From assembly GCF_000348785.1 (NCBI RefSeq), contig NC_020520.1:3968001-4032000 (forward strand): DNA of 64,000 nucleotides, read 5' to 3'. The notes beneath the pieces are model-generated. The model was given only the letters and a program-made list of their open reading frames with translations, had not been told where the DNA came from and searched no databases. Below are positions 1-64,000 of the stretch, piece by piece; within the stretch, counting starts at the first letter, position 1, and the number at the start of each line of letters is the position of its first letter. The DNA comes from Ilumatobacter coccineus YM16-304 (GTDB lineage: Bacteria > Actinomycetota > Acidimicrobiia > Acidimicrobiales > Ilumatobacteraceae). The position numbers and the translations under genes were made by a program.

Positions 1-451
1 AGTGGCTCATCCAGCATTCGTGAGCGCCGGGAGCATCGTCGGGGAGGATCAGGGAGTCACCGGTTCGTTCGAGGACAGTGCGCCCGTACTCTCCCGCCAT
101 GCCGCGGCCGACGACGCCGCCGAGTTGTTGTGCGATGAGCTGCGCGCCGTAGCAGATGCCGAGCATCGGGATGCCGAGGTCGTAGATCGCCGGGTCGAGC
201 GACGGGGCGCCCTCGACGTGCACGCTGGCGGGGCCTCCGGAGAGGATGATCGCGGCGGGTGCCCGCTCGGCGATCTCGTCTGCGGTGATCCGGTTGGGGA
301 CGATCTCGGAGAAGACGCTGAGCTCGCGCACGCGGCGGGCGATGAGCTGTGCGTACTGGGCTCCGAAGTCGACGACCAGCACGGTCGGGCGATCGTCGGA
401 CGCGGATGTCGTGGGAGATGAGGGCGACGGCGGTTGACTCAAGGCATGCAT
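1..451 (-). CDS. guaA: GMP synthase, N-terminal part (cut by window edge)
   Basis: Start of GMP synthase (glutamine-hydrolysing), which aminates XMP to GMP in purine synthesis. The visible ~150 residues are the class I glutamine amidotransferase domain: [20 protein letters not shown] near the N-terminus, the oxyanion stretch ILSGGPASV, and the nucleophile elbow GICYGAQ with the catalytic Cys. The ATP-pyrophosphatase and dimerisation domains lie beyond base 1. I chose ATG at 451; TTG at 442 is an alternative. About 22 Ser/Pro/Thr-rich residues precede the conserved core. The start codon shares an ATGCAT palindrome with the start of the divergent gene at 446, and no clear Shine-Dalgarno is visible. 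Family assignment is secure; the start is less so. Confidence 0.93.
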
Positions 452-760
452 CGTAGAGCCGGAAGCGCCTGGCTGACCAGGTTCGTGGTCTCGCTCGTCG
501 CATTGTTCACGCTCGGCGGATCCCCCACGGCCCTCGCGTCGAACGAGGAGCCCGTCGATCGCCCGCCGGTGACGGTGAGCGAGTTCATTCCCGACCAGAC
601 GAACCTGAGCGATTGCGTCGGCCTCGTCGAGAAGCCGGGCTGCGGCAGCGAGGCGCGCGGCGGGGCGGGGCAGACCGCGGTGTTCATCGCGCTGGTCCTG
701 GGTCTCGGCCTCGTCATCTGGCGCATCTCGGTCGGCGTGCGCGCCAATCGAGCCCGGTAG
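446..760 (+). CDS. small exported or membrane protein, function unknown
   Basis: About 104 residues from ATG 446; a TTG at 434 would add four. The N-terminus looks like a signal peptide: basic MHRRAG, a hydrophobic run [13 protein letters not shown], then ALA-SN as a possible cleavage site. A C-terminal transmembrane helix ([16 protein letters not shown]) is followed by a basic tail (RANRAR), so the ~45-residue middle should lie outside. It contains two Cys (DCVG and KPGCGS) that could form a disulfide. I do not recognise the family. It is divergent from guaA with overlapping start codons, and 142 bp precede the next gene. Confidence 0.6.
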
Positions 761-902
761 CGCTCGTCAGGGAGGAGCGCTCCCTTCGCCGCCAGGTCTC
801 GGCTCGCGTCACCCACATGTGGCCGAGCGGTCGAGCATCGAATAGAACTGAGCGTGACCGAGAGATCGATGACCGCCGTGGCGGTCGACCACAGGAGACG
901 CC

Positions 903-1916
903 ATGACCACCACCTTCAACGCACTCGTCGTCCGTGAGGCCGAGGAGGGCAACCCGAAGTCGGCGGCAGCCGCCATCGAGCAACTCTCCGACGCCGACCT
1001 GCCGACCTACGGCGACTCCGACGTCACCGTCGACATCGACTACTCCTCGCTGAACTACAAGGACGGCATGGCGCTCACCGGTAAGGGGCGCATCATCCGT
1101 TCGTTCCCGATGGTTCCGGGCATCGACTTCTCCGGCACCGTGTCGGCGTCCGACTCCGATCGTTTCGCCGTGGGCGACGAGGTGATCCTCACCGGTTGGG
1201 CCGTCGGCGAGCGCTACTGGGGTGGCTATTCGCAGCGTCAGCGCGTGAAGTCGGACTGGCTCGTGAAGCGTCCGTCGGGTCTGTCGAGCGAGCAGGCGAT
1301 GGGCATCGGCACGGCGGGCCTCACCGCGATGCTCTGTGTGCTCGGGCTCGAGGACGGGGGCGTGCAGTCCGGCGACGGACCGATCGTGGTCACCGGTGCT
1401 GCGGGTGGCGTCGGCAGCACGGCCGTCGCGATCCTGGCGCACCTGGGCTACGAGGTCACGGCCGTGACGGGCCGTCCCGAGCAGCAGGACTACCTGCGCG
1501 GCCTCGGCGCATCGTCGTTCCTCACCCGCGCCGAGATGTCGGAGGAGCCCAAGCCGCTCGAGTCGGAGACGTGGGCCGGAGCGGTCGACACCGTCGGCTC
1601 CACGATGCTCGCGAAGGTGCTCGCACAGACGAAGCACTCGGGCGTCGTCACGGCATGCGGGCTCGCCGGCGGTGTCGATCTGCCGACCACGGTGATGCCG
1701 TTCATCCTGCGCAACGTCCGACTGCAGGGCATCGACTCGGTCATGGCTCCGATCGAGGCACGTGACGCGGCGTGGGCTCGGCTCGCCACCGATCTTCCCG
1801 CCGATCAGCTCGCCGCGATGACCGAGGTGGTGCCGATGAGCGAGATCATCGAACAGGGCCCGAAGATCATGGCCGGCCAGGTCCGCGGCCGAGTCGTCGT
1901 CGACCCGAACCACTGA
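903..1916 (+). CDS. YhdH/AcuI-type NADPH-dependent reductase (MDR superfamily)
   Basis: A 337-residue medium-chain dehydrogenase/reductase of the YhdH/YhfP (AcuI) type. Known members reduce acrylyl-CoA to propionyl-CoA or act as quinone oxidoreductases with NADPH. Visible marks are the N-terminal GroES-like part with SSLNYKDGMALTGKG and VPGIDFSGTV, the Rossmann motif VTGAAGGVGSTAVAIL (about residues 160-175), and the C-terminal LRNVRLQGIDSV. No zinc-binding Cys cluster is seen, as expected for this branch. A Shine-Dalgarno (GGAGA) lies just before ATG 903. The 3' end overlaps the convergent glycosyltransferase by 50 bp. The exact substrate cannot be told from sequence. Confidence 0.85.
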   Translation: MTTTFNALVVREAEEGNPKSAAAAIEQLSDADLPTYGDSDVTVDIDYSSLNYKDGMALTGKGRIIRSFPMVPGIDFSGTVSASDSDRFAVGDEVILTGWAVGERYWGGYSQRQRVKSDWLVKRPSGLSSEQAMGIGTAGLTAMLCVLGLEDGGVQSGDGPIVVTGAAGGVGSTAVAILAHLGYEVTAVTGRPEQQDYLRGLGASSFLTRAEMSEEPKPLESETWAGAVDTVGSTMLAKVLAQTKHSGVVTACGLAGGVDLPTTVMPFILRNVRLQGIDSVMAPIEARDAAWARLATDLPADQLAAMTEVVPMSEIIEQGPKIMAGQVRGRVVVDPNH

Positions 1917-3030
1917 GTCGCGCTGCTCGGAGCAGCTCACTCAGCTGCGTGCCCACCCGTTGCGGCGAGTACCGATCTCTGAGTTCGGGGGCCAACGATT
2001 CGGCGCGCGCCGACAGATCGCTGGCTGAGCCACCGATCACGGATCGCAACAGGTCGACGGCTGCGTCGAGATCGGCGTACGCCCATTCGGTCCCGACCTC
2101 GAACAATCTCCGGTTTCGGTGAGCGGTCGGCACCCGGCGGTACGGCAGGAGCCCCGGGTAGTTTTCGCCGAGGTAGTCGACCTGGCCACCGAACCCGGTG
2201 ATGATGACCGGTGTGCCGAGCGACGCGGCGTCGAATGCCCCGAGGCCCCATCCTTCCGACGACGTCAGCGACAGCGAGCAGGCCGAACGCTGCGCGAGTC
2301 CGAGCATCTGCGCGTCCGTCCACGTTCCGGTGTCGTAGAACACGATCGGCGGATCGCGGAACTCCTGCACGATCCGCTCGATCGACTCGATCACGCCGAC
2401 GTCTCCCCCCGGCCACTCGACGCAGTACGGCGACGTCTTCACGACGAGCGCGACGGAATCGGCGCTCGTGAAAGCTCGGCAGAAGGCATCGATCGCACGG
2501 TCTGGTCGTTTGCGCCAGTCCCAGGCCGACACGAGCGACACGATCGCGAGGTCGTCCGGGATCGACAGGGGGATCGAGTCGGGTTCGATGTCGATCACCA
2601 CGTGCGGAACGACGTGGACGGGTCGGTCGAACGCCCGCTGGAACGCGCGCCGATTCCACTCGGTCGGCACCCAGAACTCGTCGACCTCCGACATCTCGTC
2701 GAGCCATGCGTGTGGGATGTCGTCGAGTTCGAAGACGCTGTGGCCGATCTGGTGCACCGGCGCCACGGCGCGAGCCACCTCGTTCCACGCTCCCGGCACG
2801 ACGTGATGCACCAGGATCTCGCCAGCAACCGGGGGACCACGCAGGTCTCGGAGCCACTGGTCGACGCCATCGCCGACCGAGGCTCGCCCGAGCGGAGCCG
2901 GCCCGAGCGGTTCCCACACGATGTCGAGATCGGGGTCCTCGACCGACAGCAAGGCCCGAAGTGCCCGTCGAGCGGCGACGCCGACACCGACCGGTGTCCA
3001 CTCACACGCGTACCGAACCCGGTTCGCCAT
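1867..3030 (-). CDS. GT4-type glycosyltransferase
   Basis: A 387-residue retaining glycosyltransferase of the GT-B/GT4 type. Key stretches are VSAWDWRKRPDRAIDAF (start of the C-terminal Rossmann domain), SEGWGLGAFDAASLGTPVI (the acidic nucleotide-sugar signature) and the N-terminal RYACEWTPVGVGVAARRAL. It is closely paralogous to the first half of the protein at 8062-9975: both share YACEWTPxGxGVAA, HxIGHSVxELxD and DEFWVPTEWNRRxFxRAFDxPVHVVPH. I chose ATG 3030, where the similarity begins; the reading frame stays open further upstream without homology. It is divergent from the gene at 3052 across a 21-bp promoter. Donor and acceptor are unknown; it probably decorates a surface polymer or protein. 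Confidence 0.85.
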   Translation of the reverse strand: MANRVRYACEWTPVGVGVAARRALRALLSVEDPDLDIVWEPLGPAPLGRASVGDGVDQWLRDLRGPPVAGEILVHHVVPGAWNEVARAVAPVHQIGHSVFELDDIPHAWLDEMSEVDEFWVPTEWNRRAFQRAFDRPVHVVPHVVIDIEPDSIPLSIPDDLAIVSLVSAWDWRKRPDRAIDAFCRAFTSADSVALVVKTSPYCVEWPGGDVGVIESIERIVQEFRDPPIVFYDTGTWTDAQMLGLAQRSACSLSLTSSEGWGLGAFDAASLGTPVIITGFGGQVDYLGENYPGLLPYRRVPTAHRNRRLFEVGTEWAYADLDAAVDLLRSVIGGSASDLSARAESLAPELRDRYSPQRVGTQLSELLRAARLSGSGRRRLGRGPGRP

Positions 3031-3051
3031 CGGCGGATACGGTAACCGAGC
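3031..3051. promoter_or_regulatory. 21-bp bidirectional leaderless promoter
   Basis: The whole gap between two divergent starts. On the plus strand TACGGT (3038-3043) ends 8 nt before GTG 3052. On the minus strand TACCGT (3044-3039) ends 8 nt before ATG 3030. Both fit TANNNT at leaderless spacing, and there is no room for a Shine-Dalgarno. The two hexamers overlap by five bases, so the promoters should compete. Confidence 0.6.
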
Positions 3052-4590
3052 GTGAACGTCGCCTTCGTGACCTCGGTGACTCCAGACGACGACGATGCCT
3101 CGAAGCGTCGAACGTTCTGGCGACGTGCGCTCTCTCGGTTCGGCACCCTCACGACGATCGTCATCGACGTCGACGCCGGCACCGTCGATCACGATCTGCC
3201 GAACAGGTCAGCCGACGAACTCGGAGACGTCGTTGCCATCGCTCGGTTCGAACTCGCTCACGACATCCATCCGCTGCGTGCGCGCCGCGCCCCCGAATAC
3301 CTCGGAGCGCGCTGGGTCCATGAACTCGACCCCTTCGACCTGATCGTCGGAGCGTCGGCCGACCTGGCCCCGTTCTGCTTCGGACTCGCATCGACCGGAG
3401 ACATCCCCGTCGTCCTCGATCTCGCGGCTGGAAGCATCGCCGTCGGCGACGAGCACGCTCGCTATCAGCACCTCCTCGCCGAGGTTCGTCGGCGGTGCGA
3501 TCTCGTCGTCGACACCGCCATCGCCGATGGAACGATCACGTGCGCCGGATTCGTCGACGTCGAACGCCTGCTCTCTCCACCGATCGGGCCTCGCCGACTT
3601 CCCGGGGCCATCGCCACCGAGACCGCCGACGGCGTGGTCGTCGAGGCTCCCGATCGCGGACTCCGCCACCGCCTCGACCCGCTGTCGGCGATCGTGTATT
3701 CGTTGGCCGACGGACGCACCTCCGCCGGCGACATCGTCGATGTGCTCGCGGGCGCGTTCTCGATCACGACCGATGTGGCGTTGCGCCGTTTCCACCTCGC
3801 GCTCGACCAGCTCGCCACGGCGCGACTCGTGACCGACGATCCCGAGCTCGAGCTGACGACGCTCAGCTTCAGCGGTCGCAGGTTCCGCGTCAGGCACGCG
3901 ACGATCGATCACTTCGTCGCGCATCACGTCCACTCCGGCAGCGAGTACGGCATTCCGGAGCGCCTGACGCCCGGCACCGTGGCGATCGACATCGGGGCAC
4001 ACATCGGTTCGTTCAGCGCACGGATGATCGACTCGGGAGCCGATCACGTCCTTGCGCTCGAACCTCAGCCCGACAACTACCGCATGGCGACGATCAACCT
4101 CGCCGCCGAGATCGAACAGGGTCTCGTCGACCTTCGACAGGCGGCGATCTGGAGCCCTCCGTCGGGTCAACCGATCGCGATCGGCGCGGCCCCCACGTAT
4201 GCCGAGCCCGGCCGTCGGGTCCACGTCAACACGGGAGGCCACTCGCCGCGGCCGATCATCGCCGACACGCAGCAACTCGCAGCCGGCGAGGTCGTGGTCG
4301 CATCGGTTTCACTCGACGAGTTGATCACGGAGTTGCGCGACGGTGTGGCCCCCGACGCCCCGATCTGGCTGAAACTGGACTGCGAAGGAGGCGAATGGCC
4401 GGCCCTCGAAACCGCCGAACGTCTCGATCAGGTCGACACGATCGTGGGCGAGTTGCATCTCGACGGCGAGTCGACGCCCGACCGTGTGCGGCGCGTCGTC
4501 GACCGACTGGAGCGATTCGGTTTCGACGTCACGATCACCGACGACGTCGATGCCCCTTCGCTGCTCGGATTGCGAGCGACTCGGGCCTGA
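3052..4590 (+). CDS. FkbM-family methyltransferase with internal PqqD-like domain
   Basis: A 512-residue protein in three parts. Residues 1-180 resemble the N-terminal half of the GT4 at 9995 (DLIVGASADLAPFCFGL against DLIVGFRSYLGPFAVGL). Residues about 203-262 are a PqqD-like winged helix (LDPLSAIVYSLADGRTSAGD, then LxxLxxARLV). Residues about 280-512 are an FkbM-type SAM methyltransferase with VAIDIGAHIGSFS (motif I), LALEPQPDNY and LKLDCEGGEW. FkbM enzymes O-methylate sugars or natural products. PqqD-like domains bind peptides in RiPP pathways, so a peptide or protein partner is possible (inference). The start is GTG 3052, leaderless. Its TGA directly abuts the stop codon of the convergent gene at 4591, with no base between. 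Confidence 0.8.
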   Translation: MNVAFVTSVTPDDDDASKRRTFWRRALSRFGTLTTIVIDVDAGTVDHDLPNRSADELGDVVAIARFELAHDIHPLRARRAPEYLGARWVHELDPFDLIVGASADLAPFCFGLASTGDIPVVLDLAAGSIAVGDEHARYQHLLAEVRRRCDLVVDTAIADGTITCAGFVDVERLLSPPIGPRRLPGAIATETADGVVVEAPDRGLRHRLDPLSAIVYSLADGRTSAGDIVDVLAGAFSITTDVALRRFHLALDQLATARLVTDDPELELTTLSFSGRRFRVRHATIDHFVAHHVHSGSEYGIPERLTPGTVAIDIGAHIGSFSARMIDSGADHVLALEPQPDNYRMATINLAAEIEQGLVDLRQAAIWSPPSGQPIAIGAAPTYAEPGRRVHVNTGGHSPRPIIADTQQLAAGEVVVASVSLDELITELRDGVAPDAPIWLKLDCEGGEWPALETAERLDQVDTIVGELHLDGESTPDRVRRVVDRLERFGFDVTITDDVDAPSLLGLRATRA

Positions 4591-5709
4591 CTACGGGCTG
4601 CGACGCTTCGCACGCGCTGCCAACGCCATCGACTTCGTCCGCCAGGCGAAGTCGCCGGGTCGCGCCGCCGCAGCCGTCGCTGCCGTGGCCGCCGCGCCGA
4701 CCATGTCATCGATCTCGATCTGGCACTCGACGAGCAGCTCCCACGCCCAGTCGGTGAACATCGCGTTGTTGTAGGCGAGCGAGTCGTCGATCGGGTCGAG
4801 ACCGACGGCGAGCAACGCCTGGAGATGCGGGATCGCCGCATCGGGTCGGCCGTGCGACGCGTGATTCTTCGCTGCGAGCCAGTCGAGCGTCCGGTACCAC
4901 GGACACACCTCGCTCATCTCGCCGACGAGATCGCTCACGTCGTGCCCATTGGCCAACAGATGCAACCCCAAGCCGGCGTAACAGAGCACGTCGGTTCGAT
5001 CCACGAGTCCCTTCGCCCGAATGACCTCGATCCCCGTGGTCCAGGCCTGCCGAGCGCCGGCCATGTCGCCGAGCGCTTCGCGAATGTTGCCGAGGTGATT
5101 CCACAGATACACACGATCCGGGGTCTCGCTCACCCGCTGCTCCAGCAGTGGAAGGTTGCGGCGGTGCTTTGCCGTCTGATCGCCTTCGTATCCGTAGTGA
5201 GTCAGACGAAACAACGCGGAGTCGTCGATCGTCAAGCCCTCAGCCGCGGCCACCCGCTGGATGTCGGGGACCATCGTCTCGTGGATCCGGCCGGCGAAAC
5301 GGATGTCGGGACGGTGACGCCACAACCGGAACTCGCGGTACGGCGACCAGATCGGCCGCGCCCGAAACCACACCCGCAAGGCGATCGAGTCGGTCGCTCG
5401 TTCGAGTTCGTCGCGCAACGCGTCGGCATCGCTGGCGTCGAGTCGCTCGTCGGCGTCGATGTAGAGGATCCAGCGACCGGTTGCGAGGTCGAGTGCCGTG
5501 TTTCGAGCCGCCGAGAAGTCACCGTCCCAGGGACGGGTCGTCTGGACCGCGCCGAACGACGCCGCCACCGCCACCGAGTCGTCGGTGCTGCCGGTGTCGA
5601 CCACGACGATCTCGTCGCACACGTCGGTGATCGACGCGAGGCAGGTCCGGAGGAAGTCGGCCTCGTCTCGAACGATGATCGCAGCCGACAGCAGCGGACG
5701 CGAACCCAT
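4591..5709 (-). CDS. family 2 glycosyltransferase with TPR-like C-terminal half
   Basis: A 372-residue GT-A enzyme. The N-terminal GT2 domain shows AAIIVRDEADFLRTCLAS, VVDTGSTDDS and YIDADERLD (the DxD metal/nucleotide site, about residues 85-95). From about residue 180 the sequence becomes helical and repeat-like (RVYLWNHLGNIREALGDMAG, ALLAVGLDPIDDS), matching TPR-type helices. The GT2-plus-TPR layout is shared with SunS-type enzymes that glycosylate peptides or proteins. The gene sits 14 bp downstream of the Tat-exported Gly/Thr-rich protein on the same strand. They are therefore probably one transcript, and that protein is a plausible acceptor (inference). Confidence 0.82.
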   Translation of the reverse strand: MGSRPLLSAAIIVRDEADFLRTCLASITDVCDEIVVVDTGSTDDSVAVAASFGAVQTTRPWDGDFSAARNTALDLATGRWILYIDADERLDASDADALRDELERATDSIALRVWFRARPIWSPYREFRLWRHRPDIRFAGRIHETMVPDIQRVAAAEGLTIDDSALFRLTHYGYEGDQTAKHRRNLPLLEQRVSETPDRVYLWNHLGNIREALGDMAGARQAWTTGIEVIRAKGLVDRTDVLCYAGLGLHLLANGHDVSDLVGEMSEVCPWYRTLDWLAAKNHASHGRPDAAIPHLQALLAVGLDPIDDSLAYNNAMFTDWAWELLVECQIEIDDMVGAAATAATAAAARPGDFAWRTKSMALAARAKRRSP

Positions 5710-5723
5710 GATCGGAGCCGGGT

Positions 5724-6512
5724 TCAGCTCGTTTCGGGCAACCGCACGTCGACCTGAGCCGCCGACACGGCGATCGGATCGGTCGCGACCGCCGCACCCG
5801 ACCGGGCCTCGACGACGTAGTCACCCGCGGGGACGGTGGCCGGAATCGTGATCTGCGCGGAGTATTCGCCGTCGGAGTTCGTGGTCGTGGTCCCGAGCAC
5901 GATGACCGTCTCGCCGCTGGCACCGAGCACGAGCGTGAAGGTGACTTCGGAGTTCGGCGGCATGTTCTCGCCGTTGGCGGTGATCGTTCCACCCGCCGGG
6001 ACGCTCGGCGGTGCGTCGACGGTTGCCGGCGCCGTCGTCGGCGGAGCGGTCGTCGTCGATGCCGCCGTCGTGGTCGTCGCAGCAATCGTGGTCGGCGCTG
6101 CGGTCGTGGTCGGCGCTGCCGTCGTGGTCGGCGCTGCCGTCGTGGTCGGTGCGGCGGTCGTCGGCGGTGCGATCGTGGTCGACGATGTGTTGCCACCGCC
6201 ACCGGTGTTGCCACCGCCGCCAGTGTTGCCACCGCCGCCAGTGTTGCCACCGCCGCCAGTGTTGCCACCGCCGCCAGTGTTGCCACCGCCGCCAGTGTTG
6301 CCACCGCCACCGGTGTTGCTTCCGCTGCCGATCGCCCCGGCATCGAAACCGGGTGGCGTCAGGCGAAGCGTCGGCACCGTGGCCGAGCCCCCGGCGAGCG
6401 AATACGACACGACGGTCGGAATGGTCACGACGCCGGCGATCGCTGCCATACGAGCGATGAACGCCCGTCGTTCCATTTCTTCGCCGACCGGCTCGAACTC
6501 GATGTCACTCAT
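5724..6512 (-). CDS. Tat-exported Gly/Asn- and Thr/Pro-rich protein, likely glycoprotein
   Basis: 262 residues from ATG 6512, with a GGGAGG Shine-Dalgarno upstream. Residues 14-35 read ERRAFIARMAAIAGVV, a twin-arginine signal (RR at 15-16). Seven perfect GGGGNT units follow at about 68-109. A mucin-like Thr/Ala/Pro segment (repeats of APTTTA) covers about 110-165. An Ig-like beta domain (PSVPAGGTITANGENMPPNS, VPAGDYVVEARSG) covers about 168-262. The low-complexity middle is what a heavily glycosylated stalk looks like. No LPxTG or C-terminal anchor is seen. It is first gene of a probable operon with the GT2-TPR enzyme. A TACGGT hexamer lies upstream at 6546-6551 (minus strand). No enzymatic motif was found; the role is inferred. 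Confidence 0.8.
   Translation of the reverse strand: MSDIEFEPVGEEMERRAFIARMAAIAGVVTIPTVVSYSLAGGSATVPTLRLTPPGFDAGAIGSGSNTGGGGNTGGGGNTGGGGNTGGGGNTGGGGNTGGGGNTGGGGNTSSTTIAPPTTAAPTTTAAPTTTAAPTTTAAPTTIAATTTTAASTTTAPPTTAPATVDAPPSVPAGGTITANGENMPPNSEVTFTLVLGASGETVIVLGTTTTNSDGEYSAQITIPATVPAGDYVVEARSGAAVATDPIAVSAAQVDVRLPETS
6193..6318. repeat. 7 x 18-bp tandem repeat encoding GGGGNT
   Basis: Seven in-frame 18-bp units (ccaccgccgcca-gtgttg on the plus strand) within the gene at 5724-6512. The five inner units are identical. The first and last differ at the same two positions (gccaccg for gccgcca). The identity suggests recent slippage expansion and probable length variation between strains. Confidence 0.95.
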
Positions 6513-6596
6513 TGTCGCTGACCCTCCCACGCGTCACTCATCGGCACCGTAACCGATCGCGCCTGCTCAGCCGCGGTCCACAGGACCAGCGCTCGA

Positions 6597-6602
6597 TATC
6601 GT
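6597..6602 (+). promoter_or_regulatory. leaderless -10 hexamer (TATCGT)
   Basis: TATCGT ends 8 nt before ATG 6611, and no Shine-Dalgarno is present. It fits the leaderless TANNNT pattern seen at other genes of this window. Confidence 0.55.
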
Positions 6603-6610
6603 CGCACCCG

Positions 6611-8053
6611 ATGACACCTGACGATTTTCGCCGCCACGGCCACGAGATGGTCGACTGGATCGCCGACTTCCTGGACGGCGTCGGGTCGGAACGGGTCTTC
6701 CCCGACGTCAGCCCCGGCGATGTCCGGTCGCAACTGCCCGAGCACCCGCCGACCGAGCCGGAGTCGTTCGACGCCGTCATGGCCGACCTCGAACACATCA
6801 TCGTGCCGGGTCTGACGCAATGGCAGCATCCCGGCTTCTTCGCGTGGTTCCCGTCGAACACCTCGTACCCGTCGATCCTCGGTGAGCTCATGGCCGCTGG
6901 TCTCGGCATCAACGCGATGGCGTGGGCGACCTCGCCGGCCGCCACCGAACTCGAAACGCTCATGGTCGACTGGATGCACGAACTGCTCGGACTTCCCGCT
7001 CGGTTCCACTCGCAGAGCGAGCACGGTGGTGGCGTGATCCAGGGCAGCGCGAGCGAGGCCACGCTCGTCGCCATGCTCGCTGCACGCTGGAAGGTGACCA
7101 ACGGCGACGTCAACGCCGACGGCGACACGACCCGACTCGTCGGCTACGCCACCTCTCAAGCTCACTCGAGCATCGAGAAGGGGTTCCGCATCGCCGGCAT
7201 CGGCACCGACCATCTTCGCGTCGTCGAGCACGACGACTCGTTCGCGATGCGCCCCGAGTCGTTGCGCGAGCTCATCGCCGCCGACCGCGCCGCCGGGCTC
7301 ACGCCGTTCTTCGTCTGCGCGACGAACGGCACCACCTCGTCGATGGCGTTCGACCCGATCGAGCAGATCGCCGACGTGTGCGAACGCGACGAGGTGTGGC
7401 TCCACGTCGACGCCGCCATGTCCGGAATCGCCGCGCTCGAACCCGAGTACCGCTGGGTCAACGATGGGCTCGACCGCGTCGATTCGTACTCGACCAACCC
7501 ACACAAGTGGATGGGCATCAACTTCGACTGCAACCTGTTCTGGACCGCCGACCGCGCCTCACTGATCGGGGCGCTGAGCATCCTGCCGCCCTACCTCCAG
7601 TCGGCGGCCGCCGAAGCGGGCGCAGCGATCGACTACCGCGACTGGCAGGTGCCGCTCGGCCGACGGTTCCGAGCGCTCAAGCTCTGGTTCGCACTCCGCA
7701 CCGACGGGGTCGAGCCAACCAAACAGATGATTCGCCGGCAGGTCGGTTGGACGCAGCAACTCGCCGCCCTCGTCGGCGCCGACGACCGTTTCGACATCGT
7801 CGCACCGCACCCGCTGAACCTGCTCTGCATCGCCCGCCGAGGCGCGACCATCGACGAGTCCAATGCGCTCACCGACGCCCTCATCGACGCCGCCAACGCG
7901 ACCGGAACGGTGCTGTTCACCCGAACGGTGCTCGACGGTCGCTCGACGTTGCGCGTGTCGATCGGCGCCTCAGCGACGACGTTCGACGACGTCGCCGACG
8001 CGTGGCAGCTGCTCAGCGAACTGGCGAACAGCGCGTCGTCGACACCTGACTGA
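6611..8053 (+). CDS. PLP-dependent aromatic L-amino acid decarboxylase family
   Basis: 480 residues, a group II pyridoxal-phosphate decarboxylase. Family marks are HPGFFAWFPSNTSYPSILGE, GGGVIQGSASEATLVAMLAAR, WLHVDAAMSGIAAL (Asp and Ala contacts of PLP) and STNPHKWMG with the Schiff-base Lys near residue 299. Known members convert Trp, Tyr, Phe or DOPA to amines, but some remove carboxyl from other substrates or act as aldehyde synthases, so the substrate is open. I start at ATG 6611, 8 nt after a TATCGT hexamer. It is divergent from the Tat-exported protein and 8 bp from the convergent GT4-Anp1 gene. A link to the glycosylation cluster is not evident. Confidence 0.85.
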   Translation: MTPDDFRRHGHEMVDWIADFLDGVGSERVFPDVSPGDVRSQLPEHPPTEPESFDAVMADLEHIIVPGLTQWQHPGFFAWFPSNTSYPSILGELMAAGLGINAMAWATSPAATELETLMVDWMHELLGLPARFHSQSEHGGGVIQGSASEATLVAMLAARWKVTNGDVNADGDTTRLVGYATSQAHSSIEKGFRIAGIGTDHLRVVEHDDSFAMRPESLRELIAADRAAGLTPFFVCATNGTTSSMAFDPIEQIADVCERDEVWLHVDAAMSGIAALEPEYRWVNDGLDRVDSYSTNPHKWMGINFDCNLFWTADRASLIGALSILPPYLQSAAAEAGAAIDYRDWQVPLGRRFRALKLWFALRTDGVEPTKQMIRRQVGWTQQLAALVGADDRFDIVAPHPLNLLCIARRGATIDESNALTDALIDAANATGTVLFTRTVLDGRSTLRVSIGASATTFDDVADAWQLLSELANSASSTPD

Positions 8054-8061
8054 CGCGCTCG

Positions 8062-9975
8062 CTACTCGTGTCGGATGTGCAGGTCCGGCAGGCCCCAACA
8101 CGCGATCCCCATGTCGTTGGCCATGATCGCGAGACCCTCGGTCTCGATCTCACCGAGTTCGTCGCGTCCGACCAACGACGGATCGGTGCGAACGCGTGAG
8201 TTGAAGATGCCATGTCGATAGGCCGGCCAGATGAGGCCGTCGCGGTGACGGTCGGCGTTGACGAGCAGCATCGTCCCGCCGACTGCGTGGAGTTCGACGA
8301 GCCCGGTCCCCGCGTAGTCGTCGAGATGGAAGAGGCCCTGGTCGGTCCAGGCGTTGAGGTCGAACAACGCACCCTTCGAGTCGAAGCAGTTCGGGTGCAC
8401 GACGTCCTCGCCCACCGCGAGCAGTTGCGCGATGACGTCTGACGGGAAGTCGACGACGTCGCCGTCGAGCCAGAGCGCCCACTCGGCGTCACCGAGACCG
8501 CGAGACAGGAGCTGATTGCGACTCTTCGCCAACACGGTCCGTCGATCGACCTGATGCCGCGCGTCCGACCTCTCAACGTCCTCCGGCATCCGGTATCCGA
8601 AATCGCGCTCGAACACCGACCACCTGATCCCGGCATCGGTGAGCCGTTCGAACTCTGAACGGAACGCGGCCGCGGTGCCGTCGACGCTGTCGCTGACGAG
8701 CACGGCGACCGACAGACGCTCGGCCGGGTGTTCCAAGCCGAGGATCCGGTCGACATACGCGGGAGCCCGGTGTGCCGAGTCCTTCAGCGGAGTCAGCACG
8801 ACCACCTCGGGCGGCTCCGCCGAAACGGTGGCTGTCGAGGCGCGAACGGTCGACGATGGCCGAACTCGCTCTGGGCACGCGCCGAGCGCGGCCGCCGCCA
8901 CGCTGTCGGCGGAGTAGCGGTCGCGGAGCTCGGGTCCGAGCTGCTTCGCTCGATCGAGCAGCGCTGTCGCTGATCCGTCGACGACGCTGCGCAACACGTC
9001 GATCGCGGCATCGATGTCGGCGTGTGCCCACCGCGTCCCGCGCTCGAAGAGCGTCGTGTCGGCGTGGTACGTCGGGACCATCTCGAACGGGATCAGGCCC
9101 GGGTAGTCGGTGCCGAGGTATTCGACGTGACCGCCGTACCCGGTGATGATCGCGGGCACACCGAGCGACGCTGCATCGAACGCGGCCAGCCCCCAGCCCT
9201 CCGACGCCGTGAGCGACAACGTGCACGCCGACCGTTCGAGCAGCCCGGCGATCTCGGCATCGCTCCACGTCGCCGTCTCGACGAGCACCCGCGGAGCATC
9301 GGGATAGCGGCTCAACAGCGCGGCGATCATCTGAGCCGGCGACTCCGGCAAGCCCGGCCACTGCATGCTGTGGGGCCACGTCTTGACGACCAGCACGACA
9401 TCGTCGGCTGCGGTGAACGCTCGACAGAACGCCTCGATCGCCCGATCGGGACGCTTGCGCCAATCCCACGCCGACACGACCGTGACGATGGCGACCCCGT
9501 CGGGAATGGTGATCGGAGGCGCACACGGCTCGACGAGCTCGATCGCGTGCGGCACGACGTGGACCGGCTTGTCGAACGCTCGCTCGAAGGTCCGACGATT
9601 CCACTCCGTCGGGACCCAGAACTCATCGACGCACGACATCTCGAAGCGCCACTGCAGCGGGAGGTCTTCGAGCTCCCACACCGAGTGTCCGATTCGGTGT
9701 CGGGCCGGCAACGATTCGGACACCGACGACCACTTCGCCGGCACGCTGTGCAAGACGAGTACGTCGTCGGGAGATTCGGGTCGGCGCAGCGCCCTCATCC
9801 ACGCCGGCGCCGCCGACGAGTCGAGCGCGCGATCACGACCAGGGCCGCCCAGGGCGACGAGCGGCTCCCACGCCACGTCGGCGCCGGCCGCCACGAGCGA
9901 GCGGATGCAACGCTGAGCAGCAACGCCGATGCCGGCCGGCGTCCACTCGCACGCGTAGCGAATTCGATCCGGCAC
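8062..9975 (-). CDS. bifunctional glycosyltransferase: GT4 fused to Anp1-like domain
   Basis: 637 residues with two catalytic-looking domains. Residues 1-370 are a GT4 enzyme paralogous to the protein at 1867-3030 (RYACEWTPAGIGVAAQRC, VSAWDWRKRPDRAIEAF, SEGWGLAAFDAASLGVPAI). Residues about 389-637 resemble the Anp1/GT62 family, alpha-mannosyltransferase subunits best known from yeast: VVVLTPLKDSAHRAPAYVDR, VFERDFGY, LAKSRNQLLSRGL, WALWLDGDVVDFPSDVI (the DxD) and VVHPNCFD. The start is GTG 9975, where homology begins, 7 nt after TAACCT, so probably leaderless. Fusion suggests two consecutive sugar additions (inference). It is divergent from the gene at 9995 and convergent with the decarboxylase. 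Confidence 0.82.
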   Translation of the reverse strand: MPDRIRYACEWTPAGIGVAAQRCIRSLVAAGADVAWEPLVALGGPGRDRALDSSAAPAWMRALRRPESPDDVLVLHSVPAKWSSVSESLPARHRIGHSVWELEDLPLQWRFEMSCVDEFWVPTEWNRRTFERAFDKPVHVVPHAIELVEPCAPPITIPDGVAIVTVVSAWDWRKRPDRAIEAFCRAFTAADDVVLVVKTWPHSMQWPGLPESPAQMIAALLSRYPDAPRVLVETATWSDAEIAGLLERSACTLSLTASEGWGLAAFDAASLGVPAIITGYGGHVEYLGTDYPGLIPFEMVPTYHADTTLFERGTRWAHADIDAAIDVLRSVVDGSATALLDRAKQLGPELRDRYSADSVAAAALGACPERVRPSSTVRASTATVSAEPPEVVVLTPLKDSAHRAPAYVDRILGLEHPAERLSVAVLVSDSVDGTAAAFRSEFERLTDAGIRWSVFERDFGYRMPEDVERSDARHQVDRRTVLAKSRNQLLSRGLGDAEWALWLDGDVVDFPSDVIAQLLAVGEDVVHPNCFDSKGALFDLNAWTDQGLFHLDDYAGTGLVELHAVGGTMLLVNADRHRDGLIWPAYRHGIFNSRVRTDPSLVGRDELGEIETEGLAIMANDMGIACWGLPDLHIRHE

Positions 9976-9997
9976 GATCGGTAGGTTAACGATCGTG
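9973..9997. promoter_or_regulatory. palindromic bidirectional leaderless promoter
   Basis: CACGATCG (9973-9980) and CGATCGTG (9990-9997) are perfect inverted arms, and each includes one of the two divergent GTG start codons. Between them TAGGTT (9982-9987) lies 7 nt before GTG 9995. On the other strand TAACCT (9988-9983) lies 7 nt before GTG 9975. The layout repeats that at 3031-3051, here with added dyad symmetry that could be an operator. Confidence 0.6.
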
Positions 9998-11356
9998 CGG
10001 ATCGCCCTCGCAACTCCGTTCGACCCCGGTTTGGCCGGCAACGGATCATCGTTGCGCGCTCGTTTCTGGCGCGAAACGCTCGCCGAGATGGGCGACCTCA
10101 CGACGTTCGTGGTCCCGGTCAGCACCCCGTCCCCGGTCGTCGACGCTCAACCCGAGCTCGGCGAGTTCCGGGTCGTCGAGCCGATGCCGATCGAGAACGC
10201 GGTGTTCCCAGAGCGCTCGCTGCTCGCGTCGGAGTACCTCGGCGTCCTGACCGGGGAGACCGCTCCACCCTTCGATCTGATCGTCGGCTTTCGTTCGTAT
10301 CTCGGACCGTTCGCCGTGGGTCTGCGCGGCGGCTCGCCGGCGTGCCTCGTCGTCGACCTCGACGACGACGATGTGGCGTTCCACGACTCGCGTGGCGAAC
10401 ACGACCTCGCCCGACAGCACCGCGTGATGATCGACTGGTTCGCTCCGCACACCGACCTCCTCGTCAGCGCGTCGGGATTCGGGTCGACCGCGATCGTGCC
10501 GAACGTCGCCCCGAGCTCGCCCGTCGCCGAGCCGGCCGCTCCCCCGACTCACCCGCCGATTGTCACGATGTTCGGCAACCTCGACTACGCGCCGAATCGT
10601 GACGCAGCGCGTTGGCTCAGCACCGAGGTCTGGCCGCTCGTGTCACGCCTGGTCCCCGACGCCGAACTCGTCGTGTGCGGCACCGGCAGCGACGACCTCG
10701 ACCACGGCATCGGCTTCGTCGACGATCTCGGCGCTCTACTCGAGCGTTCGAGGTGCACCGTCGCCCCGATCCTCAGCGGCTCGGGAACGCGCATCAAGAT
10801 CCTCGAATCGTGGGCGCACGGCGTGCCCGTCGTGACGACGAGTCTCGGCGTCGAAGGCCTCGACGCTCGAGACGGCGTCCACGTGCTCGTCGCCGACGAC
10901 GCTGCGTCGTTCGCAGTGCGCATCGTCGACCTGCTCGACGACCCGGCGATGCGAGCGTCGCTGAGCCGAAGCGGCCTCGAACTCGTGGCCGACCGCTACG
11001 CGAAGCCGCATGTGGCGACCGCGGCACGCGAACTGCTCGACCAGACGGTTCGACGGTCGATCCGTCGCCCCGGGCCGGCACAGGCGGACGATCTCGACCT
11101 CGCGGAGGCCGACGACGGCCTGGTCGTGTTCGAACCCACGGCTTCGGCCGCGCATCACCTCAATCCGTCGGCAGCGGTCGTGTTCATGCTCTGCGACGGT
11201 GCCACCGACGCGGTCACGATCGCCGAGCGATATGCCGAGACCTTCGGGCTCGACGAGCCACCACTGGCGCAGGTCGTTCGCACGATCGACGACCTCGTTC
11301 ACAAGCGCCTCCTCGAACCCGCCTCCTGGACCGTAGCCCCGACGCCTCGGCAGTGA
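9995..11356 (+). CDS. GT4 glycosyltransferase with C-terminal PqqD-like domain
   Basis: 453 residues. The N-terminal half shows DLIVGFRSYLGPFAVGL and VDLDDDDVAFHDS. The GT4 C-terminal Rossmann domain has TMFGNLDYAPNRDAARWL, GSGTRIKILESWAHGVPVV and LGVEGL (about 262-289). Residues about 388-441 form a PqqD-like domain: HHLNPSAAVVFMLCDGATDA, then an amphipathic stretch ending LVHKRLLE. This is the classic PqqD pattern (hLN-x-Sa...LCDG-x-x-Ti). GT-PqqD fusions are uncommon in my experience. The domain may recognise a peptide segment of an acceptor or partner. The start is GTG 9995, leaderless. hheG follows after 37 bp on the same strand and could be co-transcribed. Confidence 0.82.
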   Translation: MRIALATPFDPGLAGNGSSLRARFWRETLAEMGDLTTFVVPVSTPSPVVDAQPELGEFRVVEPMPIENAVFPERSLLASEYLGVLTGETAPPFDLIVGFRSYLGPFAVGLRGGSPACLVVDLDDDDVAFHDSRGEHDLARQHRVMIDWFAPHTDLLVSASGFGSTAIVPNVAPSSPVAEPAAPPTHPPIVTMFGNLDYAPNRDAARWLSTEVWPLVSRLVPDAELVVCGTGSDDLDHGIGFVDDLGALLERSRCTVAPILSGSGTRIKILESWAHGVPVVTTSLGVEGLDARDGVHVLVADDAASFAVRIVDLLDDPAMRASLSRSGLELVADRYAKPHVATAARELLDQTVRRSIRRPGPAQADDLDLAEADDGLVVFEPTASAAHHLNPSAAVVFMLCDGATDAVTIAERYAETFGLDEPPLAQVVRTIDDLVHKRLLEPASWTVAPTPRQ

Positions 11357-11393
11357 GTCGTCGCGGTCGTCGGCGAGGTGCAAACATCGGACG

Positions 11394-12182
11394 ATGTCGA
11401 ACGCCGAGAACCGTCCAGTCGCACTGATCACCATGGCCACCGGGTACGTCGGTCCGGCCCTCGCCCGCACCATGGCCGACCGCGGGTTCGATCTCGTGCT
11501 CCACGGCACGGCCGGCGACGGCACGATGGTCGGCGTCGAGGAATCGTTCGACAGCCAGATCGCCGACCTCGCGAAGCGCGGCGCCGACGTGCTCACGATC
11601 AGCGACGTCGATCTCACCACCCGAACCGGCAACCAGTCGATGATCGAGCGGGTACTCGAACGATTTGGACGGCTCGACTCGGCATGTCTGGTCACCGGAC
11701 TCATCGTCACCGGCAAGTTCCTCGACATGACCGACGACCAGTGGGCCAAGGTCAAGGCCACCAACCTCGACATGGTGTTCCACGGACTCCAGGCGGTGCT
11801 GCCCCCGATGGTCGCGGCCGGCGCCGGGCAGTGCGTGGTGTTCACGTCGGCCACCGGCGGGCGTCCCGACCCGATGGTGTCGATCTACGGCGGCACCCGA
11901 GCCGGAGCGAACGGCATCGTGCGTGCCGTCGGTCTCGAACACGCTCGCCACGGCGTGCAGGTCAACGCGATCGGCACCAACTACATGGACTTCCCGGGCT
12001 TCCTCAAGGCGTCGCGGGCCGACGGAGACCCCGAACGTCGGGCCATGATCGAAGCGCAGGTCCCGCTGCGCCGACTCGGCACGATGGACGAACTGTCGAG
12101 CGTCACGGCTGGTCTCCTCGACGGCTCCAACCGCTTCCAGACCGGTCAGTTCTTCGACTTCTCCGGCGGCTGGGGCGCCTGA
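11394..12182 (+). CDS. hheG: halohydrin dehalogenase HheG
   Basis: 262 residues, a short-chain-dehydrogenase fold repurposed as a lyase. It releases halide from vicinal haloalcohols to give epoxides, and in reverse opens epoxides with azide, cyanide or nitrite. The catalytic triad is Ser152-Tyr165-Arg169 (S-x12-Y-x3-R), with Arg replacing the SDR Lys. The Gly-rich NAD motif is replaced by the halide pocket T-x4-Y-x-G (TMATGYVG, residues 13-20). Thr123 is present (KATN). From memory this is the HheG characterised from Ilumatobacter coccineus, noted for accepting cyclic epoxides. The C-terminal AIGTNYMDFPGF and QFFDFSGGWGA fit. No obvious haloalcohol pathway genes flank it, so its native substrate is unknown. 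Confidence 0.95.
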   Translation: MSNAENRPVALITMATGYVGPALARTMADRGFDLVLHGTAGDGTMVGVEESFDSQIADLAKRGADVLTISDVDLTTRTGNQSMIERVLERFGRLDSACLVTGLIVTGKFLDMTDDQWAKVKATNLDMVFHGLQAVLPPMVAAGAGQCVVFTSATGGRPDPMVSIYGGTRAGANGIVRAVGLEHARHGVQVNAIGTNYMDFPGFLKASRADGDPERRAMIEAQVPLRRLGTMDELSSVTAGLLDGSNRFQTGQFFDFSGGWGA

Positions 12183-12190
12183 CCCCAGCC

Positions 12191-12219
12191 CGTCATTCGG
12201 TGTCAGACACCAGTTGACG
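12191..12219. repeat. TGTCAGACA-type palindrome at convergent gene ends
   Basis: GGTGTC-A-GACACC (12199-12211) is flanked by outer arms CGTCA/TGACG with three mismatched positions between. CCAGTTGACG then repeats once more at 12222-12231. It lies between the stop of hheG (12182) and the stop of the NUDIX gene (12255), as a bidirectional terminator would. The core recurs at 37949, 41759 and 45875. Confidence 0.7.
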
Positions 12220-12254
12220 CACCAGTTGACGGACGACCTTCGACGGCGGCCGGG

Positions 12255-12941
12255 TCAGGACTGCAGCGAGAGCAACTCGACGAGCATGTGGGCGGTGGCG
12301 CCCCACACGGTCTCGTCGTCGAGGTGGAAGAAGTGGAGCGGCCGGTCGACCGGCGCGAGGCCCCAACGCTCGCGGTGGTACGTGCCCGGACGGGTGAGCT
12401 CGGCGATCGGCGTCCACATCACCCGGTCGGCTTCCATCGTCTTCGGTTCGAGCTCGAGGCGGTCGTCGAGCGTCGCCACGATCGGCACGATGTAGCTCTT
12501 CGACACGAACGTCGAGAGGTGACCGAGTTCGCCCACCACCGTCGGTCGTTGCGGTGAGAGCCCGACCTCCTCGTGCGCTTCGCGCAGCGCCGTCTCGATC
12601 GGCGACTCCCCCGGGTCGCAGCGGCCTCCCGGGAAGCTGATCTCACCCTTGTGGTTGCGCAGCTGCATCGATCGACGGGTGAGGAGCACCTCGGCCCCGG
12701 CCGGGCCGTCGGCGAGCACCAGGAGCACCGCCGAGTGCTTCGCCTCGGGAAACGTCGGTGCGATCGGGGCGGGCGTGTCGATGACCGGTCGGGTCAGTTC
12801 GTCGACCGACCACGTCGCCCCGAGCGGCCAGGGGGTCTCGTACTCCTCGACCGCGCTGGGCGGACGCGGGATGGTCTGGCGGCCGCCTCGGCGACGGGGA
12901 GTTCCGTCGGGTCGAGCGTTGGCGCCGTTCGTCATCGTCAC
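12255..12941 (-). CDS. NUDIX hydrolase, CoA-pyrophosphatase-like
   Basis: About 228 residues from GTG 12941; ATG 12935 is two codons later. The Nudix box is complete: GGRCDPGESPIETALREAHE followed by EVGL, fitting G-x5-E-x7-REUXEEXGU. Preceding KHSAVLLVLADG and LTRRSMQLRNHKGEISFPGG match the CoA diphosphatase (NudL/YeaB) subgroup, including the characteristic L-R-x-H-x-G-(E/Q)-I-(S/A)-F-P-G-G stretch. Those enzymes split CoA or acyl-CoA to 3',5'-ADP and phosphopantetheine. It is convergent with hheG. Confidence 0.85.
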   Translation of the reverse strand: MTMTNGANARPDGTPRRRGGRQTIPRPPSAVEEYETPWPLGATWSVDELTRPVIDTPAPIAPTFPEAKHSAVLLVLADGPAGAEVLLTRRSMQLRNHKGEISFPGGRCDPGESPIETALREAHEEVGLSPQRPTVVGELGHLSTFVSKSYIVPIVATLDDRLELEPKTMEADRVMWTPIAELTRPGTYHRERWGLAPVDRPLHFFHLDDETVWGATAHMLVELLSLQS

Positions 12942-12992
12942 CGATCGTTCAGCCCTTTCACGGTGTGAAGTCTACGAGTCGGTCGAGTGCGG

Positions 12993-13514
12993 TCAGTCGG
13001 CGGAGGTGTCGTCGTCGGCCGACAGGTTCTTCTTCACGCGCTTGGCCATGTTGATGCCGTCGCCGACGATGCGACCGGCCTTCTGTCCGACCTCTTCGCT
13101 GGTCGGCCGCGCCGGCTTCTTGCGCTGCGACTTGGCGCTACGCCGTCGCTCCTTGCGTTCGTCACGGGTGGCGAAGTCGGTGTTCCACCACACGAACGCG
13201 AGCACCACGGCGAGCAGCACCATCAGCACGCGAGCATTGTCGCCGAGCGCGATCGTCGGTTGCACGGCGGCGACGACGACGGCAGCGATGATGGCGATGT
13301 CGATGATGCGATGCAGCTTGCGGCCGTAGAGACGGAACGCTCCCGCCGGTCCGATGGTGAGCGCGGCGTTGATCATGATCGCCACACCGAGCGCGGCCGG
13401 GACCGCCGGCGTTTCGCTCTGGATGCTCGACGACACGAACACGGCGCCGATGAGGTACTCGACCCCTTGATGCAGCCAGAACGGCCGCATCGCTCCTCTC
13501 GGTTCGCTCGCCAT
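12993..13514 (-). CDS. small membrane protein with basic C-terminal tail, function unknown
   Basis: 173 residues. Four hydrophobic segments cover the first ~115 residues (LIGAVFVSSSI, VPAALGVAIMINAALTIGPAGAF, IIDIAIIAAVVVAAVQPTIAL, VLMVLLAVVLAFVWW). A strongly basic cytoplasmic tail follows (DERKERRRSAKSQRKKPARP), ending acidic. The tail might contact nucleic acid or acidic lipids, but no motif identifies it. It is probably leaderless: TACCCT (13528-13523) ends 8 nt before ATG 13514. Palindromes and direct repeats lie upstream. The gene is 51 bp downstream of the NUDIX start on the same strand. Confidence 0.65.
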   Translation of the reverse strand: MASEPRGAMRPFWLHQGVEYLIGAVFVSSSIQSETPAVPAALGVAIMINAALTIGPAGAFRLYGRKLHRIIDIAIIAAVVVAAVQPTIALGDNARVLMVLLAVVLAFVWWNTDFATRDERKERRRSAKSQRKKPARPTSEEVGQKAGRIVGDGINMAKRVKKNLSADDDTSAD

Positions 13515-13747
13515 ACGTGGCGAGGGTACCCGCGCCGGACGCTTTGTCTCAGAGACAAACCGTCCGAGGGTGATATCCGGCCAGGCCAGATGTCGTCGCG
13601 TGAGGGTGATATTTGGCCAGGCCAGAAATCACCCTGTATCGAAGCGGGAGTCGCCCCGCAGCGCGCAGCGCCACACGGCGAGTCTGTCGGCGATGGAACT
13701 GACGACCGGAACGAACCGCCGTGACCGCCAGCGCGTTCGAAGAACGC
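13515..13747. other. intergenic region with palindrome and repeated TGGCCAGGCCA boxes
   Basis: No gene is credible in 13515-13857. It holds the TACCCT hexamer (13523-13528) of the downstream membrane-protein gene and a perfect 17-bp palindrome TTTGTCTC-A-GAGACAAA (13543-13559). Two 25-bp direct repeats (13566-13590 and 13602-13626) have a 36-bp period, and each contains the palindrome TGGCC-A-GGCCA. The second is enclosed by GGGTGAT/ATCACCC arms (13604-13610 and 13628-13634). From 13635 to 13747 I see nothing. The boxes could be operators for the minus-strand gene at 12993. Confidence 0.5.
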
Positions 13748-13782
13748 AAAAGGGGAGCCGGCTCGAAGCCGGCTCCCCTTTT
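13748..13782 (-). terminator. intrinsic terminator of groEL
   Basis: A perfect 16-bp stem (13748-13763 with 13767-13782) and a 3-nt loop. It is GC-rich in the middle with an AAAA/TTTT run at the base, so it can end transcription in either direction. It lies 76 bp past the groEL stop. Confidence 0.85.
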
Positions 13783-13857
13783 GACTGAACGTGAAGACGA
13801 CGAAGTCGGCTTCGAGCTGACGGAGTCAGCGTGGCGGGACGGAGTCCCGCCGAACGG

Positions 13858-15507
<1,650 letters not shown>

Positions 15508-15558
15508 CTAGCGGATGTATTGGCGAGTGGGGAAAGTGTTGCGATTGGTGTGGAGGGG

Positions 15559-15849
15559 TCAGCCGACGATGGCGAGCACGTCGCGGCTGTTCAGGACGAG
15601 CAGGTCTTCTCCGCCCGAGCTGACCTCGGTGCCGCCGTACTTGCTGTACATGACGATGTCACCGACGTTGATGCCGACTTCGATCAGTTCGCCAGTGGTC
15701 TCGGAGCGCTTGCCCGGGCCGACGGCGAGCACTTCGCCCTGCTGCGGCTTTTCCTTGGCGGAGTCGGGGATGACCAGACCGGATGCGGTCTGCGTCTCGG
15801 CCTCGGCAGGCCGGACCACGATGCGGTCATCGAGTGGCTTCAGGTTCAT
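15559..15849 (-). CDS. groS: co-chaperonin GroES
   Basis: 96 residues starting [18 protein letters not shown], with the mobile loop ([18 protein letters not shown]) that contacts GroEL, and AVGPGKR. It caps the GroEL folding chamber as a heptamer. A GGAGG Shine-Dalgarno lies at 15862-15858 (minus strand). It is first gene of the groES-groEL operon. Confidence 0.98.
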
Positions 15850-15939
15850 GTTTCATGCCTCCATTGGCAGTTCACGTAGTGAATTTCAGTGCGGATTGGT
15901 TCGACTCGACTTCGAGTCACGCTTGAGGTCACACACGCT

Positions 15940-16014
15940 TTGGCACTCCCTCAAACCGAGTGCCAACACTACGCCTCGCGATCGGAGTTGGCAACCGGCA
16001 AGCGAGAGTGCCAA
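15940..16014 (-). promoter_or_regulatory. groES promoter with two CIRCE operators
   Basis: CIRCE 1 (15940-15966) is perfect: TTGGCACTC-N9-GAGTGCCAA. CIRCE 2 (15988-16014) keeps N9 and GAGTGCCAA, but its other arm is degenerate (TTGGCAACC). On the minus strand -35 TTGCCA (15994-15989) and -10 TAGTGT (15971-15966) are 17 bp apart. The degenerate operator overlaps the -35 and the perfect one begins at the -10. HrcA should repress from both. hrcA is not in the window. Confidence 0.9.
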
Positions 16015-16029
16015 TCGAGGTACTGCGGT

Positions 16030-18255
16030 TCAGGCAGGAGGCGGATCGAAGGCGAGCTGTGTGCCCACCCACGGCGCCGCGATGGTGCCGAATCGCTCCG
16101 ACACGATGTCGGCGGGCATCGCCGCATCGAGGAACCAGCCCTGGACGAGGTGTGCGCCGTGGCGCCTGGCCAGTTCGAGGTCGGCGAAGGTCTCGACACC
16201 CTCGATCACGACGTCGAGGCCGAGGTTGAGCCCGAGCGAGATGATCCCGGCGAAGAGCTGCGCCTTCTTCGGGTCGCGCGACGCTTCGGCGAGGAACATT
16301 CGATCGATCTTGACCTGCTGCACCGGGAGGTCGTGCAGGTAGCTGAGCGACGAGTAGCCCGTTCCGAAGTCATCGATCGACAGCGTCACGCCGAGCGCGA
16401 TGATGTCGTCGAGCAGGCGACGCGTCTTGGCGTCGTCGCGCTGCACCACCACGCTCTCGGTGATCTCCAGGCACAGACGACCGGGCTCGACCCCGTGGCG
16501 GCGAATCGACGCTCGCAGCATCTCGAGGAACTCCGGCTGCCAGAGCTGCATCGTCGACACGTTGACGGCGACGACCGGAGTGTCGAGCTGATCGTCGCAC
16601 CACCGTCCGATCTGTGCGCAGACCGCCTCGATGACGTACTCGCCGAGCGCGCTGATGAGGCCGGCGTTCTCGGCGGCGGCGACGAACTCGACCGGCGGAA
16701 TCGGCCCTTCGACGACGTGGTGCCAGCGGGCCAGCGCCTCGACCGATCGCAGTTGTCCGTCGGTGGCGGCGTAGAGCGGCTGGTACTCGAGGCTGATCTC
16801 GTGCTCGTGGAGCGCACGCCGCAGCTCGGAGGCGAGGTGGATCCGCCGCTGGTTCGACGATGACATGCTCGGCGAGTACAGCTGCCAATGGCCTCGACCG
16901 TTGCGCTTCACGGCGTAGAGCGCGAGGTCGGCGTTGGTCATGGCGGTCTCGATGCTGACTCCATGCTCCGGGAGCACGGCGACACCGACACTCGCCGTCA
17001 TCGTGGTCTCGCCGGCACGCGTCTGGCGCACCTCGGTGACGCTGCGAGTGACTCGCTGGGCTGCGGCCTCGATCGCCTCCGGGGCGATGTCGCCCGGCGC
17101 GGTCAGCAGTGCGAACTCGTCACCTCCGAGGCGAGCGAGGAACTCGCCCGGCAGCAGTGCCTCGCCGAGCGACCTCATCACCGACTTGAGCAGTTCGTCA
17201 CCCGCTTGATGGCCGAAGGCATCGTTGACCGCCTTGAACGAGTCGAGGTCGATGATGAGCAGCGCGAAACCGAGGGTCGCCGGCTCGTCGACGGTGCGGA
17301 ACCGGCTGATGCGTTCGTCGAGCTCGCGCACGAAGGCGGCACGGTTCGGCACCCCGGTCAGGTCGTCGTTGTACGCGCGGTGCTCGAGATCGTCGCGGAG
17401 TTCGACCACCTTCGCGAGTCCGCTCGCGAGATAGCCGATCTCGTCGCGACGATCGGTGAGGCCCACCGCCGTCGACGCGCCCGGCGATCCGACGTCGTGC
17501 GCGACCTTGATCAACCGGTTCATGGGGCGGAACGCGAAGAACATCACCACGATGCCCGACGCCGCCATCACCGACAGCAGGACGATCATGGTGATCAGCA
17601 CGCGTCTCGCGGCCTGGGAGTTGCTCACCGTGAGGTCGTCGACGAATCCGACGTCGACCGCCAGGATGCCGACCGTCGCCTCGGCCCCGTCGACGATGGG
17701 CACCAGGTAGGCGTAGCGGGAGCGGCCGGCGACGGGCACTTCGCCGCTGTACGGCTGACTGTCGACGAGCGAGTCGTACGCCGGGTGGCCCTCGGCGATG
17801 ATGCCCGGCTCGACCTGCGAGTTGCCCAGACGAGCGCCCGACGCATCGGTGAACGTCGTCGAGATCCGATCGAAGGCCGCTGACTCGGCGTTGTACCGAA
17901 AGATGTTCGCCGCGCCCTGGTTGACCTGCGCGACGGTGTCGAGGAGCGAGTCCCACGACGGAGCGGGTTCGAGCCGATCGATCGAATCGATCTTGATCAC
18001 GACGGGCGACCCGTCGACCGAGCAGTCGACGGCGAACTCGCTGTGCTGCTGCTCGAACAGCGCGGCCGCAGCTCGCGCCGCCCGATCGACCCTGATCTCG
18101 GCGTTGTCGTGGTTGATCTCGCGGATCTCACCGAGTCCGATGAAGGCGAGCAGGCCCATCGAGAGGGCGGAGACGACGATGAAGTACGCCGTCGTCCGAG
18201 CCGGAAACGACCACCCCGACGGGCGTTCGGACTCGCCCGATTCCTCCATGTCCAT
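16030..18255 (-). CDS. membrane GGDEF-EAL protein (c-di-GMP turnover)
   Basis: 741 residues from ATG 18255. Layout: TM1 (about 24-45), an extracytoplasmic sensor of ~170 residues with dCache/CHASE-like features (AYLVPIVDGAEATVGILAVD), TM2 (about 219-243), HAMP (about 244-300), GGDEF and EAL. The GGDEF site is intact (RLGGDEF, 377-381). The EAL domain keeps EAL (VEALARW), NVSTMQL, ITES and DDFGTGYSSLSYL with KIDRMF. Both diguanylate cyclase and phosphodiesterase activity are therefore possible. No RxxD I-site is evident at the expected place before GGDEF. The ligand of the sensor is unknown. The YajQ-type c-di-GMP-binding protein at 20975 lies 3 kb away. Confidence 0.9.
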   Translation of the reverse strand: MDMEESGESERPSGWSFPARTTAYFIVVSALSMGLLAFIGLGEIREINHDNAEIRVDRAARAAAALFEQQHSEFAVDCSVDGSPVVIKIDSIDRLEPAPSWDSLLDTVAQVNQGAANIFRYNAESAAFDRISTTFTDASGARLGNSQVEPGIIAEGHPAYDSLVDSQPYSGEVPVAGRSRYAYLVPIVDGAEATVGILAVDVGFVDDLTVSNSQAARRVLITMIVLLSVMAASGIVVMFFAFRPMNRLIKVAHDVGSPGASTAVGLTDRRDEIGYLASGLAKVVELRDDLEHRAYNDDLTGVPNRAAFVRELDERISRFRTVDEPATLGFALLIIDLDSFKAVNDAFGHQAGDELLKSVMRSLGEALLPGEFLARLGGDEFALLTAPGDIAPEAIEAAAQRVTRSVTEVRQTRAGETTMTASVGVAVLPEHGVSIETAMTNADLALYAVKRNGRGHWQLYSPSMSSSNQRRIHLASELRRALHEHEISLEYQPLYAATDGQLRSVEALARWHHVVEGPIPPVEFVAAAENAGLISALGEYVIEAVCAQIGRWCDDQLDTPVVAVNVSTMQLWQPEFLEMLRASIRRHGVEPGRLCLEITESVVVQRDDAKTRRLLDDIIALGVTLSIDDFGTGYSSLSYLHDLPVQQVKIDRMFLAEASRDPKKAQLFAGIISLGLNLGLDVVIEGVETFADLELARRHGAHLVQGWFLDAAMPADIVSERFGTIAAPWVGTQLAFDPPPA

Positions 18256-18354
18256 CTTTCGACAGTCTGCTACGAATCTTGAGGTGGCGGCGACACTCAG
18301 CGGGGACGCCGGCACAGGGCGTGACGTTCATGCTCCGTGTGCACCACCGGGCGA

Positions 18355-19584
18355 TCAGCTGGTCGACAGGCGCAACTCGGTCAGTCCGCGGATCACGAAG
18401 GTGGGGTGGTACGTGGGTTCGACCACGAGGCGCAGGTCGGGGAAGCGTTCGGCGAACCCCTGCACCGATCGGGCCAGCTCCTGTCGGGCGAGCGGCGCGC
18501 CGATGCAGAAGTGGATGCCGCCGCCGAATCCGACGTGCGCCGGGTCGTCTCGGCCCACGTCGAAGGTGTCGGGATCGTCGAAGCGACGCGGGTCTCGCTG
18601 TGCCGAGCCGAAGAGCATGGCGATCTCGTCGCCGACCTCCAGCCGCTGGCCGGCGATCTCAACGCCGGGTTCGAGCACCCACCGTTCGAACATGTGCAGT
18701 GGAGCGTCGAACCGGAGCAGTTCTTCGACCGCCGACGCGTATGTGACTGCGCCCGACGTGACGCGTTCCCACTGGTCGCGATGGTGCATGAGCGCTCGGA
18801 ACCCGTTGCCGAGCGTGTTGACGGTGGCTTCGTGACCGGCTTCGAGGAGCACCATCGTGGTCGAGATGATCTCGGCCTCGGTGAGCGTGTCACCTTCGTC
18901 TTCGACGCGGGCGAGTTCCGACACGAGCAACCCGTCGGGGTGCGCTCGTTTCTCGGCGATCAGCGCTCGGGTGTACTCGATGAACTCCGCTGCCGCGTCG
19001 TCGGCGGCTCGCTTCGTGTCGTCGGAGGCCGACAACTCGTACATCTTGACGATCGCATGCGACCAGTCGAGGAGCCGTTGGGTGTCGACGGTCGGCACGC
19101 CGAGCATCGAGCAGATCACCGCCACCGAGTACGGCTGCGCGTAGTCGGCGAGCAGATCGAACGTGCCGAGCTCGTCGCACCGGTCGAGCAGGTCGTCGGA
19201 GAAGCGGGCGATGTCGTCGGCGAGACGGTTCACCGAGCGCGGGGTGAACACCTTCGACACCAGGCGGCGCAGGCGCGTGTGATCGGGCGGCTCGATCGAC
19301 AGCAGCGACCAACGCTCGTGCTCGTTGAACCGAGCCCATCGAGCGTCGGGCGCCTCGCGGCCCAGCTCTTCGTGGGTGAATCGATGCGTGTAGTCGCGAC
19401 CCAGGCTGCGGTTCTTGAGCGCGGCCGAGACATCGGCGAATCGGGTCACCATCCACTGCTGCGTCGCCTCGTTCCAGACGATGGGCGTCGCTTCGCGCAA
19501 CTCGTCGAGGGTCGGGTACGGGTCGTGGATGAAGTCGGCGTCACCCGCCGTGATCCGCTCCACCAACACGTCGATCTGGGCCAT
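18355..19584 (-). CDS. cytochrome P450
   Basis: 409 residues, a soluble bacterial class I P450. The heme-binding loop FGGGIHFCIGAPLAR supplies the Cys thiolate. The I-helix oxygen-activation motif is LLEAGHEATVN (acid/His-Glu-Ala-Thr variant of AGxxT). The K-helix ExxR is EELLR, and the C-helix has HTRLRRLVSKVFTPR. No fused reductase is present and no ferredoxin gene is adjacent, so redox partners must come from elsewhere. It is probably leaderless: TAGGCT (19596-19591) ends 6 nt before ATG 19584. The substrate is unknown; linear terpenes, fatty acids and steroids are all seen in this branch. Confidence 0.92.
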   Translation of the reverse strand: MAQIDVLVERITAGDADFIHDPYPTLDELREATPIVWNEATQQWMVTRFADVSAALKNRSLGRDYTHRFTHEELGREAPDARWARFNEHERWSLLSIEPPDHTRLRRLVSKVFTPRSVNRLADDIARFSDDLLDRCDELGTFDLLADYAQPYSVAVICSMLGVPTVDTQRLLDWSHAIVKMYELSASDDTKRAADDAAAEFIEYTRALIAEKRAHPDGLLVSELARVEDEGDTLTEAEIISTTMVLLEAGHEATVNTLGNGFRALMHHRDQWERVTSGAVTYASAVEELLRFDAPLHMFERWVLEPGVEIAGQRLEVGDEIAMLFGSAQRDPRRFDDPDTFDVGRDDPAHVGFGGGIHFCIGAPLARQELARSVQGFAERFPDLRLVVEPTYHPTFVIRGLTELRLSTS

Positions 19585-19590
19585 GCGCCG

Positions 19591-19660
19591 AGCCTAGAAG
19601 CGCTCCGGCGTGCTCCGCCCGGCCGTCTGGATCTCCCGCTCGACCACCCACTCGTACACT
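19591..19660. promoter_or_regulatory. divergent leaderless promoters (P450 / Imm11-like gene)
   Basis: TAGGCT (19596-19591, minus) ends 6 nt before ATG 19584. TACACT (19655-19660, plus) ends 6 nt before ATG 19667. Neither gene has a Shine-Dalgarno. The 58 bp between the hexamers could hold shared regulation, but I see no clear operator. Confidence 0.5.
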
Positions 19661-19666
19661 GGCGCC

Positions 19667-20683
19667 ATGGCGGGCAATCTCAATCGTCTGCTCGACGCGG
19701 AGTTCGTTCGATCGTTCGTCGCAGCGACCGGCATGGAGGTCTCGACCCGCGTCGGTTCTCTCCGCTTCGGCACCGACGAGTTCGCCCTGCACGTCACCCC
19801 CTATGCGTCGACGAACAACGCCGTCACGCGCGTGGTGATGGAACGTTCGGGGCTGTCGGCCTCGCCCCACCAACTCGCGGTCCGACTCGGCGGCGACGAC
19901 CACGACCTCTCCGTCCCGGAAGGGGTCGACGCGAACGATCCGATGGCGGTCAGCGTGGCGACAGGCTTGCGCACGTTCCTGACCGACGTGTTCCCGCACC
20001 GTGCCGATCTCGACCAGCGCTTCCCCGACGAGTTCCACCCGCTGCCCGAGCAGCCCTCACTCCCCCACTACGCCGAACTCCGGATCAGTGCCGACCCCGA
20101 GATCATGGGTGTCGACCATCCGCAGATCAACGGTGTCGAAGGACGCTCCGACGTCACGCACCTCGACGCCGACGACGTCGCGCTCGACGACCTGCTCATG
20201 AAGACGGGGGCGACCCCGACCGACTTCGTGTCGTGCTCGTTTCTCGCCCACCGTGGGTTGTTCGTCTCGCCGCGCACTGCAGAGCGCCTCGCGGCGTTCC
20301 GCTCGGCCGGTGTCGTGGCCCATCCGTTCACGGTGAACCGCCGCTATGCCGACCATCGACGAGACCTCGTGCACCTCTCAGTCGAGCAACGAGATCTGAT
20401 CGATTGGGCGCACAGCGAGTTCGTCGACGGCCGAGCGCGCGACGCCGGCGACATCGTCAGGTTCGCGTCGCTCGACGCGTACACCGAGGCGGTCTGGGCG
20501 GCGCAAGAACGCGCGGACGGCACACGAGTCGAACCGCGCTCGATCCGCCTGACCGACTACGTCGACCTGTTCCGGTTTCCGCTCCGCGGCACGATCGTGG
20601 TGAGCCGCGCCATCATGGGCCTCGTCCGGGCGCACGGCCTGACCGGCTGCGGCTTCGGCGAGTTGGGCTACGACGTCACCTGA
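19667..20683 (+). CDS. hypothetical protein, Imm11-like C-terminal half (tentative)
   Basis: 338 residues, cytoplasmic by appearance: no signal peptide and no TM segment. The second half has two stretches (FLAHRGLFVSPRTAERLAAF, and near the end FPLRGTIVVSRAIMGLVRAH with GLTGCGFGELGYD) of the kind seen in Imm11/DUF1629-like proteins, in which a 'D-V-F-R...ls.g.lvS...l' pattern precedes a final 'gltG..F'. I am not sure of this match. No toxin gene or secretion cassette adjoins it, so an immunity role would be orphaned. The start is ATG 19667, probably leaderless. It is followed by a bidirectional terminator shared with the convergent tRNA gene. Confidence 0.5.
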   Translation: MAGNLNRLLDAEFVRSFVAATGMEVSTRVGSLRFGTDEFALHVTPYASTNNAVTRVVMERSGLSASPHQLAVRLGGDDHDLSVPEGVDANDPMAVSVATGLRTFLTDVFPHRADLDQRFPDEFHPLPEQPSLPHYAELRISADPEIMGVDHPQINGVEGRSDVTHLDADDVALDDLLMKTGATPTDFVSCSFLAHRGLFVSPRTAERLAAFRSAGVVAHPFTVNRRYADHRRDLVHLSVEQRDLIDWAHSEFVDGRARDAGDIVRFASLDAYTEAVWAAQERADGTRVEPRSIRLTDYVDLFRFPLRGTIVVSRAIMGLVRAHGLTGCGFGELGYDVT

Positions 20684-20704
20684 ACGGCTCGCCGAAAACG
20701 TCAC

Positions 20705-20732
20705 GAGCCCGCCAGCCGAAGCTGACGGGCTC
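20705..20732. terminator. hairpin between the 19667 gene and tRNA-Tyr
   Basis: 12-bp arms GAGCCCGCCAGC / GCTGACGGGCTC with one mismatch and a CGAA tetraloop. The hairpin lies 22 bp past the stop of the plus-strand gene and 57 bp past the 3' end of the minus-strand tRNA, so it can serve both. There is no strong U-run. Confidence 0.65.
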
Positions 20733-20788
20733 TCAGACTCGAGCGTTCCGCATGGCGAGGCGATGCTCGCTTCGGAAAGTGCTCTCAG

Positions 20789-20871
20789 TGGGCCGAGTAG
20801 GATTTGAACCTACGAAGGCATACGCCGGCAGAGTTACAATCTGCTTCCTTTGGCCGCTCGGACACCGACCC
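20789..20871 (-). tRNA. tRNA-Tyr (GTA)
   Basis: 83 nt, a class II tRNA with a long variable arm. Acceptor GGGTCGG pairs with TCGGCCC (two G-U pairs), and the discriminator is A. The anticodon stem GCAGA/TCTGC closes a 7-nt loop TTGTAAC with anticodon GTA. The T arm carries GTTCAAATC. CCA is not encoded. Confidence 0.93.
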
Positions 20872-20961
20872 AGTTGTGGTCCCCATCCGTCGGACGATGG
20901 TGGATATCTCCACCGACCGCAGTCCGTCGAACAGGGCGAGAACATCGTACCCACGCAACGC

Positions 20962-20967
20962 TACGGT
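20962..20967 (+). promoter_or_regulatory. leaderless -10 hexamer (TACGGT)
   Basis: TACGGT ends 7 nt before ATG 20975, with no Shine-Dalgarno. The same hexamer occurs before the starts at 3052 and 29522. Confidence 0.55.
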
Positions 20968-20974
20968 TGCACAC

Positions 20975-21466
20975 ATGGCAAGTTTTGATGTGGTGTCCGA
21001 AGTCGATCGTCAAGAAGTGAAGAACGCTGTCGACCAAGCGCAGCGAGAGATCGCCAACCGGTTCGACTTCAAGAACACGAACTCGACCATCGAACAGAAC
21101 GAACTCGTCATCACGCTGCACACCTCGAGCCGCGATCGGCTCGACGCACTGCGCACCGTGATGGAGGAGAAGCTCGTGAAGCGTGGCGTGTCACTCCGCG
21201 GCGTCGACTACGGCGACATCCAGGAAGCCACCCAGAACACCGTTCGTCAGGTCATGACGATCGCGGTCGGCATCTCGCAGGAGAAGGCCAAGATCATCAA
21301 CAAGATGATCAAGGAGAAGGCCCCCAAGGGCATCTCGAGTCAAACGCAGGGCGAGTCGATCCGCGTCAACGGCAAGAAGCGCGATGCGCTGCAGGAGACG
21401 ATGGCGTTGCTCAAGGCGAGCGACGAGATCGGCATCCCCCTGCAGTTCGAGAACTTCCGCGACTGA
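20975..21466 (+). CDS. YajQ family nucleotide/c-di-GMP-binding protein
   Basis: 163 residues, the standard size of YajQ/UPF0234. It opens with MASFDVVSEVDRQEVKNAVD and has EIANRFDFKNTNSTIE, RGVSLRGVDYGDIQEA, KIINKMIKEKAPKGISSQTQ and the C-terminal IPLQFENFRD, all family hallmarks. Members have two ferredoxin-like folds. Some proteobacterial members bind c-di-GMP and modulate a transcription factor; others bind RNA or nucleotides. It is leaderless from TACGGT. Its proximity to the GGDEF-EAL gene hints at c-di-GMP signalling but does not prove it. Confidence 0.93.
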   Translation: MASFDVVSEVDRQEVKNAVDQAQREIANRFDFKNTNSTIEQNELVITLHTSSRDRLDALRTVMEEKLVKRGVSLRGVDYGDIQEATQNTVRQVMTIAVGISQEKAKIINKMIKEKAPKGISSQTQGESIRVNGKKRDALQETMALLKASDEIGIPLQFENFRD

Positions 21467-21522
21467 TCGACCGTCGGCGACGGTCGATCACCGGTGGTTG
21501 GGCAGCCGACGGCTGCGCGGCA

Positions 21523-23643
21523 TCACTCCTCGACGGGTGCCGGTGGCGCGGTTGCTGCTGCGACGATCGAGGCCGTGGCCGTGCGTGCCGCCGAGGCCAC
21601 TTCGGTCGCCGATGCCGTGAGTTCGACGGCGAGCACCTGCGACACCGCGTCGGACGCAGCGAGTTGCACCATCGCAGCGTCGAGCTGGGCCTGGCTGCCG
21701 CCCGCTTCCATCACGCCGGTGACCGTGGCGAGTTCGGTCGCCTGCCACTTGATGAGGCTGCGAGCCACACCGAATCGGGCGTTCGACGTGAAGTCGTCGC
21801 CGGGATCACACGAGCGGACCTGGACGGTGTTGTCGTCGACCGGTGCCACGGTGGCCTGCAACTCGGGCGCAACCGCCCCGACCCAGGCGTTGAGGTCGTT
21901 GGTGAGCACGCCGATGCCGTCGGCGGTCGAGGCCTGGAAGGTCGACGAGAAACACGTGTCGCCGGCCACGCCGAACTCGCCGACCGATGCGGCCGAGAGT
22001 TCGTTCGACATGCGCCGAGCCGTGGGCACATCGACGTGCGTCGCGAACATCATGAACCAGTACTCCCGATCCATCGTCCGGTAGTTGTCGACCAGCGTCT
22101 CGCCTTCACCGAGCGGTGCTGGCGGCGCCAGGTCGAGTGTCGCGCTCTCGAGCGGCCCCGGACCGGAGCGGCCGAGGCCGTCGAGCGGGTTCGTGCCGAC
22201 GTCGTCGAGCGGCGGCAGTAGTTCGGTGAACACGGTCGGCGCGACCAACCGGTAGTCGAGCACGGGCGGCAGGAACGCGAGGGGTGAATCGTCGGTGGCC
22301 CGGATGGCGGTCGGAGCGCTCGAACGCTGCTGGATGTCGGTGGCCTGCTGCCAGACGTGCGCATCGGTCATCGCTTCGTCGAGCAGCGTGCGTGATGCCG
22401 CGGTCTGGTTGAAGCGGTAGTCCTGGTCGAGTGCGGCGATCGCCATCGCGTGGGTGACCTGCGGGTCGAGGTCGACGAGCGGCAGCGCCGCATCGTGGTA
22501 CACCTGACCGTCGGTCGCCGACAGCATCGCGGGTGAGCGTTCGGCGATCAGCGAGTCGAGGACCTCGCGCTCGGTACCGCCGGCGGCGAGTCCGTGTGCA
22601 CGCCACATCGGCATCTCCGCCTCCCAGTCGCCGAGCAACTGGTCACCGACACGGAGTCGGTACGCCGCGGTCGGTTCCGACACGACGAGGAGCGGTTCGA
22701 CGAAGTCGACGCCGCGCACGGCCTCGATGTCTTCGGCGTACGCCTTGGCGCTCTCGTCCCACTCGTCGGGAAAGAGGTAGGGGCGGCCGAACACCACGCC
22801 GGCGGCGATCAGGCCGGCGAGCAGGAGCAACACCACGACGATGCCGAAACCTCCGCCCGACTTGCGCTGGCGGCGCGGGGCGGCCGACGACGTCTTGCTG
22901 ATGTCGACGCTGAGCGGGTCGAAGCCGGCCGATGGCGGCGCGACGGCGGCCTGCTTGGGCAGGCTGAAACCACTCGGCTGCGCCGGAGCGGCCGCCGGTG
23001 TCGGGATGGCGGGTGCGGGAGCTGCGGCTGCTGGTGCGGGAGCGGAGCTCGCGGCCGTGACGGGCATCTCGCTCGTGTTCGATGCTGCGACGTCGGCCTG
23101 CTCGTCGGCGGTGAGTTCGGGGACGGGCGTCGCTTCGACGATCTTCAGTTCTTCGGCCTCGGCGGGAGCGGCGACCGCGTCGCGCTCTACGAGGGGCTCG
23201 GCGATCGGTTCGACGGTGCGACGGCGGGGCTCGGCCGCCGGATCGAAGTCGGGTTCTTCGAGACGGGCGGGGCGAACAGCACCCAGGTCCGACGGTGTCG
23301 ACGAGCCGAACGTGAGCGAAGAGGCCGAGAAGTCGGGCGGAGGCGGAACCGCCGCCGGTGCCGGAACCGGTGTCGGGGCCGCCGGAGTCGGAGGTGCCGG
23401 CGTCGGAGCGGCGGCATCGGAGGTGCTCGTACGCAGCGACACGTCGATCTCCACCGCTGGTTCGGTGAGCGATGCGGACGGCAACGGGGCCGACGGTGTG
23501 GGAGGAGCGGGCGGAGCAGGGGGTGGAGGCGGCGTCGACGAGGCCGCGTCGGCGTCGGACTTCTTCGACTTCCCGTCGCTGACGACGGAGTCCCACGACA
23601 TGCTGGGTATGGGCGACTTGGCTGCACCGTCGAGCAAACTCAT
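21523..23643 (-). CDS. Pro/Ala-rich single-pass membrane protein, function unknown
   Basis: About 706 residues from ATG 23643; TTG 23694 would add 17. Residues 1-260 are a low-complexity Pro/Ala-rich, probably cytoplasmic region ending in a basic stop-transfer (RRQRKSGGG). A single TM helix (GIVVVLLLLAGLIAAGVVFG, about 267-286) is followed by a ~415-residue extracytoplasmic domain with no motif I recognise. That domain is Ala-rich and helical (ATDIQQRSSAPTAIRATDD, AMAIAALDQDYRFNQTAAS) and has two Cys (GDTCFSS, VRSCDPG) that may pair. It sits 142 bp downstream of acs on the same strand. Confidence 0.7.
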   Translation of the reverse strand: MSLLDGAAKSPIPSMSWDSVVSDGKSKKSDADAASSTPPPPPAPPAPPTPSAPLPSASLTEPAVEIDVSLRTSTSDAAAPTPAPPTPAAPTPVPAPAAVPPPPDFSASSLTFGSSTPSDLGAVRPARLEEPDFDPAAEPRRRTVEPIAEPLVERDAVAAPAEAEELKIVEATPVPELTADEQADVAASNTSEMPVTAASSAPAPAAAAPAPAIPTPAAAPAQPSGFSLPKQAAVAPPSAGFDPLSVDISKTSSAAPRRQRKSGGGFGIVVVLLLLAGLIAAGVVFGRPYLFPDEWDESAKAYAEDIEAVRGVDFVEPLLVVSEPTAAYRLRVGDQLLGDWEAEMPMWRAHGLAAGGTEREVLDSLIAERSPAMLSATDGQVYHDAALPLVDLDPQVTHAMAIAALDQDYRFNQTAASRTLLDEAMTDAHVWQQATDIQQRSSAPTAIRATDDSPLAFLPPVLDYRLVAPTVFTELLPPLDDVGTNPLDGLGRSGPGPLESATLDLAPPAPLGEGETLVDNYRTMDREYWFMMFATHVDVPTARRMSNELSAASVGEFGVAGDTCFSSTFQASTADGIGVLTNDLNAWVGAVAPELQATVAPVDDNTVQVRSCDPGDDFTSNARFGVARSLIKWQATELATVTGVMEAGGSQAQLDAAMVQLAASDAVSQVLAVELTASATEVASAARTATASIVAAATAPPAPVEE

Positions 23644-23785
23644 GCCTTCGTCATCGGCAGTGGTTTCGACGTTCTTGAGAAAGTCGTGACTCAAGATTGC
23701 TGCAAACCGAACCGGGAACGACCCGTGTTCGCCTCGGTCCGGATCCGAGGGAGACACGGTCGTTCGTCGTGGCGTGTGCCGCCGG

Positions 23786-25741
<1,956 letters not shown>

Positions 25742-25748
25742 GATCGCG

Positions 25749-25754
25749 ATGGTA
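25749..25754 (-). promoter_or_regulatory. leaderless -10 hexamer of acs (TACCAT)
   Basis: Minus-strand TACCAT ends 7 nt before the acs ATG at 25741, with no Shine-Dalgarno. Confidence 0.5.
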
Positions 25755-25862
25755 GATCACTCGCTTCCGGTGCTCTGCTCCGGCGGGGCGCTCGAACAGC
25801 GATCAGCGAGACCGACGTGGCGATTAACGATCGGTTTACGCCGCTCGCGGACGATGGCGAGC

Positions 25863-28800
25863 ATGAAACGCCTGCTCGCGATCGTCCCCCTGCTGGTCGG
25901 CCTCCTGGTGATCTCGCCGATCGGTTCGACCACCACGAGCGCCGCGGCGCTGCCGGGCAAAACGGTCGTGGCCGGCCGCGACCACAGCTGTGCGGTGCTC
26001 ACCGACGGCACGATCGAGTGCTGGGGTCGAAACGATCGAGGACAACTCGGTCGAGGCACGATCACGGCGGTGGATGAGCCACCAGCTCCCGTGGTCGGGA
26101 TCTCCGACGCCGAATCGGTGGCGGTGGGCGACCTCTTCACCTGCGCTGTCCACGTGACCGGCGACGTGTCGTGCTGGGGCCTCAACGGCGGTCGCCTCGG
26201 TGACGGTGTCACCGCCCAGACCAGTGTGTCGATGCCACAGACCGTGCCGGGCCTGGCTCCAGCGGAGAGCATCTCGGCCGGAACGTCGTTCGCGTGCGTC
26301 GTCCACGTCGACCTCACCGCGTCGTGCTGGGGATCGAGCAACGTCGACGGCCAGATCGGCAACGGCACGGTGACCGGCTCGGTCGAGGCCACTCCGACGC
26401 CCGTGGTCGGTCTCAGCGACGTCGCGCTCCTCGACTCCGAGGATCGGCACACCTGTGCGCTGCTCGGCGACACGACGGTGCGCTGCTGGGGCAACAACTT
26501 CTCCGGCCAACTCGGGGACGGCACCTCCGGAACCGACTCGGGCACCCCGGTCACGGTCGCCGGACTGTCGGGCGTGGTCGACATCGGCGTCGGGAAGTCG
26601 CACTCGTGCGCCGTCCTCGACGACGGCACGGCGATGTGTTGGGGCAACGGCAGCAACGGCGGATTCGGTGTCGGCAACACCGCCAGCTCACCGACGCCGG
26701 TCGTCGCGCTGGGTGTGGCCACAGCGATCAGCATCGACGCCGGCGACCGCGTGACGTGCGCCGTCCTGACGTCAGGCGAGCGAACCTGCAGCGGTTTCAA
26801 CAGCCACGGCATGCTCGGCGACGGCACCACCACGACCTCCGCGTCACCCGTCACGCTGGCGACACCGGCCGACGTGGCGGAAGTGTCGCTCACCGAGCAG
26901 GCCGCGTGCTCGCGCAGCGCAGCCGGAGCGGTCCACTGCTGGGGCCGCAACTCGCACGGCGAAGTCGAGTTCGGTGGCGTCATGTCGAATCCGAGCCCGT
27001 CGGCGCTCACGCTCAACGCACCGGCTGCCATCGACATCGACCAGTACAACCTCTGTCTCGTCGACAATTTGGCGCAGGTCCGATGCCGGGGTGCCAACAG
27101 CTCCGATCAACTCCAGAACGGAACCGGGCAGGCCAGCGATGCGTTCGTGACCATCACCGGGGTCTCCGATGCCAGCGACGTCGCCGTCGGTTCGACCCAT
27201 GCGTGTGCGCGACGCACGACGGGCGACATCGTGTGCTGGGGCAATGACAATTCCGGCCAGCTCGGCGACGGCGTCGGCGTCAGCACCGGCGTCGTCACCG
27301 TCTCGGGAGTCACCGCGGCGACCGAGGTCGCTGCAGGAGGCCAGACCACCTGCGCGATCGAAGGCGGCGCGGTGAAGTGCTGGGGCAACGGTCTCTCCGG
27401 CCAGCTCGGCAACGGCGCCTTCGCCCAGTCCGAGACACCCGTGACCGTGTCGGGCATCGCATCGGCGACGAAGGTCGCCGTCGGCAACAATCACGTGTGC
27501 GCCATCGACGGCGGCGCCGTCAAGTGCTGGGGATCAGGGCTCCAAGGCCAGTTGGGCGACGGCAACCAAGCCTCGTCGAACGTGCCGGTCACGGTGACCG
27601 GCATCACCGATGCGACCGACATCGTCGCGGGGTCGACGCACAGCTGTGCGATCACGGGCACGGGTCAGGCGGAGTGCTGGGGTTCAGCGGTGTACGTCGG
27701 CGATGGAAGCTTCGGCTTCGCCACCGAACCCGTCGACGTCCTCGGGGTGACCGACGCGAGCGAGTTGGCCGCCGGACAGAGCGGCTCGTGTGCACTGCGC
27801 ACCGGAGGCGCCGTGTCGTGCTGGGGGCAGAACTCTCACGGCCAGATGGGCGACGGCACGCTGATCGACGCACCGACGCCGGTGACGGTGGCCGTTCCGT
27901 CCGGGGTGGTGTCGATCGCCGGATACGACTCCTTCTGCGTGGCGACTGCAAGCGCCGTCGCCTGCTGGGGCCGCAACGACGACGGCGAGACGGGCGGTGT
28001 CCCGCTCGCACTGTCGCCCGATCCGGTCGCACTCAGCGGGCCGGCGGCAACCCCCACGACGACGACCACCACCACAACGACCACGACGACCACGACCACG
28101 ACGACCACGGTGCCGGGCAGCACGACGACGGTGCCGGGTGGCACGACGCCGACCACGGTTCCCGTGGGTCCAAGCGGTTCCACGGTGTTCGCACCGGTCG
28201 CGCCGGCCCGGCTGCTGGAGAGCCGAGTCGGCGTCGGCCTCACCACGATCGACGGACAGCAGCAAGGCGTCGGCCGGCAAGGCGACGGTTCGGCAGTGAC
28301 CGTGGACATCGCCGGTCGGGCCGGCGTTCCGGCCGATGCGACGGCCGCGGTGGTCAACATCACGGCGATCCGCCCGGCCGGCACCGGCTACGCCACCGGC
28401 CATCCCTGCCTCGACGATCCGCCGCTCACGTCGAGCCTCAACTACAGCGCCGGCGTGAGCCTCGGCAACGAAGTGATCGTCGAACTCGACGACGACGGCA
28501 ACGCCTGCCTGTTCCTGTCGACCGAGACCGACGTTGCGGTCGACGTGGTCGCCTACCTCCCGGCGGGAGCGGCCTACTCCCCCGTCGGCCCGGCTCGGTT
28601 GGCCGACACCCGCACGACGCCGGCAGCAGCGACCGTCGACGGCCTGTTCGAGGGTGACGGCACGTTGCAGCCGCAGAGCGAGTATCTCGTCGAGGTGACG
28701 GGACGGGCCGGGGTGCCGGAGTCGGCCACCGCAGCAGTCGTCAACGTCACGGCGATCCGTGCTGCGGGCGTCGGATACTTCACCGTCCATCCGTGCCTCG

Positions 28801-29330
28801 ACCCGGCGCCGAACACGGCCAGCCTCAACTACACCGCCGGGGCCAACCGCGGCAACGAGATCATCGCCCCGCTGAGCGCCGACGGCTCCATCTGCGTGTT
28901 CACCTCGGCGACCACCGACCTCTCGATCGACGTCGTCGGCTACATCGACGGCAGCACCTACGCCGCCTTCGGGCCGGTTCGGCTGCTCGACACCCGACCA
29001 GGCCAGACGACCGACGACGGAGCGTTCGCCGGGCTCGGCAAGCGGACGGCAGGCTCGACGGTCGAACTCGACGTGGCCGGGCGAGTGGGTCTGCCCGACG
29101 ACCTGGCCACCGCGATCATCAACGTCACCGCGATCGCCGCCGACGGCATCGGTTACGCCACGGTGCACCCGTGCCTCGACGACCCGCCCAACGCCGCCAG
29201 CCTCAACTTCGTACCGGGCGTCAACGGCGGCAACGAGGTCGTCGCCGAGGTCGACGACGACGGACGGATCTGCATCTACACCAGCGCCGACGTCCACCTC
29301 ACCGTCGACCTCGCCGGCCACACCACCTGA
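25863..29330 (+). CDS. secreted RCC1 double beta-propeller protein 1, triple C-terminal module
   Basis: 1155 residues from ATG 25863; ATG 25854 is in frame. A signal peptide (MKRLLAIVPLLVGLLVISPI...SAAA) leads into 14 RCC1-type repeats of ~50 residues (about 35-715). Each has the form CAVL-x-DG-x-x-x-CWG-x-N-x-x-GQLG-x-G. RCC1 propellers have seven blades, so 14 suggests two propellers. Two Cys per blade, 10-11 residues apart, imply disulfides in an exported protein. In repeat 8 the CWG Trp is lost (CRGANSSDQL). A poly-Thr linker (about 730-760, ending VPGSTTTVPGG) joins three tandem ~125-residue modules (about 776-1155; PARLLESR, VVNITAIRPAGTGY, PCL, SLNY, CLFLST, VDVVAYLP). It ends at the module with no LPxTG or TM. 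First of three tandem RCC1 paralogues; ligand unknown. Confidence 0.88.
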   Translation: MKRLLAIVPLLVGLLVISPIGSTTTSAAALPGKTVVAGRDHSCAVLTDGTIECWGRNDRGQLGRGTITAVDEPPAPVVGISDAESVAVGDLFTCAVHVTGDVSCWGLNGGRLGDGVTAQTSVSMPQTVPGLAPAESISAGTSFACVVHVDLTASCWGSSNVDGQIGNGTVTGSVEATPTPVVGLSDVALLDSEDRHTCALLGDTTVRCWGNNFSGQLGDGTSGTDSGTPVTVAGLSGVVDIGVGKSHSCAVLDDGTAMCWGNGSNGGFGVGNTASSPTPVVALGVATAISIDAGDRVTCAVLTSGERTCSGFNSHGMLGDGTTTTSASPVTLATPADVAEVSLTEQAACSRSAAGAVHCWGRNSHGEVEFGGVMSNPSPSALTLNAPAAIDIDQYNLCLVDNLAQVRCRGANSSDQLQNGTGQASDAFVTITGVSDASDVAVGSTHACARRTTGDIVCWGNDNSGQLGDGVGVSTGVVTVSGVTAATEVAAGGQTTCAIEGGAVKCWGNGLSGQLGNGAFAQSETPVTVSGIASATKVAVGNNHVCAIDGGAVKCWGSGLQGQLGDGNQASSNVPVTVTGITDATDIVAGSTHSCAITGTGQAECWGSAVYVGDGSFGFATEPVDVLGVTDASELAAGQSGSCALRTGGAVSCWGQNSHGQMGDGTLIDAPTPVTVAVPSGVVSIAGYDSFCVATASAVACWGRNDDGETGGVPLALSPDPVALSGPAATPTTTTTTTTTTTTTTTTTTVPGSTTTVPGGTTPTTVPVGPSGSTVFAPVAPARLLESRVGVGLTTIDGQQQGVGRQGDGSAVTVDIAGRAGVPADATAAVVNITAIRPAGTGYATGHPCLDDPPLTSSLNYSAGVSLGNEVIVELDDDGNACLFLSTETDVAVDVVAYLPAGAAYSPVGPARLADTRTTPAAATVDGLFEGDGTLQPQSEYLVEVTGRAGVPESATAAVVNVTAIRAAGVGYFTVHPCLDPAPNTASLNYTAGANRGNEIIAPLSADGSICVFTSATTDLSIDVVGYIDGSTYAAFGPVRLLDTRPGQTTDDGAFAGLGKRTAGSTVELDVAGRVGLPDDLATAIINVTAIAADGIGYATVHPCLDDPPNAASLNFVPGVNGGNEVVAEVDDDGRICIYTSADVHLTVDLAGHTT

Positions 29331-29350
29331 CCTCCCTCCGAGCCCGCCAA

Positions 29351-29461
29351 GTTTGTGTGACCGAAACCGCGCCCCACACCCACCATCGGTCACACAAACC
29401 CCGGGGCGGCGAATCTGTGTGACCGAAACCGCGCCCCACACCCAGAATCGGTCACACAAAC
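29351..29461. repeat. tandem pair of TGTGTGACCGA inverted repeats (pair A)
   Basis: Copy 1 has 14-bp arms GTTTGTGTGACCGA (29351-29364) and TCGGTCACACAAAC (29386-29399). Copy 2 has 11-bp core arms at 29416-29426 and 29448-29458. Both share a ~21-nt loop around CCGCGCCCCACACCCA. It starts 20 bp past the first RCC1 gene; pairs B and C follow the other two. Confidence 0.9.
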
Positions 29462-29509
29462 CGAGAGCCGGGGCGGTGGCTGGTTCACGGCGGGGTGGCG
29501 GATGGTGCG

Positions 29510-29515
29510 TACGGT
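29510..29515 (+). promoter_or_regulatory. leaderless -10 hexamer (TACGGT)
   Basis: TACGGT ends 6 nt before ATG 29522; no Shine-Dalgarno. The third RCC1 gene, in contrast, has a strong one. Confidence 0.5.
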
Positions 29516-29521
29516 CGGGCC

Positions 29522-32500
29522 ATGAGCACCACCTCGGATCCGACCTCGCGTCGACTCGGCGCACTCATCACCTCGGCCATCCTCGCAATCGCCGCCGTGG
29601 CGCTCGTCGTCGCGCCCACACCGAACCCCGCGTCGGCCATGCTCGACGTCGACGGCACGATCGCCGTGTCGACCTCGACCGCGTGCGCAGTGCTCACGTC
29701 GGGAGGAATCGAGTGCTGGGGAGGAAACGAATCCGGCCAACTCGGTCGCGGGTTCACGTCACTCACCGAACCACCGGGAACCGTCGATTCGATCAGCACC
29801 GCGACCGCCGTCGCGACCGGCACGAACCACACCTGCGCGCTCCTCGCAACGCAGACGGTGTCGTGCTGGGGCGAGAGCTTCCGTGGCCAACTCGGCGACG
29901 GCACCACCGGAGGCAGCAGCCAGCCCACGCCGGCGGCGGTTCCGGGCCTCGGCGGTGTCGTGCAACTCGCCGCCGGAAACAACCACACGTGCGCACTCAC
30001 CGAGGGCGGGCAGGTGATCTGTTGGGGCGACAACTTCGACGGACAACTCGGCAACGGCACCATCGGCGGCGACGACGGGACGCCGACCGCCGTGGCCGGC
30101 ATCGACTCGGCCGTGTCGATCGGCGTCGGCAGCAGCCGCACCTGTGCCGTGCTCGACGACGCAACCGTACGGTGCTGGGGTTCGAACGTGGGCGGCGCGC
30201 TCGGCAACGGCGACACCGTCGACTCCGGATCGCCCGTGGTGGGGGGCGGACTGACCGGCGTCGCCGAAGTCGCCCCCGGCTTCGGCTTCACCTGCGCTCG
30301 CACCGTCGCCGGCACGGTGAGCTGCTGGGGTGACAACACGGTCGGGCAACTCGGCGATGGCAACCGACCGGTCGCGTCGTCGGTCCCGGTCCCCGTTCCG
30401 GGCGTGTCGGGCGTCGTCGACATCGCCGCCGCCGCAAGCACGCTCTGTGTCCTCACCGCCGCCGGCGACCGCTGGTGCTGGGGAGCGAACGGCCGCGCCG
30501 AGTTGGGTGACGGCACGCTCACCGACGTCGGCAGTCCGCTCCAACTCTCCGATCTGCCCGACGCCCAGGCGCTGGCTGCAGGGGGCAACACGTTCTGCGC
30601 GGTCCGCGACGCCGGCTCGGTGTCGTGCTGGGGCGACAACGCCGACGGTGAAGCCGTCGGACCCGGCGTGAAGCGGAATCTGCTGCCCGCCGTCATGTCG
30701 CCCACCACACCAGCCTCGATCGGCGGCGGCATCAACCACGTGTGTGCCGTACTCGGCGACGGGTCGGTCGCATGCGCCGGACGCAACTCCAACGAAGAGC
30801 TCCAGAACGGCTCGCTGGTGCCGAGCGACGCACTGGTCGTCGTGCCCGGGGTCGACGATGCGATCGAGGTGTCCGTCGGCAACTACCACGGCTGCGCGCT
30901 CGACACGGCCGACGAGGTGACCTGCTGGGGAGCGAACTTCAACGCGCAACTCGGCGTCGGCGTGGGCAGCAACGCCAACGGCATCGCCGATGTCGGGTTG
31001 TCCGGCATCACCCAGGTGTCGGCAGGCGGCAGCCATACGTGTGCCGTCCGACCGGCGGCGGGGCCCGACGACGACCAACTCTGGTGTTGGGGACGCAACC
31101 AGTTCGGACAGCTCGGCAACGGCAGCAACGTCGTCGGCAACACGCCGGTCGAGGTGCTCCGAGACTGGTACGGCCTCGAACGCGTGAGTGTGGGTGCCGA
31201 ACACACCTGCGCGCTCGACGACGGCGAAGCCTTCTGCTGGGGACAGGGCACGTCCGGGCAGCTCGGCAACGGATCATTCACCGACAGCAACGTGCCCGTC
31301 GAGGTCGACGGCATCGGCGCAGCCATCGACATCTTCGCCGGCAATCGACACAGTTGCGCGATCACCGGCAGCGGCCAGGTGTACTGCTGGGGCTTCACCA
31401 CGTTGATCGGTGGCGGAGGCTCGTCGGCCGTGCCGCAGACGCTGCCGATCACGAACGCCGTGGAACTCGCCGGCGGGCCCGATCACACGTGTGCGCTCCT
31501 CGACGACGGCACCGTGTCGTGCTGGGGGTCGGGAGGCAACGGCGGGCTCGGCAACGGGACCACCGGACCAGGGTTCGCGCCCGTGGCCGTCACGGGCCTG
31601 ACCGGCGTGACCGACCTGAGCAGCGGTGATCAGACGTGTGCGCTCACCGCCTCGGCGATCAACTGCTGGGGCTCGAACGAGTTCGGCGAGACCGGCGCCT
31701 TCCCGTTCGTCCTGGCCCCGACGGCGATCGCGCTCTCCGGTGCGGTGCCGGCGACCACCACCACGACCACGACCACGATGCCGGACGGCAGTTCGACGAC
31801 CACGCCGGGGGGCACGACCACCACGGTGCCGGACGCGGGCACGGCGTCGCCACTCATCATCCCGGTCGATCCGGCCCGCCTGCTCGACACACGCCCGACC
31901 GGATCGACGATCGACGACGAGCACGTCGCACGCGGCCGTCTCGATCCTGCCGACGAGATCGCACTCCACGTCGCCGGGCGGGCCGGAATCCCCGCGGGGG
32001 CATCTGCCGCCGTGCTCAACGTGACCGCGATCGGGCCCGCCGGCGTCGGTTACGTCACGGCTCACCCCTGCCTCGAGCCGCGGCCGCTCTCGTCCAGTCT
32101 CAACTACACCCCCGGCGTCAACCTCGGCAACGAAGTGATCGTCGAACTCGACGACGACGGCAACGCCTGTCTCTTCACGTCGGCATCGACACACCTGGCG
32201 GCCGACGTCGTCGCCTACCTCCCTGCCGACCGAGGCTTCACGGCCGTCGGTCCGGCGCGCCTCGCCGACACCCGAACGTCGTCGGCAGCCGAAACCATCG
32301 ACGGCCGCTTTCTCGGACGCGGCACGCTCGCCGCAGGTGACGAGTACGAGGTCGAGATCACCGGCCGGTCCGACGTTCCCGCCGATGCCGACGCCGTGGT
32401 GGTCAACGTCACGGCGATCCGCGCCACCGGAACGGGCTACTTCACCGTCCACCCCTGCCTCGACGACCGGCCGAACGCCGCGAGTCTCAACTTCGTCGCG

Positions 32501-32998
32501 AGCGTCAACCGCGGCAACGAGATCATCGCCCCGCTCAGCGCCGACGGCACCGTGTGCGTGTTCACCTCGACGGCGAGCGATCTCTCGATCGATGTCGTGG
32601 GCCACATCACCAGCGAGCGCTACACGCCCGTCGAACCCGCCCGGCTGCTCGAGACGCGAGACGGACCCGGGCTCGACACCGCGGACGGCGTGGCGAGCGG
32701 CATCGGCAAACAGACCGCCGGCAGCACCGTACGGCTCGATGTGGCCGACCGACTCGGCATCCCGTCGGACGCCGACACCGTCACCATCAACCTCACCGCG
32801 ATCCAAGGCGAGTCGGTCGGCTACGCGACGGTGCATCCGTGTCTCGACACGCCGCCCAACGCCGCCAGCCTCAACTTCGTGCCCGGCGTGAACGGCGGCA
32901 ACGAGATCATCGCCGAAGTCGACGCCAACGGACAGATCTGCATCTACACCAGCGCACCCGTCCACCTCACCGCCGACATCGCCGGCTACACCACCTGA
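29522..32998 (+). CDS. secreted RCC1 double beta-propeller protein 2, triple C-terminal module
   Basis: 1158 residues. A signal peptide (ALITSAILAIAAVALVVAP...ASA) and 14 Cys-paired RCC1 repeats (about 45-735) are present. Repeat 8 again lacks the Trp (CAGRNSNEEL). The linker is TTTTTTTMPDGSSTTTPGG-like (about 743-775), and three modules follow (about 777-1158). Modules begin PARLLDTR, PARLADTR or PARLLETR and end VDVVAYLP, IDVVGHIT or TADIAGYTT. The last ~45 residues are the same as in RCC1 protein 3, and the DNA is nearly identical there and past the stop. This points to recent duplication or gene conversion. The start is ATG 29522 by the leaderless hexamer. It is presumably surface-exposed; binding partner unknown. 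Confidence 0.88.
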   Translation: MSTTSDPTSRRLGALITSAILAIAAVALVVAPTPNPASAMLDVDGTIAVSTSTACAVLTSGGIECWGGNESGQLGRGFTSLTEPPGTVDSISTATAVATGTNHTCALLATQTVSCWGESFRGQLGDGTTGGSSQPTPAAVPGLGGVVQLAAGNNHTCALTEGGQVICWGDNFDGQLGNGTIGGDDGTPTAVAGIDSAVSIGVGSSRTCAVLDDATVRCWGSNVGGALGNGDTVDSGSPVVGGGLTGVAEVAPGFGFTCARTVAGTVSCWGDNTVGQLGDGNRPVASSVPVPVPGVSGVVDIAAAASTLCVLTAAGDRWCWGANGRAELGDGTLTDVGSPLQLSDLPDAQALAAGGNTFCAVRDAGSVSCWGDNADGEAVGPGVKRNLLPAVMSPTTPASIGGGINHVCAVLGDGSVACAGRNSNEELQNGSLVPSDALVVVPGVDDAIEVSVGNYHGCALDTADEVTCWGANFNAQLGVGVGSNANGIADVGLSGITQVSAGGSHTCAVRPAAGPDDDQLWCWGRNQFGQLGNGSNVVGNTPVEVLRDWYGLERVSVGAEHTCALDDGEAFCWGQGTSGQLGNGSFTDSNVPVEVDGIGAAIDIFAGNRHSCAITGSGQVYCWGFTTLIGGGGSSAVPQTLPITNAVELAGGPDHTCALLDDGTVSCWGSGGNGGLGNGTTGPGFAPVAVTGLTGVTDLSSGDQTCALTASAINCWGSNEFGETGAFPFVLAPTAIALSGAVPATTTTTTTTMPDGSSTTTPGGTTTTVPDAGTASPLIIPVDPARLLDTRPTGSTIDDEHVARGRLDPADEIALHVAGRAGIPAGASAAVLNVTAIGPAGVGYVTAHPCLEPRPLSSSLNYTPGVNLGNEVIVELDDDGNACLFTSASTHLAADVVAYLPADRGFTAVGPARLADTRTSSAAETIDGRFLGRGTLAAGDEYEVEITGRSDVPADADAVVVNVTAIRATGTGYFTVHPCLDDRPNAASLNFVASVNRGNEIIAPLSADGTVCVFTSTASDLSIDVVGHITSERYTPVEPARLLETRDGPGLDTADGVASGIGKQTAGSTVRLDVADRLGIPSDADTVTINLTAIQGESVGYATVHPCLDTPPNAASLNFVPGVNGGNEIIAEVDANGQICIYTSAPVHLTADIAGYTT

Positions 32999-33029
32999 CC
33001 CAGCCCCGAGGCTGTACCCCTCATCCCGG

Positions 33030-33141
33030 GTTTGTGTGACCGAATCCGCGCCTCACTCGCGGAATCGGTCACCCAAACCTCGGGGCGCTGCATCTGTGTG
33101 ACCGAAAGCGCGGGCCACACCCGCATTCGGTCACACAAACC
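33030..33141. repeat. tandem pair of TGTGTGACCGA inverted repeats (pair B)
   Basis: Copy 1 arms are 33030-33043 and 33065-33078, with one A-to-C change (TCGGTCACCCAAAC). Copy 2 core arms are 33095-33105 and 33127-33137. It lies between RCC1 genes 2 and 3. The A-to-C change is shared with pair C and absent from pair A. Confidence 0.9.
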
Positions 33142-33196
33142 GGGGTGGGACGCGTCGATTTACGCGCGGTTAACACGGGGCGAGGAAGGTGACGTC

Positions 33197-36100
33197 ATGA
33201 GTTCCGTCGCATCACGCCCGACCCGATCTCGCCGCCCGTCCGACCCGGCGGCCCGGGCGAAACGTGTCGTCGTTGCGTTCGCGATCGCTGTCGGCTCGGC
33301 CGTGGTCGCCGTGTTCGCGGCGGCACCGGCGGCGTCCGCGGTCGCGATCGGGTCCGTCGACGTCGGCTACAGCTCCACCTGCGCGGTCATGGCCGACTCG
33401 ACGGTGCAGTGCTGGGGTACGGCAATGGCGGGGCAGCTCGGAGATGGCGTCGACGACGACTCCATCATCGTTTCGACGCCGACCACCGTCCCGGGAGTCA
33501 CCGGAGCACAACAGGTGACCGTCGGCGAGGAACACGCGTGCGCACGTCTCGCCGACGCCACGGTCACGTGCTGGGGGCGGAACGGCGAAGGCCAGGTCCA
33601 GCCGTCGACCGCAGGATCCGGCGTCGAACTGCCGCAGACCGTCCTCGGCGTCGCGGGCGTTGCCCAGGTCGTCGCCGGCGGGTTCCACACGTGCGTCATT
33701 CTCGACGACGCCACTGTCGAGTGTTGGGGAGACAACAACGACGGCCAGATCGGCATCGACCCCGGCACCACCGACACCGTCACCGCTCCGACACCCGTCG
33801 CCGGCATCGTCGACGCCGTGGCGCTCGACGCGCACTACGACCACACGTGTGCACTCGAATCGGACGGCGACGTCTGGTGCTGGGGCTCGAACTCGGAGGG
33901 CGAACTCGGTGATGGCACGACCGACGACAGCCACACCCCCGTCGCCGTCGGGCTCAGCGGCCCGGCGATCGGCATCGCGACCGGCGACCAGTTCAGCTGC
34001 GCGGTCGTCACCGGCGGCACGATCGAGTGCTGGGGCAGCAACAGCGACGGGCAGTTGGGCGACGGAACCACCGACGAACACGCCGACCCGGCTCCGGTGA
34101 TCGGCCTCTCCGGCAGCGCCGTCGAGGTGGCCGCCGGCCAATCCGCCACCTGTGCTCGGCTCACCGACGGCTCGCTCCAGTGCTGGGGCCAGACCGAATC
34201 GGGACGCCTGGGCAACGGCATCGCCGACGAGACCTACCAGCTGTCGCCATCGACGGTGATCGGCATCACCGGTGCGACGCACGTGGCCGGAACCAGCTTT
34301 CACTTCTGTGCCATCACCGCGTCCGACGGACTCGCGTGCTGGGGTGAGGGACGAGAAGGGCAGCTCGGCGTCGACACGCCGGCATGGGTCACGCGTGCTC
34401 GGCTCGTCGATGCCCGCACCTTCGACCAGGTGACCGTCGGGCCGAGCTTCACGTGTGCGCGCGCCGGAGGCACCATCGAGTGCGCCGGAGAGAACTCGGC
34501 CGGACAGCTGGGCAATGGCACCGCATCGCGGGCCGACACGTTCGGCCCGGTGACCGGTGTGGCCGACGCCACCGACGTCGATGCGGCATTCCAGCACGTC
34601 TGCATCGCCCGCAGCGATGGCTCCGCAGCATGTTGGGGTGACGGCGGATTCGGCCGGCTGGGCAACGGAGCGAGCAGCGATCACTCCACGCCCGTCGCCG
34701 TGTCGACCATCACCGACGTGACGGAGATCAGCACCGGCTACACCAACAGCTGTGCGCGAACCGACGACGGCATCGATGAAGAACTGTGGTGCTGGGGCCG
34801 AGGGAGCTCCGGACAAATCGGGAACGGGACGAGCTCGACCACGAACAGCACACCGCAGCTCGTCTCCGGCATCAGTGACGGCAAGCGCATCAGCGCCGGG
34901 CACGACCACGCATGCGGCATCGTGAGTGCCGGAGGCATCCGCTGTTGGGGTGCCAACGGCAACGGGCAGCTCGGTGACGGCACCAACACGGCGTCCGACG
35001 TGCCGGTCGTCGCCGCGTCCGGCACCGTCGCCAACCAGGTGTCGGCGTCCGATCGCCACACCTGCGTCCGCGCGGCCGGAGCCGAGGTGTGGTGTTGGGG
35101 AGCCGACTACGACGGTCAGCTCGGCAATGGGCCAGGCACCGACACGGGGCCCACCGCGATGGTCGACGTCGGCAACGCCGCCACCAATCCAGCCACCGAC
35201 GTCGCAGCGGGGGTGTCGCACACCTGTGTACTACTCACCGACGAGACGGTGACCTGCACCGGATCGAACACACGCGGCCGCTTGGGTGACGGCACCGACG
35301 TCTCTCGCGACCAGGTCACCGACGGCAGCGGCGCCCCGGTGCGCGTCGTCGACGAGAGCGGCACGGTGCTCACCGGCCTGATCTCGATCGACGCCTGGAA
35401 CCACACGTGCGCAGTCCGCAAGGCCAGCGCCGGCGGCGGCCTCTTCTGCTGGGGTGACAACGAGTTCGGTTCATGGGGTGATCCGCCGTTCAGCGCCGTG
35501 CCCGTCGCCGTCCCACTGACCCAGAACGTCGGTGCGACCACCACCACGACGACCACCACCACGACCACGACCACGACCACGGTGCCCACCGACCCGCCGA
35601 GCGACGCGACGCTGTTCGTCCCGGTCGCACCCGCCCGCCTCGTCGAGTCGCGCACGTCCCCCGGCACCGGAACGGTCGACGGCGAACAGCAGGGCATCGG
35701 ACGACTCGATGACGGTGACGCCGTGACGGTCGACGTGGCCGGCCGAGTCGGAGTACCCGACGATGCGGTCGCCGCCGTGCTCAACATCACGGCGATCCGA
35801 CCTGGCGGGGTCGGCTACTTCACCGCCCATCCGTGTCTGAGCCCGCCGCCCACCACGTCGAGTCTCAACTTCGCCGCCGGCGTCAGCCTGGGCAACGAGG
35901 TGGTCGTCGAACTCGATGCCGACGGCAACGCGTGTTTGTTCACGTCGACCGACACCGACGTCGCCGTCGACATCGTGGCCTACCTCCCCGCCGGCGCGGC
36001 CTACTCCCCTGTCGGCCCGGCCCGGCTCGCCGACACTCGCCCCGCACCCGCCGGTGTGACGATCGACGGTGACTTCGCCGGCGACGGCACCCTCGACGGG

Positions 36101-36763
36101 GGTGACACCTACGAGGTCGACATCGTCGATCGGGCAGGTGTTCCCGCCGATGCGACTGCCGCTGTCGTCAACATCACGGCGATCCGGGCATCCGGGGTCG
36201 GCTACTTCACGGTGCACCCGTGTCTCCCCACCGCGCCGAACGCTGCCAGCCTCAACTACACCGCCGGCTCGAACCGGGGCAACGAGATCATCGCGCCGAT
36301 CGGGGACGACGGCTCGGTGTGCGTGTACACCTCGACCGCGACCGATCTGGCGATCGACGTGGTCGGCTACGTGTCGGGCACGTCGTATTCACCGGTGAGT
36401 CCGACCCGCCTGCTCGAGACCCGCGACGGCCCCGGCCTCGTCACCGTCGATGGCGAGTTCGAAGGTGTCGGCAAGCGCTCCGCCGGCGAAACCCTCGAAC
36501 TGGACGTGGCCGGTCGAGCCGCGATCCCTGCCGACGCGGCCACGGTCACGATCAATGTGACGGCGATCGCCGCCGACGGCGTCGGCTACGCGACGGTGCA
36601 TCCATGTCTCGACACGCCGCCCAACGCGGCCAGTCTCAACTTCGTGCCGGGCGTGAACGGCGGCAACGAGATCATCGCCGAAGTCGACGCCAACGGACAG
36701 ATCTGCATCTACACCAGCGCACCGGTCCACCTCACCGCCGACATCGCCGGCTACACCACCTGA
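33197..36763 (+). CDS. secreted RCC1 double beta-propeller protein 3, triple C-terminal module
   Basis: 1188 residues from ATG 33197, with a strong Shine-Dalgarno AGGAAGG. An Arg-rich N-region (RPTRSRRPSDPAARAKR) precedes the signal hydrophobic core (VVVAFAIAVGSAVVAVFAAAPAASA). Fourteen RCC1 repeats follow (about 55-770). Repeat 8 has CAG in place of CWG, and repeats 10 and 14 carry short insertions (TDDGIDEELWCWG, KASAGGGLFCWG). After a poly-Thr linker (about 780-800) come three C-terminal modules (about 808-1188) closest to those of protein 2. It is convergent with the MidA-type methyltransferase; repeat pair C lies between. No membrane anchor is seen. Confidence 0.88.
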   Translation: MSSVASRPTRSRRPSDPAARAKRVVVAFAIAVGSAVVAVFAAAPAASAVAIGSVDVGYSSTCAVMADSTVQCWGTAMAGQLGDGVDDDSIIVSTPTTVPGVTGAQQVTVGEEHACARLADATVTCWGRNGEGQVQPSTAGSGVELPQTVLGVAGVAQVVAGGFHTCVILDDATVECWGDNNDGQIGIDPGTTDTVTAPTPVAGIVDAVALDAHYDHTCALESDGDVWCWGSNSEGELGDGTTDDSHTPVAVGLSGPAIGIATGDQFSCAVVTGGTIECWGSNSDGQLGDGTTDEHADPAPVIGLSGSAVEVAAGQSATCARLTDGSLQCWGQTESGRLGNGIADETYQLSPSTVIGITGATHVAGTSFHFCAITASDGLACWGEGREGQLGVDTPAWVTRARLVDARTFDQVTVGPSFTCARAGGTIECAGENSAGQLGNGTASRADTFGPVTGVADATDVDAAFQHVCIARSDGSAACWGDGGFGRLGNGASSDHSTPVAVSTITDVTEISTGYTNSCARTDDGIDEELWCWGRGSSGQIGNGTSSTTNSTPQLVSGISDGKRISAGHDHACGIVSAGGIRCWGANGNGQLGDGTNTASDVPVVAASGTVANQVSASDRHTCVRAAGAEVWCWGADYDGQLGNGPGTDTGPTAMVDVGNAATNPATDVAAGVSHTCVLLTDETVTCTGSNTRGRLGDGTDVSRDQVTDGSGAPVRVVDESGTVLTGLISIDAWNHTCAVRKASAGGGLFCWGDNEFGSWGDPPFSAVPVAVPLTQNVGATTTTTTTTTTTTTTTVPTDPPSDATLFVPVAPARLVESRTSPGTGTVDGEQQGIGRLDDGDAVTVDVAGRVGVPDDAVAAVLNITAIRPGGVGYFTAHPCLSPPPTTSSLNFAAGVSLGNEVVVELDADGNACLFTSTDTDVAVDIVAYLPAGAAYSPVGPARLADTRPAPAGVTIDGDFAGDGTLDGGDTYEVDIVDRAGVPADATAAVVNITAIRASGVGYFTVHPCLPTAPNAASLNYTAGSNRGNEIIAPIGDDGSVCVYTSTATDLAIDVVGYVSGTSYSPVSPTRLLETRDGPGLVTVDGEFEGVGKRSAGETLELDVAGRAAIPADAATVTINVTAIAADGVGYATVHPCLDTPPNAASLNFVPGVNGGNEIIAEVDANGQICIYTSAPVHLTADIAGYTT

Positions 36764-36794
36764 CCCAGCCCCGAGGCTGTACCTCTCATCCCCG

Positions 36795-36905
36795 GTTTGT
36801 GTGACCGCATCCGCGCCCCACACCCACAATCGGTCACCCAAACCTCGGGGCGATGAATCTGTGTGACCGAAACTGCGCCCCACACCCACAATCGGTCACA
36901 CAAAC
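36795..36905. repeat. tandem pair of TGTGTGACCGA inverted repeats (pair C)
   Basis: Copy 1 arms are 36795-36807 and 36831-36843; copy 2 core arms are 36860-36870 and 36892-36902. It sits between the convergent stops of the third RCC1 gene (36763) and the methyltransferase (36931), where a bidirectional terminator would be expected. Confidence 0.9.
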
Positions 36906-36930
36906 CGGGGTGGGTCGGGCCGCGATGGGG

Positions 36931-37917
36931 TCAGGTTCGCCATTCGGCGACGAGGAAGTCGCCGAGGCCGGCGGGGTCGAGGAGCGCCTCGGACTCGCTG
37001 ATGCGGGAGCGCATCTTCATCGCTTCGAGGCCGGGTCGGGCCGCCTGTTCCTCCCAGATCCGCTTGCCCTCGGCGACGAGATCGTCGATGCCATGAAGCT
37101 GCAGGAACTGGGCTTGCGATCGGACCGAGTCGGGCTCGGGAAGCTGGTCGAACGGAACGTCGGTCGTGATGTCTTGCGCTCCGGGCGACGAGAGATAGTG
37201 CTCGCCACGCTCGTTGTTGCGATAGGTCCGCAGCCAGTCACGCCACGGTCGATGCGCCATGTCGGCCGTGTGCGGCACGCCGTAGTCGATGACCAACAAC
37301 GAACCGGCCGAGAGCAACGCCCGAGCATCTGCGACCCACGCGGCGGCACGGTCGACCAGAGGGGCGCGCGCTCCGAAGGGCGCCGATTCCGGCAGCCACG
37401 AGAGCGGCGGATCGAACGTCGCGCTGAGTCGCTCGGTCCACCGACCGTCGCTCCCCTGTTCGACGTAGGCCTCGCGCCAGCCGTCTTCGAACACGGCGAG
37501 GCGGAACGGCAGGTTGTCGAGCAGTTCGTTGGCGACGATCACGCCCGTGAACCTCTCGGACGGCAACGCTTCGACCGACTCGACACCATCCGGATGGCGC
37601 TCACGCTGGGCGGCCGAGATCTCGACGGCGATGTAGCGCAGTGCATCGCTGCACTCCGGTGACGCTGCCAGCACCGAACGAGCGAGCGTGCCCGGGCCGG
37701 CACCGGCATCGACGACGACGAACTCGTCGGGTTCGCCCAGCCGACGCCACTGAGCGTCGAGGTAGCGAGCGATCACCGCACCGAAGAGCGGGCCGACTTC
37801 GGGCGAGGTGAGGAAGTCACCGCGGCGACCGGCGGCGCCACCCGACGTGTAGAACCCGGCGGGTCCGTACAACGCCGCGTCCATGAACTGATCGAACGGA
37901 ATCGGGTCGGCGCTCAC
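36931..37917 (-). CDS. MidA/NDUFAF7-type SAM-dependent methyltransferase
   Basis: 328 residues from GTG 37917. The family stretch GPAGFYTSGGAAGRRGDFLT, SPEVGPLFGAVIARYLDAQW, VVDAGAGPGTLARSVL (SAM motif I) and VANELLDNLPFRLAVFEDGW fit the COG1565/MidA family. The mitochondrial homologue NDUFAF7 dimethylates an Arg of the NuoD-equivalent complex I subunit. A complete nuo operon lies 12 kb away, which is suggestive only. The frame is open to 37953, but that start would fall inside the 43-bp palindrome, so I prefer 37917. Confidence 0.85.
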   Translation of the reverse strand: MSADPIPFDQFMDAALYGPAGFYTSGGAAGRRGDFLTSPEVGPLFGAVIARYLDAQWRRLGEPDEFVVVDAGAGPGTLARSVLAASPECSDALRYIAVEISAAQRERHPDGVESVEALPSERFTGVIVANELLDNLPFRLAVFEDGWREAYVEQGSDGRWTERLSATFDPPLSWLPESAPFGARAPLVDRAAAWVADARALLSAGSLLVIDYGVPHTADMAHRPWRDWLRTYRNNERGEHYLSSPGAQDITTDVPFDQLPEPDSVRSQAQFLQLHGIDDLVAEGKRIWEEQAARPGLEAMKMRSRISESEALLDPAGLGDFLVAEWRT

Positions 37918-37948
37918 CGGCCCGATTCTCGCAGCGAGATCCGCAGAT

Positions 37949-37991
37949 CGCATCGCCGCAAACGGTGTCTGACACCGTTTGCGGCGATGCG
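37949..37991. repeat. 43-bp perfect palindrome with GGTGTCTGACACC core
   Basis: Two 21-nt arms (37949-37969 and 37971-37991) are perfectly complementary around a single T. The centre is GGTGTC-T-GACACC. It begins one base after the stop of the 37993 gene, consistent with a terminator lacking a U-run. Confidence 0.9.
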
Positions 37992-37992
37992 G

Positions 37993-40900
37993 TCAGGCGG
38001 GGATGTAGCCGACCACGTCGACGGTGAGATCGGTGGCAGCCGACGAGAACACGCACACCGTGCCATCGGCCGAGAGCTTGGCGACCAACTCGTTGCCGAC
38101 CACGGCGCCGGCCGACCCGTAGTTGAGCGACGATGCCAACGGCCGGGTGCCACACGGGTAGGTCGTGATGAAGCCACGACCCGACGGGTTGATGGCGGTG
38201 ATGTTCATCACGACCGCACCGGCACCAGACGCCGGAACGCCAGCGCGGCCTGCGATGTCGACCTCGACGAACTCGCCGGCATCGATCCGGCCAGTGGCTT
38301 GCTGTTCTTCATCGACGGTCTCGTCGGACGTTCGCGTTGCGTACACACGTCCAGGATCGACACTCGTCGCCGCGCTCGACGACGGCACATAGCCGACGAC
38401 GTCGACCGTCAGATCGGTCTCGGCCGAGGAGTAGGCGCACACCGAACCGGTAGCGCTGAGCTTGGCGATCAACTCGTTGCCGACGACCGCACCGGCCGCC
38501 CCGTAGTTGAGCGACGAGGCCAACGGGCGATCGCCGCACGGGTACACCGTGATGAACCCTCGGCCGCTGGGATTGATGGCGGTGATGTTCATCACGACCG
38601 CACCGGCACCGGAGGCCGCCACGCCGCCACGACCAGCGATGTCGACTTCGATGAATGAACCGGCGTCGACGCGACCTTCCGCTTCCTGCTGACCGTCGAC
38701 GGTTTCGTCGGAGGCTCGGGTCGCGTACACGCGGGCCGGGTCGACCGAGATGACGTCGCTCCACGACGGCACGTAGCCGACGACGTCGATCGTCAGGTCG
38801 GTCTCGGCCGAGGTGTAGACGCAGACCGAACCGTCAGCGCTGAGCTTCGCCACCAGTTCGTTGCCGACGACCGCGCCGGCTGACCCGTAGTTGAGCGACG
38901 ATGCCAACGGACGATCACCACATGGATACGTGGTCACGAAACCGCGACCGGACGGGTTGATGGCCGTGACGTTCATGACCACGGCCTGAGCGTCGTCGGC
39001 GACCCCGGCACGCCCGTTGATGTCGACCTCGACGAAATCGCCGGCGGCAATGCGGCCGTCACCCTGGAACAAGTCGTCGACCGTCTCGTCGGAGGCGCGC
39101 GAGGCGAACACACGCCCCGGGTTCAACGACACGACCTCGGGTCCGTCGGGAGCGGCGACCGTCACCGACACGGTGAAGGTCGTCGTGGCGGTCTGCCCGC
39201 CCGAGTCGGTAGCGGTACACGTCACGACGGTGTCGCCGATCGGGAACGTCGACCCGGATGCCGGCGTACACGACGAGGTGATCGGACCGTCTCGCACATC
39301 GTCGGCGGCCGGCGAGGTGTAGGTCACCACGGCCGAGGTCTCGTCGTCGGCGATCTCGACATCGACGTCGGGCGGCGTCGTTGCGAAGGCCGGCTCGCGG
39401 TCGAGGCGCATCAACAACACGCGGTTCTGGAAGGTTGGCACCGGGTAACTGTCGCCCGACGTCGTACGCGTCGCTGCGGTGTCGAGACGGATCACGCCCG
39501 ACGGGGTCCCGATCACGCTGTTCGACGCGTTGATGGCGCCCGCCACGCCGAGCGAGTCACGGCCGAATGTGACCGCACCAGCGTCGGGGCTCCCGGCGTC
39601 GTCCCACGATGTCGTGCCGACCAGGTAGCCGCCGATGTCGAGATCGACGATCTCGACATTGCCGACAGCGTCGTTCACAGATGTGCCGACCAGACTGTTG
39701 GCCGACGTGATCGGACCGGTGACGCCACCGCTGCCCGATCCGAAGGTGACCGCACCGAGGTTGTCGGCTCCCCAGCCAGGTGTGCGGACCACGTAGTCGC
39801 CGTCGTCGAGCACTGTGACGCGGACGTTGCCGACCCGGTCGTTGTCGGCGGTGCCGACGAGGCTGTTCGCGGCGCTGACGACGCCGGTCGTCCCGCCGTT
39901 TCCGTTCCCCCAGGTGATCGCACCTCGGTCGACGCCGTCGCCGTCGACGAGTGGGCTCGCCACGAGATAGTCCCCGGTCGGCAACGCGTACAGCCCGCCA
40001 CCGCCGACGAAGTCGAATTGATCGGGTCCCGTCAGACTGTTGGCGAGCGTGACCTCGCCGACCGTGCCGCTCTCGCCATTGCCCCAGGTGACGGCACCGA
40101 CGTTGGGTTTGCCCGGCTCGCCGTCCCACAGCAAACTCGCGGTGACCCAGTGTCCGTTCGTCAACGCGATGGTCTGAGTGCCGACCGCGATTCCGTCGTA
40201 GTCGTCGCCACCGATCAGGCTGTTGGATGCGTCGACGACCCCGACCGTGCCGCCGTTGCCGTCACCCCACGTCACCGCACCGGTGTTCGTTCTGAGGTCG
40301 GAGGTGTTGCGATCCGGGCTGTTGACCACGTAGTTCCCGTTGGTCAACACGGTGATGCCGCTCGAGGAGATGTAGTCATCGTCGAACTCACCGATCAGAC
40401 TGTTGGCTGCGCTCACCTCACCGACGGTCGACCCCGTGGCGCCGTCGCCCCAGGTCGCAGCGCCGAGATCGGCGCCCGCTCCGTCCCACAACGTCGAGCT
40501 GACGACGTAGTTGCCGTTCGTCAACAGGAAGATGCCGCCGTTGCTGATCCGGTCGTCGTTGTCACTTCCGACGAGGCTGTTCGAGTCGCTGACCTCGCCG
40601 ACCGTGCCGCCGTCACCATCCCCCCAGGTGACCGCACCGAGGTCGGTGCCCGGCCCGTCCCAGTACTGCGAGGCGACGACGTAGTTGCCGTTCGTGAGCG
40701 GGAAGACCGAGCGCCCGACGAGGTCGTCGTCGGAGCTCCCGACCAGGCTGTTCGTCGCGTCGACCATGCCGACCGTGCCACCCTCGCCGTTGCCCCACGT
40801 CGCCGCGCCGTAGTCGTTGCCGGCTCCGTCCCAGTACTCCGACTCCACGACATAGTCACCGTCGGTGAGTGGCGTGATCCTGGAACCGACTTCGTCGCCG

Positions 40901-41703
40901 GCTTCGCCGAGCAAGCTGTTGAACTCGGTGATGGGGCCGGTCACGCCGACCTCGCCGTCGGACCAGGTGGCGGCACCGCCGTTCGCACCGATCGCCGAGA
41001 ACGTCGACGAGCCCACCACGAAACTTCCGTTGGTCAGCGCGACCGGTGTGTCGTAGCCCACACCGTCGTCGGTCGTGACGCCCACGAGGCTGTTCGACGA
41101 TGTCGCCGAGCCGATCATGCCGACGTTGCCGTCGATGAGCGTGACCGCGCCCTTGCCGCCGTCCCACCGCCCGTTGCCGACGACGAAGTTGCCGTTGGTC
41201 AACACCACGATCGGGCCGGAGCCGACCCACTCCGACGCTGCTGATCCGATGAAGCTGTTCGTTGCGCTCACCGTGCCAGACAGTCCGATTTCACCGTCGA
41301 CCCAGGTGACCGCCCCGGCGTCGACCACTCCGCCGTTGTCCCAATCGCCACTCGCGACGACGAAGTTGGAGTCGCCGACTTCGAAGATCCCGCCCGAGCC
41401 GACTTCGTCGCTCGCCGTCGACCCGGTGAGCGTGCTGATCACCGTGTCGGACATGCCGTCGTAGAGGTGGACGGCGCCGACGTCGGCGACGCCACCTTCG
41501 TCGTGCAAGACGTCGGTCACGACGTAGTTGCCGTTGGACAGCACCAGCACGTCGGCACCGAACGTCTCGCTGCCAGCCGGCCCGACGAGATCGAGTTGGG
41601 TGATGTCGGGCGAGATGTCCGCTGAGGCCGGAGCGTCGGAGGCCGTGGTGATGATCCCCGTGGTTCCGACGAGCGCGAGCGCGAGAAGGCGATGTGTCCG
41701 CAT
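37993..41703 (-). CDS. secreted NGNYVV/GAVTWG-repeat protein 1 with HYR domain and triple C-terminal module
   Basis: 1236 residues from ATG 41703. A signal peptide (RTHRLLALALVGTTGIITTAS) leads into about 12 repeats of ~55-60 residues (about 40-770). They follow NSLVG-x4-D-x-VG...L-x-NGNYVV-x-S-x-x-WD...GAVTWG-x-G. This resembles the repeat I know as DUF5650 from adhesin-like proteins, named from memory. A HYR domain follows (about 785-870; SGSTFPIGDTVVTCTATDSG). Three C-terminal modules of the second subtype close the protein (RVFASRASDETVD, VVMNVTAINPSGRGFVTTYP, CGDRPLASSLNYG, VCVYTSAETDLTIDVVGYVP). It is leaderless from TAGGTT. Paralogue of the next gene. No anchor beyond the modules. Confidence 0.85.
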   Translation of the reverse strand: MRTHRLLALALVGTTGIITTASDAPASADISPDITQLDLVGPAGSETFGADVLVLSNGNYVVTDVLHDEGGVADVGAVHLYDGMSDTVISTLTGSTASDEVGSGGIFEVGDSNFVVASGDWDNGGVVDAGAVTWVDGEIGLSGTVSATNSFIGSAASEWVGSGPIVVLTNGNFVVGNGRWDGGKGAVTLIDGNVGMIGSATSSNSLVGVTTDDGVGYDTPVALTNGSFVVGSSTFSAIGANGGAATWSDGEVGVTGPITEFNSLLGEAGDEVGSRITPLTDGDYVVESEYWDGAGNDYGAATWGNGEGGTVGMVDATNSLVGSSDDDLVGRSVFPLTNGNYVVASQYWDGPGTDLGAVTWGDGDGGTVGEVSDSNSLVGSDNDDRISNGGIFLLTNGNYVVSSTLWDGAGADLGAATWGDGATGSTVGEVSAANSLIGEFDDDYISSSGITVLTNGNYVVNSPDRNTSDLRTNTGAVTWGDGNGGTVGVVDASNSLIGGDDYDGIAVGTQTIALTNGHWVTASLLWDGEPGKPNVGAVTWGNGESGTVGEVTLANSLTGPDQFDFVGGGGLYALPTGDYLVASPLVDGDGVDRGAITWGNGNGGTTGVVSAANSLVGTADNDRVGNVRVTVLDDGDYVVRTPGWGADNLGAVTFGSGSGGVTGPITSANSLVGTSVNDAVGNVEIVDLDIGGYLVGTTSWDDAGSPDAGAVTFGRDSLGVAGAINASNSVIGTPSGVIRLDTAATRTTSGDSYPVPTFQNRVLLMRLDREPAFATTPPDVDVEIADDETSAVVTYTSPAADDVRDGPITSSCTPASGSTFPIGDTVVTCTATDSGGQTATTTFTVSVTVAAPDGPEVVSLNPGRVFASRASDETVDDLFQGDGRIAAGDFVEVDINGRAGVADDAQAVVMNVTAINPSGRGFVTTYPCGDRPLASSLNYGSAGAVVGNELVAKLSADGSVCVYTSAETDLTIDVVGYVPSWSDVISVDPARVYATRASDETVDGQQEAEGRVDAGSFIEVDIAGRGGVAASGAGAVVMNITAINPSGRGFITVYPCGDRPLASSLNYGAAGAVVGNELIAKLSATGSVCAYSSAETDLTVDVVGYVPSSSAATSVDPGRVYATRTSDETVDEEQQATGRIDAGEFVEVDIAGRAGVPASGAGAVVMNITAINPSGRGFITTYPCGTRPLASSLNYGSAGAVVGNELVAKLSADGTVCVFSSAATDLTVDVVGYIPA

Positions 41704-41710
41704 CGGCGAG

Positions 41711-41716
41711 AACCTA
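41711..41716 (-). promoter_or_regulatory. leaderless -10 hexamer (TAGGTT)
   Basis: Minus-strand TAGGTT ends 7 nt before ATG 41703; no Shine-Dalgarno. It is the same hexamer as before GTG 9995. Confidence 0.55.
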
Positions 41717-41758
41717 GCCAGCTCGCCGTTTCTCATGCGCAGAGTTCCAACCGGCCCA

Positions 41759-41787
41759 CGTCATCCGGTGTCTGACACCGGATGACG
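41759..41787. repeat. 29-bp perfect palindrome with GGTGTCTGACACC core
   Basis: 14-nt arms (41759-41772 and 41774-41787) around one T; outer part CGTCATCC. It lies 10 bp past the stop of the gene at 41798-45361 and 42 bp upstream of the next gene's -10 hexamer. Confidence 0.9.
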
Positions 41788-41797
41788 CAGGGGGCGG

Positions 41798-44700
41798 TCA
41801 GGTGGGGATGTAGCCGACGACGTCGACGGTGAGGTCGGTGGCGGCCGACGAGAACACGCACACCGTGCCGTCGGCCGAGAGCTTGGCGACCAACTCGTTG
41901 CCGACCACAGCGCCGGCCGACCCGTAGTTGAGCGACGACGCCAACGGACGATCACCACACGGAGACACCGTCACGTACCCACGACCAGACGGATTCACCG
42001 CCGTGATGTTCATCACCACGGCACCAACACCAGATGCTGGAACACCGGCACGACCCGCGATGTCGACCTCGACGAAGGACCCCGCAACCACACGCCCGAC
42101 GCCCTGCTGATCTCCGTCGACCGTCGCATCACCCGACCGTGTCGCGTACACCCGAGCCGGATCGAGCGAGCGAGCGGCGCTCGACGACGGGACGTACCCG
42201 ACGACATCGACGGTCAGATCGGTCGACGCCGACGAGAACACGCACACCGTGCCGTCGGCCGAGAGCTTGGCGACCAACTCGTTGCCCACCACCGCGCCGG
42301 CCGACCCGTAGTTGAGCGACGATGCCAACGGACGATCACCACACGGAGACACCGTCACGTACCCGCGACCCGACGGATTCACCGCCGTGATGTTCATCAC
42401 CACCGCACCGACACCCGAACCCGGCACACCGGCGCGACCCACGATGTCGACCTCGACGGACTCACCCGCCGAGATCCGCCCCGTCGCCTCCTGCTCCCCA
42501 TCGACCGTCTCGTCCGACGCTCGAGTCGCATACACCCGAGCCGGATCGACCGACACCACCCCGCTCGTCGACGGGACGTACCCGACGACATCGATCGTCA
42601 GGTCGGTCTCGGCCGACGTGAACACGCACACCGACCCCGTCCCGGACAGCTTGGCCACCAACTCGTTGCCGACGACCGCGCCGGCCGACCCGTAGTTGAG
42701 CGACGAGGCCAGCGGACGATCGCCGCACGGTGACACCGTCACGTACCCACGACCCGACGGGTTGATCGCGGTCACGTTCATCACCACCGCCTTGGCGTCG
42801 CCGGCCACACCGGACCGACCGGCGATGTCGACCTCGACGACGTCGCCACCTGCGATGCGACCCTCCCCTTCGAACAGACCGTCGACCGTTTCGTCGGTCG
42901 AGCGCGAGGCGAACACGCGACCCGGTGTGAGCGACACGATCTCGCTCGCCGCAGGACCGACGACCGTCACGTCGAACGTCGTCTCCGACGTCAGCCCACC
43001 AGCGTCGGTCGCCGTGCAGGTGACCGTCGTGGTGCCGATCGGGAACGCCGACCCCGACGCCGGGAGGCATGCGACCGACGATGTGGTGTCGTCACGAAGG
43101 TCGAACGCCGTCGGCGTCGTGAACGAGACGGCTGCCGTCGACGCGCCGCTGGCCGCAGTCACCGAGATGTTGGCTCCGACCGAGGTGAACTCGGGACCGC
43201 GATCGATACGAACGGCGAAGACTCGATTGTTGATCGTCCGCAGCAGCACCGCGTCATCACTCGTGAGCAACGGCTGCGGGTCGTAGGCCAAGCCCGCTCC
43301 GCTGCCGAACGCCGTGTTGGACTCGGTCGCGACGCCGACGGTCGGTCGGTCTCCGACCATGAGCGTCGCTCCGTAGCGGCCGTCGAGGAAGGAGCTCGCG
43401 GCGATCACGTCGCCCGACTCGATCACGTTCGGCCCGTTCTGTCCGAGGCGGTAGCTCGCCGCCGGACCGATGAGGCTGTTCGAGGCCGACACGGGGCCGG
43501 CGAGTCCGGTCGTGCCGTCGATCCAGGTGATCGCGCCGGCGTCGGTGTGCGTGTCGGAATCCCAGTCGGAACTGACGACGATCGCGTTGCCGTTCGGCAA
43601 CGCCACGATGTCGTGGAACTCGGGGATCTCCTCCGAGCCGATCAGGTCGTTCGGACTGTCGCCATACAGACTCACGGTTCCGTCGAGCGATGAGCCCACG
43701 ACCCCGACCTCGCCGTCGGCCCACGTCACCGCACCAGAGTCGGTCACACCGAAACTGTCGAGATGCGGGCTCGAGATCAGATAGTTGCCGTTCGTGAGCG
43801 GCACGATCACGCGCGGCACGAAGTCGTCGACGTTCACGCCGACGAAACTGTTGCTCGGCGACACGAGGCCGGCGACGCCGCTCGTACCGCTCCCCCAGGT
43901 CGCCGCGCCGGCTCGGGTGTTCGCACCGTTGGCCCAGTGTGCGCTCTCGACGACGTAGTTGCCGTTGGTCAACGGAGTCACGCGCATGCCGACCCGGTCG
44001 AGTGTCTGCCCGCCGACGAGGCTGTTGGCGACCGACACGACGCCCGGCGCCGGGCCTGACCCGTCGCGCCACGTCGCTGCACCCGCGCCCGCGGCGCTGC
44101 CGTTCGACCATTCGACACTCGTGACGACGTAGTTGCCGTTGGTGAGCGCCGTCGCCGTACCCACCTCGTCGCCTGACGTCGATCCGATCAGCGAGTTGCT
44201 CGACGTGACGACACCCGAACTGGGGCCGGAACCATCGACCCACGTGACCGCGCCGACGTTCTCCGTCGACCCGTCGTCCCAGAGCGGGCTGGACACCGTG
44301 TAGTGCCCGTTGGACAATGCGGTCACCGTGCCGGTCGAGTCGTCGGCCGACTGTCCGATCGTGCTGTTCGCGGCGCTCACGACGCCGACCAGACCGGACT
44401 CACCGTCGCCCCAGGTGACCGCGCCGACGTTCGCGAACGGCCCGTCCCACCAGCCACTGGCCACCACATAGTGGCCGTTGGCGAGCGCAGTGATTCCGTA
44501 GATGCCGACTCGGTCGTCGATCGTGGATCCGACGAGGCTGTTCGCTGCGCTCACTTCGCCCGTCGCGCCGACAGCACCATCACCCCAGGTGGCAGCACCG
44601 ATGCGCTCGACCGGGCCGCCGCCATCCCAGTCAGGGCTCGCGACCACGTAGTTGCCGTTGGTCAGCACGGCAACCCCACGGCCACCGACCCGGTCATAGT

Positions 44701-45361
44701 CGCCGCTGCCGACGAGGCTGTTGCTCGCGCTCACCGGTCCCGAGATGCCGGTGTTGCCGGGTACCCACGTCACCGCACCTGCATCGACCACGCCGCCACG
44801 GTCCCAGTTGCGCCAACTCACCAGACCGTTCCCGTTCGCCAACACGGTGATGCGAGTGTCTCCGGCATCTCCGGTCGCCTCGCCGACGAGACTGTTCGAC
44901 GGAGCAACCGTTCCGTTCAACCCGGTGACCCCGTCGATCCACGTCGCTGCGCCCGCGTTCGGGGTTGCACCATTCGCCCAGTTTCGGCTGACGACCACGA
45001 CGTTCGAGTCGCCGACCTCGGCGATGAGTCCGTTGCCCACACGATCGTTCGACTGCGTGCCGGTGATGCGGCTGATGACCGAATCGTCGGTGCCGTCGTA
45101 GAGGTAGATCGCCCCGATGTCGGTCGCGAAGGCACCGTCGTGCATCGGATCGGTCACCACGTAGTTGCCGTTCGACAGGACGAGCAGCGTCGAGCCGAAC
45201 TGTGCACTTCCGCCGGGCCCGAGGATCTCGTCGCCCGTCACCGTCTGACTGGTCTCTGCCTGCAGCGTGGGCGCGGCGGTGATGATGAGCGCAGCTGCCG
45301 TGGCCATGGCCACCGCGATCCTGCCCCAGACGCTCACGGGATGATGGGGTCGTGTGGACAT
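41798..45361 (-). CDS. secreted NGNYVV/GAVTWG-repeat protein 2 with HYR domain and triple C-terminal module
   Basis: 1187 residues from ATG 45361, preceded by a full AGGAGG Shine-Dalgarno. A signal peptide (GRIAVAMATAAALIITAAPTLQA) leads into about 11 repeats as in protein 1 (LANGHYVVASGWWDGPFANV is typical). A HYR domain follows (SGSAFPIGTTTVTCTATDAG), then three C-terminal modules ending GYVP or GYIPT. The two paralogues share the opening (DLVGPAGS or EILGPGGS, then QFGSTLLVLSNGNYVVTDPM here). Parts of modules 2 and 3 (plus-strand 41940-42620) use GGT, GTT and GCA codons more than the rest of the gene. The role is probably surface display or adhesion (inference). Confidence 0.85.
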   Translation of the reverse strand: MSTRPHHPVSVWGRIAVAMATAAALIITAAPTLQAETSQTVTGDEILGPGGSAQFGSTLLVLSNGNYVVTDPMHDGAFATDIGAIYLYDGTDDSVISRITGTQSNDRVGNGLIAEVGDSNVVVVSRNWANGATPNAGAATWIDGVTGLNGTVAPSNSLVGEATGDAGDTRITVLANGNGLVSWRNWDRGGVVDAGAVTWVPGNTGISGPVSASNSLVGSGDYDRVGGRGVAVLTNGNYVVASPDWDGGGPVERIGAATWGDGAVGATGEVSAANSLVGSTIDDRVGIYGITALANGHYVVASGWWDGPFANVGAVTWGDGESGLVGVVSAANSTIGQSADDSTGTVTALSNGHYTVSSPLWDDGSTENVGAVTWVDGSGPSSGVVTSSNSLIGSTSGDEVGTATALTNGNYVVTSVEWSNGSAAGAGAATWRDGSGPAPGVVSVANSLVGGQTLDRVGMRVTPLTNGNYVVESAHWANGANTRAGAATWGSGTSGVAGLVSPSNSFVGVNVDDFVPRVIVPLTNGNYLISSPHLDSFGVTDSGAVTWADGEVGVVGSSLDGTVSLYGDSPNDLIGSEEIPEFHDIVALPNGNAIVVSSDWDSDTHTDAGAITWIDGTTGLAGPVSASNSLIGPAASYRLGQNGPNVIESGDVIAASSFLDGRYGATLMVGDRPTVGVATESNTAFGSGAGLAYDPQPLLTSDDAVLLRTINNRVFAVRIDRGPEFTSVGANISVTAASGASTAAVSFTTPTAFDLRDDTTSSVACLPASGSAFPIGTTTVTCTATDAGGLTSETTFDVTVVGPAASEIVSLTPGRVFASRSTDETVDGLFEGEGRIAGGDVVEVDIAGRSGVAGDAKAVVMNVTAINPSGRGYVTVSPCGDRPLASSLNYGSAGAVVGNELVAKLSGTGSVCVFTSAETDLTIDVVGYVPSTSGVVSVDPARVYATRASDETVDGEQEATGRISAGESVEVDIVGRAGVPGSGVGAVVMNITAVNPSGRGYVTVSPCGDRPLASSLNYGSAGAVVGNELVAKLSADGTVCVFSSASTDLTVDVVGYVPSSSAARSLDPARVYATRSGDATVDGDQQGVGRVVAGSFVEVDIAGRAGVPASGVGAVVMNITAVNPSGRGYVTVSPCGDRPLASSLNYGSAGAVVGNELVAKLSADGTVCVFSSAATDLTVDVVGYIPT

Positions 45362-45532
45362 GGAACGCAGCCTCCTGTTTCGCACCAGGCACACACCGGT
45401 GGTGCCGCTCTTCATCGTGCGTGATCCGGTCGCCGCTGTCATGAGTAGGAACTACTCACACGCCACGTCCGGACTCCCACGAGCGGGCCGCCGGTATCGT
45501 CCGCCCCTCGCAAACCACAGGAAGCAGCCAAC

Positions 45533-45856
45533 ATGCCCGACAAGAAGCTCACCCCGCTCCAGAAGCTGGAAGCCCAGCGCGAAGCCAACGCCGCCGCCAA
45601 GGCCAACAAGGGGTCTCGGGTGTTCAGCGACGCCGAGAAGGCGACCCGCAAAGAGCGCGTGGCCAAGGCGAAGGACGCCTTGTCGCGTTCGGTCGGTGTG
45701 AAGGGTGATCACGTGACCGCCGGTCGCGCTGCGCTCAAGCGCTACCTGCAGCAGATGAACGAGCCGAACCAGCCCGACGACGCCCGGTTCGAGATGCTGA
45801 TCGAAGCCCCGTTCAAGGCGCCGCCGAAGAAGCGCGACAACAACCGCGGATTCTGA
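45533..45856 (+). CDS. small basic protein, function unknown
   Basis: 107 residues, rich in Lys, Ala and Arg, with no TM segment. It begins MPDKKLTPLQKLEAQREANA, a probable amphipathic helix, has a second helix (DAEKATRKERVAKAKDALSR), and ends KAPPKKRDNNRGF. A Shine-Dalgarno-like AGGAAG precedes ATG 45533, and a TATCGT hexamer at 45495-45500 would give a ~25-nt leader. The composition is that of a nucleic-acid- or ribosome-associated protein, but no family is recognised. It is divergent from the 41798-45361 gene and convergent with 45933-49868. Confidence 0.65.
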   Translation: MPDKKLTPLQKLEAQREANAAAKANKGSRVFSDAEKATRKERVAKAKDALSRSVGVKGDHVTAGRAALKRYLQQMNEPNQPDDARFEMLIEAPFKAPPKKRDNNRGF

Positions 45857-45874
45857 TCCCGCCGACCGATCATC

Positions 45875-45918
45875 CGGTGTCAGACACAGAATGACTCGTC
45901 ATTCTGTGTCTGACACCG
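45875..45918. repeat. 44-bp palindrome with two TGTCAGACA/TGTCTGACA cores
   Basis: Perfect 21-nt arms (45875-45895 and 45898-45918) around a 2-nt loop. Each arm carries its own GGTGTCAGACAC core, so it looks like two elements head to head. It separates the convergent stops at 45856 and 45933. Confidence 0.9.
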
Positions 45919-45932
45919 ATTGACGTCGGCCC

Positions 45933-48900
45933 TCAGGCGGGGATGTAGCCGACGACGTCGACGGTGAGGTCGGTCGCCGCGCTCGTGTACACGCACACGG
46001 TGCCGTCGGTGGAGAGCTTGGCGACCAGCTCGTTGCCAACGACCGCACCAGCGGCGCCGTAGTTCAACGACGACGCCAACGGCCGCGTCTCGCACGGATA
46101 CGTCGTGATGAACCCGCGACCCGTCGGGTTGATCGCCGTGATGTTCATCACCACCGCACCCGCCGACGCCGGCACCCCAGCACGACCCGCGATCTCGACC
46201 TCGACGAACTCACCCGTCGCGATCTGACCGGTCGCCTCCTGCTCACCGTCAACCGTCTCATCGGTCGCTCTCGTCGCGTACACACGAGCCGGATCCAACG
46301 ACGCCGCCGCACTGCTCTCCTGGATGTAGCCGACCACGTCAACCGTCAGATCCGTCTCCGCCGACGAGAACACACACACCGTCCCATCAGCCGACAGCTT
46401 CGCGATCAACTCGTTACCGACCACCGCGCCAGCCGACCCATAGTTCAGCGACGACGCCAACGGGCGATCACCACACGGGAACACCGTCACGTAGCCACGA
46501 CCCGACGGATTGATCGCCGTGATGTTCATCACCACCGACTTCGCATCCCCAGCAACACCAGCACGACCAGCCAGATCGACCTCCACGAACTCACCCGCCG
46601 GGATCCGACCCGTCGCCTCCTGCACACCATCAACCGTCTCATCCGATGCGCGAGTCGCATACACACGACCCGGATCCAACGACACGACCTCCGACACCGC
46701 CGGCACAAAACCCACCACATCGATCGACAGATCGGTCTCGGCCGACGAGAACACACACACCGCACCCTCACCGCTCAGCTTCGCCACCAACTCATTACCA
46801 ACCACAGCACCAGCAGCGCCATAGTTCAACGACGACGCCAACGGCCGCGTCTCACACGGATACGTCGTCACATAACCACGACCCGACGGATTGATCGCCG
46901 TGATGTTCATCACCACCGACTTCGCATCATCGGCAACACCAGCACGACCCGCGATCTCGACCTCCACGAACTCACCCGCCTCGATCCGACCACCACCCTC
47001 GAACAACCCATCCACCGTCTCATCCGACACCCGCGACGCAAACACACGACCCGGCGTCAACGACACCACCTCCACCGACACATCCGGATCCGGGTCGGGG
47101 TCGGGGTCAGGCTCGACGGTCGGCTCGTCGCCGAGGTAGAAGACGGTCGGTTCGGTGCCGAACAGTTCGGTGTCGGCACGGGCATAGATGACGTCGCCGA
47201 TCAGCGTCGGGCGCGCCTGGTAGAAGCCGTGCAATTCGTAGTCGAACAGCGGTCTCGCTGCGTCGACCTCACCCTTGGTGCGCCACACCCTGGTGGTGTT
47301 CGCCGGTGTGGGGGCGAACCCACTCACTCCTTCGAACGCTTCTTCCATCTCGGTCACGAAGAACAGTTCGTCGTCGTACACGCCGAGCAAATCGAACTCG
47401 TCGGTGGTCGTCTCCTCGATGACCGTCATCACGGTGCCGTCGATCGACACGATCTGGCGAGTGCGCGTTGGTTCCTCGAGGCGGTTGCCGCCCATATTTC
47501 CCTCGCCACGCGTCAGGCCGAGAACCATCGCACCAGCAAGTTCGAGGTCGCCGTTCTCCCCCGGCCCCGCATCGATCCGGCTGATGGGATCTCCCGCCGG
47601 CACGGTGATCGGGGCTGCAGAATCGTCGAGCCCGACTTGAAAGAACGCGTACTCGTCGCCGAGCATGCTCCTCGGCTCGGTGAATTCCTCGGCGCCCCCG
47701 CCGTCGTCCTCGTAGGCCACGGCGACAAGCTGCTGGTCGGTGGCATAGAGCTCTTGAATCGGGAGGTCGTTCAGACCAGCGACGGCTGCGGTGCCCGCAA
47801 CCGTGCCATCGGTACGGAACACGATCTCATCGCCATCTCCGAGCAAACTGACGCCACCACCGCCTTCACCTGTGTCGACGTCGCGCATGACGTACAGACG
47901 TCCACCGAACTCCACGGCGTCCCCGCTCGCCTCGAAGTCGGTGATGAGCAGTGTCGTCGATCCGGTTTCCGTGTCGACTGCATGCAGTTCGTCGGTTGGT
48001 CCGTCGTCGGTCTGCACGAGAAGACGGCCGCTGATCGCTCCGACGATGCTGCTCGTCTCGAACTCACCGAACATCGTCGCCGTCGTGCCGCCCGGACGAA
48101 CGACCCAGAGGTCACCGTTCGAACGGAAGAAGTAGCTGCCGTTGACTTCGACCCCGCTGCTGAAGTTGCCGCCCAGATCACCCGGACGCGTGTCGGCGAG
48201 CAGGTGAGTGCCCGCAGCCGTTCCATCGGAGATGAATGGCTCGTAGCCGATGTCCGGGCGGTCGGCCTCGAACACGAACCGGTCGCCGAACGGTGCGATC
48301 CGTCGCGGCCGCGACCCCTCCGCACCCGGAAGAATGTCGGCCACCAGCCGAACCTCGTCGGCGGTTCGGTCGTGAATCCACAGCTCGTCGCCCGTCGCCG
48401 AGCTCGATGCAGTGAAGACGGCGTCGGCGCCGAACTGGGAGAAGTCGTTCGGGAACGACGACTGGGTGATGACGGTGTTGATCGAGGTCACTTGTGACGT
48501 AGCGGTCCCGTCGGTGAACCACACTTGTTGACCGGACACACCATCGTCGGCAACGAAGTACCAACCGTCATCCACCGCCACGGGCGCCGAGAAGCCGATC
48601 GACGGCGCCGGCCCTGGGAAGATGTCGGCAATCTGGCGCGTGCCACCGACGGTCCCGTCACTGATCCACGGTTCGAAGCCGTCTCCGGCTTCGACGGCCA
48701 GAAGTGCCGCGCTTCCATCGAGGGCCGCTACCGGCGACGCCCCAGTACCGCCGATTGCCACGGTGCCGGCCTCGGTCCCGTCACTGACCCAGAACTGATA
48801 GTCGCCGACGCGCTCGACGAAGACTGCGTTGCCGTTCGAGAGTCCCACGGTGCTGCCGATGTTCGGCCCCGACTTCACGAGCTGCGACGTCGCAGTCGAG

Positions 48901-49868
48901 TCGGCGATCGTGTACAGGCCGTTGATCCGCCCCTCCCACGCGAAGTTCCCGACGAGGTCCAAGCCCGTGACGTTTCCGGCGTCCGACACCACCTCGATCG
49001 TGTCGGTCGCCGGGGTTGCGGTCGATTCGGAGATCCGCCGGACCAGGTTGAAGTTCGAAGCATCTCGAGACACGAAGTACAGCGAGCCGTCGTCCGACGT
49101 CTGGATGAGAGAGGGGTTGCCATCGGCGAGGCCCGGACGCGTCTCGAACATCGTCAGGCCCGTGGTCGGGTCGTAGCGATGCAGCTCGTTGCCATCGACC
49201 CCGTTGTCGGCACTGAAGTAGAGCGCCTCTCCCCCGCCGGTGACCGGGGCGACGGTAAGACCCGTGGGGTAGGACGACGGGGCGCCAGGGTCGATGTCGA
49301 GCACCGTTTCGGTCCCTGCAGCGGTGAGGTCGGTTCGCATGAGCTCCGAACCCGTTCCCTCGTCGCCGCGGAAGTAGATCTCACCGTCGAACTCCGTGAA
49401 CTGGCTCGGATACGAGCTCTCGCTTCCGTCGTAGACGTCGATCATCTCCCACGACTCGGCGACGACGTCGATGACCAAGAGCTCGTAGCCGATCGAATCA
49501 CGCCTGGCGGCGCCGATCAGCTGGTTCCCGCTCATCAACCCGAGCTCCATGCTCGTGATGCCGTCGGTCGAGTCGATCAGGGTCTCGGCGGCACCGGTCG
49601 CGCGGTCGATCTTCCACACCACATAGGTGTCATCCGATGATCCGAGGTCACCTGTGTCCACCGGCCGCTCTCGGCTGATCGCGAAGACGTGCGTGGCGTT
49701 CGCGAACAACTGACGGGACTCGATGCCGTACGGACTCGTGTCGAGGTCGGTCAGGAGCAGCGGTTCACGGCCTTCGACCGGGAGCGCTGCGACGGGTGGT
49801 TCGGTCGCGGCCAGCCCGGCGAGGAGCGACACCACGGTTGCGCATGAGATGAGGGAGAACTTCTTCAC
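45933..49868 (-). CDS. secreted ELW-x-SDGT-type beta-propeller protein with triple C-terminal module
   Basis: 1311 residues from GTG 49868. A signal peptide (MKKFSLISCATVVSLLAGLA) opens a ~880-residue region of propeller-like repeats. Units such as QFWVSDGTEAGT, EPWISDGTVGGTRQIADIFP, QVWFTDGT and EPFISDGTAAGTHLLADTRP follow the E-L-W-x-(T/S)-DGT-x-x-GT pattern. An Asp/Pro linker (EPDPDPDPDPD, about residue 920) leads to three C-terminal modules of the second subtype (about 935-1311). Modules 1 and 2 and the start of 3 (plus-strand 46130-47080) use GGT, CGT, GAT and GTG codons, unlike the GGC, CGC, GAC and GTC preference of the propeller region. This suggests exchange with a foreign copy. Function unknown; likely cell-surface. 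Confidence 0.83.
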   Translation of the reverse strand: MKKFSLISCATVVSLLAGLAATEPPVAALPVEGREPLLLTDLDTSPYGIESRQLFANATHVFAISRERPVDTGDLGSSDDTYVVWKIDRATGAAETLIDSTDGITSMELGLMSGNQLIGAARRDSIGYELLVIDVVAESWEMIDVYDGSESSYPSQFTEFDGEIYFRGDEGTGSELMRTDLTAAGTETVLDIDPGAPSSYPTGLTVAPVTGGGEALYFSADNGVDGNELHRYDPTTGLTMFETRPGLADGNPSLIQTSDDGSLYFVSRDASNFNLVRRISESTATPATDTIEVVSDAGNVTGLDLVGNFAWEGRINGLYTIADSTATSQLVKSGPNIGSTVGLSNGNAVFVERVGDYQFWVSDGTEAGTVAIGGTGASPVAALDGSAALLAVEAGDGFEPWISDGTVGGTRQIADIFPGPAPSIGFSAPVAVDDGWYFVADDGVSGQQVWFTDGTATSQVTSINTVITQSSFPNDFSQFGADAVFTASSSATGDELWIHDRTADEVRLVADILPGAEGSRPRRIAPFGDRFVFEADRPDIGYEPFISDGTAAGTHLLADTRPGDLGGNFSSGVEVNGSYFFRSNGDLWVVRPGGTTATMFGEFETSSIVGAISGRLLVQTDDGPTDELHAVDTETGSTTLLITDFEASGDAVEFGGRLYVMRDVDTGEGGGGVSLLGDGDEIVFRTDGTVAGTAAVAGLNDLPIQELYATDQQLVAVAYEDDGGGAEEFTEPRSMLGDEYAFFQVGLDDSAAPITVPAGDPISRIDAGPGENGDLELAGAMVLGLTRGEGNMGGNRLEEPTRTRQIVSIDGTVMTVIEETTTDEFDLLGVYDDELFFVTEMEEAFEGVSGFAPTPANTTRVWRTKGEVDAARPLFDYELHGFYQARPTLIGDVIYARADTELFGTEPTVFYLGDEPTVEPDPDPDPDPDVSVEVVSLTPGRVFASRVSDETVDGLFEGGGRIEAGEFVEVEIAGRAGVADDAKSVVMNITAINPSGRGYVTTYPCETRPLASSLNYGAAGAVVGNELVAKLSGEGAVCVFSSAETDLSIDVVGFVPAVSEVVSLDPGRVYATRASDETVDGVQEATGRIPAGEFVEVDLAGRAGVAGDAKSVVMNITAINPSGRGYVTVFPCGDRPLASSLNYGSAGAVVGNELIAKLSADGTVCVFSSAETDLTVDVVGYIQESSAAASLDPARVYATRATDETVDGEQEATGQIATGEFVEVEIAGRAGVPASAGAVVMNITAINPTGRGFITTYPCETRPLASSLNYGAAGAVVGNELVAKLSTDGTVCVYTSAATDLTVDVVGYIPA

Positions 49869-49979
49869 GCTTCCACCCTGGCAGACCGCCGTTATTCGAG
49901 CGTCATCTCACCGGGTCAGCACGCTCTGACTTGGGCAGGATCTGCTGACTCCGGGGCGGGTGGGGATGTAGCTGGCTCT

Positions 49980-49997
49980 GCCCGGGGCGGACCGGGC
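49980..49997 (-). terminator. weak hairpin after nuoN
   Basis: GCCCGG/CCGGGC arms with a 6-nt loop, 10 bp past the nuoN stop; no U-run. The 139-bp gap 49869-50007 otherwise shows nothing. Confidence 0.35.
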
Positions 49998-50007
49998 TGA
50001 CGAGTTG

Positions 50008-51534
50008 CTAGCCGCCGAGGGCGCCGGTGAGGTCTTGCAGTTCGCCGAAGCGAGCGACGAGACCCGGGAGCACGCCGACGACGATGGTGCCGACGACGGT
50101 GATGCCGAGTGCAGCCAGGATCGGCTGCGGTGTGGCGAGCGGTGCGTTGTCGCCGTCGGGAGCGTCGTCGACCCAGATCGTGCGCAGCACCTTGAAATAG
50201 TACGCCGCCGAGATGACCGTGTTGATCGCGGCGATGCAGGCCAGCGTGTAGGCGGCGCCGTTCGACGCGTCGAGCACGGCCTTGAAGGCGTTGAACTTGG
50301 CGAACCAGCCGCCGAGCGGCGGGATGCCGGCCAGCGAGGCGAAGAACACCGTCATCGCCACGGTCATGCCGGGCGCGTACTGGAAGAGTCCACCGAACGA
50401 ATCGATCTCGCCGCTGCGCGTCTTGCGGGTGACCGCGAGGATCGTGGCGAACGCACCCAGGTTCATGAAGGCGTAGACGAGGAGGTAGACGACCACCGCG
50501 TTGAGCGCCGAGCCGGAGGCATCGGGGTCACCGGCGAACGCCAGCGGCATGAGGATGAACCCACCCTGGCTCACCGACGAGTAAGCGAGCATGCGGACGA
50601 TGTTGGTCTGGCGCAGCGCGAGCACGTTGCCGACCGTCATGGTGAGCGCCGCCATGACCCAGAGCATCGGGCCGTACACGTCGTCGGCACCCGGGAAGGC
50701 GACGTAGACGAGCGTGACGAGGGCGACGAAACCACCGGCCTTCGACGCGACCGACAAGAACGCGGTGACCGGCAGCGGTGCACCTTCGTACGTGTCGGGC
50801 GCCCAGTTGTGGAACGGAACGGCCGAGACCTTGAAGGCGAAACCGACGATCACGAAGGCGACGCCGACGACCTGGAGGCCGAGCAGGTCACCGTTGGTGA
50901 GCGCGGCGCCGATCTCGGTCAGCTTGGTCGTGCCGGTCGTGCCGAAGATGTACGACATGCCGAACAGCATGATCGCCGAGGCGAACACACCGAGGAGGTA
51001 GTACTTCACACCCGCTTCGTTCGACTTCGACGAGCGCTTCTTCCAGGCCGCCATCATGTAGGCCGGGATCGACAGGAGCTCAAGTGCCACGAAGATGGAG
51101 ATGAGGTCACGCGACGAGCTCATCATCACCATGCCGAGTACGGAGCACAGCATCAAGACGTAGTACTCACCCTGGTAGTAGCCGCCCTCTTCGAGCTCGT
51201 TCTGGCTGAGCAGGATGACGACGTACGCCACCAGCAGGAACAACGCCTTGAGGATCAGTGCGTACTCGTCGACCACGTAGCGGCCGTCGAAGAGTTCTCG
51301 CGCCGGTCCGTCGTCGACGGCGAGCGTGACCACGGGAACGAAGGCAGCGAGCATGACGAACCCGGAGAGGGTGGCCATGGTCCACTTCTTCGAGTCGCTG
51401 AGGTTGAGATCGATGAACAGCACCAGGTTGATGCCGATGATCAGCACCAACTCGGGGGCGAGCGCGTGCCAATCGATGTCGGGCGCAACCCACTCAGAGG
51501 CCTGCGCCAAGACGGTCGAGAGCATGCCGATCAT
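50008..51534 (-). CDS. nuoN: NADH-quinone oxidoreductase subunit N
   Basis: 508 residues, an antiporter-like proton-pumping membrane subunit of complex I. About 14 hydrophobic helices are visible. Typical stretches are AWKKRSSKSNEAGVKYYLLG (the key TM Lys region), LALRQTNIVRMLAYSSVSQG and GGWFAKFNAF. Its ATG overlaps the nuoM stop (ATGA). Last gene of the operon. Confidence 0.96.
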   Translation of the reverse strand: MIGMLSTVLAQASEWVAPDIDWHALAPELVLIIGINLVLFIDLNLSDSKKWTMATLSGFVMLAAFVPVVTLAVDDGPARELFDGRYVVDEYALILKALFLLVAYVVILLSQNELEEGGYYQGEYYVLMLCSVLGMVMMSSSRDLISIFVALELLSIPAYMMAAWKKRSSKSNEAGVKYYLLGVFASAIMLFGMSYIFGTTGTTKLTEIGAALTNGDLLGLQVVGVAFVIVGFAFKVSAVPFHNWAPDTYEGAPLPVTAFLSVASKAGGFVALVTLVYVAFPGADDVYGPMLWVMAALTMTVGNVLALRQTNIVRMLAYSSVSQGGFILMPLAFAGDPDASGSALNAVVVYLLVYAFMNLGAFATILAVTRKTRSGEIDSFGGLFQYAPGMTVAMTVFFASLAGIPPLGGWFAKFNAFKAVLDASNGAAYTLACIAAINTVISAAYYFKVLRTIWVDDAPDGDNAPLATPQPILAALGITVVGTIVVGVLPGLVARFGELQDLTGALGG

Positions 51535-53138
51535 TTCGGAATGCCTGCGCTGATCGTTTCAACGAGTTGCGTCACGGCGGGGTCCATCACCTTGAACATG
51601 AGTTGCGGGTACACACCGAAGACCACGATGGCGATGAGGAACGGCGTCCACGAGATCCATTCGGACCGCTGCACGTCGTGGATCTCCTCGTGATCGTCGT
51701 TGGCAGCCGACGACAGCGAGTGGGCCATCGTGCCACCCTTCTCGGCGTCGGAGTGGCCGGCGAACTCTGCGGTCGGCTCACCGAACGCCGTGCGCTGGTA
51801 CAGCCACAGGAGGTAGGCAGCGGCGAGGACGGTGCCGATCGCGGCGACCACCATGAGCACCCGGAAGAGCTCTTCGCTGAGCGAGGGGTGCGGGCTGTAG
51901 GCCGACAGGATCGCCGGGAACTCGCCCCAGAAGCCTGCGAGGCCCGGCAGACCGAGCGAGGCCATCGAGGCGAAACCGAGGATCCAACCGAGCTTCGGCA
52001 TCTGGATGAGCATGCCGCTGAGGCGCTTGATCTCGAGCGTGTGGTAGCGATGCTTGATCGAGCCGGCGAGGAAGAAGAGCATGCCGGTGATCAGACCGTG
52101 AGCGACCATGCCGAACAGGGCGGCGTTGATGCCGAACGACGTGAGCGTGGAGATGCCGAGCATCACGTAGCCCATGTGAGCAACCGACGAGAAGGCGATG
52201 AGCCGCTTCATGTCGGTCTGAGCGAGGCAGCCGAGCGCACCGTAGATGATGCCGATGACGGCGAGGATGCCGATGACCGGCGCCCAGGCCTGTGCGCCCT
52301 GCGGGAGCATCGGCAGCGCGATGCGGACGAATCCGTAGGTACCGAGCTTCAGCAGGATGGCGGCCAGGATGACCGAGCCCTGGGTGGGCGCCTGCGTGTG
52401 AGCGTCGGGCAACCAGGTGTGGAACGGGAACATCGGCACCTTGACGGCGAAGCCGAGGAACATGCCGGCGAAGATCCAGATCTGCACGTCGCGGTCGATG
52501 CCGGCGCCGGCTTCGATGAGGTGGGCGTAGCTGAAGCTCTCGGCACCGGTCTGGAAGAACAGTGCGAGGAAGGCGACGAGCATGAACGCCGAGCCGAACA
52601 TGGTGTAGAGGAAGAACTTGAGCGAGGCGTACTTGCGATCTTCGCCACCCCACACACCGATCATGAAGAACATCGGGAGCAGGACGACCTCGAAGAAGAC
52701 GAAGAAGAGGATGAGGTCCTGGGCGATGAACGATCCGGCCATACCGGTCTGCAGGATCAGCATCAGAGCGTAGAACGCCTTGGCGTTGCCGGCGTCGGGC
52801 ATGTTGTCCCAGCTGTAGATCATCACCAGGAAGGTGACGACCATCGACAGGAAGTACAGCGGCAGGCTGATGCCGTCGAGTCCGATCGTGTAGTTCGACG
52901 AGATCACCGAGATCCACTCGGCGTCGACGAAGAACTGCAGGTCGGCCGACCGGTCGTAGTCGAACGCCACGAGCGTGGCGATGCCGATGGCCATCGTGAC
53001 GCCGGCGAAGGCGATACCGATGATCTTCGGCGTCCGCTCGTCATCCTTGCTCGTACCGAACATGATGAAGAGGGCGCCGATGATCGGCAGGAAGGTGCCG
53101 ACGGTCAGCAACCAGTTGTTGTCGGAAATTGTGTTCAT
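51531..53138 (-). CDS. nuoM: NADH-quinone oxidoreductase subunit M
   Basis: 535 residues, the second antiporter-like subunit. It contains FFVFFEVVLLPMFFMIGVWG (with the conserved TM Glu), KVPMFPFHTWLPDAHTQAPT, LKLGTYGFVRIALPMLPQGA and AQTDMKRLIAFSSVAHMGYV. Translationally coupled to nuoN by a 4-bp overlap and 43 bp from nuoL. Confidence 0.97.
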   Translation of the reverse strand: MNTISDNNWLLTVGTFLPIIGALFIMFGTSKDDERTPKIIGIAFAGVTMAIGIATLVAFDYDRSADLQFFVDAEWISVISSNYTIGLDGISLPLYFLSMVVTFLVMIYSWDNMPDAGNAKAFYALMLILQTGMAGSFIAQDLILFFVFFEVVLLPMFFMIGVWGGEDRKYASLKFFLYTMFGSAFMLVAFLALFFQTGAESFSYAHLIEAGAGIDRDVQIWIFAGMFLGFAVKVPMFPFHTWLPDAHTQAPTQGSVILAAILLKLGTYGFVRIALPMLPQGAQAWAPVIGILAVIGIIYGALGCLAQTDMKRLIAFSSVAHMGYVMLGISTLTSFGINAALFGMVAHGLITGMLFFLAGSIKHRYHTLEIKRLSGMLIQMPKLGWILGFASMASLGLPGLAGFWGEFPAILSAYSPHPSLSEELFRVLMVVAAIGTVLAAAYLLWLYQRTAFGEPTAEFAGHSDAEKGGTMAHSLSSAANDDHEEIHDVQRSEWISWTPFLIAIVVFGVYPQLMFKVMDPAVTQLVETISAGIPK

Positions 53139-53181
53139 GATCTCTGTTCCGTGATGCCTTTGCTGCGGCCGTGATGATCCG

Positions 53182-55776
53182 TTAGTTGACGTTCAAGATG
53201 ACGAGGACGACGGCGCCGACGGCTGCTGCGCCGAAGATGAGTGCGCCGTACTGGTTGACCTTGCCGGACTGCGTGCTCTGCAGCCCGTGGCCGGTCTCGG
53301 ATGCGATCGTGCCGGAGCCGTTGACCGCTCCGTCGACGATGCGCTGGTCGAGGTTCTTGTAGACCCAGTCGCCCGACTTCTTGCCGCCTCGACCGACCGC
53401 GTCGACCGTACCGTCGAGGACGTTCTGGTTGATCCAGTAGGCCGCCTTCGAGACGGGGCGTGACACCGTGTAGACGAACACGTTGTTGTAGAGCACGTCG
53501 AGGTAGTACTTGTTCTTCAAGAACAGGTAGCCGCCGCGTGCGAACTTGTTCCGCTCGGTGAGGCCCACCAGGCGCTTGTCGCGGCGCTGGTAGTAGGCCA
53601 GGCAGAACGCGATGGCGGCGGCGTAGCCCGCGGCCACCACGCCGAGCGACAACAGCACCTTGCCCAGTTCGGGCTTGGCGTGCGTGACCGACGGGAAGAA
53701 GCAGACGCTGCCCGCCGCCGGGGTGTCGAAGCCGCACCCGCCGTGATGGTCGTCGGCGCCGTCTTCGGCTGCGAGCGATGCACCGGCCTCGAAGCCCGGC
53801 ACGTTGAGCTCGAGCGCGTGGCCCGGACCGCCCGGGATGATCGCCTCGATGGCGACCGGCTGCGGACGGGGCTCGACGTACTTCTTGATGACCTCGACAC
53901 CTTCGCCGAGGTCGATGCCGAGCGCACCGGTGGCGAGCGGCGTCGGGTTGGCGAAGCCGGACGTGAGGGCGAGGAAGGCGAGGATGATGATCGGGACGAT
54001 GATCAACTTGCCCGACTCGTGCGGTCCGTGGTCGCCGTGACCGTGATCGTCGTGGCCGTCGTCGTGACCGTGGTCCCCGTGATCGTCGGCGACCGCGGTA
54101 CCGGTGTTGGCGGCCGAGCTCAGCGAGCGAGGAGTTGCGGTGACGAGTTCGCGATCGATCTCGTCGCCGTGGATGATCTCTTCACGGAACGCCGTGGCGT
54201 AGCCGTGATCGTCGTCGTGGTGGATGCCCGCTGCGGCGCCGCGCGGCTCACCGAAGAAGGTGAGGTACGTCGCACGGGTCATGTACATCGCCGTGAGCGC
54301 TGCACCGCCGAGACCGACCCAGAACAGGAATGTGTAGCCGTTGTTGCCGACGTTGTCGATGATCTCGTCCTTCGACCAGAAGCCGGCGAACGGGATCACG
54401 CCGGTGAGGGCGAGCGTCGAGATGCACCAGGCGGTGAAGGTGACCGGCATGTGCTTGCGCAGTCCGCCCATGTCCTTCTTCATGTCGAACGAGTGGTGCG
54501 AACCGCTGTGGCTGATCGAGCCGGCACAGAGGAAGAGGCAGCACTTGAAGAAGGCGTGCGTGAACACGTGGAACACGGCCGGCAGCCAAGCGCCGGTACC
54601 GAGACCGAGCATCATGTAGCCGAGCTGCGACACCGTCGAGTAGGCGAGCACCTTCTTGATGTCGTCTTGGACGAACGCGAGCAGCGCCGCGATGACGATC
54701 GTGATGGCACCGATGATCGCGATGAACGAGAGGCCACCGTTGCCGATGTTGAAGCCCTCCCAGAACACGGGGTAGATGCGGGCGACGAGGAAGACGCCGG
54801 CCACGACCATGGTCGAGGAGTGGAGCAGCGACGACACCGGGGTGGGCCCGGCCATGGCGTCGGGCAGCCAGGTGTGGAGCGGGAACTGACCCGACTTGCC
54901 GATGCAGGCGATGAACAGCGCGCTCGCTCCGACCAGCAGCAGTGTGGGCGAACCTTCACCCGACAGCGCCCAGGCCTGGATGGCGGGGATGTTGAAGCCG
55001 TTGGAGTCGAGGTTGTCGACCGCCCACTGGTTGGCGCCGAAGAAGATGACGGCGGTACCGACGAGCAGTCCGACGTCGCCGACACGAACGGTGAAGAAGG
55101 CCTTCAGCGCCGAGTGGCTGTTGTACTTGTCTTCCCACCAGTGGCCGATGAGCATGAACGAGCAGAGGCCCATGATCTCCCAGCCGAGGATGATCTGGAC
55201 CATGTTCTCCGACATGACCATGACCAACATGCCGGCCGAGAACAGCGTGAGTGCGCCGAAGAACTGCGTGTAGCGGCGGTCGCCGCGCACGTAGTCGAGG
55301 CTGAAGATCTGCACCAGCAGCGAGATGAACGCCACCAGCCACAGCAGGAGGATCGAGAGGCCGTCACCGAACGAACCGATGCCGAACTCGAGGCCGGAGT
55401 TCTGCCACCAGACCCAGGTGTTGACGACCGGTTCGATGAACGGTTCGACCTCGCCGCCTTCGGAGGCACGAGGCACCGACCGACCGAAGGTCTGGACCAG
55501 GCCGAGCGAGTGCTCGCCGTGATCGGACGCCGAGTCGACACGGTTCATCCACTGGATGGCGGCACCCGTGGCGACCACGAGCGAACCGACCATCGAGGCG
55601 AGACCGAACTCGGAACCCTTGAGCGGCATCTTCTTGCCGAAGCCCATGATGAGCGCGAACCCGATCGCCGGGATGAGCGCCACGAGCCACAGGTTCTCGA
55701 GGAACCAGCCCGAGCTCAGGTGGAGCGCACCCTGCAACTGCTCGGATTCTTCTACGCGGAGTGAAATGTTGTGCAC
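53182..55776 (-). CDS. nuoL: NADH-quinone oxidoreductase subunit L, enlarged
   Basis: 864 residues against roughly 610-660 in most bacteria. The antiporter core is intact (GWEIMGLCSFMLIGHWWEDK, GKSGQFPLHTWLPDAMAGPT, KVLAYSTVSQLGYMMLGLGT). The extra length lies between the core and the C-terminal lateral helix. It includes a His/Asp/Gly-rich stretch (about 565-590) and a second extramembrane segment with two Cys (HGGCGFDTP, SVCFFPS). The His-rich run might bind a metal. The start is GTG 55776, just after the nuoK stop. Confidence 0.95.
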   Translation of the reverse strand: MHNISLRVEESEQLQGALHLSSGWFLENLWLVALIPAIGFALIMGFGKKMPLKGSEFGLASMVGSLVVATGAAIQWMNRVDSASDHGEHSLGLVQTFGRSVPRASEGGEVEPFIEPVVNTWVWWQNSGLEFGIGSFGDGLSILLLWLVAFISLLVQIFSLDYVRGDRRYTQFFGALTLFSAGMLVMVMSENMVQIILGWEIMGLCSFMLIGHWWEDKYNSHSALKAFFTVRVGDVGLLVGTAVIFFGANQWAVDNLDSNGFNIPAIQAWALSGEGSPTLLLVGASALFIACIGKSGQFPLHTWLPDAMAGPTPVSSLLHSSTMVVAGVFLVARIYPVFWEGFNIGNGGLSFIAIIGAITIVIAALLAFVQDDIKKVLAYSTVSQLGYMMLGLGTGAWLPAVFHVFTHAFFKCCLFLCAGSISHSGSHHSFDMKKDMGGLRKHMPVTFTAWCISTLALTGVIPFAGFWSKDEIIDNVGNNGYTFLFWVGLGGAALTAMYMTRATYLTFFGEPRGAAAGIHHDDDHGYATAFREEIIHGDEIDRELVTATPRSLSSAANTGTAVADDHGDHGHDDGHDDHGHGDHGPHESGKLIIVPIIILAFLALTSGFANPTPLATGALGIDLGEGVEVIKKYVEPRPQPVAIEAIIPGGPGHALELNVPGFEAGASLAAEDGADDHHGGCGFDTPAAGSVCFFPSVTHAKPELGKVLLSLGVVAAGYAAAIAFCLAYYQRRDKRLVGLTERNKFARGGYLFLKNKYYLDVLYNNVFVYTVSRPVSKAAYWINQNVLDGTVDAVGRGGKKSGDWVYKNLDQRIVDGAVNGSGTIASETGHGLQSTQSGKVNQYGALIFGAAAVGAVVLVILNVN

Positions 55777-55777
55777 G

Positions 55778-56077
55778 TCAGCCCTTCATTTCCGAGAGTT
55801 CGTCGAGGGCGATCGACTTGCGGTTGCGGTAGATCAGCAGCACCATCGCGAGGCCCACGCCGACTTCGGCAGCGGCGATCGCGATGACGAACAGCGCGAA
55901 CACGTGACCGTCGATGTTCTGGTTCATGAGCGCGAAGGCGATGAAGTTGAGGTTGACCGAGTTCAAGATGAGCTCGATCGACATCAGCACCATCACCGCG
56001 TTGCGACGGGCGATGACGCCGTAGACCCCGATGCAGAAGAGGACCGCGGCGAGGAGCAGGAAGTTGGCTTGCAGCAT
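55778..56077 (-). CDS. nuoK: NADH-quinone oxidoreductase subunit K
   Basis: 99 residues, three TM helices. The conserved membrane Glu residues are in [16 protein letters not shown] and [20 protein letters not shown]. Lies 15 bp downstream of nuoJ. Confidence 0.97.
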
Positions 56078-56092
56078 GTTGCGTCAGACCCC

Positions 56093-56611
56093 TCAGTCTT
56101 TCCGTGCCAGGACGATGGCGCCGACGGCGGCGGCGAGCAGGACGAAGGTCATCCCGAAGAACGGGATGAGATACGGCGACAGGACCTGGTCGGCGATGGC
56201 CTGCGTGGGTGCCGGGCCGGCGGGCTCGGCGATGACGTTGTCGTCGGTGAAGTCGAGCACCACCCAGGCGAGCAGGCCGAACAGCACCACGCCGACCGGG
56301 ATGCCGAGCGCCCACGTCGAGTTGTTGAGCCCCTCTTCGGAGCCGATCTGGGCGCGCGTGAGCATGATGCCGAACAGGAAGAGCACCATGACCGCACCGA
56401 TGTAGACCATCACCTGCGACACGGCGACGAACTCGGCGGCCGCCAGGATGTACTGCGCGGCGACGCCGGCGAGCACCATGACCAGCCACAGCGCGGCGTG
56501 CACCACGTTCTTGGTCGACACGACACAGAGCGCCGAGAAGATCATGACCGCGGCGATGATGCCGAAGCCGATGTTCTGGGCGACGTTGATGCCGTCAGCA
56601 GCGAGCATCAT
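56093..56611 (-). CDS. nuoJ: NADH-quinone oxidoreductase subunit J
   Basis: 172 residues from ATG 56611 (ATG 56608 follows directly). Five TM helices, with the typical ALWLVMVLAGVAAQYILAAA, EFVAVSQVMVYIGAVMVLFL and FGIMLTR. The start overlaps the nuoI stop (ATGATG), so translation is coupled. Confidence 0.95.
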   Translation of the reverse strand: MMLAADGINVAQNIGFGIIAAVMIFSALCVVSTKNVVHAALWLVMVLAGVAAQYILAAAEFVAVSQVMVYIGAVMVLFLFGIMLTRAQIGSEEGLNNSTWALGIPVGVVLFGLLAWVVLDFTDDNVIAEPAGPAPTQAIADQVLSPYLIPFFGMTFVLLAAAVGAIVLARKD

Positions 56612-57087
56612 TTGCCGGCTCCGGCTTCGAGTTCGGGTGCCTCTGGCACGGTTTCCATCCACTCGCCGAGCTTCGACTTGTCGTGGAGCAGATCGGCGAT
56701 CTTCGGCTCGGAGTACTCGTACTCCGGGCTCCAGAACAGTGCGTCGAACGGGCACACCTCGACGCAGATACCGCAGTACATGCACAGCGCGTAGTCGATG
56801 TCGAACCGGTCGAGGTGGTTGACCTGACGCGGCTTGCCACCGGCACGGCGTGGAGGCGCCAACTGCTTGTGGCCTTCGATGTAGATGCACCAGTCGGGGC
56901 AGCTACGCGAGCACAGCATGCAGGCGGTGCAGTTGTCTTCGTGGAGGGCGATGACGCCGCGCGCCCGGATGGGCGGCGCTTCTTTTTCGTGCGGGTACTG
57001 CACGGTGTTCGCGCCGTCTTTGACGGTGCGTCCGAGCGTCTTCGCGGTGACGCCCAATCCCTTGAGCAGTCCAGGAACTTTGGGCAT
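56608..57087 (-). CDS. nuoI: NADH-quinone oxidoreductase subunit I
   Basis: 159 residues. Two 4Fe-4S sites (N6a and N6b) are present: CTACMLCSRSCP and CMYCGICVEVCP. Electrons reach NuoB through it. With NuoEFG absent from the operon, NuoI would be the likely docking site for an alternative donor such as ferredoxin (inference). ATG overlaps the nuoH stop (TAATG). Confidence 0.97.
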   Translation of the reverse strand: MPKVPGLLKGLGVTAKTLGRTVKDGANTVQYPHEKEAPPIRARGVIALHEDNCTACMLCSRSCPDWCIYIEGHKQLAPPRRAGGKPRQVNHLDRFDIDYALCMYCGICVEVCPFDALFWSPEYEYSEPKIADLLHDKSKLGEWMETVPEAPELEAGAGK

Positions 57088-58148
57088 TACACAGCCACCT
57101 TGAGAATTGCCGTCACGGCGATGTTGGCGAGCGACAGCGGAATGAGGAACTTCCAGGCGAAGGTCTGGAGTTGATCTTCACGGAAACGTGGGTAGCTGAA
57201 GCGCACCCACATGATGATGCCGACGAGGACGAACATCTTCGTGGCGAGGATCACCGGGCCGACGAGGTTCATCCACCAGGCGACCTCGTCGAGGTTGTCC
57301 CAGCCGAACCACTCGAACGGCACGCCCCAACCGCCGAGGAAGAGCACCGAGGCGATGAAGGCGAACACGCCGGCCGTGGCGAACTCGGCGATGAAGAAGA
57401 TGAGGAACCGGAAGCCGGTGTACTCGGTCATGTAGCCCGATACGAGCTCGGACTCGGCGATCGGCATGTCGAACGGCGACTGCGTGAGTTCGGCCTGCAC
57501 GGCGATCATGAAGATCAGGAAGCCGACGCCCTGGGTCAGGATGAACGGGTTGCCGAGGAACCCGATGCCGAAGATCTCGCCGGTGTTCTGGACTTCGACG
57601 ATCCGGTTGAGGTTCATCGAACCGGCCTGGATGACGACACCGAGCGTGGCGAGCACCATCGGGAGTTCGTAGGCGATGAGCTGACCGGCGGCGCGCAGAC
57701 CACCGAGGAGCGAGTATTTGTTGGCACTCGCCCAGCCGGCGACGAGGATGCCGAGCACGCTGACCGAACCGACGGCGAGGAAGTAGAACACTCCGGCGTC
57801 GAAGTCGGTGAAGAACGCGTCGGGGCCGAACGGCACGACGGCGATCAGGAGGAACGTCGACATCAGGACGATCAGCGGCGCGATCTTGAAGATCGGCTTG
57901 TCGGCGTTGTCGGGAGCGATGTCTTCCTTCTGCATCCACTTGCCGACTTCGGCGAGCAGCTGCATCGAGCCGTACGGGCCCGCTTCCATGGGGCCGAGAC
58001 GGCTCTGCATGAACGACATCATCTTGAACAGGAACAGGTACACGATGCCGCCCGCAGGGAGCAGCACCGCGACGAGCCCACCGACGACGCGGAAGATGGA
58101 CTGCGTCCAGTACGCGAAGTCGTAGTCGGTTGCGAGAAGACCAATCAC
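57087..58148 (-). CDS. nuoH: NADH-quinone oxidoreductase subunit H
   Basis: 353 residues, eight-helix membrane subunit lining the quinone chamber: SRLGPMEAGPYGSMQLLAEV, AELTQSPFDMPIAESELVSG, YTGFRFLIFFIAEFA and WVRFSYPRFREDQL. The start is GTG 58148, whose GTGA overlaps the nuoD stop. The D-H junction leaves no place for nuoE, nuoF or nuoG. Confidence 0.97.
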   Translation of the reverse strand: MIGLLATDYDFAYWTQSIFRVVGGLVAVLLPAGGIVYLFLFKMMSFMQSRLGPMEAGPYGSMQLLAEVGKWMQKEDIAPDNADKPIFKIAPLIVLMSTFLLIAVVPFGPDAFFTDFDAGVFYFLAVGSVSVLGILVAGWASANKYSLLGGLRAAGQLIAYELPMVLATLGVVIQAGSMNLNRIVEVQNTGEIFGIGFLGNPFILTQGVGFLIFMIAVQAELTQSPFDMPIAESELVSGYMTEYTGFRFLIFFIAEFATAGVFAFIASVLFLGGWGVPFEWFGWDNLDEVAWWMNLVGPVILATKMFVLVGIIMWVRFSYPRFREDQLQTFAWKFLIPLSLANIAVTAILKVAV

Positions 58149-59320
58149 CGGTCGATGTCTCCGAGGATGAAGTAGAGGCTGGCAAGGATCGTGATGATGT
58201 CGGGCACGTAGACACCCTTCAGGACCCACGGCGTGACGCTGATGTTGTTGAAGCTGGCCGAGCGGATCTTGACGCGGAAGGGTCCGAGATCACCCTTCGA
58301 CACCACGTAGTAGCCCATCTCACCGAGCGGGTTCTCGGTGGAGACGTACGCCTCACCCTCCGGAACCTTGATGATGCGCGGCACCTTGGTCATGATCGGA
58401 CCGGCCGGAATCTGCTCGACGAGCTGCTGCACGATCTTGCACGATTCGCGGGTCTCCTGGAGGCGGATCCAGCAGCGTGCCCACGAGTCACCGTCGGGGT
58501 GCGTCCAGACCTTCCAGTCGGCCTTGTCCCAGGCGAGCCCGACCGGGTTGTCGCGCCGGAGGTCGTAGTCGACGCCCGAGGCACGCAGGTTGGCGCCCGA
58601 CAGGCCGTACTCCTTGGCGATGTCGGCGGGGATCACGCCGATGCCGCGCATACGGCTCTGGAAGATCTCGTTGCCGAACAGCAGGTCTTCGATCTCGTCG
58701 CAGAACGCGATGAGCTTCTTCATGACCTGCTTGGTCTCGTCGATCCAGCCCTTCGGCAGGTCGTCTTTGAGGCCACCGATGCGGTCGAAGTTTGGGTGGA
58801 AGCGTCCGCCCGTGGCGCCCTCGATGAGGTTGAGGACGTACTCGCGGTCACGGAAGGCGAGGAACACCGGGGTGATCGCGCCCATCTGCACGCCGAGGTC
58901 GCCGAGGAACAGCGACACGTTGGCGATGCGCGACAGCTCGAACAGGATGGTGCGGATGACCTGCGCACGCGGCGGCGCTTCGATCTCCATCAACTGTTCG
59001 GCGGCGAGGATGAACGGCACTTCGTTGGCGAAGCTGCCGAGCCAGTCGATCCGGTTGATCAGCGTGGTGACCTGCGGGAACGTACGGACCTCGGTGAGCT
59101 TCTCGTAGCCGCGGTGCATGTAGCCGGCCGACGGTTCGGCCCACACGACCTGCTCGCCGTCGAGGCGAGCGATGATGCGCAGCGTGCCGTGAGTGGCCGG
59201 GTGCTGCGGGCCGATGTTGAGGGTCATGCCCTCGGTCTCGAGTTCGACGTTGAGGCGCGCGTCGGCGGCCTGCGAGGCGATGTACGACAGTTGCTGGCGG
59301 TCGCTCAGAGTCGGAGCCAT
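58145..59320 (-). CDS. nuoD: NADH-quinone oxidoreductase subunit D
   Basis: 391 residues, the 49-kDa quinone-site subunit: LNIGPQHPATHGTLRIIARL, GYMHRGYEKL, NRIDWLGSFANEVPF, GRFHPNFDRIGGLKDDLPKG and the C-terminal GDIDR. Not fused to NuoC. Starts with a 1-bp overlap with the nuoC stop (TGATG). Confidence 0.98.
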   Translation of the reverse strand: MAPTLSDRQQLSYIASQAADARLNVELETEGMTLNIGPQHPATHGTLRIIARLDGEQVVWAEPSAGYMHRGYEKLTEVRTFPQVTTLINRIDWLGSFANEVPFILAAEQLMEIEAPPRAQVIRTILFELSRIANVSLFLGDLGVQMGAITPVFLAFRDREYVLNLIEGATGGRFHPNFDRIGGLKDDLPKGWIDETKQVMKKLIAFCDEIEDLLFGNEIFQSRMRGIGVIPADIAKEYGLSGANLRASGVDYDLRRDNPVGLAWDKADWKVWTHPDGDSWARCWIRLQETRESCKIVQQLVEQIPAGPIMTKVPRIIKVPEGEAYVSTENPLGEMGYYVVSKGDLGPFRVKIRSASFNNISVTPWVLKGVYVPDIITILASLYFILGDIDR

Positions 59321-60009
59321 CAGGACTCACCGCCTTCCGCGGCGTCTTGCGCAGGTTCGGGCTGTTCGGGCATCGGTTCGACGTCGACGATGCCCGGCCA
59401 CGGCTTGACCATGCGGGCGAGCAGCGGGAAGTCCTTCTTCAACGGGTGTCCTTCGAAGTCGCCAGGCAGGTACATGTTGCGCAGGTCGGGGTGGCCGTTG
59501 AAGCCGATCCCGAACATCTCGTGGCACTCGCGCTCGTGCCAGTTCGCACCGGCGAACGAGCGAGTCCACGAATCGACGACCGGCGCATCGTCGGGCACGT
59601 CGGCCTTGATGGTGATGCCGACGTGACGGTCGAGATCGGTCAGGCGAGCGAAGACCTGCATGCGGGTCTCGCCGCCACAGGTGCCCTGGGTGATCGTCAT
59701 GTCGATCGGTGCTCGCTCGACCGTCGGGTCGTTCTCGCCGTTGCCATACGGCGACGGCATCCAGTCGATGGCCGAGAGGAAGCTGAACCAGGTGAACCCG
59801 GCGGTCTTCAACGCCGCGGCCGTTTCGGCCCAGGCGTCGGTGGCCACACGGACCGTGAGATCGGTGTTGGGCACGATGTGCGAGTCGATCAGCGATGCGC
59901 CGATGCGGTTGCGCAGGTCGTCGACGATGCCTTCGCGCAGTCCGTCGCCGGGCAGCGCCTGGGGCGCCTCGTCGGTCGAGGGGGTCTCGGTGTCACTCAA
60001 TGGGGCCAC
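59320..60009 (-). CDS. nuoC: NADH-quinone oxidoreductase subunit C
   Basis: 229 residues from GTG 60009; TTG 60000 (MSDTETPST) is an equal alternative. It has the 30-kDa subunit signature: [40 protein letters not shown]. Acidic Pro/Glu-rich tail. The start overlaps the nuoB end by 17 bp. Confidence 0.95.
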
Positions 60010-60637
60010 CGCCCACCACGATCGGTTCCGGGCGGTCGCGCTCGGGAATCGGCTGCGGGTCGGTCGAGATGTCGTGGGTGGTCTGCCCGGTGGGCTCCCC
60101 TGCGCTCAACTGGCCGCGCTCGGCTTCGCGCGTGGCCTGGAGGGTGGTGAACTCGTCGCCCTTCCACTTGGCCTGCATGTCTTCGTTCTTGATCCGCTGC
60201 TGCAGCAGCACGACACCTTCGAGCAGTGCTTCGGGGCGCGGCGGGCAGCCCGGCACGTACACGTCGATCGGGATGATCTGATCGACGCCCTTGGTGACCG
60301 AGTAGCTGTCCCAGTACGGGCCGCCGCAGTTGGCGCACGAGCCCATCGAGATGGCGTACTTCGGCTCGGGCATCTGCTCCCAGAGGCGCTTCACGGCGGG
60401 GGCCATCTTGTCGGTGACCGTGCCCGACACGCACACGAAGTCGGCCTGGCGCGGGCTCGCGGGCAGCGGGATGACGCCGAGGCGCATCACGTCGTAGCGC
60501 GGCGAACCGAACGCGGCACCCATTTCGATGGCGCAGCAGGCGAGGCCCCACTGGTACACCCACAGGCTGTACGAGCGGCTCATGTTGAACAGCTTCGTCA
60601 GCGGTGCCGGCATCCGGCCCTTGTCTACGAGACCCAT
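59993..60637 (-). CDS. nuoB: NADH-quinone oxidoreductase subunit B
   Basis: 214 residues. The N2 cluster ligands are present: the vicinal pair in [20 protein letters not shown], and [17 protein letters not shown]. The C-terminal extension is Glu/Pro-rich. Lies 38 bp after nuoA. Confidence 0.97.
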
Positions 60638-60675
60638 GTCAGATCAACTCCGTTTCGAACTTCAGCGCCATCCGG

Positions 60676-61041
60676 TCAGACCCAACGCAGCAATCCGCGC
60701 TTCCACGCATAGAACAGACCGTCGAGCAACAAGAACATGAAGACGAGCATCACGACGAGTCCGAAGGTGCCGTATCGCTCGACCGAGATCGCCCACGGGA
60801 ACAGGAACACGGCTTCGACGTCGAAGATGACGAAGAGCAGGGCGAACACGTAGTAGCGAACCTGGCTCTGCGACCAGCCCATTCCGACCGGATCGACGCC
60901 CGATTCGTACGCGATGTACTTCTCGGCCGAGGGGCTCGTCGGGCGTACCGCAGCAGCGAGTCCGAGCAGGAGCCCACCGACTACGAGAGCGGTCGCCCCG
61001 AACCAGATGACGTTCAGGTAATCGCGGAGAAAGTCCGACAT
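60676..61041 (-). CDS. nuoA: NADH-quinone oxidoreductase subunit A
   Basis: 121 residues, three TM helices. YIAYESGVDPVG and VRYYVFALLFVIFDVEAVFL (with the conserved FD-x-E) are diagnostic. First gene of the operon. ATG 61041 follows a TATCTT hexamer by 10 nt, so any leader would be very short. Confidence 0.96.
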   Translation of the reverse strand: MSDFLRDYLNVIWFGATALVVGGLLLGLAAAVRPTSPSAEKYIAYESGVDPVGMGWSQSQVRYYVFALLFVIFDVEAVFLFPWAISVERYGTFGLVVMLVFMFLLLDGLFYAWKRGLLRWV

Positions 61042-61068
61042 ACGAGCCCCGAAGATACCAGGGCTCGT
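61042..61068 (-). promoter_or_regulatory. nuo operon promoter inside an inverted repeat
   Basis: Arms ACGAGCCC (61042-61049) and GGGCTCGT (61061-61068) enclose an 11-nt spacer holding the minus-strand TATCTT hexamer (61057-61052). A protein bound here would cover the -10. Confidence 0.45.
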
Positions 61069-61122
61069 GAATTCCTTCCCAAACTCGACGAACGTATTCC
61101 TGGCCGCATGTCACGCGCCGGA

Positions 61123-61147
61123 GTCGTGCGCCTCGCCGACGCACGAC
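61123..61147. promoter_or_regulatory. candidate operator between nuoA and the Tat-exported repeat protein
   Basis: GTCGTGCG (61123-61130), 9-nt spacer, CGCACGAC (61140-61147). Placed in the 208-bp divergent region; no known consensus matched. Confidence 0.35.
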
Positions 61148-61249
61148 ATTTTCCGAAGTTTCTCGATGTGACGGTGATCCAGGAGCCGCTCGACGACGAA
61201 CTCCTCTCCAACCGTCGACATTCGCGACGGCCAACGAGGAGAGGTACGT

Positions 61250-62722
61250 ATGACCGACCTGCACGACGAGATCACCGACCACGAGACGGGCCCGGACGCC
61301 GACATCGACGCGCCCGACGGCTCCGCCGGACGGCGCCGACGCAAGTTCCTGACCGGAGCCGGCATCGCCGGTGCGGCAGCGATCGTGGGGTCGAAGTCGG
61401 CGTCCGCCGCCGACGGCGCCACCTACACCGGCTCCGTCACGACCTACCAGAACAACGAGTCCAACGGCGGCGCGCCAGGCACCGCCGGCAACGAGGCCGT
61501 CGTCGGCGAAGTACTGCCTGCCGACAACGGTTCCCACGCGATTCGCGGTGTGACGAACGGAACGGGCCACTCGGTCGCGGGTGACACGCCGGCCAGTGCG
61601 CCCAACACGGTCGCCGCCACCTGGGGACGCCACGCCGGTCAGGGCGCGGGTGTGGGTGGCGTCAACGTCGCCACCACCTCGCCGCTCGCCGGTCCCGCTC
61701 GAGCCGTCGAAGGAGTGGTCACCTCCCCGACCAACGGCTCCCACGCCGTCTACGGCAAGACCAACGGCGGCGGCCACTCGATCGCCGGCGACACCCCCGC
61801 AGAGGCCACGAGCCCCGACGGCACGGGTTCGAACACCGTCGCCGCCACCTGGGGACGCCACGCCGGTCTCGGCGCCGGCATCGGCGGCGTCAACACCACC
61901 ACCGACGTCGTCCCGATCGCCGGTTCGGCGCGCGGCGTCGAAGGCGTCGTCGCCGAAGGGACCAACGGCTCGCACGCGGTGTTCGGGCTCACCAACGGCG
62001 GCGGCCACTCGGTCGCCGGCGACACGCCGGCCGACGCGAAGGGCGCCAACGGCGAAGGCACCAACACGGTGGCAGCAACCTGGGGACGCCATCAGGGCGT
62101 CGGCGCCGGCATCGGCGGCATCTCCGTCGGCGGCTACGGCGGCGAGTTCCAGGGCGGTGCGGGCAAGGCTCAGGTCCGGCTCATCCAGGTCGACAACGAC
62201 GCCGAGGGCACGGCCGAGGCCGACAAGGTGGTCGGCCCGCCGACCGACGACGACCACCAACTCGGCGAACTGTTCGCCGACGGGCGCGGCAAGCTCTACT
62301 ACAACAACGCGACGGGCAACAGCTTCGTGCAGTTGACGCAGCAGGTGCTCTTCGAGAACCCGCAACGAGCGTGGGACTCACGGCCCGGCGAAGCACCCGC
62401 CAACGGCGACAAGGGCAAGATCGCCGCCGACGGCACGGTCGCGATCGATCTCACCGAGTTCACCGACGTGCCCGCCGGCGCATCGGCCGCGTTGATCAAC
62501 ATCTCGGTGGCCGACACCGAGGGCATCGGCTACATGACCGCCTTCAACGGCGACACCGCCGACGGCGATCGGCCGCTGGCGGCGTCGGTCACGTGGAGCG
62601 GTCCGGCCAACCGGGCGACCAACAGTCTCACCGTGCGTCCGAACGATGCCGGGGCGATCAAGGTCTACCTCGGCGGCTCGGGCGCCAACGTCATCGTCGA
62701 CGTGTCGGGATACATCGTCTGA
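61250..62722 (+). CDS. Tat-exported repeat protein with one divergent C-terminal module
   Basis: 490 residues from ATG 61250 (GAGGAGAGG Shine-Dalgarno). An acidic N-region of ~28 residues precedes a twin-arginine signal (RRRRKFLTGAGIAGAAAIVG, about 29-48). Three repeats of ~85 residues follow (about 75-320), each with GSHA-x-x-G-x-TNG-x-GHS-(V/I)-AGDTPA and NTVAATWGRHAG-x-GAG-x-GGV. A short linker region (ELFADGRGKLYYNNATGNSF) leads to a C-terminal domain (about 365-490). That domain resembles the module of the six large surface proteins (WDSRPG, ALINISVADTEGIGYMTAFN, RPLAASVTW, VIVDVSGYIV) but lacks its Cys pair. Divergent from nuoA. Function unknown. Confidence 0.8.
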   Translation: MTDLHDEITDHETGPDADIDAPDGSAGRRRRKFLTGAGIAGAAAIVGSKSASAADGATYTGSVTTYQNNESNGGAPGTAGNEAVVGEVLPADNGSHAIRGVTNGTGHSVAGDTPASAPNTVAATWGRHAGQGAGVGGVNVATTSPLAGPARAVEGVVTSPTNGSHAVYGKTNGGGHSIAGDTPAEATSPDGTGSNTVAATWGRHAGLGAGIGGVNTTTDVVPIAGSARGVEGVVAEGTNGSHAVFGLTNGGGHSVAGDTPADAKGANGEGTNTVAATWGRHQGVGAGIGGISVGGYGGEFQGGAGKAQVRLIQVDNDAEGTAEADKVVGPPTDDDHQLGELFADGRGKLYYNNATGNSFVQLTQQVLFENPQRAWDSRPGEAPANGDKGKIAADGTVAIDLTEFTDVPAGASAALINISVADTEGIGYMTAFNGDTADGDRPLAASVTWSGPANRATNSLTVRPNDAGAIKVYLGGSGANVIVDVSGYIV

Positions 62723-62846
62723 CGCCACCGATCGACCCGCTCCCCCGGCGGCGTCGATCGCATGGGACACACCGCGTGTCCCACCCTTCGCTCGACGCGA
62801 GCTCGCTTCCTCCCCCTTCGAGCTCGCAGCGGCGAACGAGCGCAGT

Positions 62847-62869
62847 GCCCGAGGCCGATGGCCTCGGGC
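62847..62869 (-). terminator. hairpin after the LuxR-type regulator
   Basis: Perfect 10-bp arms GCCCGAGGCC/GGCCTCGGGC with a 3-nt loop, 9 bp past the stop at 62879. A smaller hairpin GGGACAC/GTGTCCC (62764-62782) lies nearer the plus-strand gene end at 62722 and may terminate that one. Confidence 0.65.
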
Positions 62870-62878
62870 GCTGTCGCG

Positions 62879-64000
62879 TCAGGCGAGCAGATCGGCGAGC
62901 CCGTCGCGGCTGTTGACGCCGAGTTTCTTGTAGACCGCGGCCAGGTGGTTGTCGACCGTGCGCGCCGACACGACGAGTTCGGCGGCGATCTCCTTGCTGG
63001 CCTTGCCGGCCGCGGCGAGCCGCGCGATCTCGATCTGACGGTCGGTCGGCATGCCGGCGGCTTCGCACACGGCGTCGTATCGCTCGGCCAACATCGGTGG
63101 CAGGCACGGGACGACGCCGTCGACGAGCGCTCTCGTCGCAAGGATGCGACGGCGCAGCATCGGTGAGTCGTCGCCCTGTTCCAGCGCCAGCTCGAACGAC
63201 GCGACGAACGCCTCCAGCGACGGCATCCGATAGCCCGCCTGTTCGAGTGAGCGGGCGGCGTTGCCCACGCGTTCGGCGTCGGCCTCCACCAGACCCGACG
63301 CGTGCTCGCTGAGCGCTCGCACCACCGGGCCGTCGTGCTCGTCGGCCCACGTCGCGAGCAGTTCGGCACAGCGTGGCGACGGCCCACGACGCACTGCTTC
63401 ACGTGCGATCCACGGCCCCCACAACACGTAGCCGGCCTCGGCGGTCGTGGCGGCGAGCTCGGCTGCGAGCTGGTCGGCCTCGGCGGACGGCGCGAGGCGG
63501 ATCTGCCCGCGTGCGCGACCGATCTTCGACGAGGCCGAATCGAGTCGCACCGCTCGACCGAGTTCGATGAGCAGTGCGTCGAGATCGCCCCGCGCGAACC
63601 CGGCGGAGCCGAAGTCGTCGACGTGGTCGCCGGCGCGCACCGCCTCGCGAGCCCGTCGTTCGGCGAGGTCGTAGTCGCCGTCGACCTGCGCCACCTGGCT
63701 GGCCAGCCCGAGCCACACGACGTGCGCGGGTCGCACCCCCGACACGTCGGCGAGGTCGAGTGCTTCGTCGACGACCGACCGGCACAGCGCGAGCTCGCCG
63801 GACAGGAACGCGCGGAGCGCGTCGGCGATCTTCAAGCGAACCCACTGATGTCGCTCGGCGCGCTGTTCGGCCAGCGCGAGCCCCGCCTCGATCGACGAAC
63901 GCGCCGCGTCGAAGGCACCCGAGAAGACCTTGCCGAACGCGTCGGCCATCAACACGGCGAGCCGCGACTCGTCGTCGTCGACCTCTGCGGCGGCCGATGC
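62879..64000 (-). CDS. LuxR-type transcriptional regulator, C-terminal part (cut by window edge)
   Basis: At least 373 residues; the frame is open to base 64000, so the N-terminus is missing. The last ~60 residues are a LuxR/GerE helix-turn-helix: IARLAAAGKASKEIAAELVV, SARTVDNHLAAVYKKLGVNS, RDGLADLLA. The preceding ~300 residues are Ala/Leu/Arg-rich helical repeats (ALRAFLSGELALCRSVVDEA, YDLAERRAREAVRAGDHVDD) of the TPR-like kind found in LAL/MalT-type regulators. Such proteins often carry an N-terminal AAA ATPase, which cannot be checked here. Targets unknown. Confidence 0.85.
   Translation of the reverse strand, partial: ASAAAEVDDDESRLAVLMADAFGKVFSGAFDAARSSIEAGLALAEQRAERHQWVRLKIADALRAFLSGELALCRSVVDEALDLADVSGVRPAHVVWLGLASQVAQVDGDYDLAERRAREAVRAGDHVDDFGSAGFARGDLDALLIELGRAVRLDSASSKIGRARGQIRLAPSAEADQLAAELAATTAEAGYVLWGPWIAREAVRRGPSPRCAELLATWADEHDGPVVRALSEHASGLVEADAERVGNAARSLEQAGYRMPSLEAFVASFELALEQGDDSPMLRRRILATRALVDGVVPCLPPMLAERYDAVCEAAGMPTDRQIEIARLAAAGKASKEIAAELVVSARTVDNHLAAVYKKLGVNSRDGLADLLA

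Follow-up and report, generated by a model that had tools for sequence, protein, structure and literature searches.

We propose, from sequence comparisons and as a reading that in our judgment is about evenly balanced between right and wrong, that the three tandem modules closing six proteins of the window (the whole 64,000-nucleotide stretch of DNA analyzed here) act as one pseudo-trimeric unit that binds the producer's own envelope non-covalently and holds varied passengers at the cell surface. According to this model, the three modules would form a single domain, probably beta-rich and with or without disulfides, at one end of the protein; this domain would bind a repeating component of the envelope, such as a wall polymer or a surface polysaccharide, and would keep passengers as different as propellers, adhesive repeats, and hydrolases at the surface. 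Proteins harboring a single module might make the same unit as homotrimers, via collagen-like, tail-fibre-like, or coiled-coil segments. If this idea were correct, the surface proteins of this bacterium and of its relatives among the Acidimicrobiia could be recognized from sequence, many "hypothetical protein" entries would come to share an element whose role can be tested, and a display tag would be at hand for trial in these bacteria, opening the search for the ligand.

Module-bearing proteins of the window

The six ORFs, and the three tandem modules of 124-126 residues that a first-pass annotation had placed at the end of each, were confirmed, as was the statement that the proteins stop right after the last module (2-3 residues remain in each of the six). 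Pfam and NCBIfam also bore out the scaffold types that it had recognized, that is, RCC1 in P0001-P0003 and ELWxxDGT in P0006, the two repeat proteins P0004 and P0005 corresponding to DUF5650 plus HYR. Twenty-five columns are invariant across the 18 modules of these proteins, which is beyond chance. The features are as follows:

25395..29330, + strand, P0001 ORF, RCC1 propeller scaffold
28179..28556, + strand, P0001 module 1
28566..28943, + strand, P0001 module 2
28950..29321, + strand, P0001 module 3
29495..32998, + strand, P0002 ORF, RCC1 propeller scaffold
31847..32218, + strand, P0002 module 1
32228..32605, + strand, P0002 module 2
32612..32989, + strand, P0002 module 3
33032..36763, + strand, P0003 ORF, RCC1 propeller scaffold
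35606..35983, + strand, P0003 module 1
35993..36370, + strand, P0003 module 2
36377..36754, + strand, P0003 module 3
37993..41736, - strand, P0004 ORF, DUF5650 repeats and HYR domain
38773..39144, - strand, P0004 module 1
38389..38763, - strand, P0004 module 2
38005..38379, - strand, P0004 module 3
41798..45442, - strand, P0005 ORF, DUF5650 repeats and HYR domain
42578..42949, - strand, P0005 module 1
42194..42568, - strand, P0005 module 2
41810..42184, - strand, P0005 module 3
45933..49868, - strand, P0006 ORF, ELWxxDGT repeats
46707..47078, - strand, P0006 module 1
46326..46697, - strand, P0006 module 2
45945..46316, - strand, P0006 module 3
61250..62722, + strand, P0007 ORF, Tat-like signal, glycine-rich repeats, and single C-terminal module
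62336..62713, + strand, P0007 single divergent module

The listed start of P0001 lies too early, a signal-peptide-like start being found near residue 157; the true start of P0003 is probably downstream of the listed one, because an intergenic repeat overlaps the latter. As for P0007, the divergent single C-terminal copy attributed to it is present (residues 363-488 of 490; 82 bits with one module profile, below threshold with a second, broader one), whereas its Tat motif falls slightly under the NCBIfam cut-off (16.1 vs. 16.7 bits).

No Pfam family matched 34 diverse modules at E 0.1, the sub-cut-off matches inside the modules of the window proteins reaching E 0.009 at best. NCBIfam gave nothing significant over the module (two one-member matches, E 0.02-0.03), and the best PHROGs match to the 18 window modules (E 0.0029, in 3 of the 18) was with a family of unknown function. 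Among solved structures, no significant PDB sequence match was found, nor did we find a description of the module in the open PMC literature. A phage origin was rejected, since there was no module match in phage records and no confirmed relative in the viral_contigs scans. Two columns harbor paired cysteines, both being present in 269 modules, neither in 337, and one alone in 4; a disulfide-type pair is thus carried by about 44% of the modules.

Copy number and position across genomes

In this genome, no fewer than 54 genes encode the module in triplicate, six of them lying in the window, and at least 11 encode a single copy, these totals being lower bounds (the first genome search scored 150 of 270 candidates). 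The 198 complete ORFs, drawn partly from this genome and partly from others, were read from stop to stop, so that the lengths preceding the module are upper bounds. Three copies are present in 156 of them, one in 35, two in six, five in one, and four in none, the two-copy and single-copy counts including broken pieces. The module therefore does occur in threes in most ORFs, as had been asked on first inspection, but not always. The six two-copy ORFs and the five-copy one are exceptions to a three-or-one rule; three of the former are almost identical to one another and lie in tandem, and two seem to be frameshifted or broken. This rule points to a trimeric binding unit, which was not part of the first-pass proposal.

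The placement of the complete triples is C-terminal in 124 cases, N-terminal in 29, and internal in three; hence the module is found mostly neither internally nor alone (153 of 156 triples are terminal), and it is not always C-terminal either. This bears on the possibility that the module is a signal for sorting or secretion through a machinery devoted to it, as happens in type IX secretion, where C-terminal domains are recognized in this way. A common end module on unrelated cargo, with no other C-terminal signal, would fit such a role; however, the 29 N-terminal triples, together with the signal-peptide-like segments already present in 40 of the 54 own-genome three-copy proteins (according to a crude test), make it very improbable, and a C-terminal sorting signal in the strict sense was rejected on the basis of the N-terminal triples. 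The original suggestion of a sorting, retention, or wall-binding signal displayed with interchangeable scaffolds is in this respect partly supported: the interchangeability is well supported and the idea of retention partly so, whereas the strictly C-terminal sorting signal is not.

The absence of an LPXTG motif or a transmembrane anchor, noted for the window proteins, extends to the whole set, since among the 156 complete triples none has a strict LPXTG or, within its final 60 residues, a membrane-like segment; on these grounds, sortase anchoring was rejected. A looser LPXTG-type motif occurs in three of them, without a membrane-like segment.

Scaffolds, single-copy relatives, and module evolution

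The interchangeable scaffolds are well supported: 39 Pfam families were found on 53 own-genome scaffold parts and 59 on 76 from elsewhere, related models (e.g., the RCC1 ones) being counted separately. They range from propellers and Ig-like domains to lipases, proteases, and wall hydrolases, and include SpoIID, M23, CAP, S8, M12, M36, and GDSL. Terminal binding modules are usual in secreted hydrolases, and the triple might accordingly be an outward-facing adhesin or carbohydrate-binding tip, gripping external polysaccharides or particles on behalf of enzymes and propellers rather than the envelope of its own cell. The many hydrolases among the passengers and the lack of any other anchor in the 156 complete triples are in agreement with this possibility, which we consider unlikely, albeit with an appreciable chance of being right; indeed, the occurrence of the same module on more than 50 paralogous passengers of one genome, wall hydrolases included, suggests one common target, and a three-or-one rule is, to our knowledge, not usual for carbohydrate-binding modules. 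The best PDB match, a partial one with an agarase chain (E 0.01), lacks significance and favors neither alternative.

Proteins with three modules or one are found in Actinomycetota and in records bearing the titles Rudaea, Proteobacteria, Chloroflexi, and Acidobacteria; one set of loci behind this range consists of the best 80 of 102, which were located by short motifs. Since the Gram-negative Rudaea carries the module, the ligand is unlikely to be one restricted to the walls of Gram-positive bacteria. The paralog sets can be large, with at least 54 triples in this genome and 119 module matches in the genome G031, and this, together with the trimer-prone nature of single-copy relatives, might suggest a homotypic assembly in which triples bind each other to build up a surface layer, a sheath, or a matrix. 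We assign a small likelihood to this scenario: evidence of a crystalline array or a matrix is lacking, and some genomes contain one to three module proteins (e.g., single matches), as judged among the top-scored candidates per genome.

The proposed envelope-binding unit would require single-copy proteins to trimerize. Collagen-like, tail-fibre-like, or coiled-coil segments were detected in 12 of 30 single-copy proteins (those lying outside loci L084, L153, L262, and L094 and having modules of at least 95 residues) versus 3 of 156 triples; the three triples so counted contain coiled-coil-like windows. When 10 singles were scanned with Pfam, two gave matches to Collagen and BclA_C, and a third gave one to Trimer_CC that stayed below the threshold. 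The 12 trimer-prone singles are clustered in the module tree, with six fibre-type and one collagen-type proteins in one clade and three coiled-coil ones in another, and therefore represent perhaps four independent cases. Moreover, 18 of the 30 single-copy proteins, including a subtilase-like and a CAP-like one, are devoid of trimer-associated features, which counts against the trimer reading. One single-copy protein (L063) is matched outside the module by phrog_4013 (E 2.6e-11, unknown function), the other PHROG links of the singles being weak.

Within one protein the modules are homogenized, with an identity of about 54% versus 38-44% between proteins, and in the module tree 43 of 191 triples are monophyletic within their own protein; nevertheless, the count stays at three. 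Position-specific residues do exist, their summed information exceeding all 300 shuffles in this genome and barely so in G031. Residue exclusion at the shared column 97 is not clean, with arginine occurring two or three times in 11 of 138 other-genome triples. The search for ring-closure coevolution gave antisymmetric correlations of -0.20 (1-2/3-1) and -0.16 (2-3/3-1), as compared with null values near -0.13 to -0.14 (sd 0.02); these values do not support the pseudo-trimer, and homogenization confounds the test. Both the recombination acting on the modules, as revealed by homogenization, and the lack of support for module contacts from ring closure would be expected if the triple were a passive spacer or a protease-resistant cap without a ligand, held at three by recombination or common descent. 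This explanation appears to us quite improbable, because recombining free beads should spread copy numbers, as the RCC1 repeats of the same genome do by varying freely, whereas the complete ORFs include none with four copies and six with two.

Comparison with known anchoring systems

The module resembles CWB2 (PF04122) of Clostridioides difficile in being repeated three times in tandem at one end of the chain, whether N- or C-terminal. As described in PMC4973711, CWB2 is a motif of about 100 residues that provides non-covalent anchoring for numerous paralogs differing in their passengers; 29 wall proteins of C. difficile, of which many are enzymes, carry it as a tandem triplet at the N or C terminus, and the protein is released when any one of the motifs is lost. 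Unlike CWB2, the module carries a cysteine pair in about 44% of cases and has single-copy relatives with trimer-prone segments; no PF04122 match was found in the six window proteins or in the 34 diverse modules (E 0.1), nor was this family found in this genome.

The likeness to SLH (PF00395) would lie in acting as threes. Three SLH motifs together adopt a pseudo-trimeric fold that binds a wall polymer (PMC8056022), and SlpA, which has a single SLH and forms a trimer of it upon a coiled coil that is itself homotrimeric (PMC9388160), parallels the single-copy proteins described above. The module is, however, about twice as long as SLH, and PF00395 matched neither the six window proteins nor the 34 modules; it was not found in this genome, being positive in 4 of 14 control genomes. 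Likewise, the pyruvyl transferase family PF04230, which serves to make the pyruvylated wall polymer of SLH systems (the enzyme family alone was tested), was not found in this genome and has matches in 8 of the 14 control genomes.

With LPXTG/sortase substrates the module would share the role of one C-terminal signal used by diverse surface proteins, but not the strict motif and the membrane-like segment, which are both absent from the complete triples; the genome itself encodes three members of the sortase family. LysM provides a further example of repeated binding modules on exported proteins; its repeats are described in PMC4973711 as beads on a string, the strength following their number, whereas here the copy number is fixed.

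The best reading of these analogies is that the triple may be built like SLH and CWB2 while being unrelated to both in sequence. It is possible, with a likelihood that we place a little short of even, that it represents a third independent three-copy envelope anchor beside them, used as three modules per chain or one per homotrimer chain by more than 50 secreted proteins of this marine actinobacterium, extending to other phyla, and recognizing a ligand other than the pyruvylated SLH polymer. If so, a design principle would be seen to recur, in which unrelated modules have arrived by convergence at the same number, three in each chain or one in each chain of a trimer, to keep proteins on an envelope, as in SLH and CWB2.

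Terminal modules of the window proteins

The first-pass annotation had described six giant proteins with three different scaffolds, and ORF reading together with Pfam and NCBIfam searches bore this out, the scaffolds being RCC1 (three ORFs), DUF5650 (two) and ELWxxDGT (one). All six are closed, as proposed there, by three tandem modules of 124-126 residues each, the stop lying 2-3 residues after the last; the alignment of these 18 modules revealed 25 invariant columns. The single divergent copy reported at the C terminus of the ORF at 61250-62722 was also found. The RCC1 genes are followed by palindromic 62-nt units (TTTGTGTGACCG...CGGTCACACAAAC), each of which folds into a long hairpin, and this pattern is found at about 11 genomic sites; since the repeat overlaps them, the listed ORF starts at 33032 and 36853 are doubtful.

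Features of the window beside the module genes
8062-10125 (-): single ORF with Anp1 (PF03452, E 3.2e-35) and group 1 glycosyltransferase matches, an unexpected fusion
20788-20871 (-): tRNA-Tyr
29345-29468, 33024-33147 and 36789-36912: tandem 62-nt units, one pair per RCC1 gene, located behind it
50008-59320 (-): complex I genes (three Proton_antipo_M, NADHdh, 49-kDa subunit), adjoining module genes

The annotation's remark that no named system is built on this module also stands: no Pfam family was matched by 34 diverse modules at E 0.1, NCBIfam gave two single matches at chance level, PHROGs returned weak families of unknown function (best E 0.0029), and the PDB sequence search gave no significant match, the best being a partial one to an agarase chain (E 0.01). 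Full-text searches of open PMC papers listed no description of the module.

Distribution, position and copy number

In the host genome (4,830,181 bases, single contig), the first search gave at least 150 module matches with 150 of 270 candidates scored. The fetched genes contain at least 54 three-module ORFs (48 complete, 6 cut by the fetched stretch) and at least 11 single-module ORFs; the 59 complete module ORFs, read from stop to stop, make up 3.6% of the chromosome. A second genome of the family yielded at least 119 matches (150 of 228 candidates scored). In the class scan, 26 of 198 genomes had a match, among them 10 of the 14 family members listed (the four others measure 1.7-2.0 Mb); the phylum scan gave 23 of 396. 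Among the best 80 of 102 loci, named relatives belonged to Actinomycetota, Rudaea and one Stenotrophomonas record, and relatives from MAGs were labelled Proteobacteria, Chloroflexi, Dormiibacterota and Acidobacteria. In Rudaea cellulosilytica, three ORFs each gave three matches and four others a single weak one; a profile re-scan of three of these four confirmed one. Module matches were also present in 15 of 72,556 plasmid records, where annotated relatives are called "hypothetical protein" or bear a name derived from the passenger (cutinase, PKD domain protein); phage records gave no match, and two scans of viral contigs no confirmed relative. The plasmid hosts of triple-type relatives are Streptomyces, Curtobacterium, Arthrobacter, Paenarthrobacter and Aeromicrobium, and two of these relatives lie under an RHS-annotated gene.

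The module is neither strictly C-terminal nor always in threes. The triple lies at the C terminus in 124 of 156 complete cases (no more than 40 residues following), at the N terminus in 29 and internally in 3; with cut ORFs included (n = 194), the figures are 146, 42 and 4, with 2 undecided. At several loci an N-terminal triple precedes an RCC1 propeller, so that the domain order is permuted. Three copies are found in 156 of 198 complete module ORFs from all sources, one in 35, two in six, five in one and four in none (cut ORFs kept apart: three copies in 38, one in 7, two in 6). Three of the six two-copy ORFs have near-identical neighbouring modules, as expected from collapsed assembly or recent loss; of the others, one lies in a frameshifted locus, one where the search reported stops, and one (locus L096) is low-scoring. 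The five-copy ORF holds three good and two degenerate modules. By contrast, in the host genome the RCC1 repeat number varies freely, and fn3 occurs once or twice per ORF (only six matches). Modules of one protein resemble each other (mean identity 0.535-0.554 within vs 0.38-0.44 between proteins) and, in the module tree, the three copies of one protein form a clade of their own in 43 of 191 triples (support at least 0.9 in 30); therefore the copies have been homogenised or re-made, yet their number remains three.

Scaffold parts match 39 Pfam families in the host genome, where the scan covered 53 of 54 parts, and 59 families elsewhere, where it covered 76 of 129; the 25 families listed per scan include propellers, DUF11, cadherin-like domains, GDSL lipases, M36, M12, S8, M23, SpoIID, CAP and DUF1501. 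By a crude test, a signal-peptide-like core is present in 40 of 54 triples of the host, 49 of 67 of the collection and 20 of 24 of the second genome. Of 610 modules, 269 have both of two cysteine columns, 337 neither and four one; this paired occurrence would be the mark of a disulfide inside the module, a prediction that fits an oxidising site outside the membrane. The absence of LPxTG or a TM helix after the last module, claimed for the window, extends to all complete triples, whose last 60 residues contain no membrane-like segment and no strict LPXTG (a looser motif in three of 156); no anchor was visible at the ends of the five longest N-terminal-triple proteins of the host. In the host genome (1065997-1072494; loci L071 and L273), a gene with an N-terminal triple and DUF11-like repeats has its end at 1070802; it is followed, on the opposite strand, by an ORF (1070866-1072494) with a sortase match.

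Single-copy proteins and the trimer reading

The three modules might form a pseudo-trimeric, non-covalent envelope-binding cassette, single-copy chains acting as homotrimers. Trimer-forming segments include those of the collagen, BclA_C and phage tail-fibre types, and a collagen-like run, tail-fibre-like motif or coiled-coil pattern was found in 12 of 30 usable complete singles vs 3 of 156 triples, for which nine times more sequence was covered (Fisher p 1.2e-8, uncorrected for relatedness; the module tree reduces the 12 to about four independent cases). None of the three features appeared in the remaining 18 singles, enzymes among them. Pfam on 10 singles gave Collagen, BclA_C, a sub-threshold Trimer_CC and a metal-binding motif once each, and no match for six. 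Loci L149, L137 and L095 and window 61250-62722 encode a family of Tat-like proteins that combine glycine-rich repeats with a single C-terminal module; in the first three, a coiled-coil leader precedes the signal.

Linkers are short (at most 10 residues between profile envelopes in 385 of 388), and in the host genome column 97 is mostly L/V, R and G/V in module positions 1, 2 and 3, which thus differ; in other genomes the arginine is not exclusive to one module of the triple. A closed ring would be expected to raise all three antisymmetric coevolution correlations; in 191 triples these were -0.08 (1-2 with 2-3), -0.20 (1-2 with 3-1) and -0.16 (2-3 with 3-1), only the first exceeding the nulls (-0.13 to -0.14, sd 0.02). 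The trimer reading thus gained no support from this test, which is confounded by homogenisation, nor from the arginine at column 97.

Comparison with SLH and CWB2

What we rate as new is the unnamed module family, and as already known its proposed way of holding proteins. Anchoring in C. difficile needs all three CWB2 motifs, which 29 proteins carry at either the N or the C terminus (PMC4973711); three SLH motifs together adopt a pseudo-trimeric fold on a wall polymer that is pyruvylated (PMC8056022); and in Deinococcus SlpA a coiled coil, itself homotrimeric, bears the SLH trimer (PMC9388160). The host genome gave no match to PF00395 (SLH), PF04122 (CWB2) or PF04230 (pyruvyl transferases of the SLH ligand) and has three sortase-family genes. 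The module matches the design of both systems, with three fixed copies, either end, many passengers and singles in trimer-prone chains, and it would perform their envelope-holding task without belonging to either family. Taken together, these data suggest, with about even chances for the statement as a whole, that the module may be a solution to the task of SLH and CWB2 that is unrelated to both.
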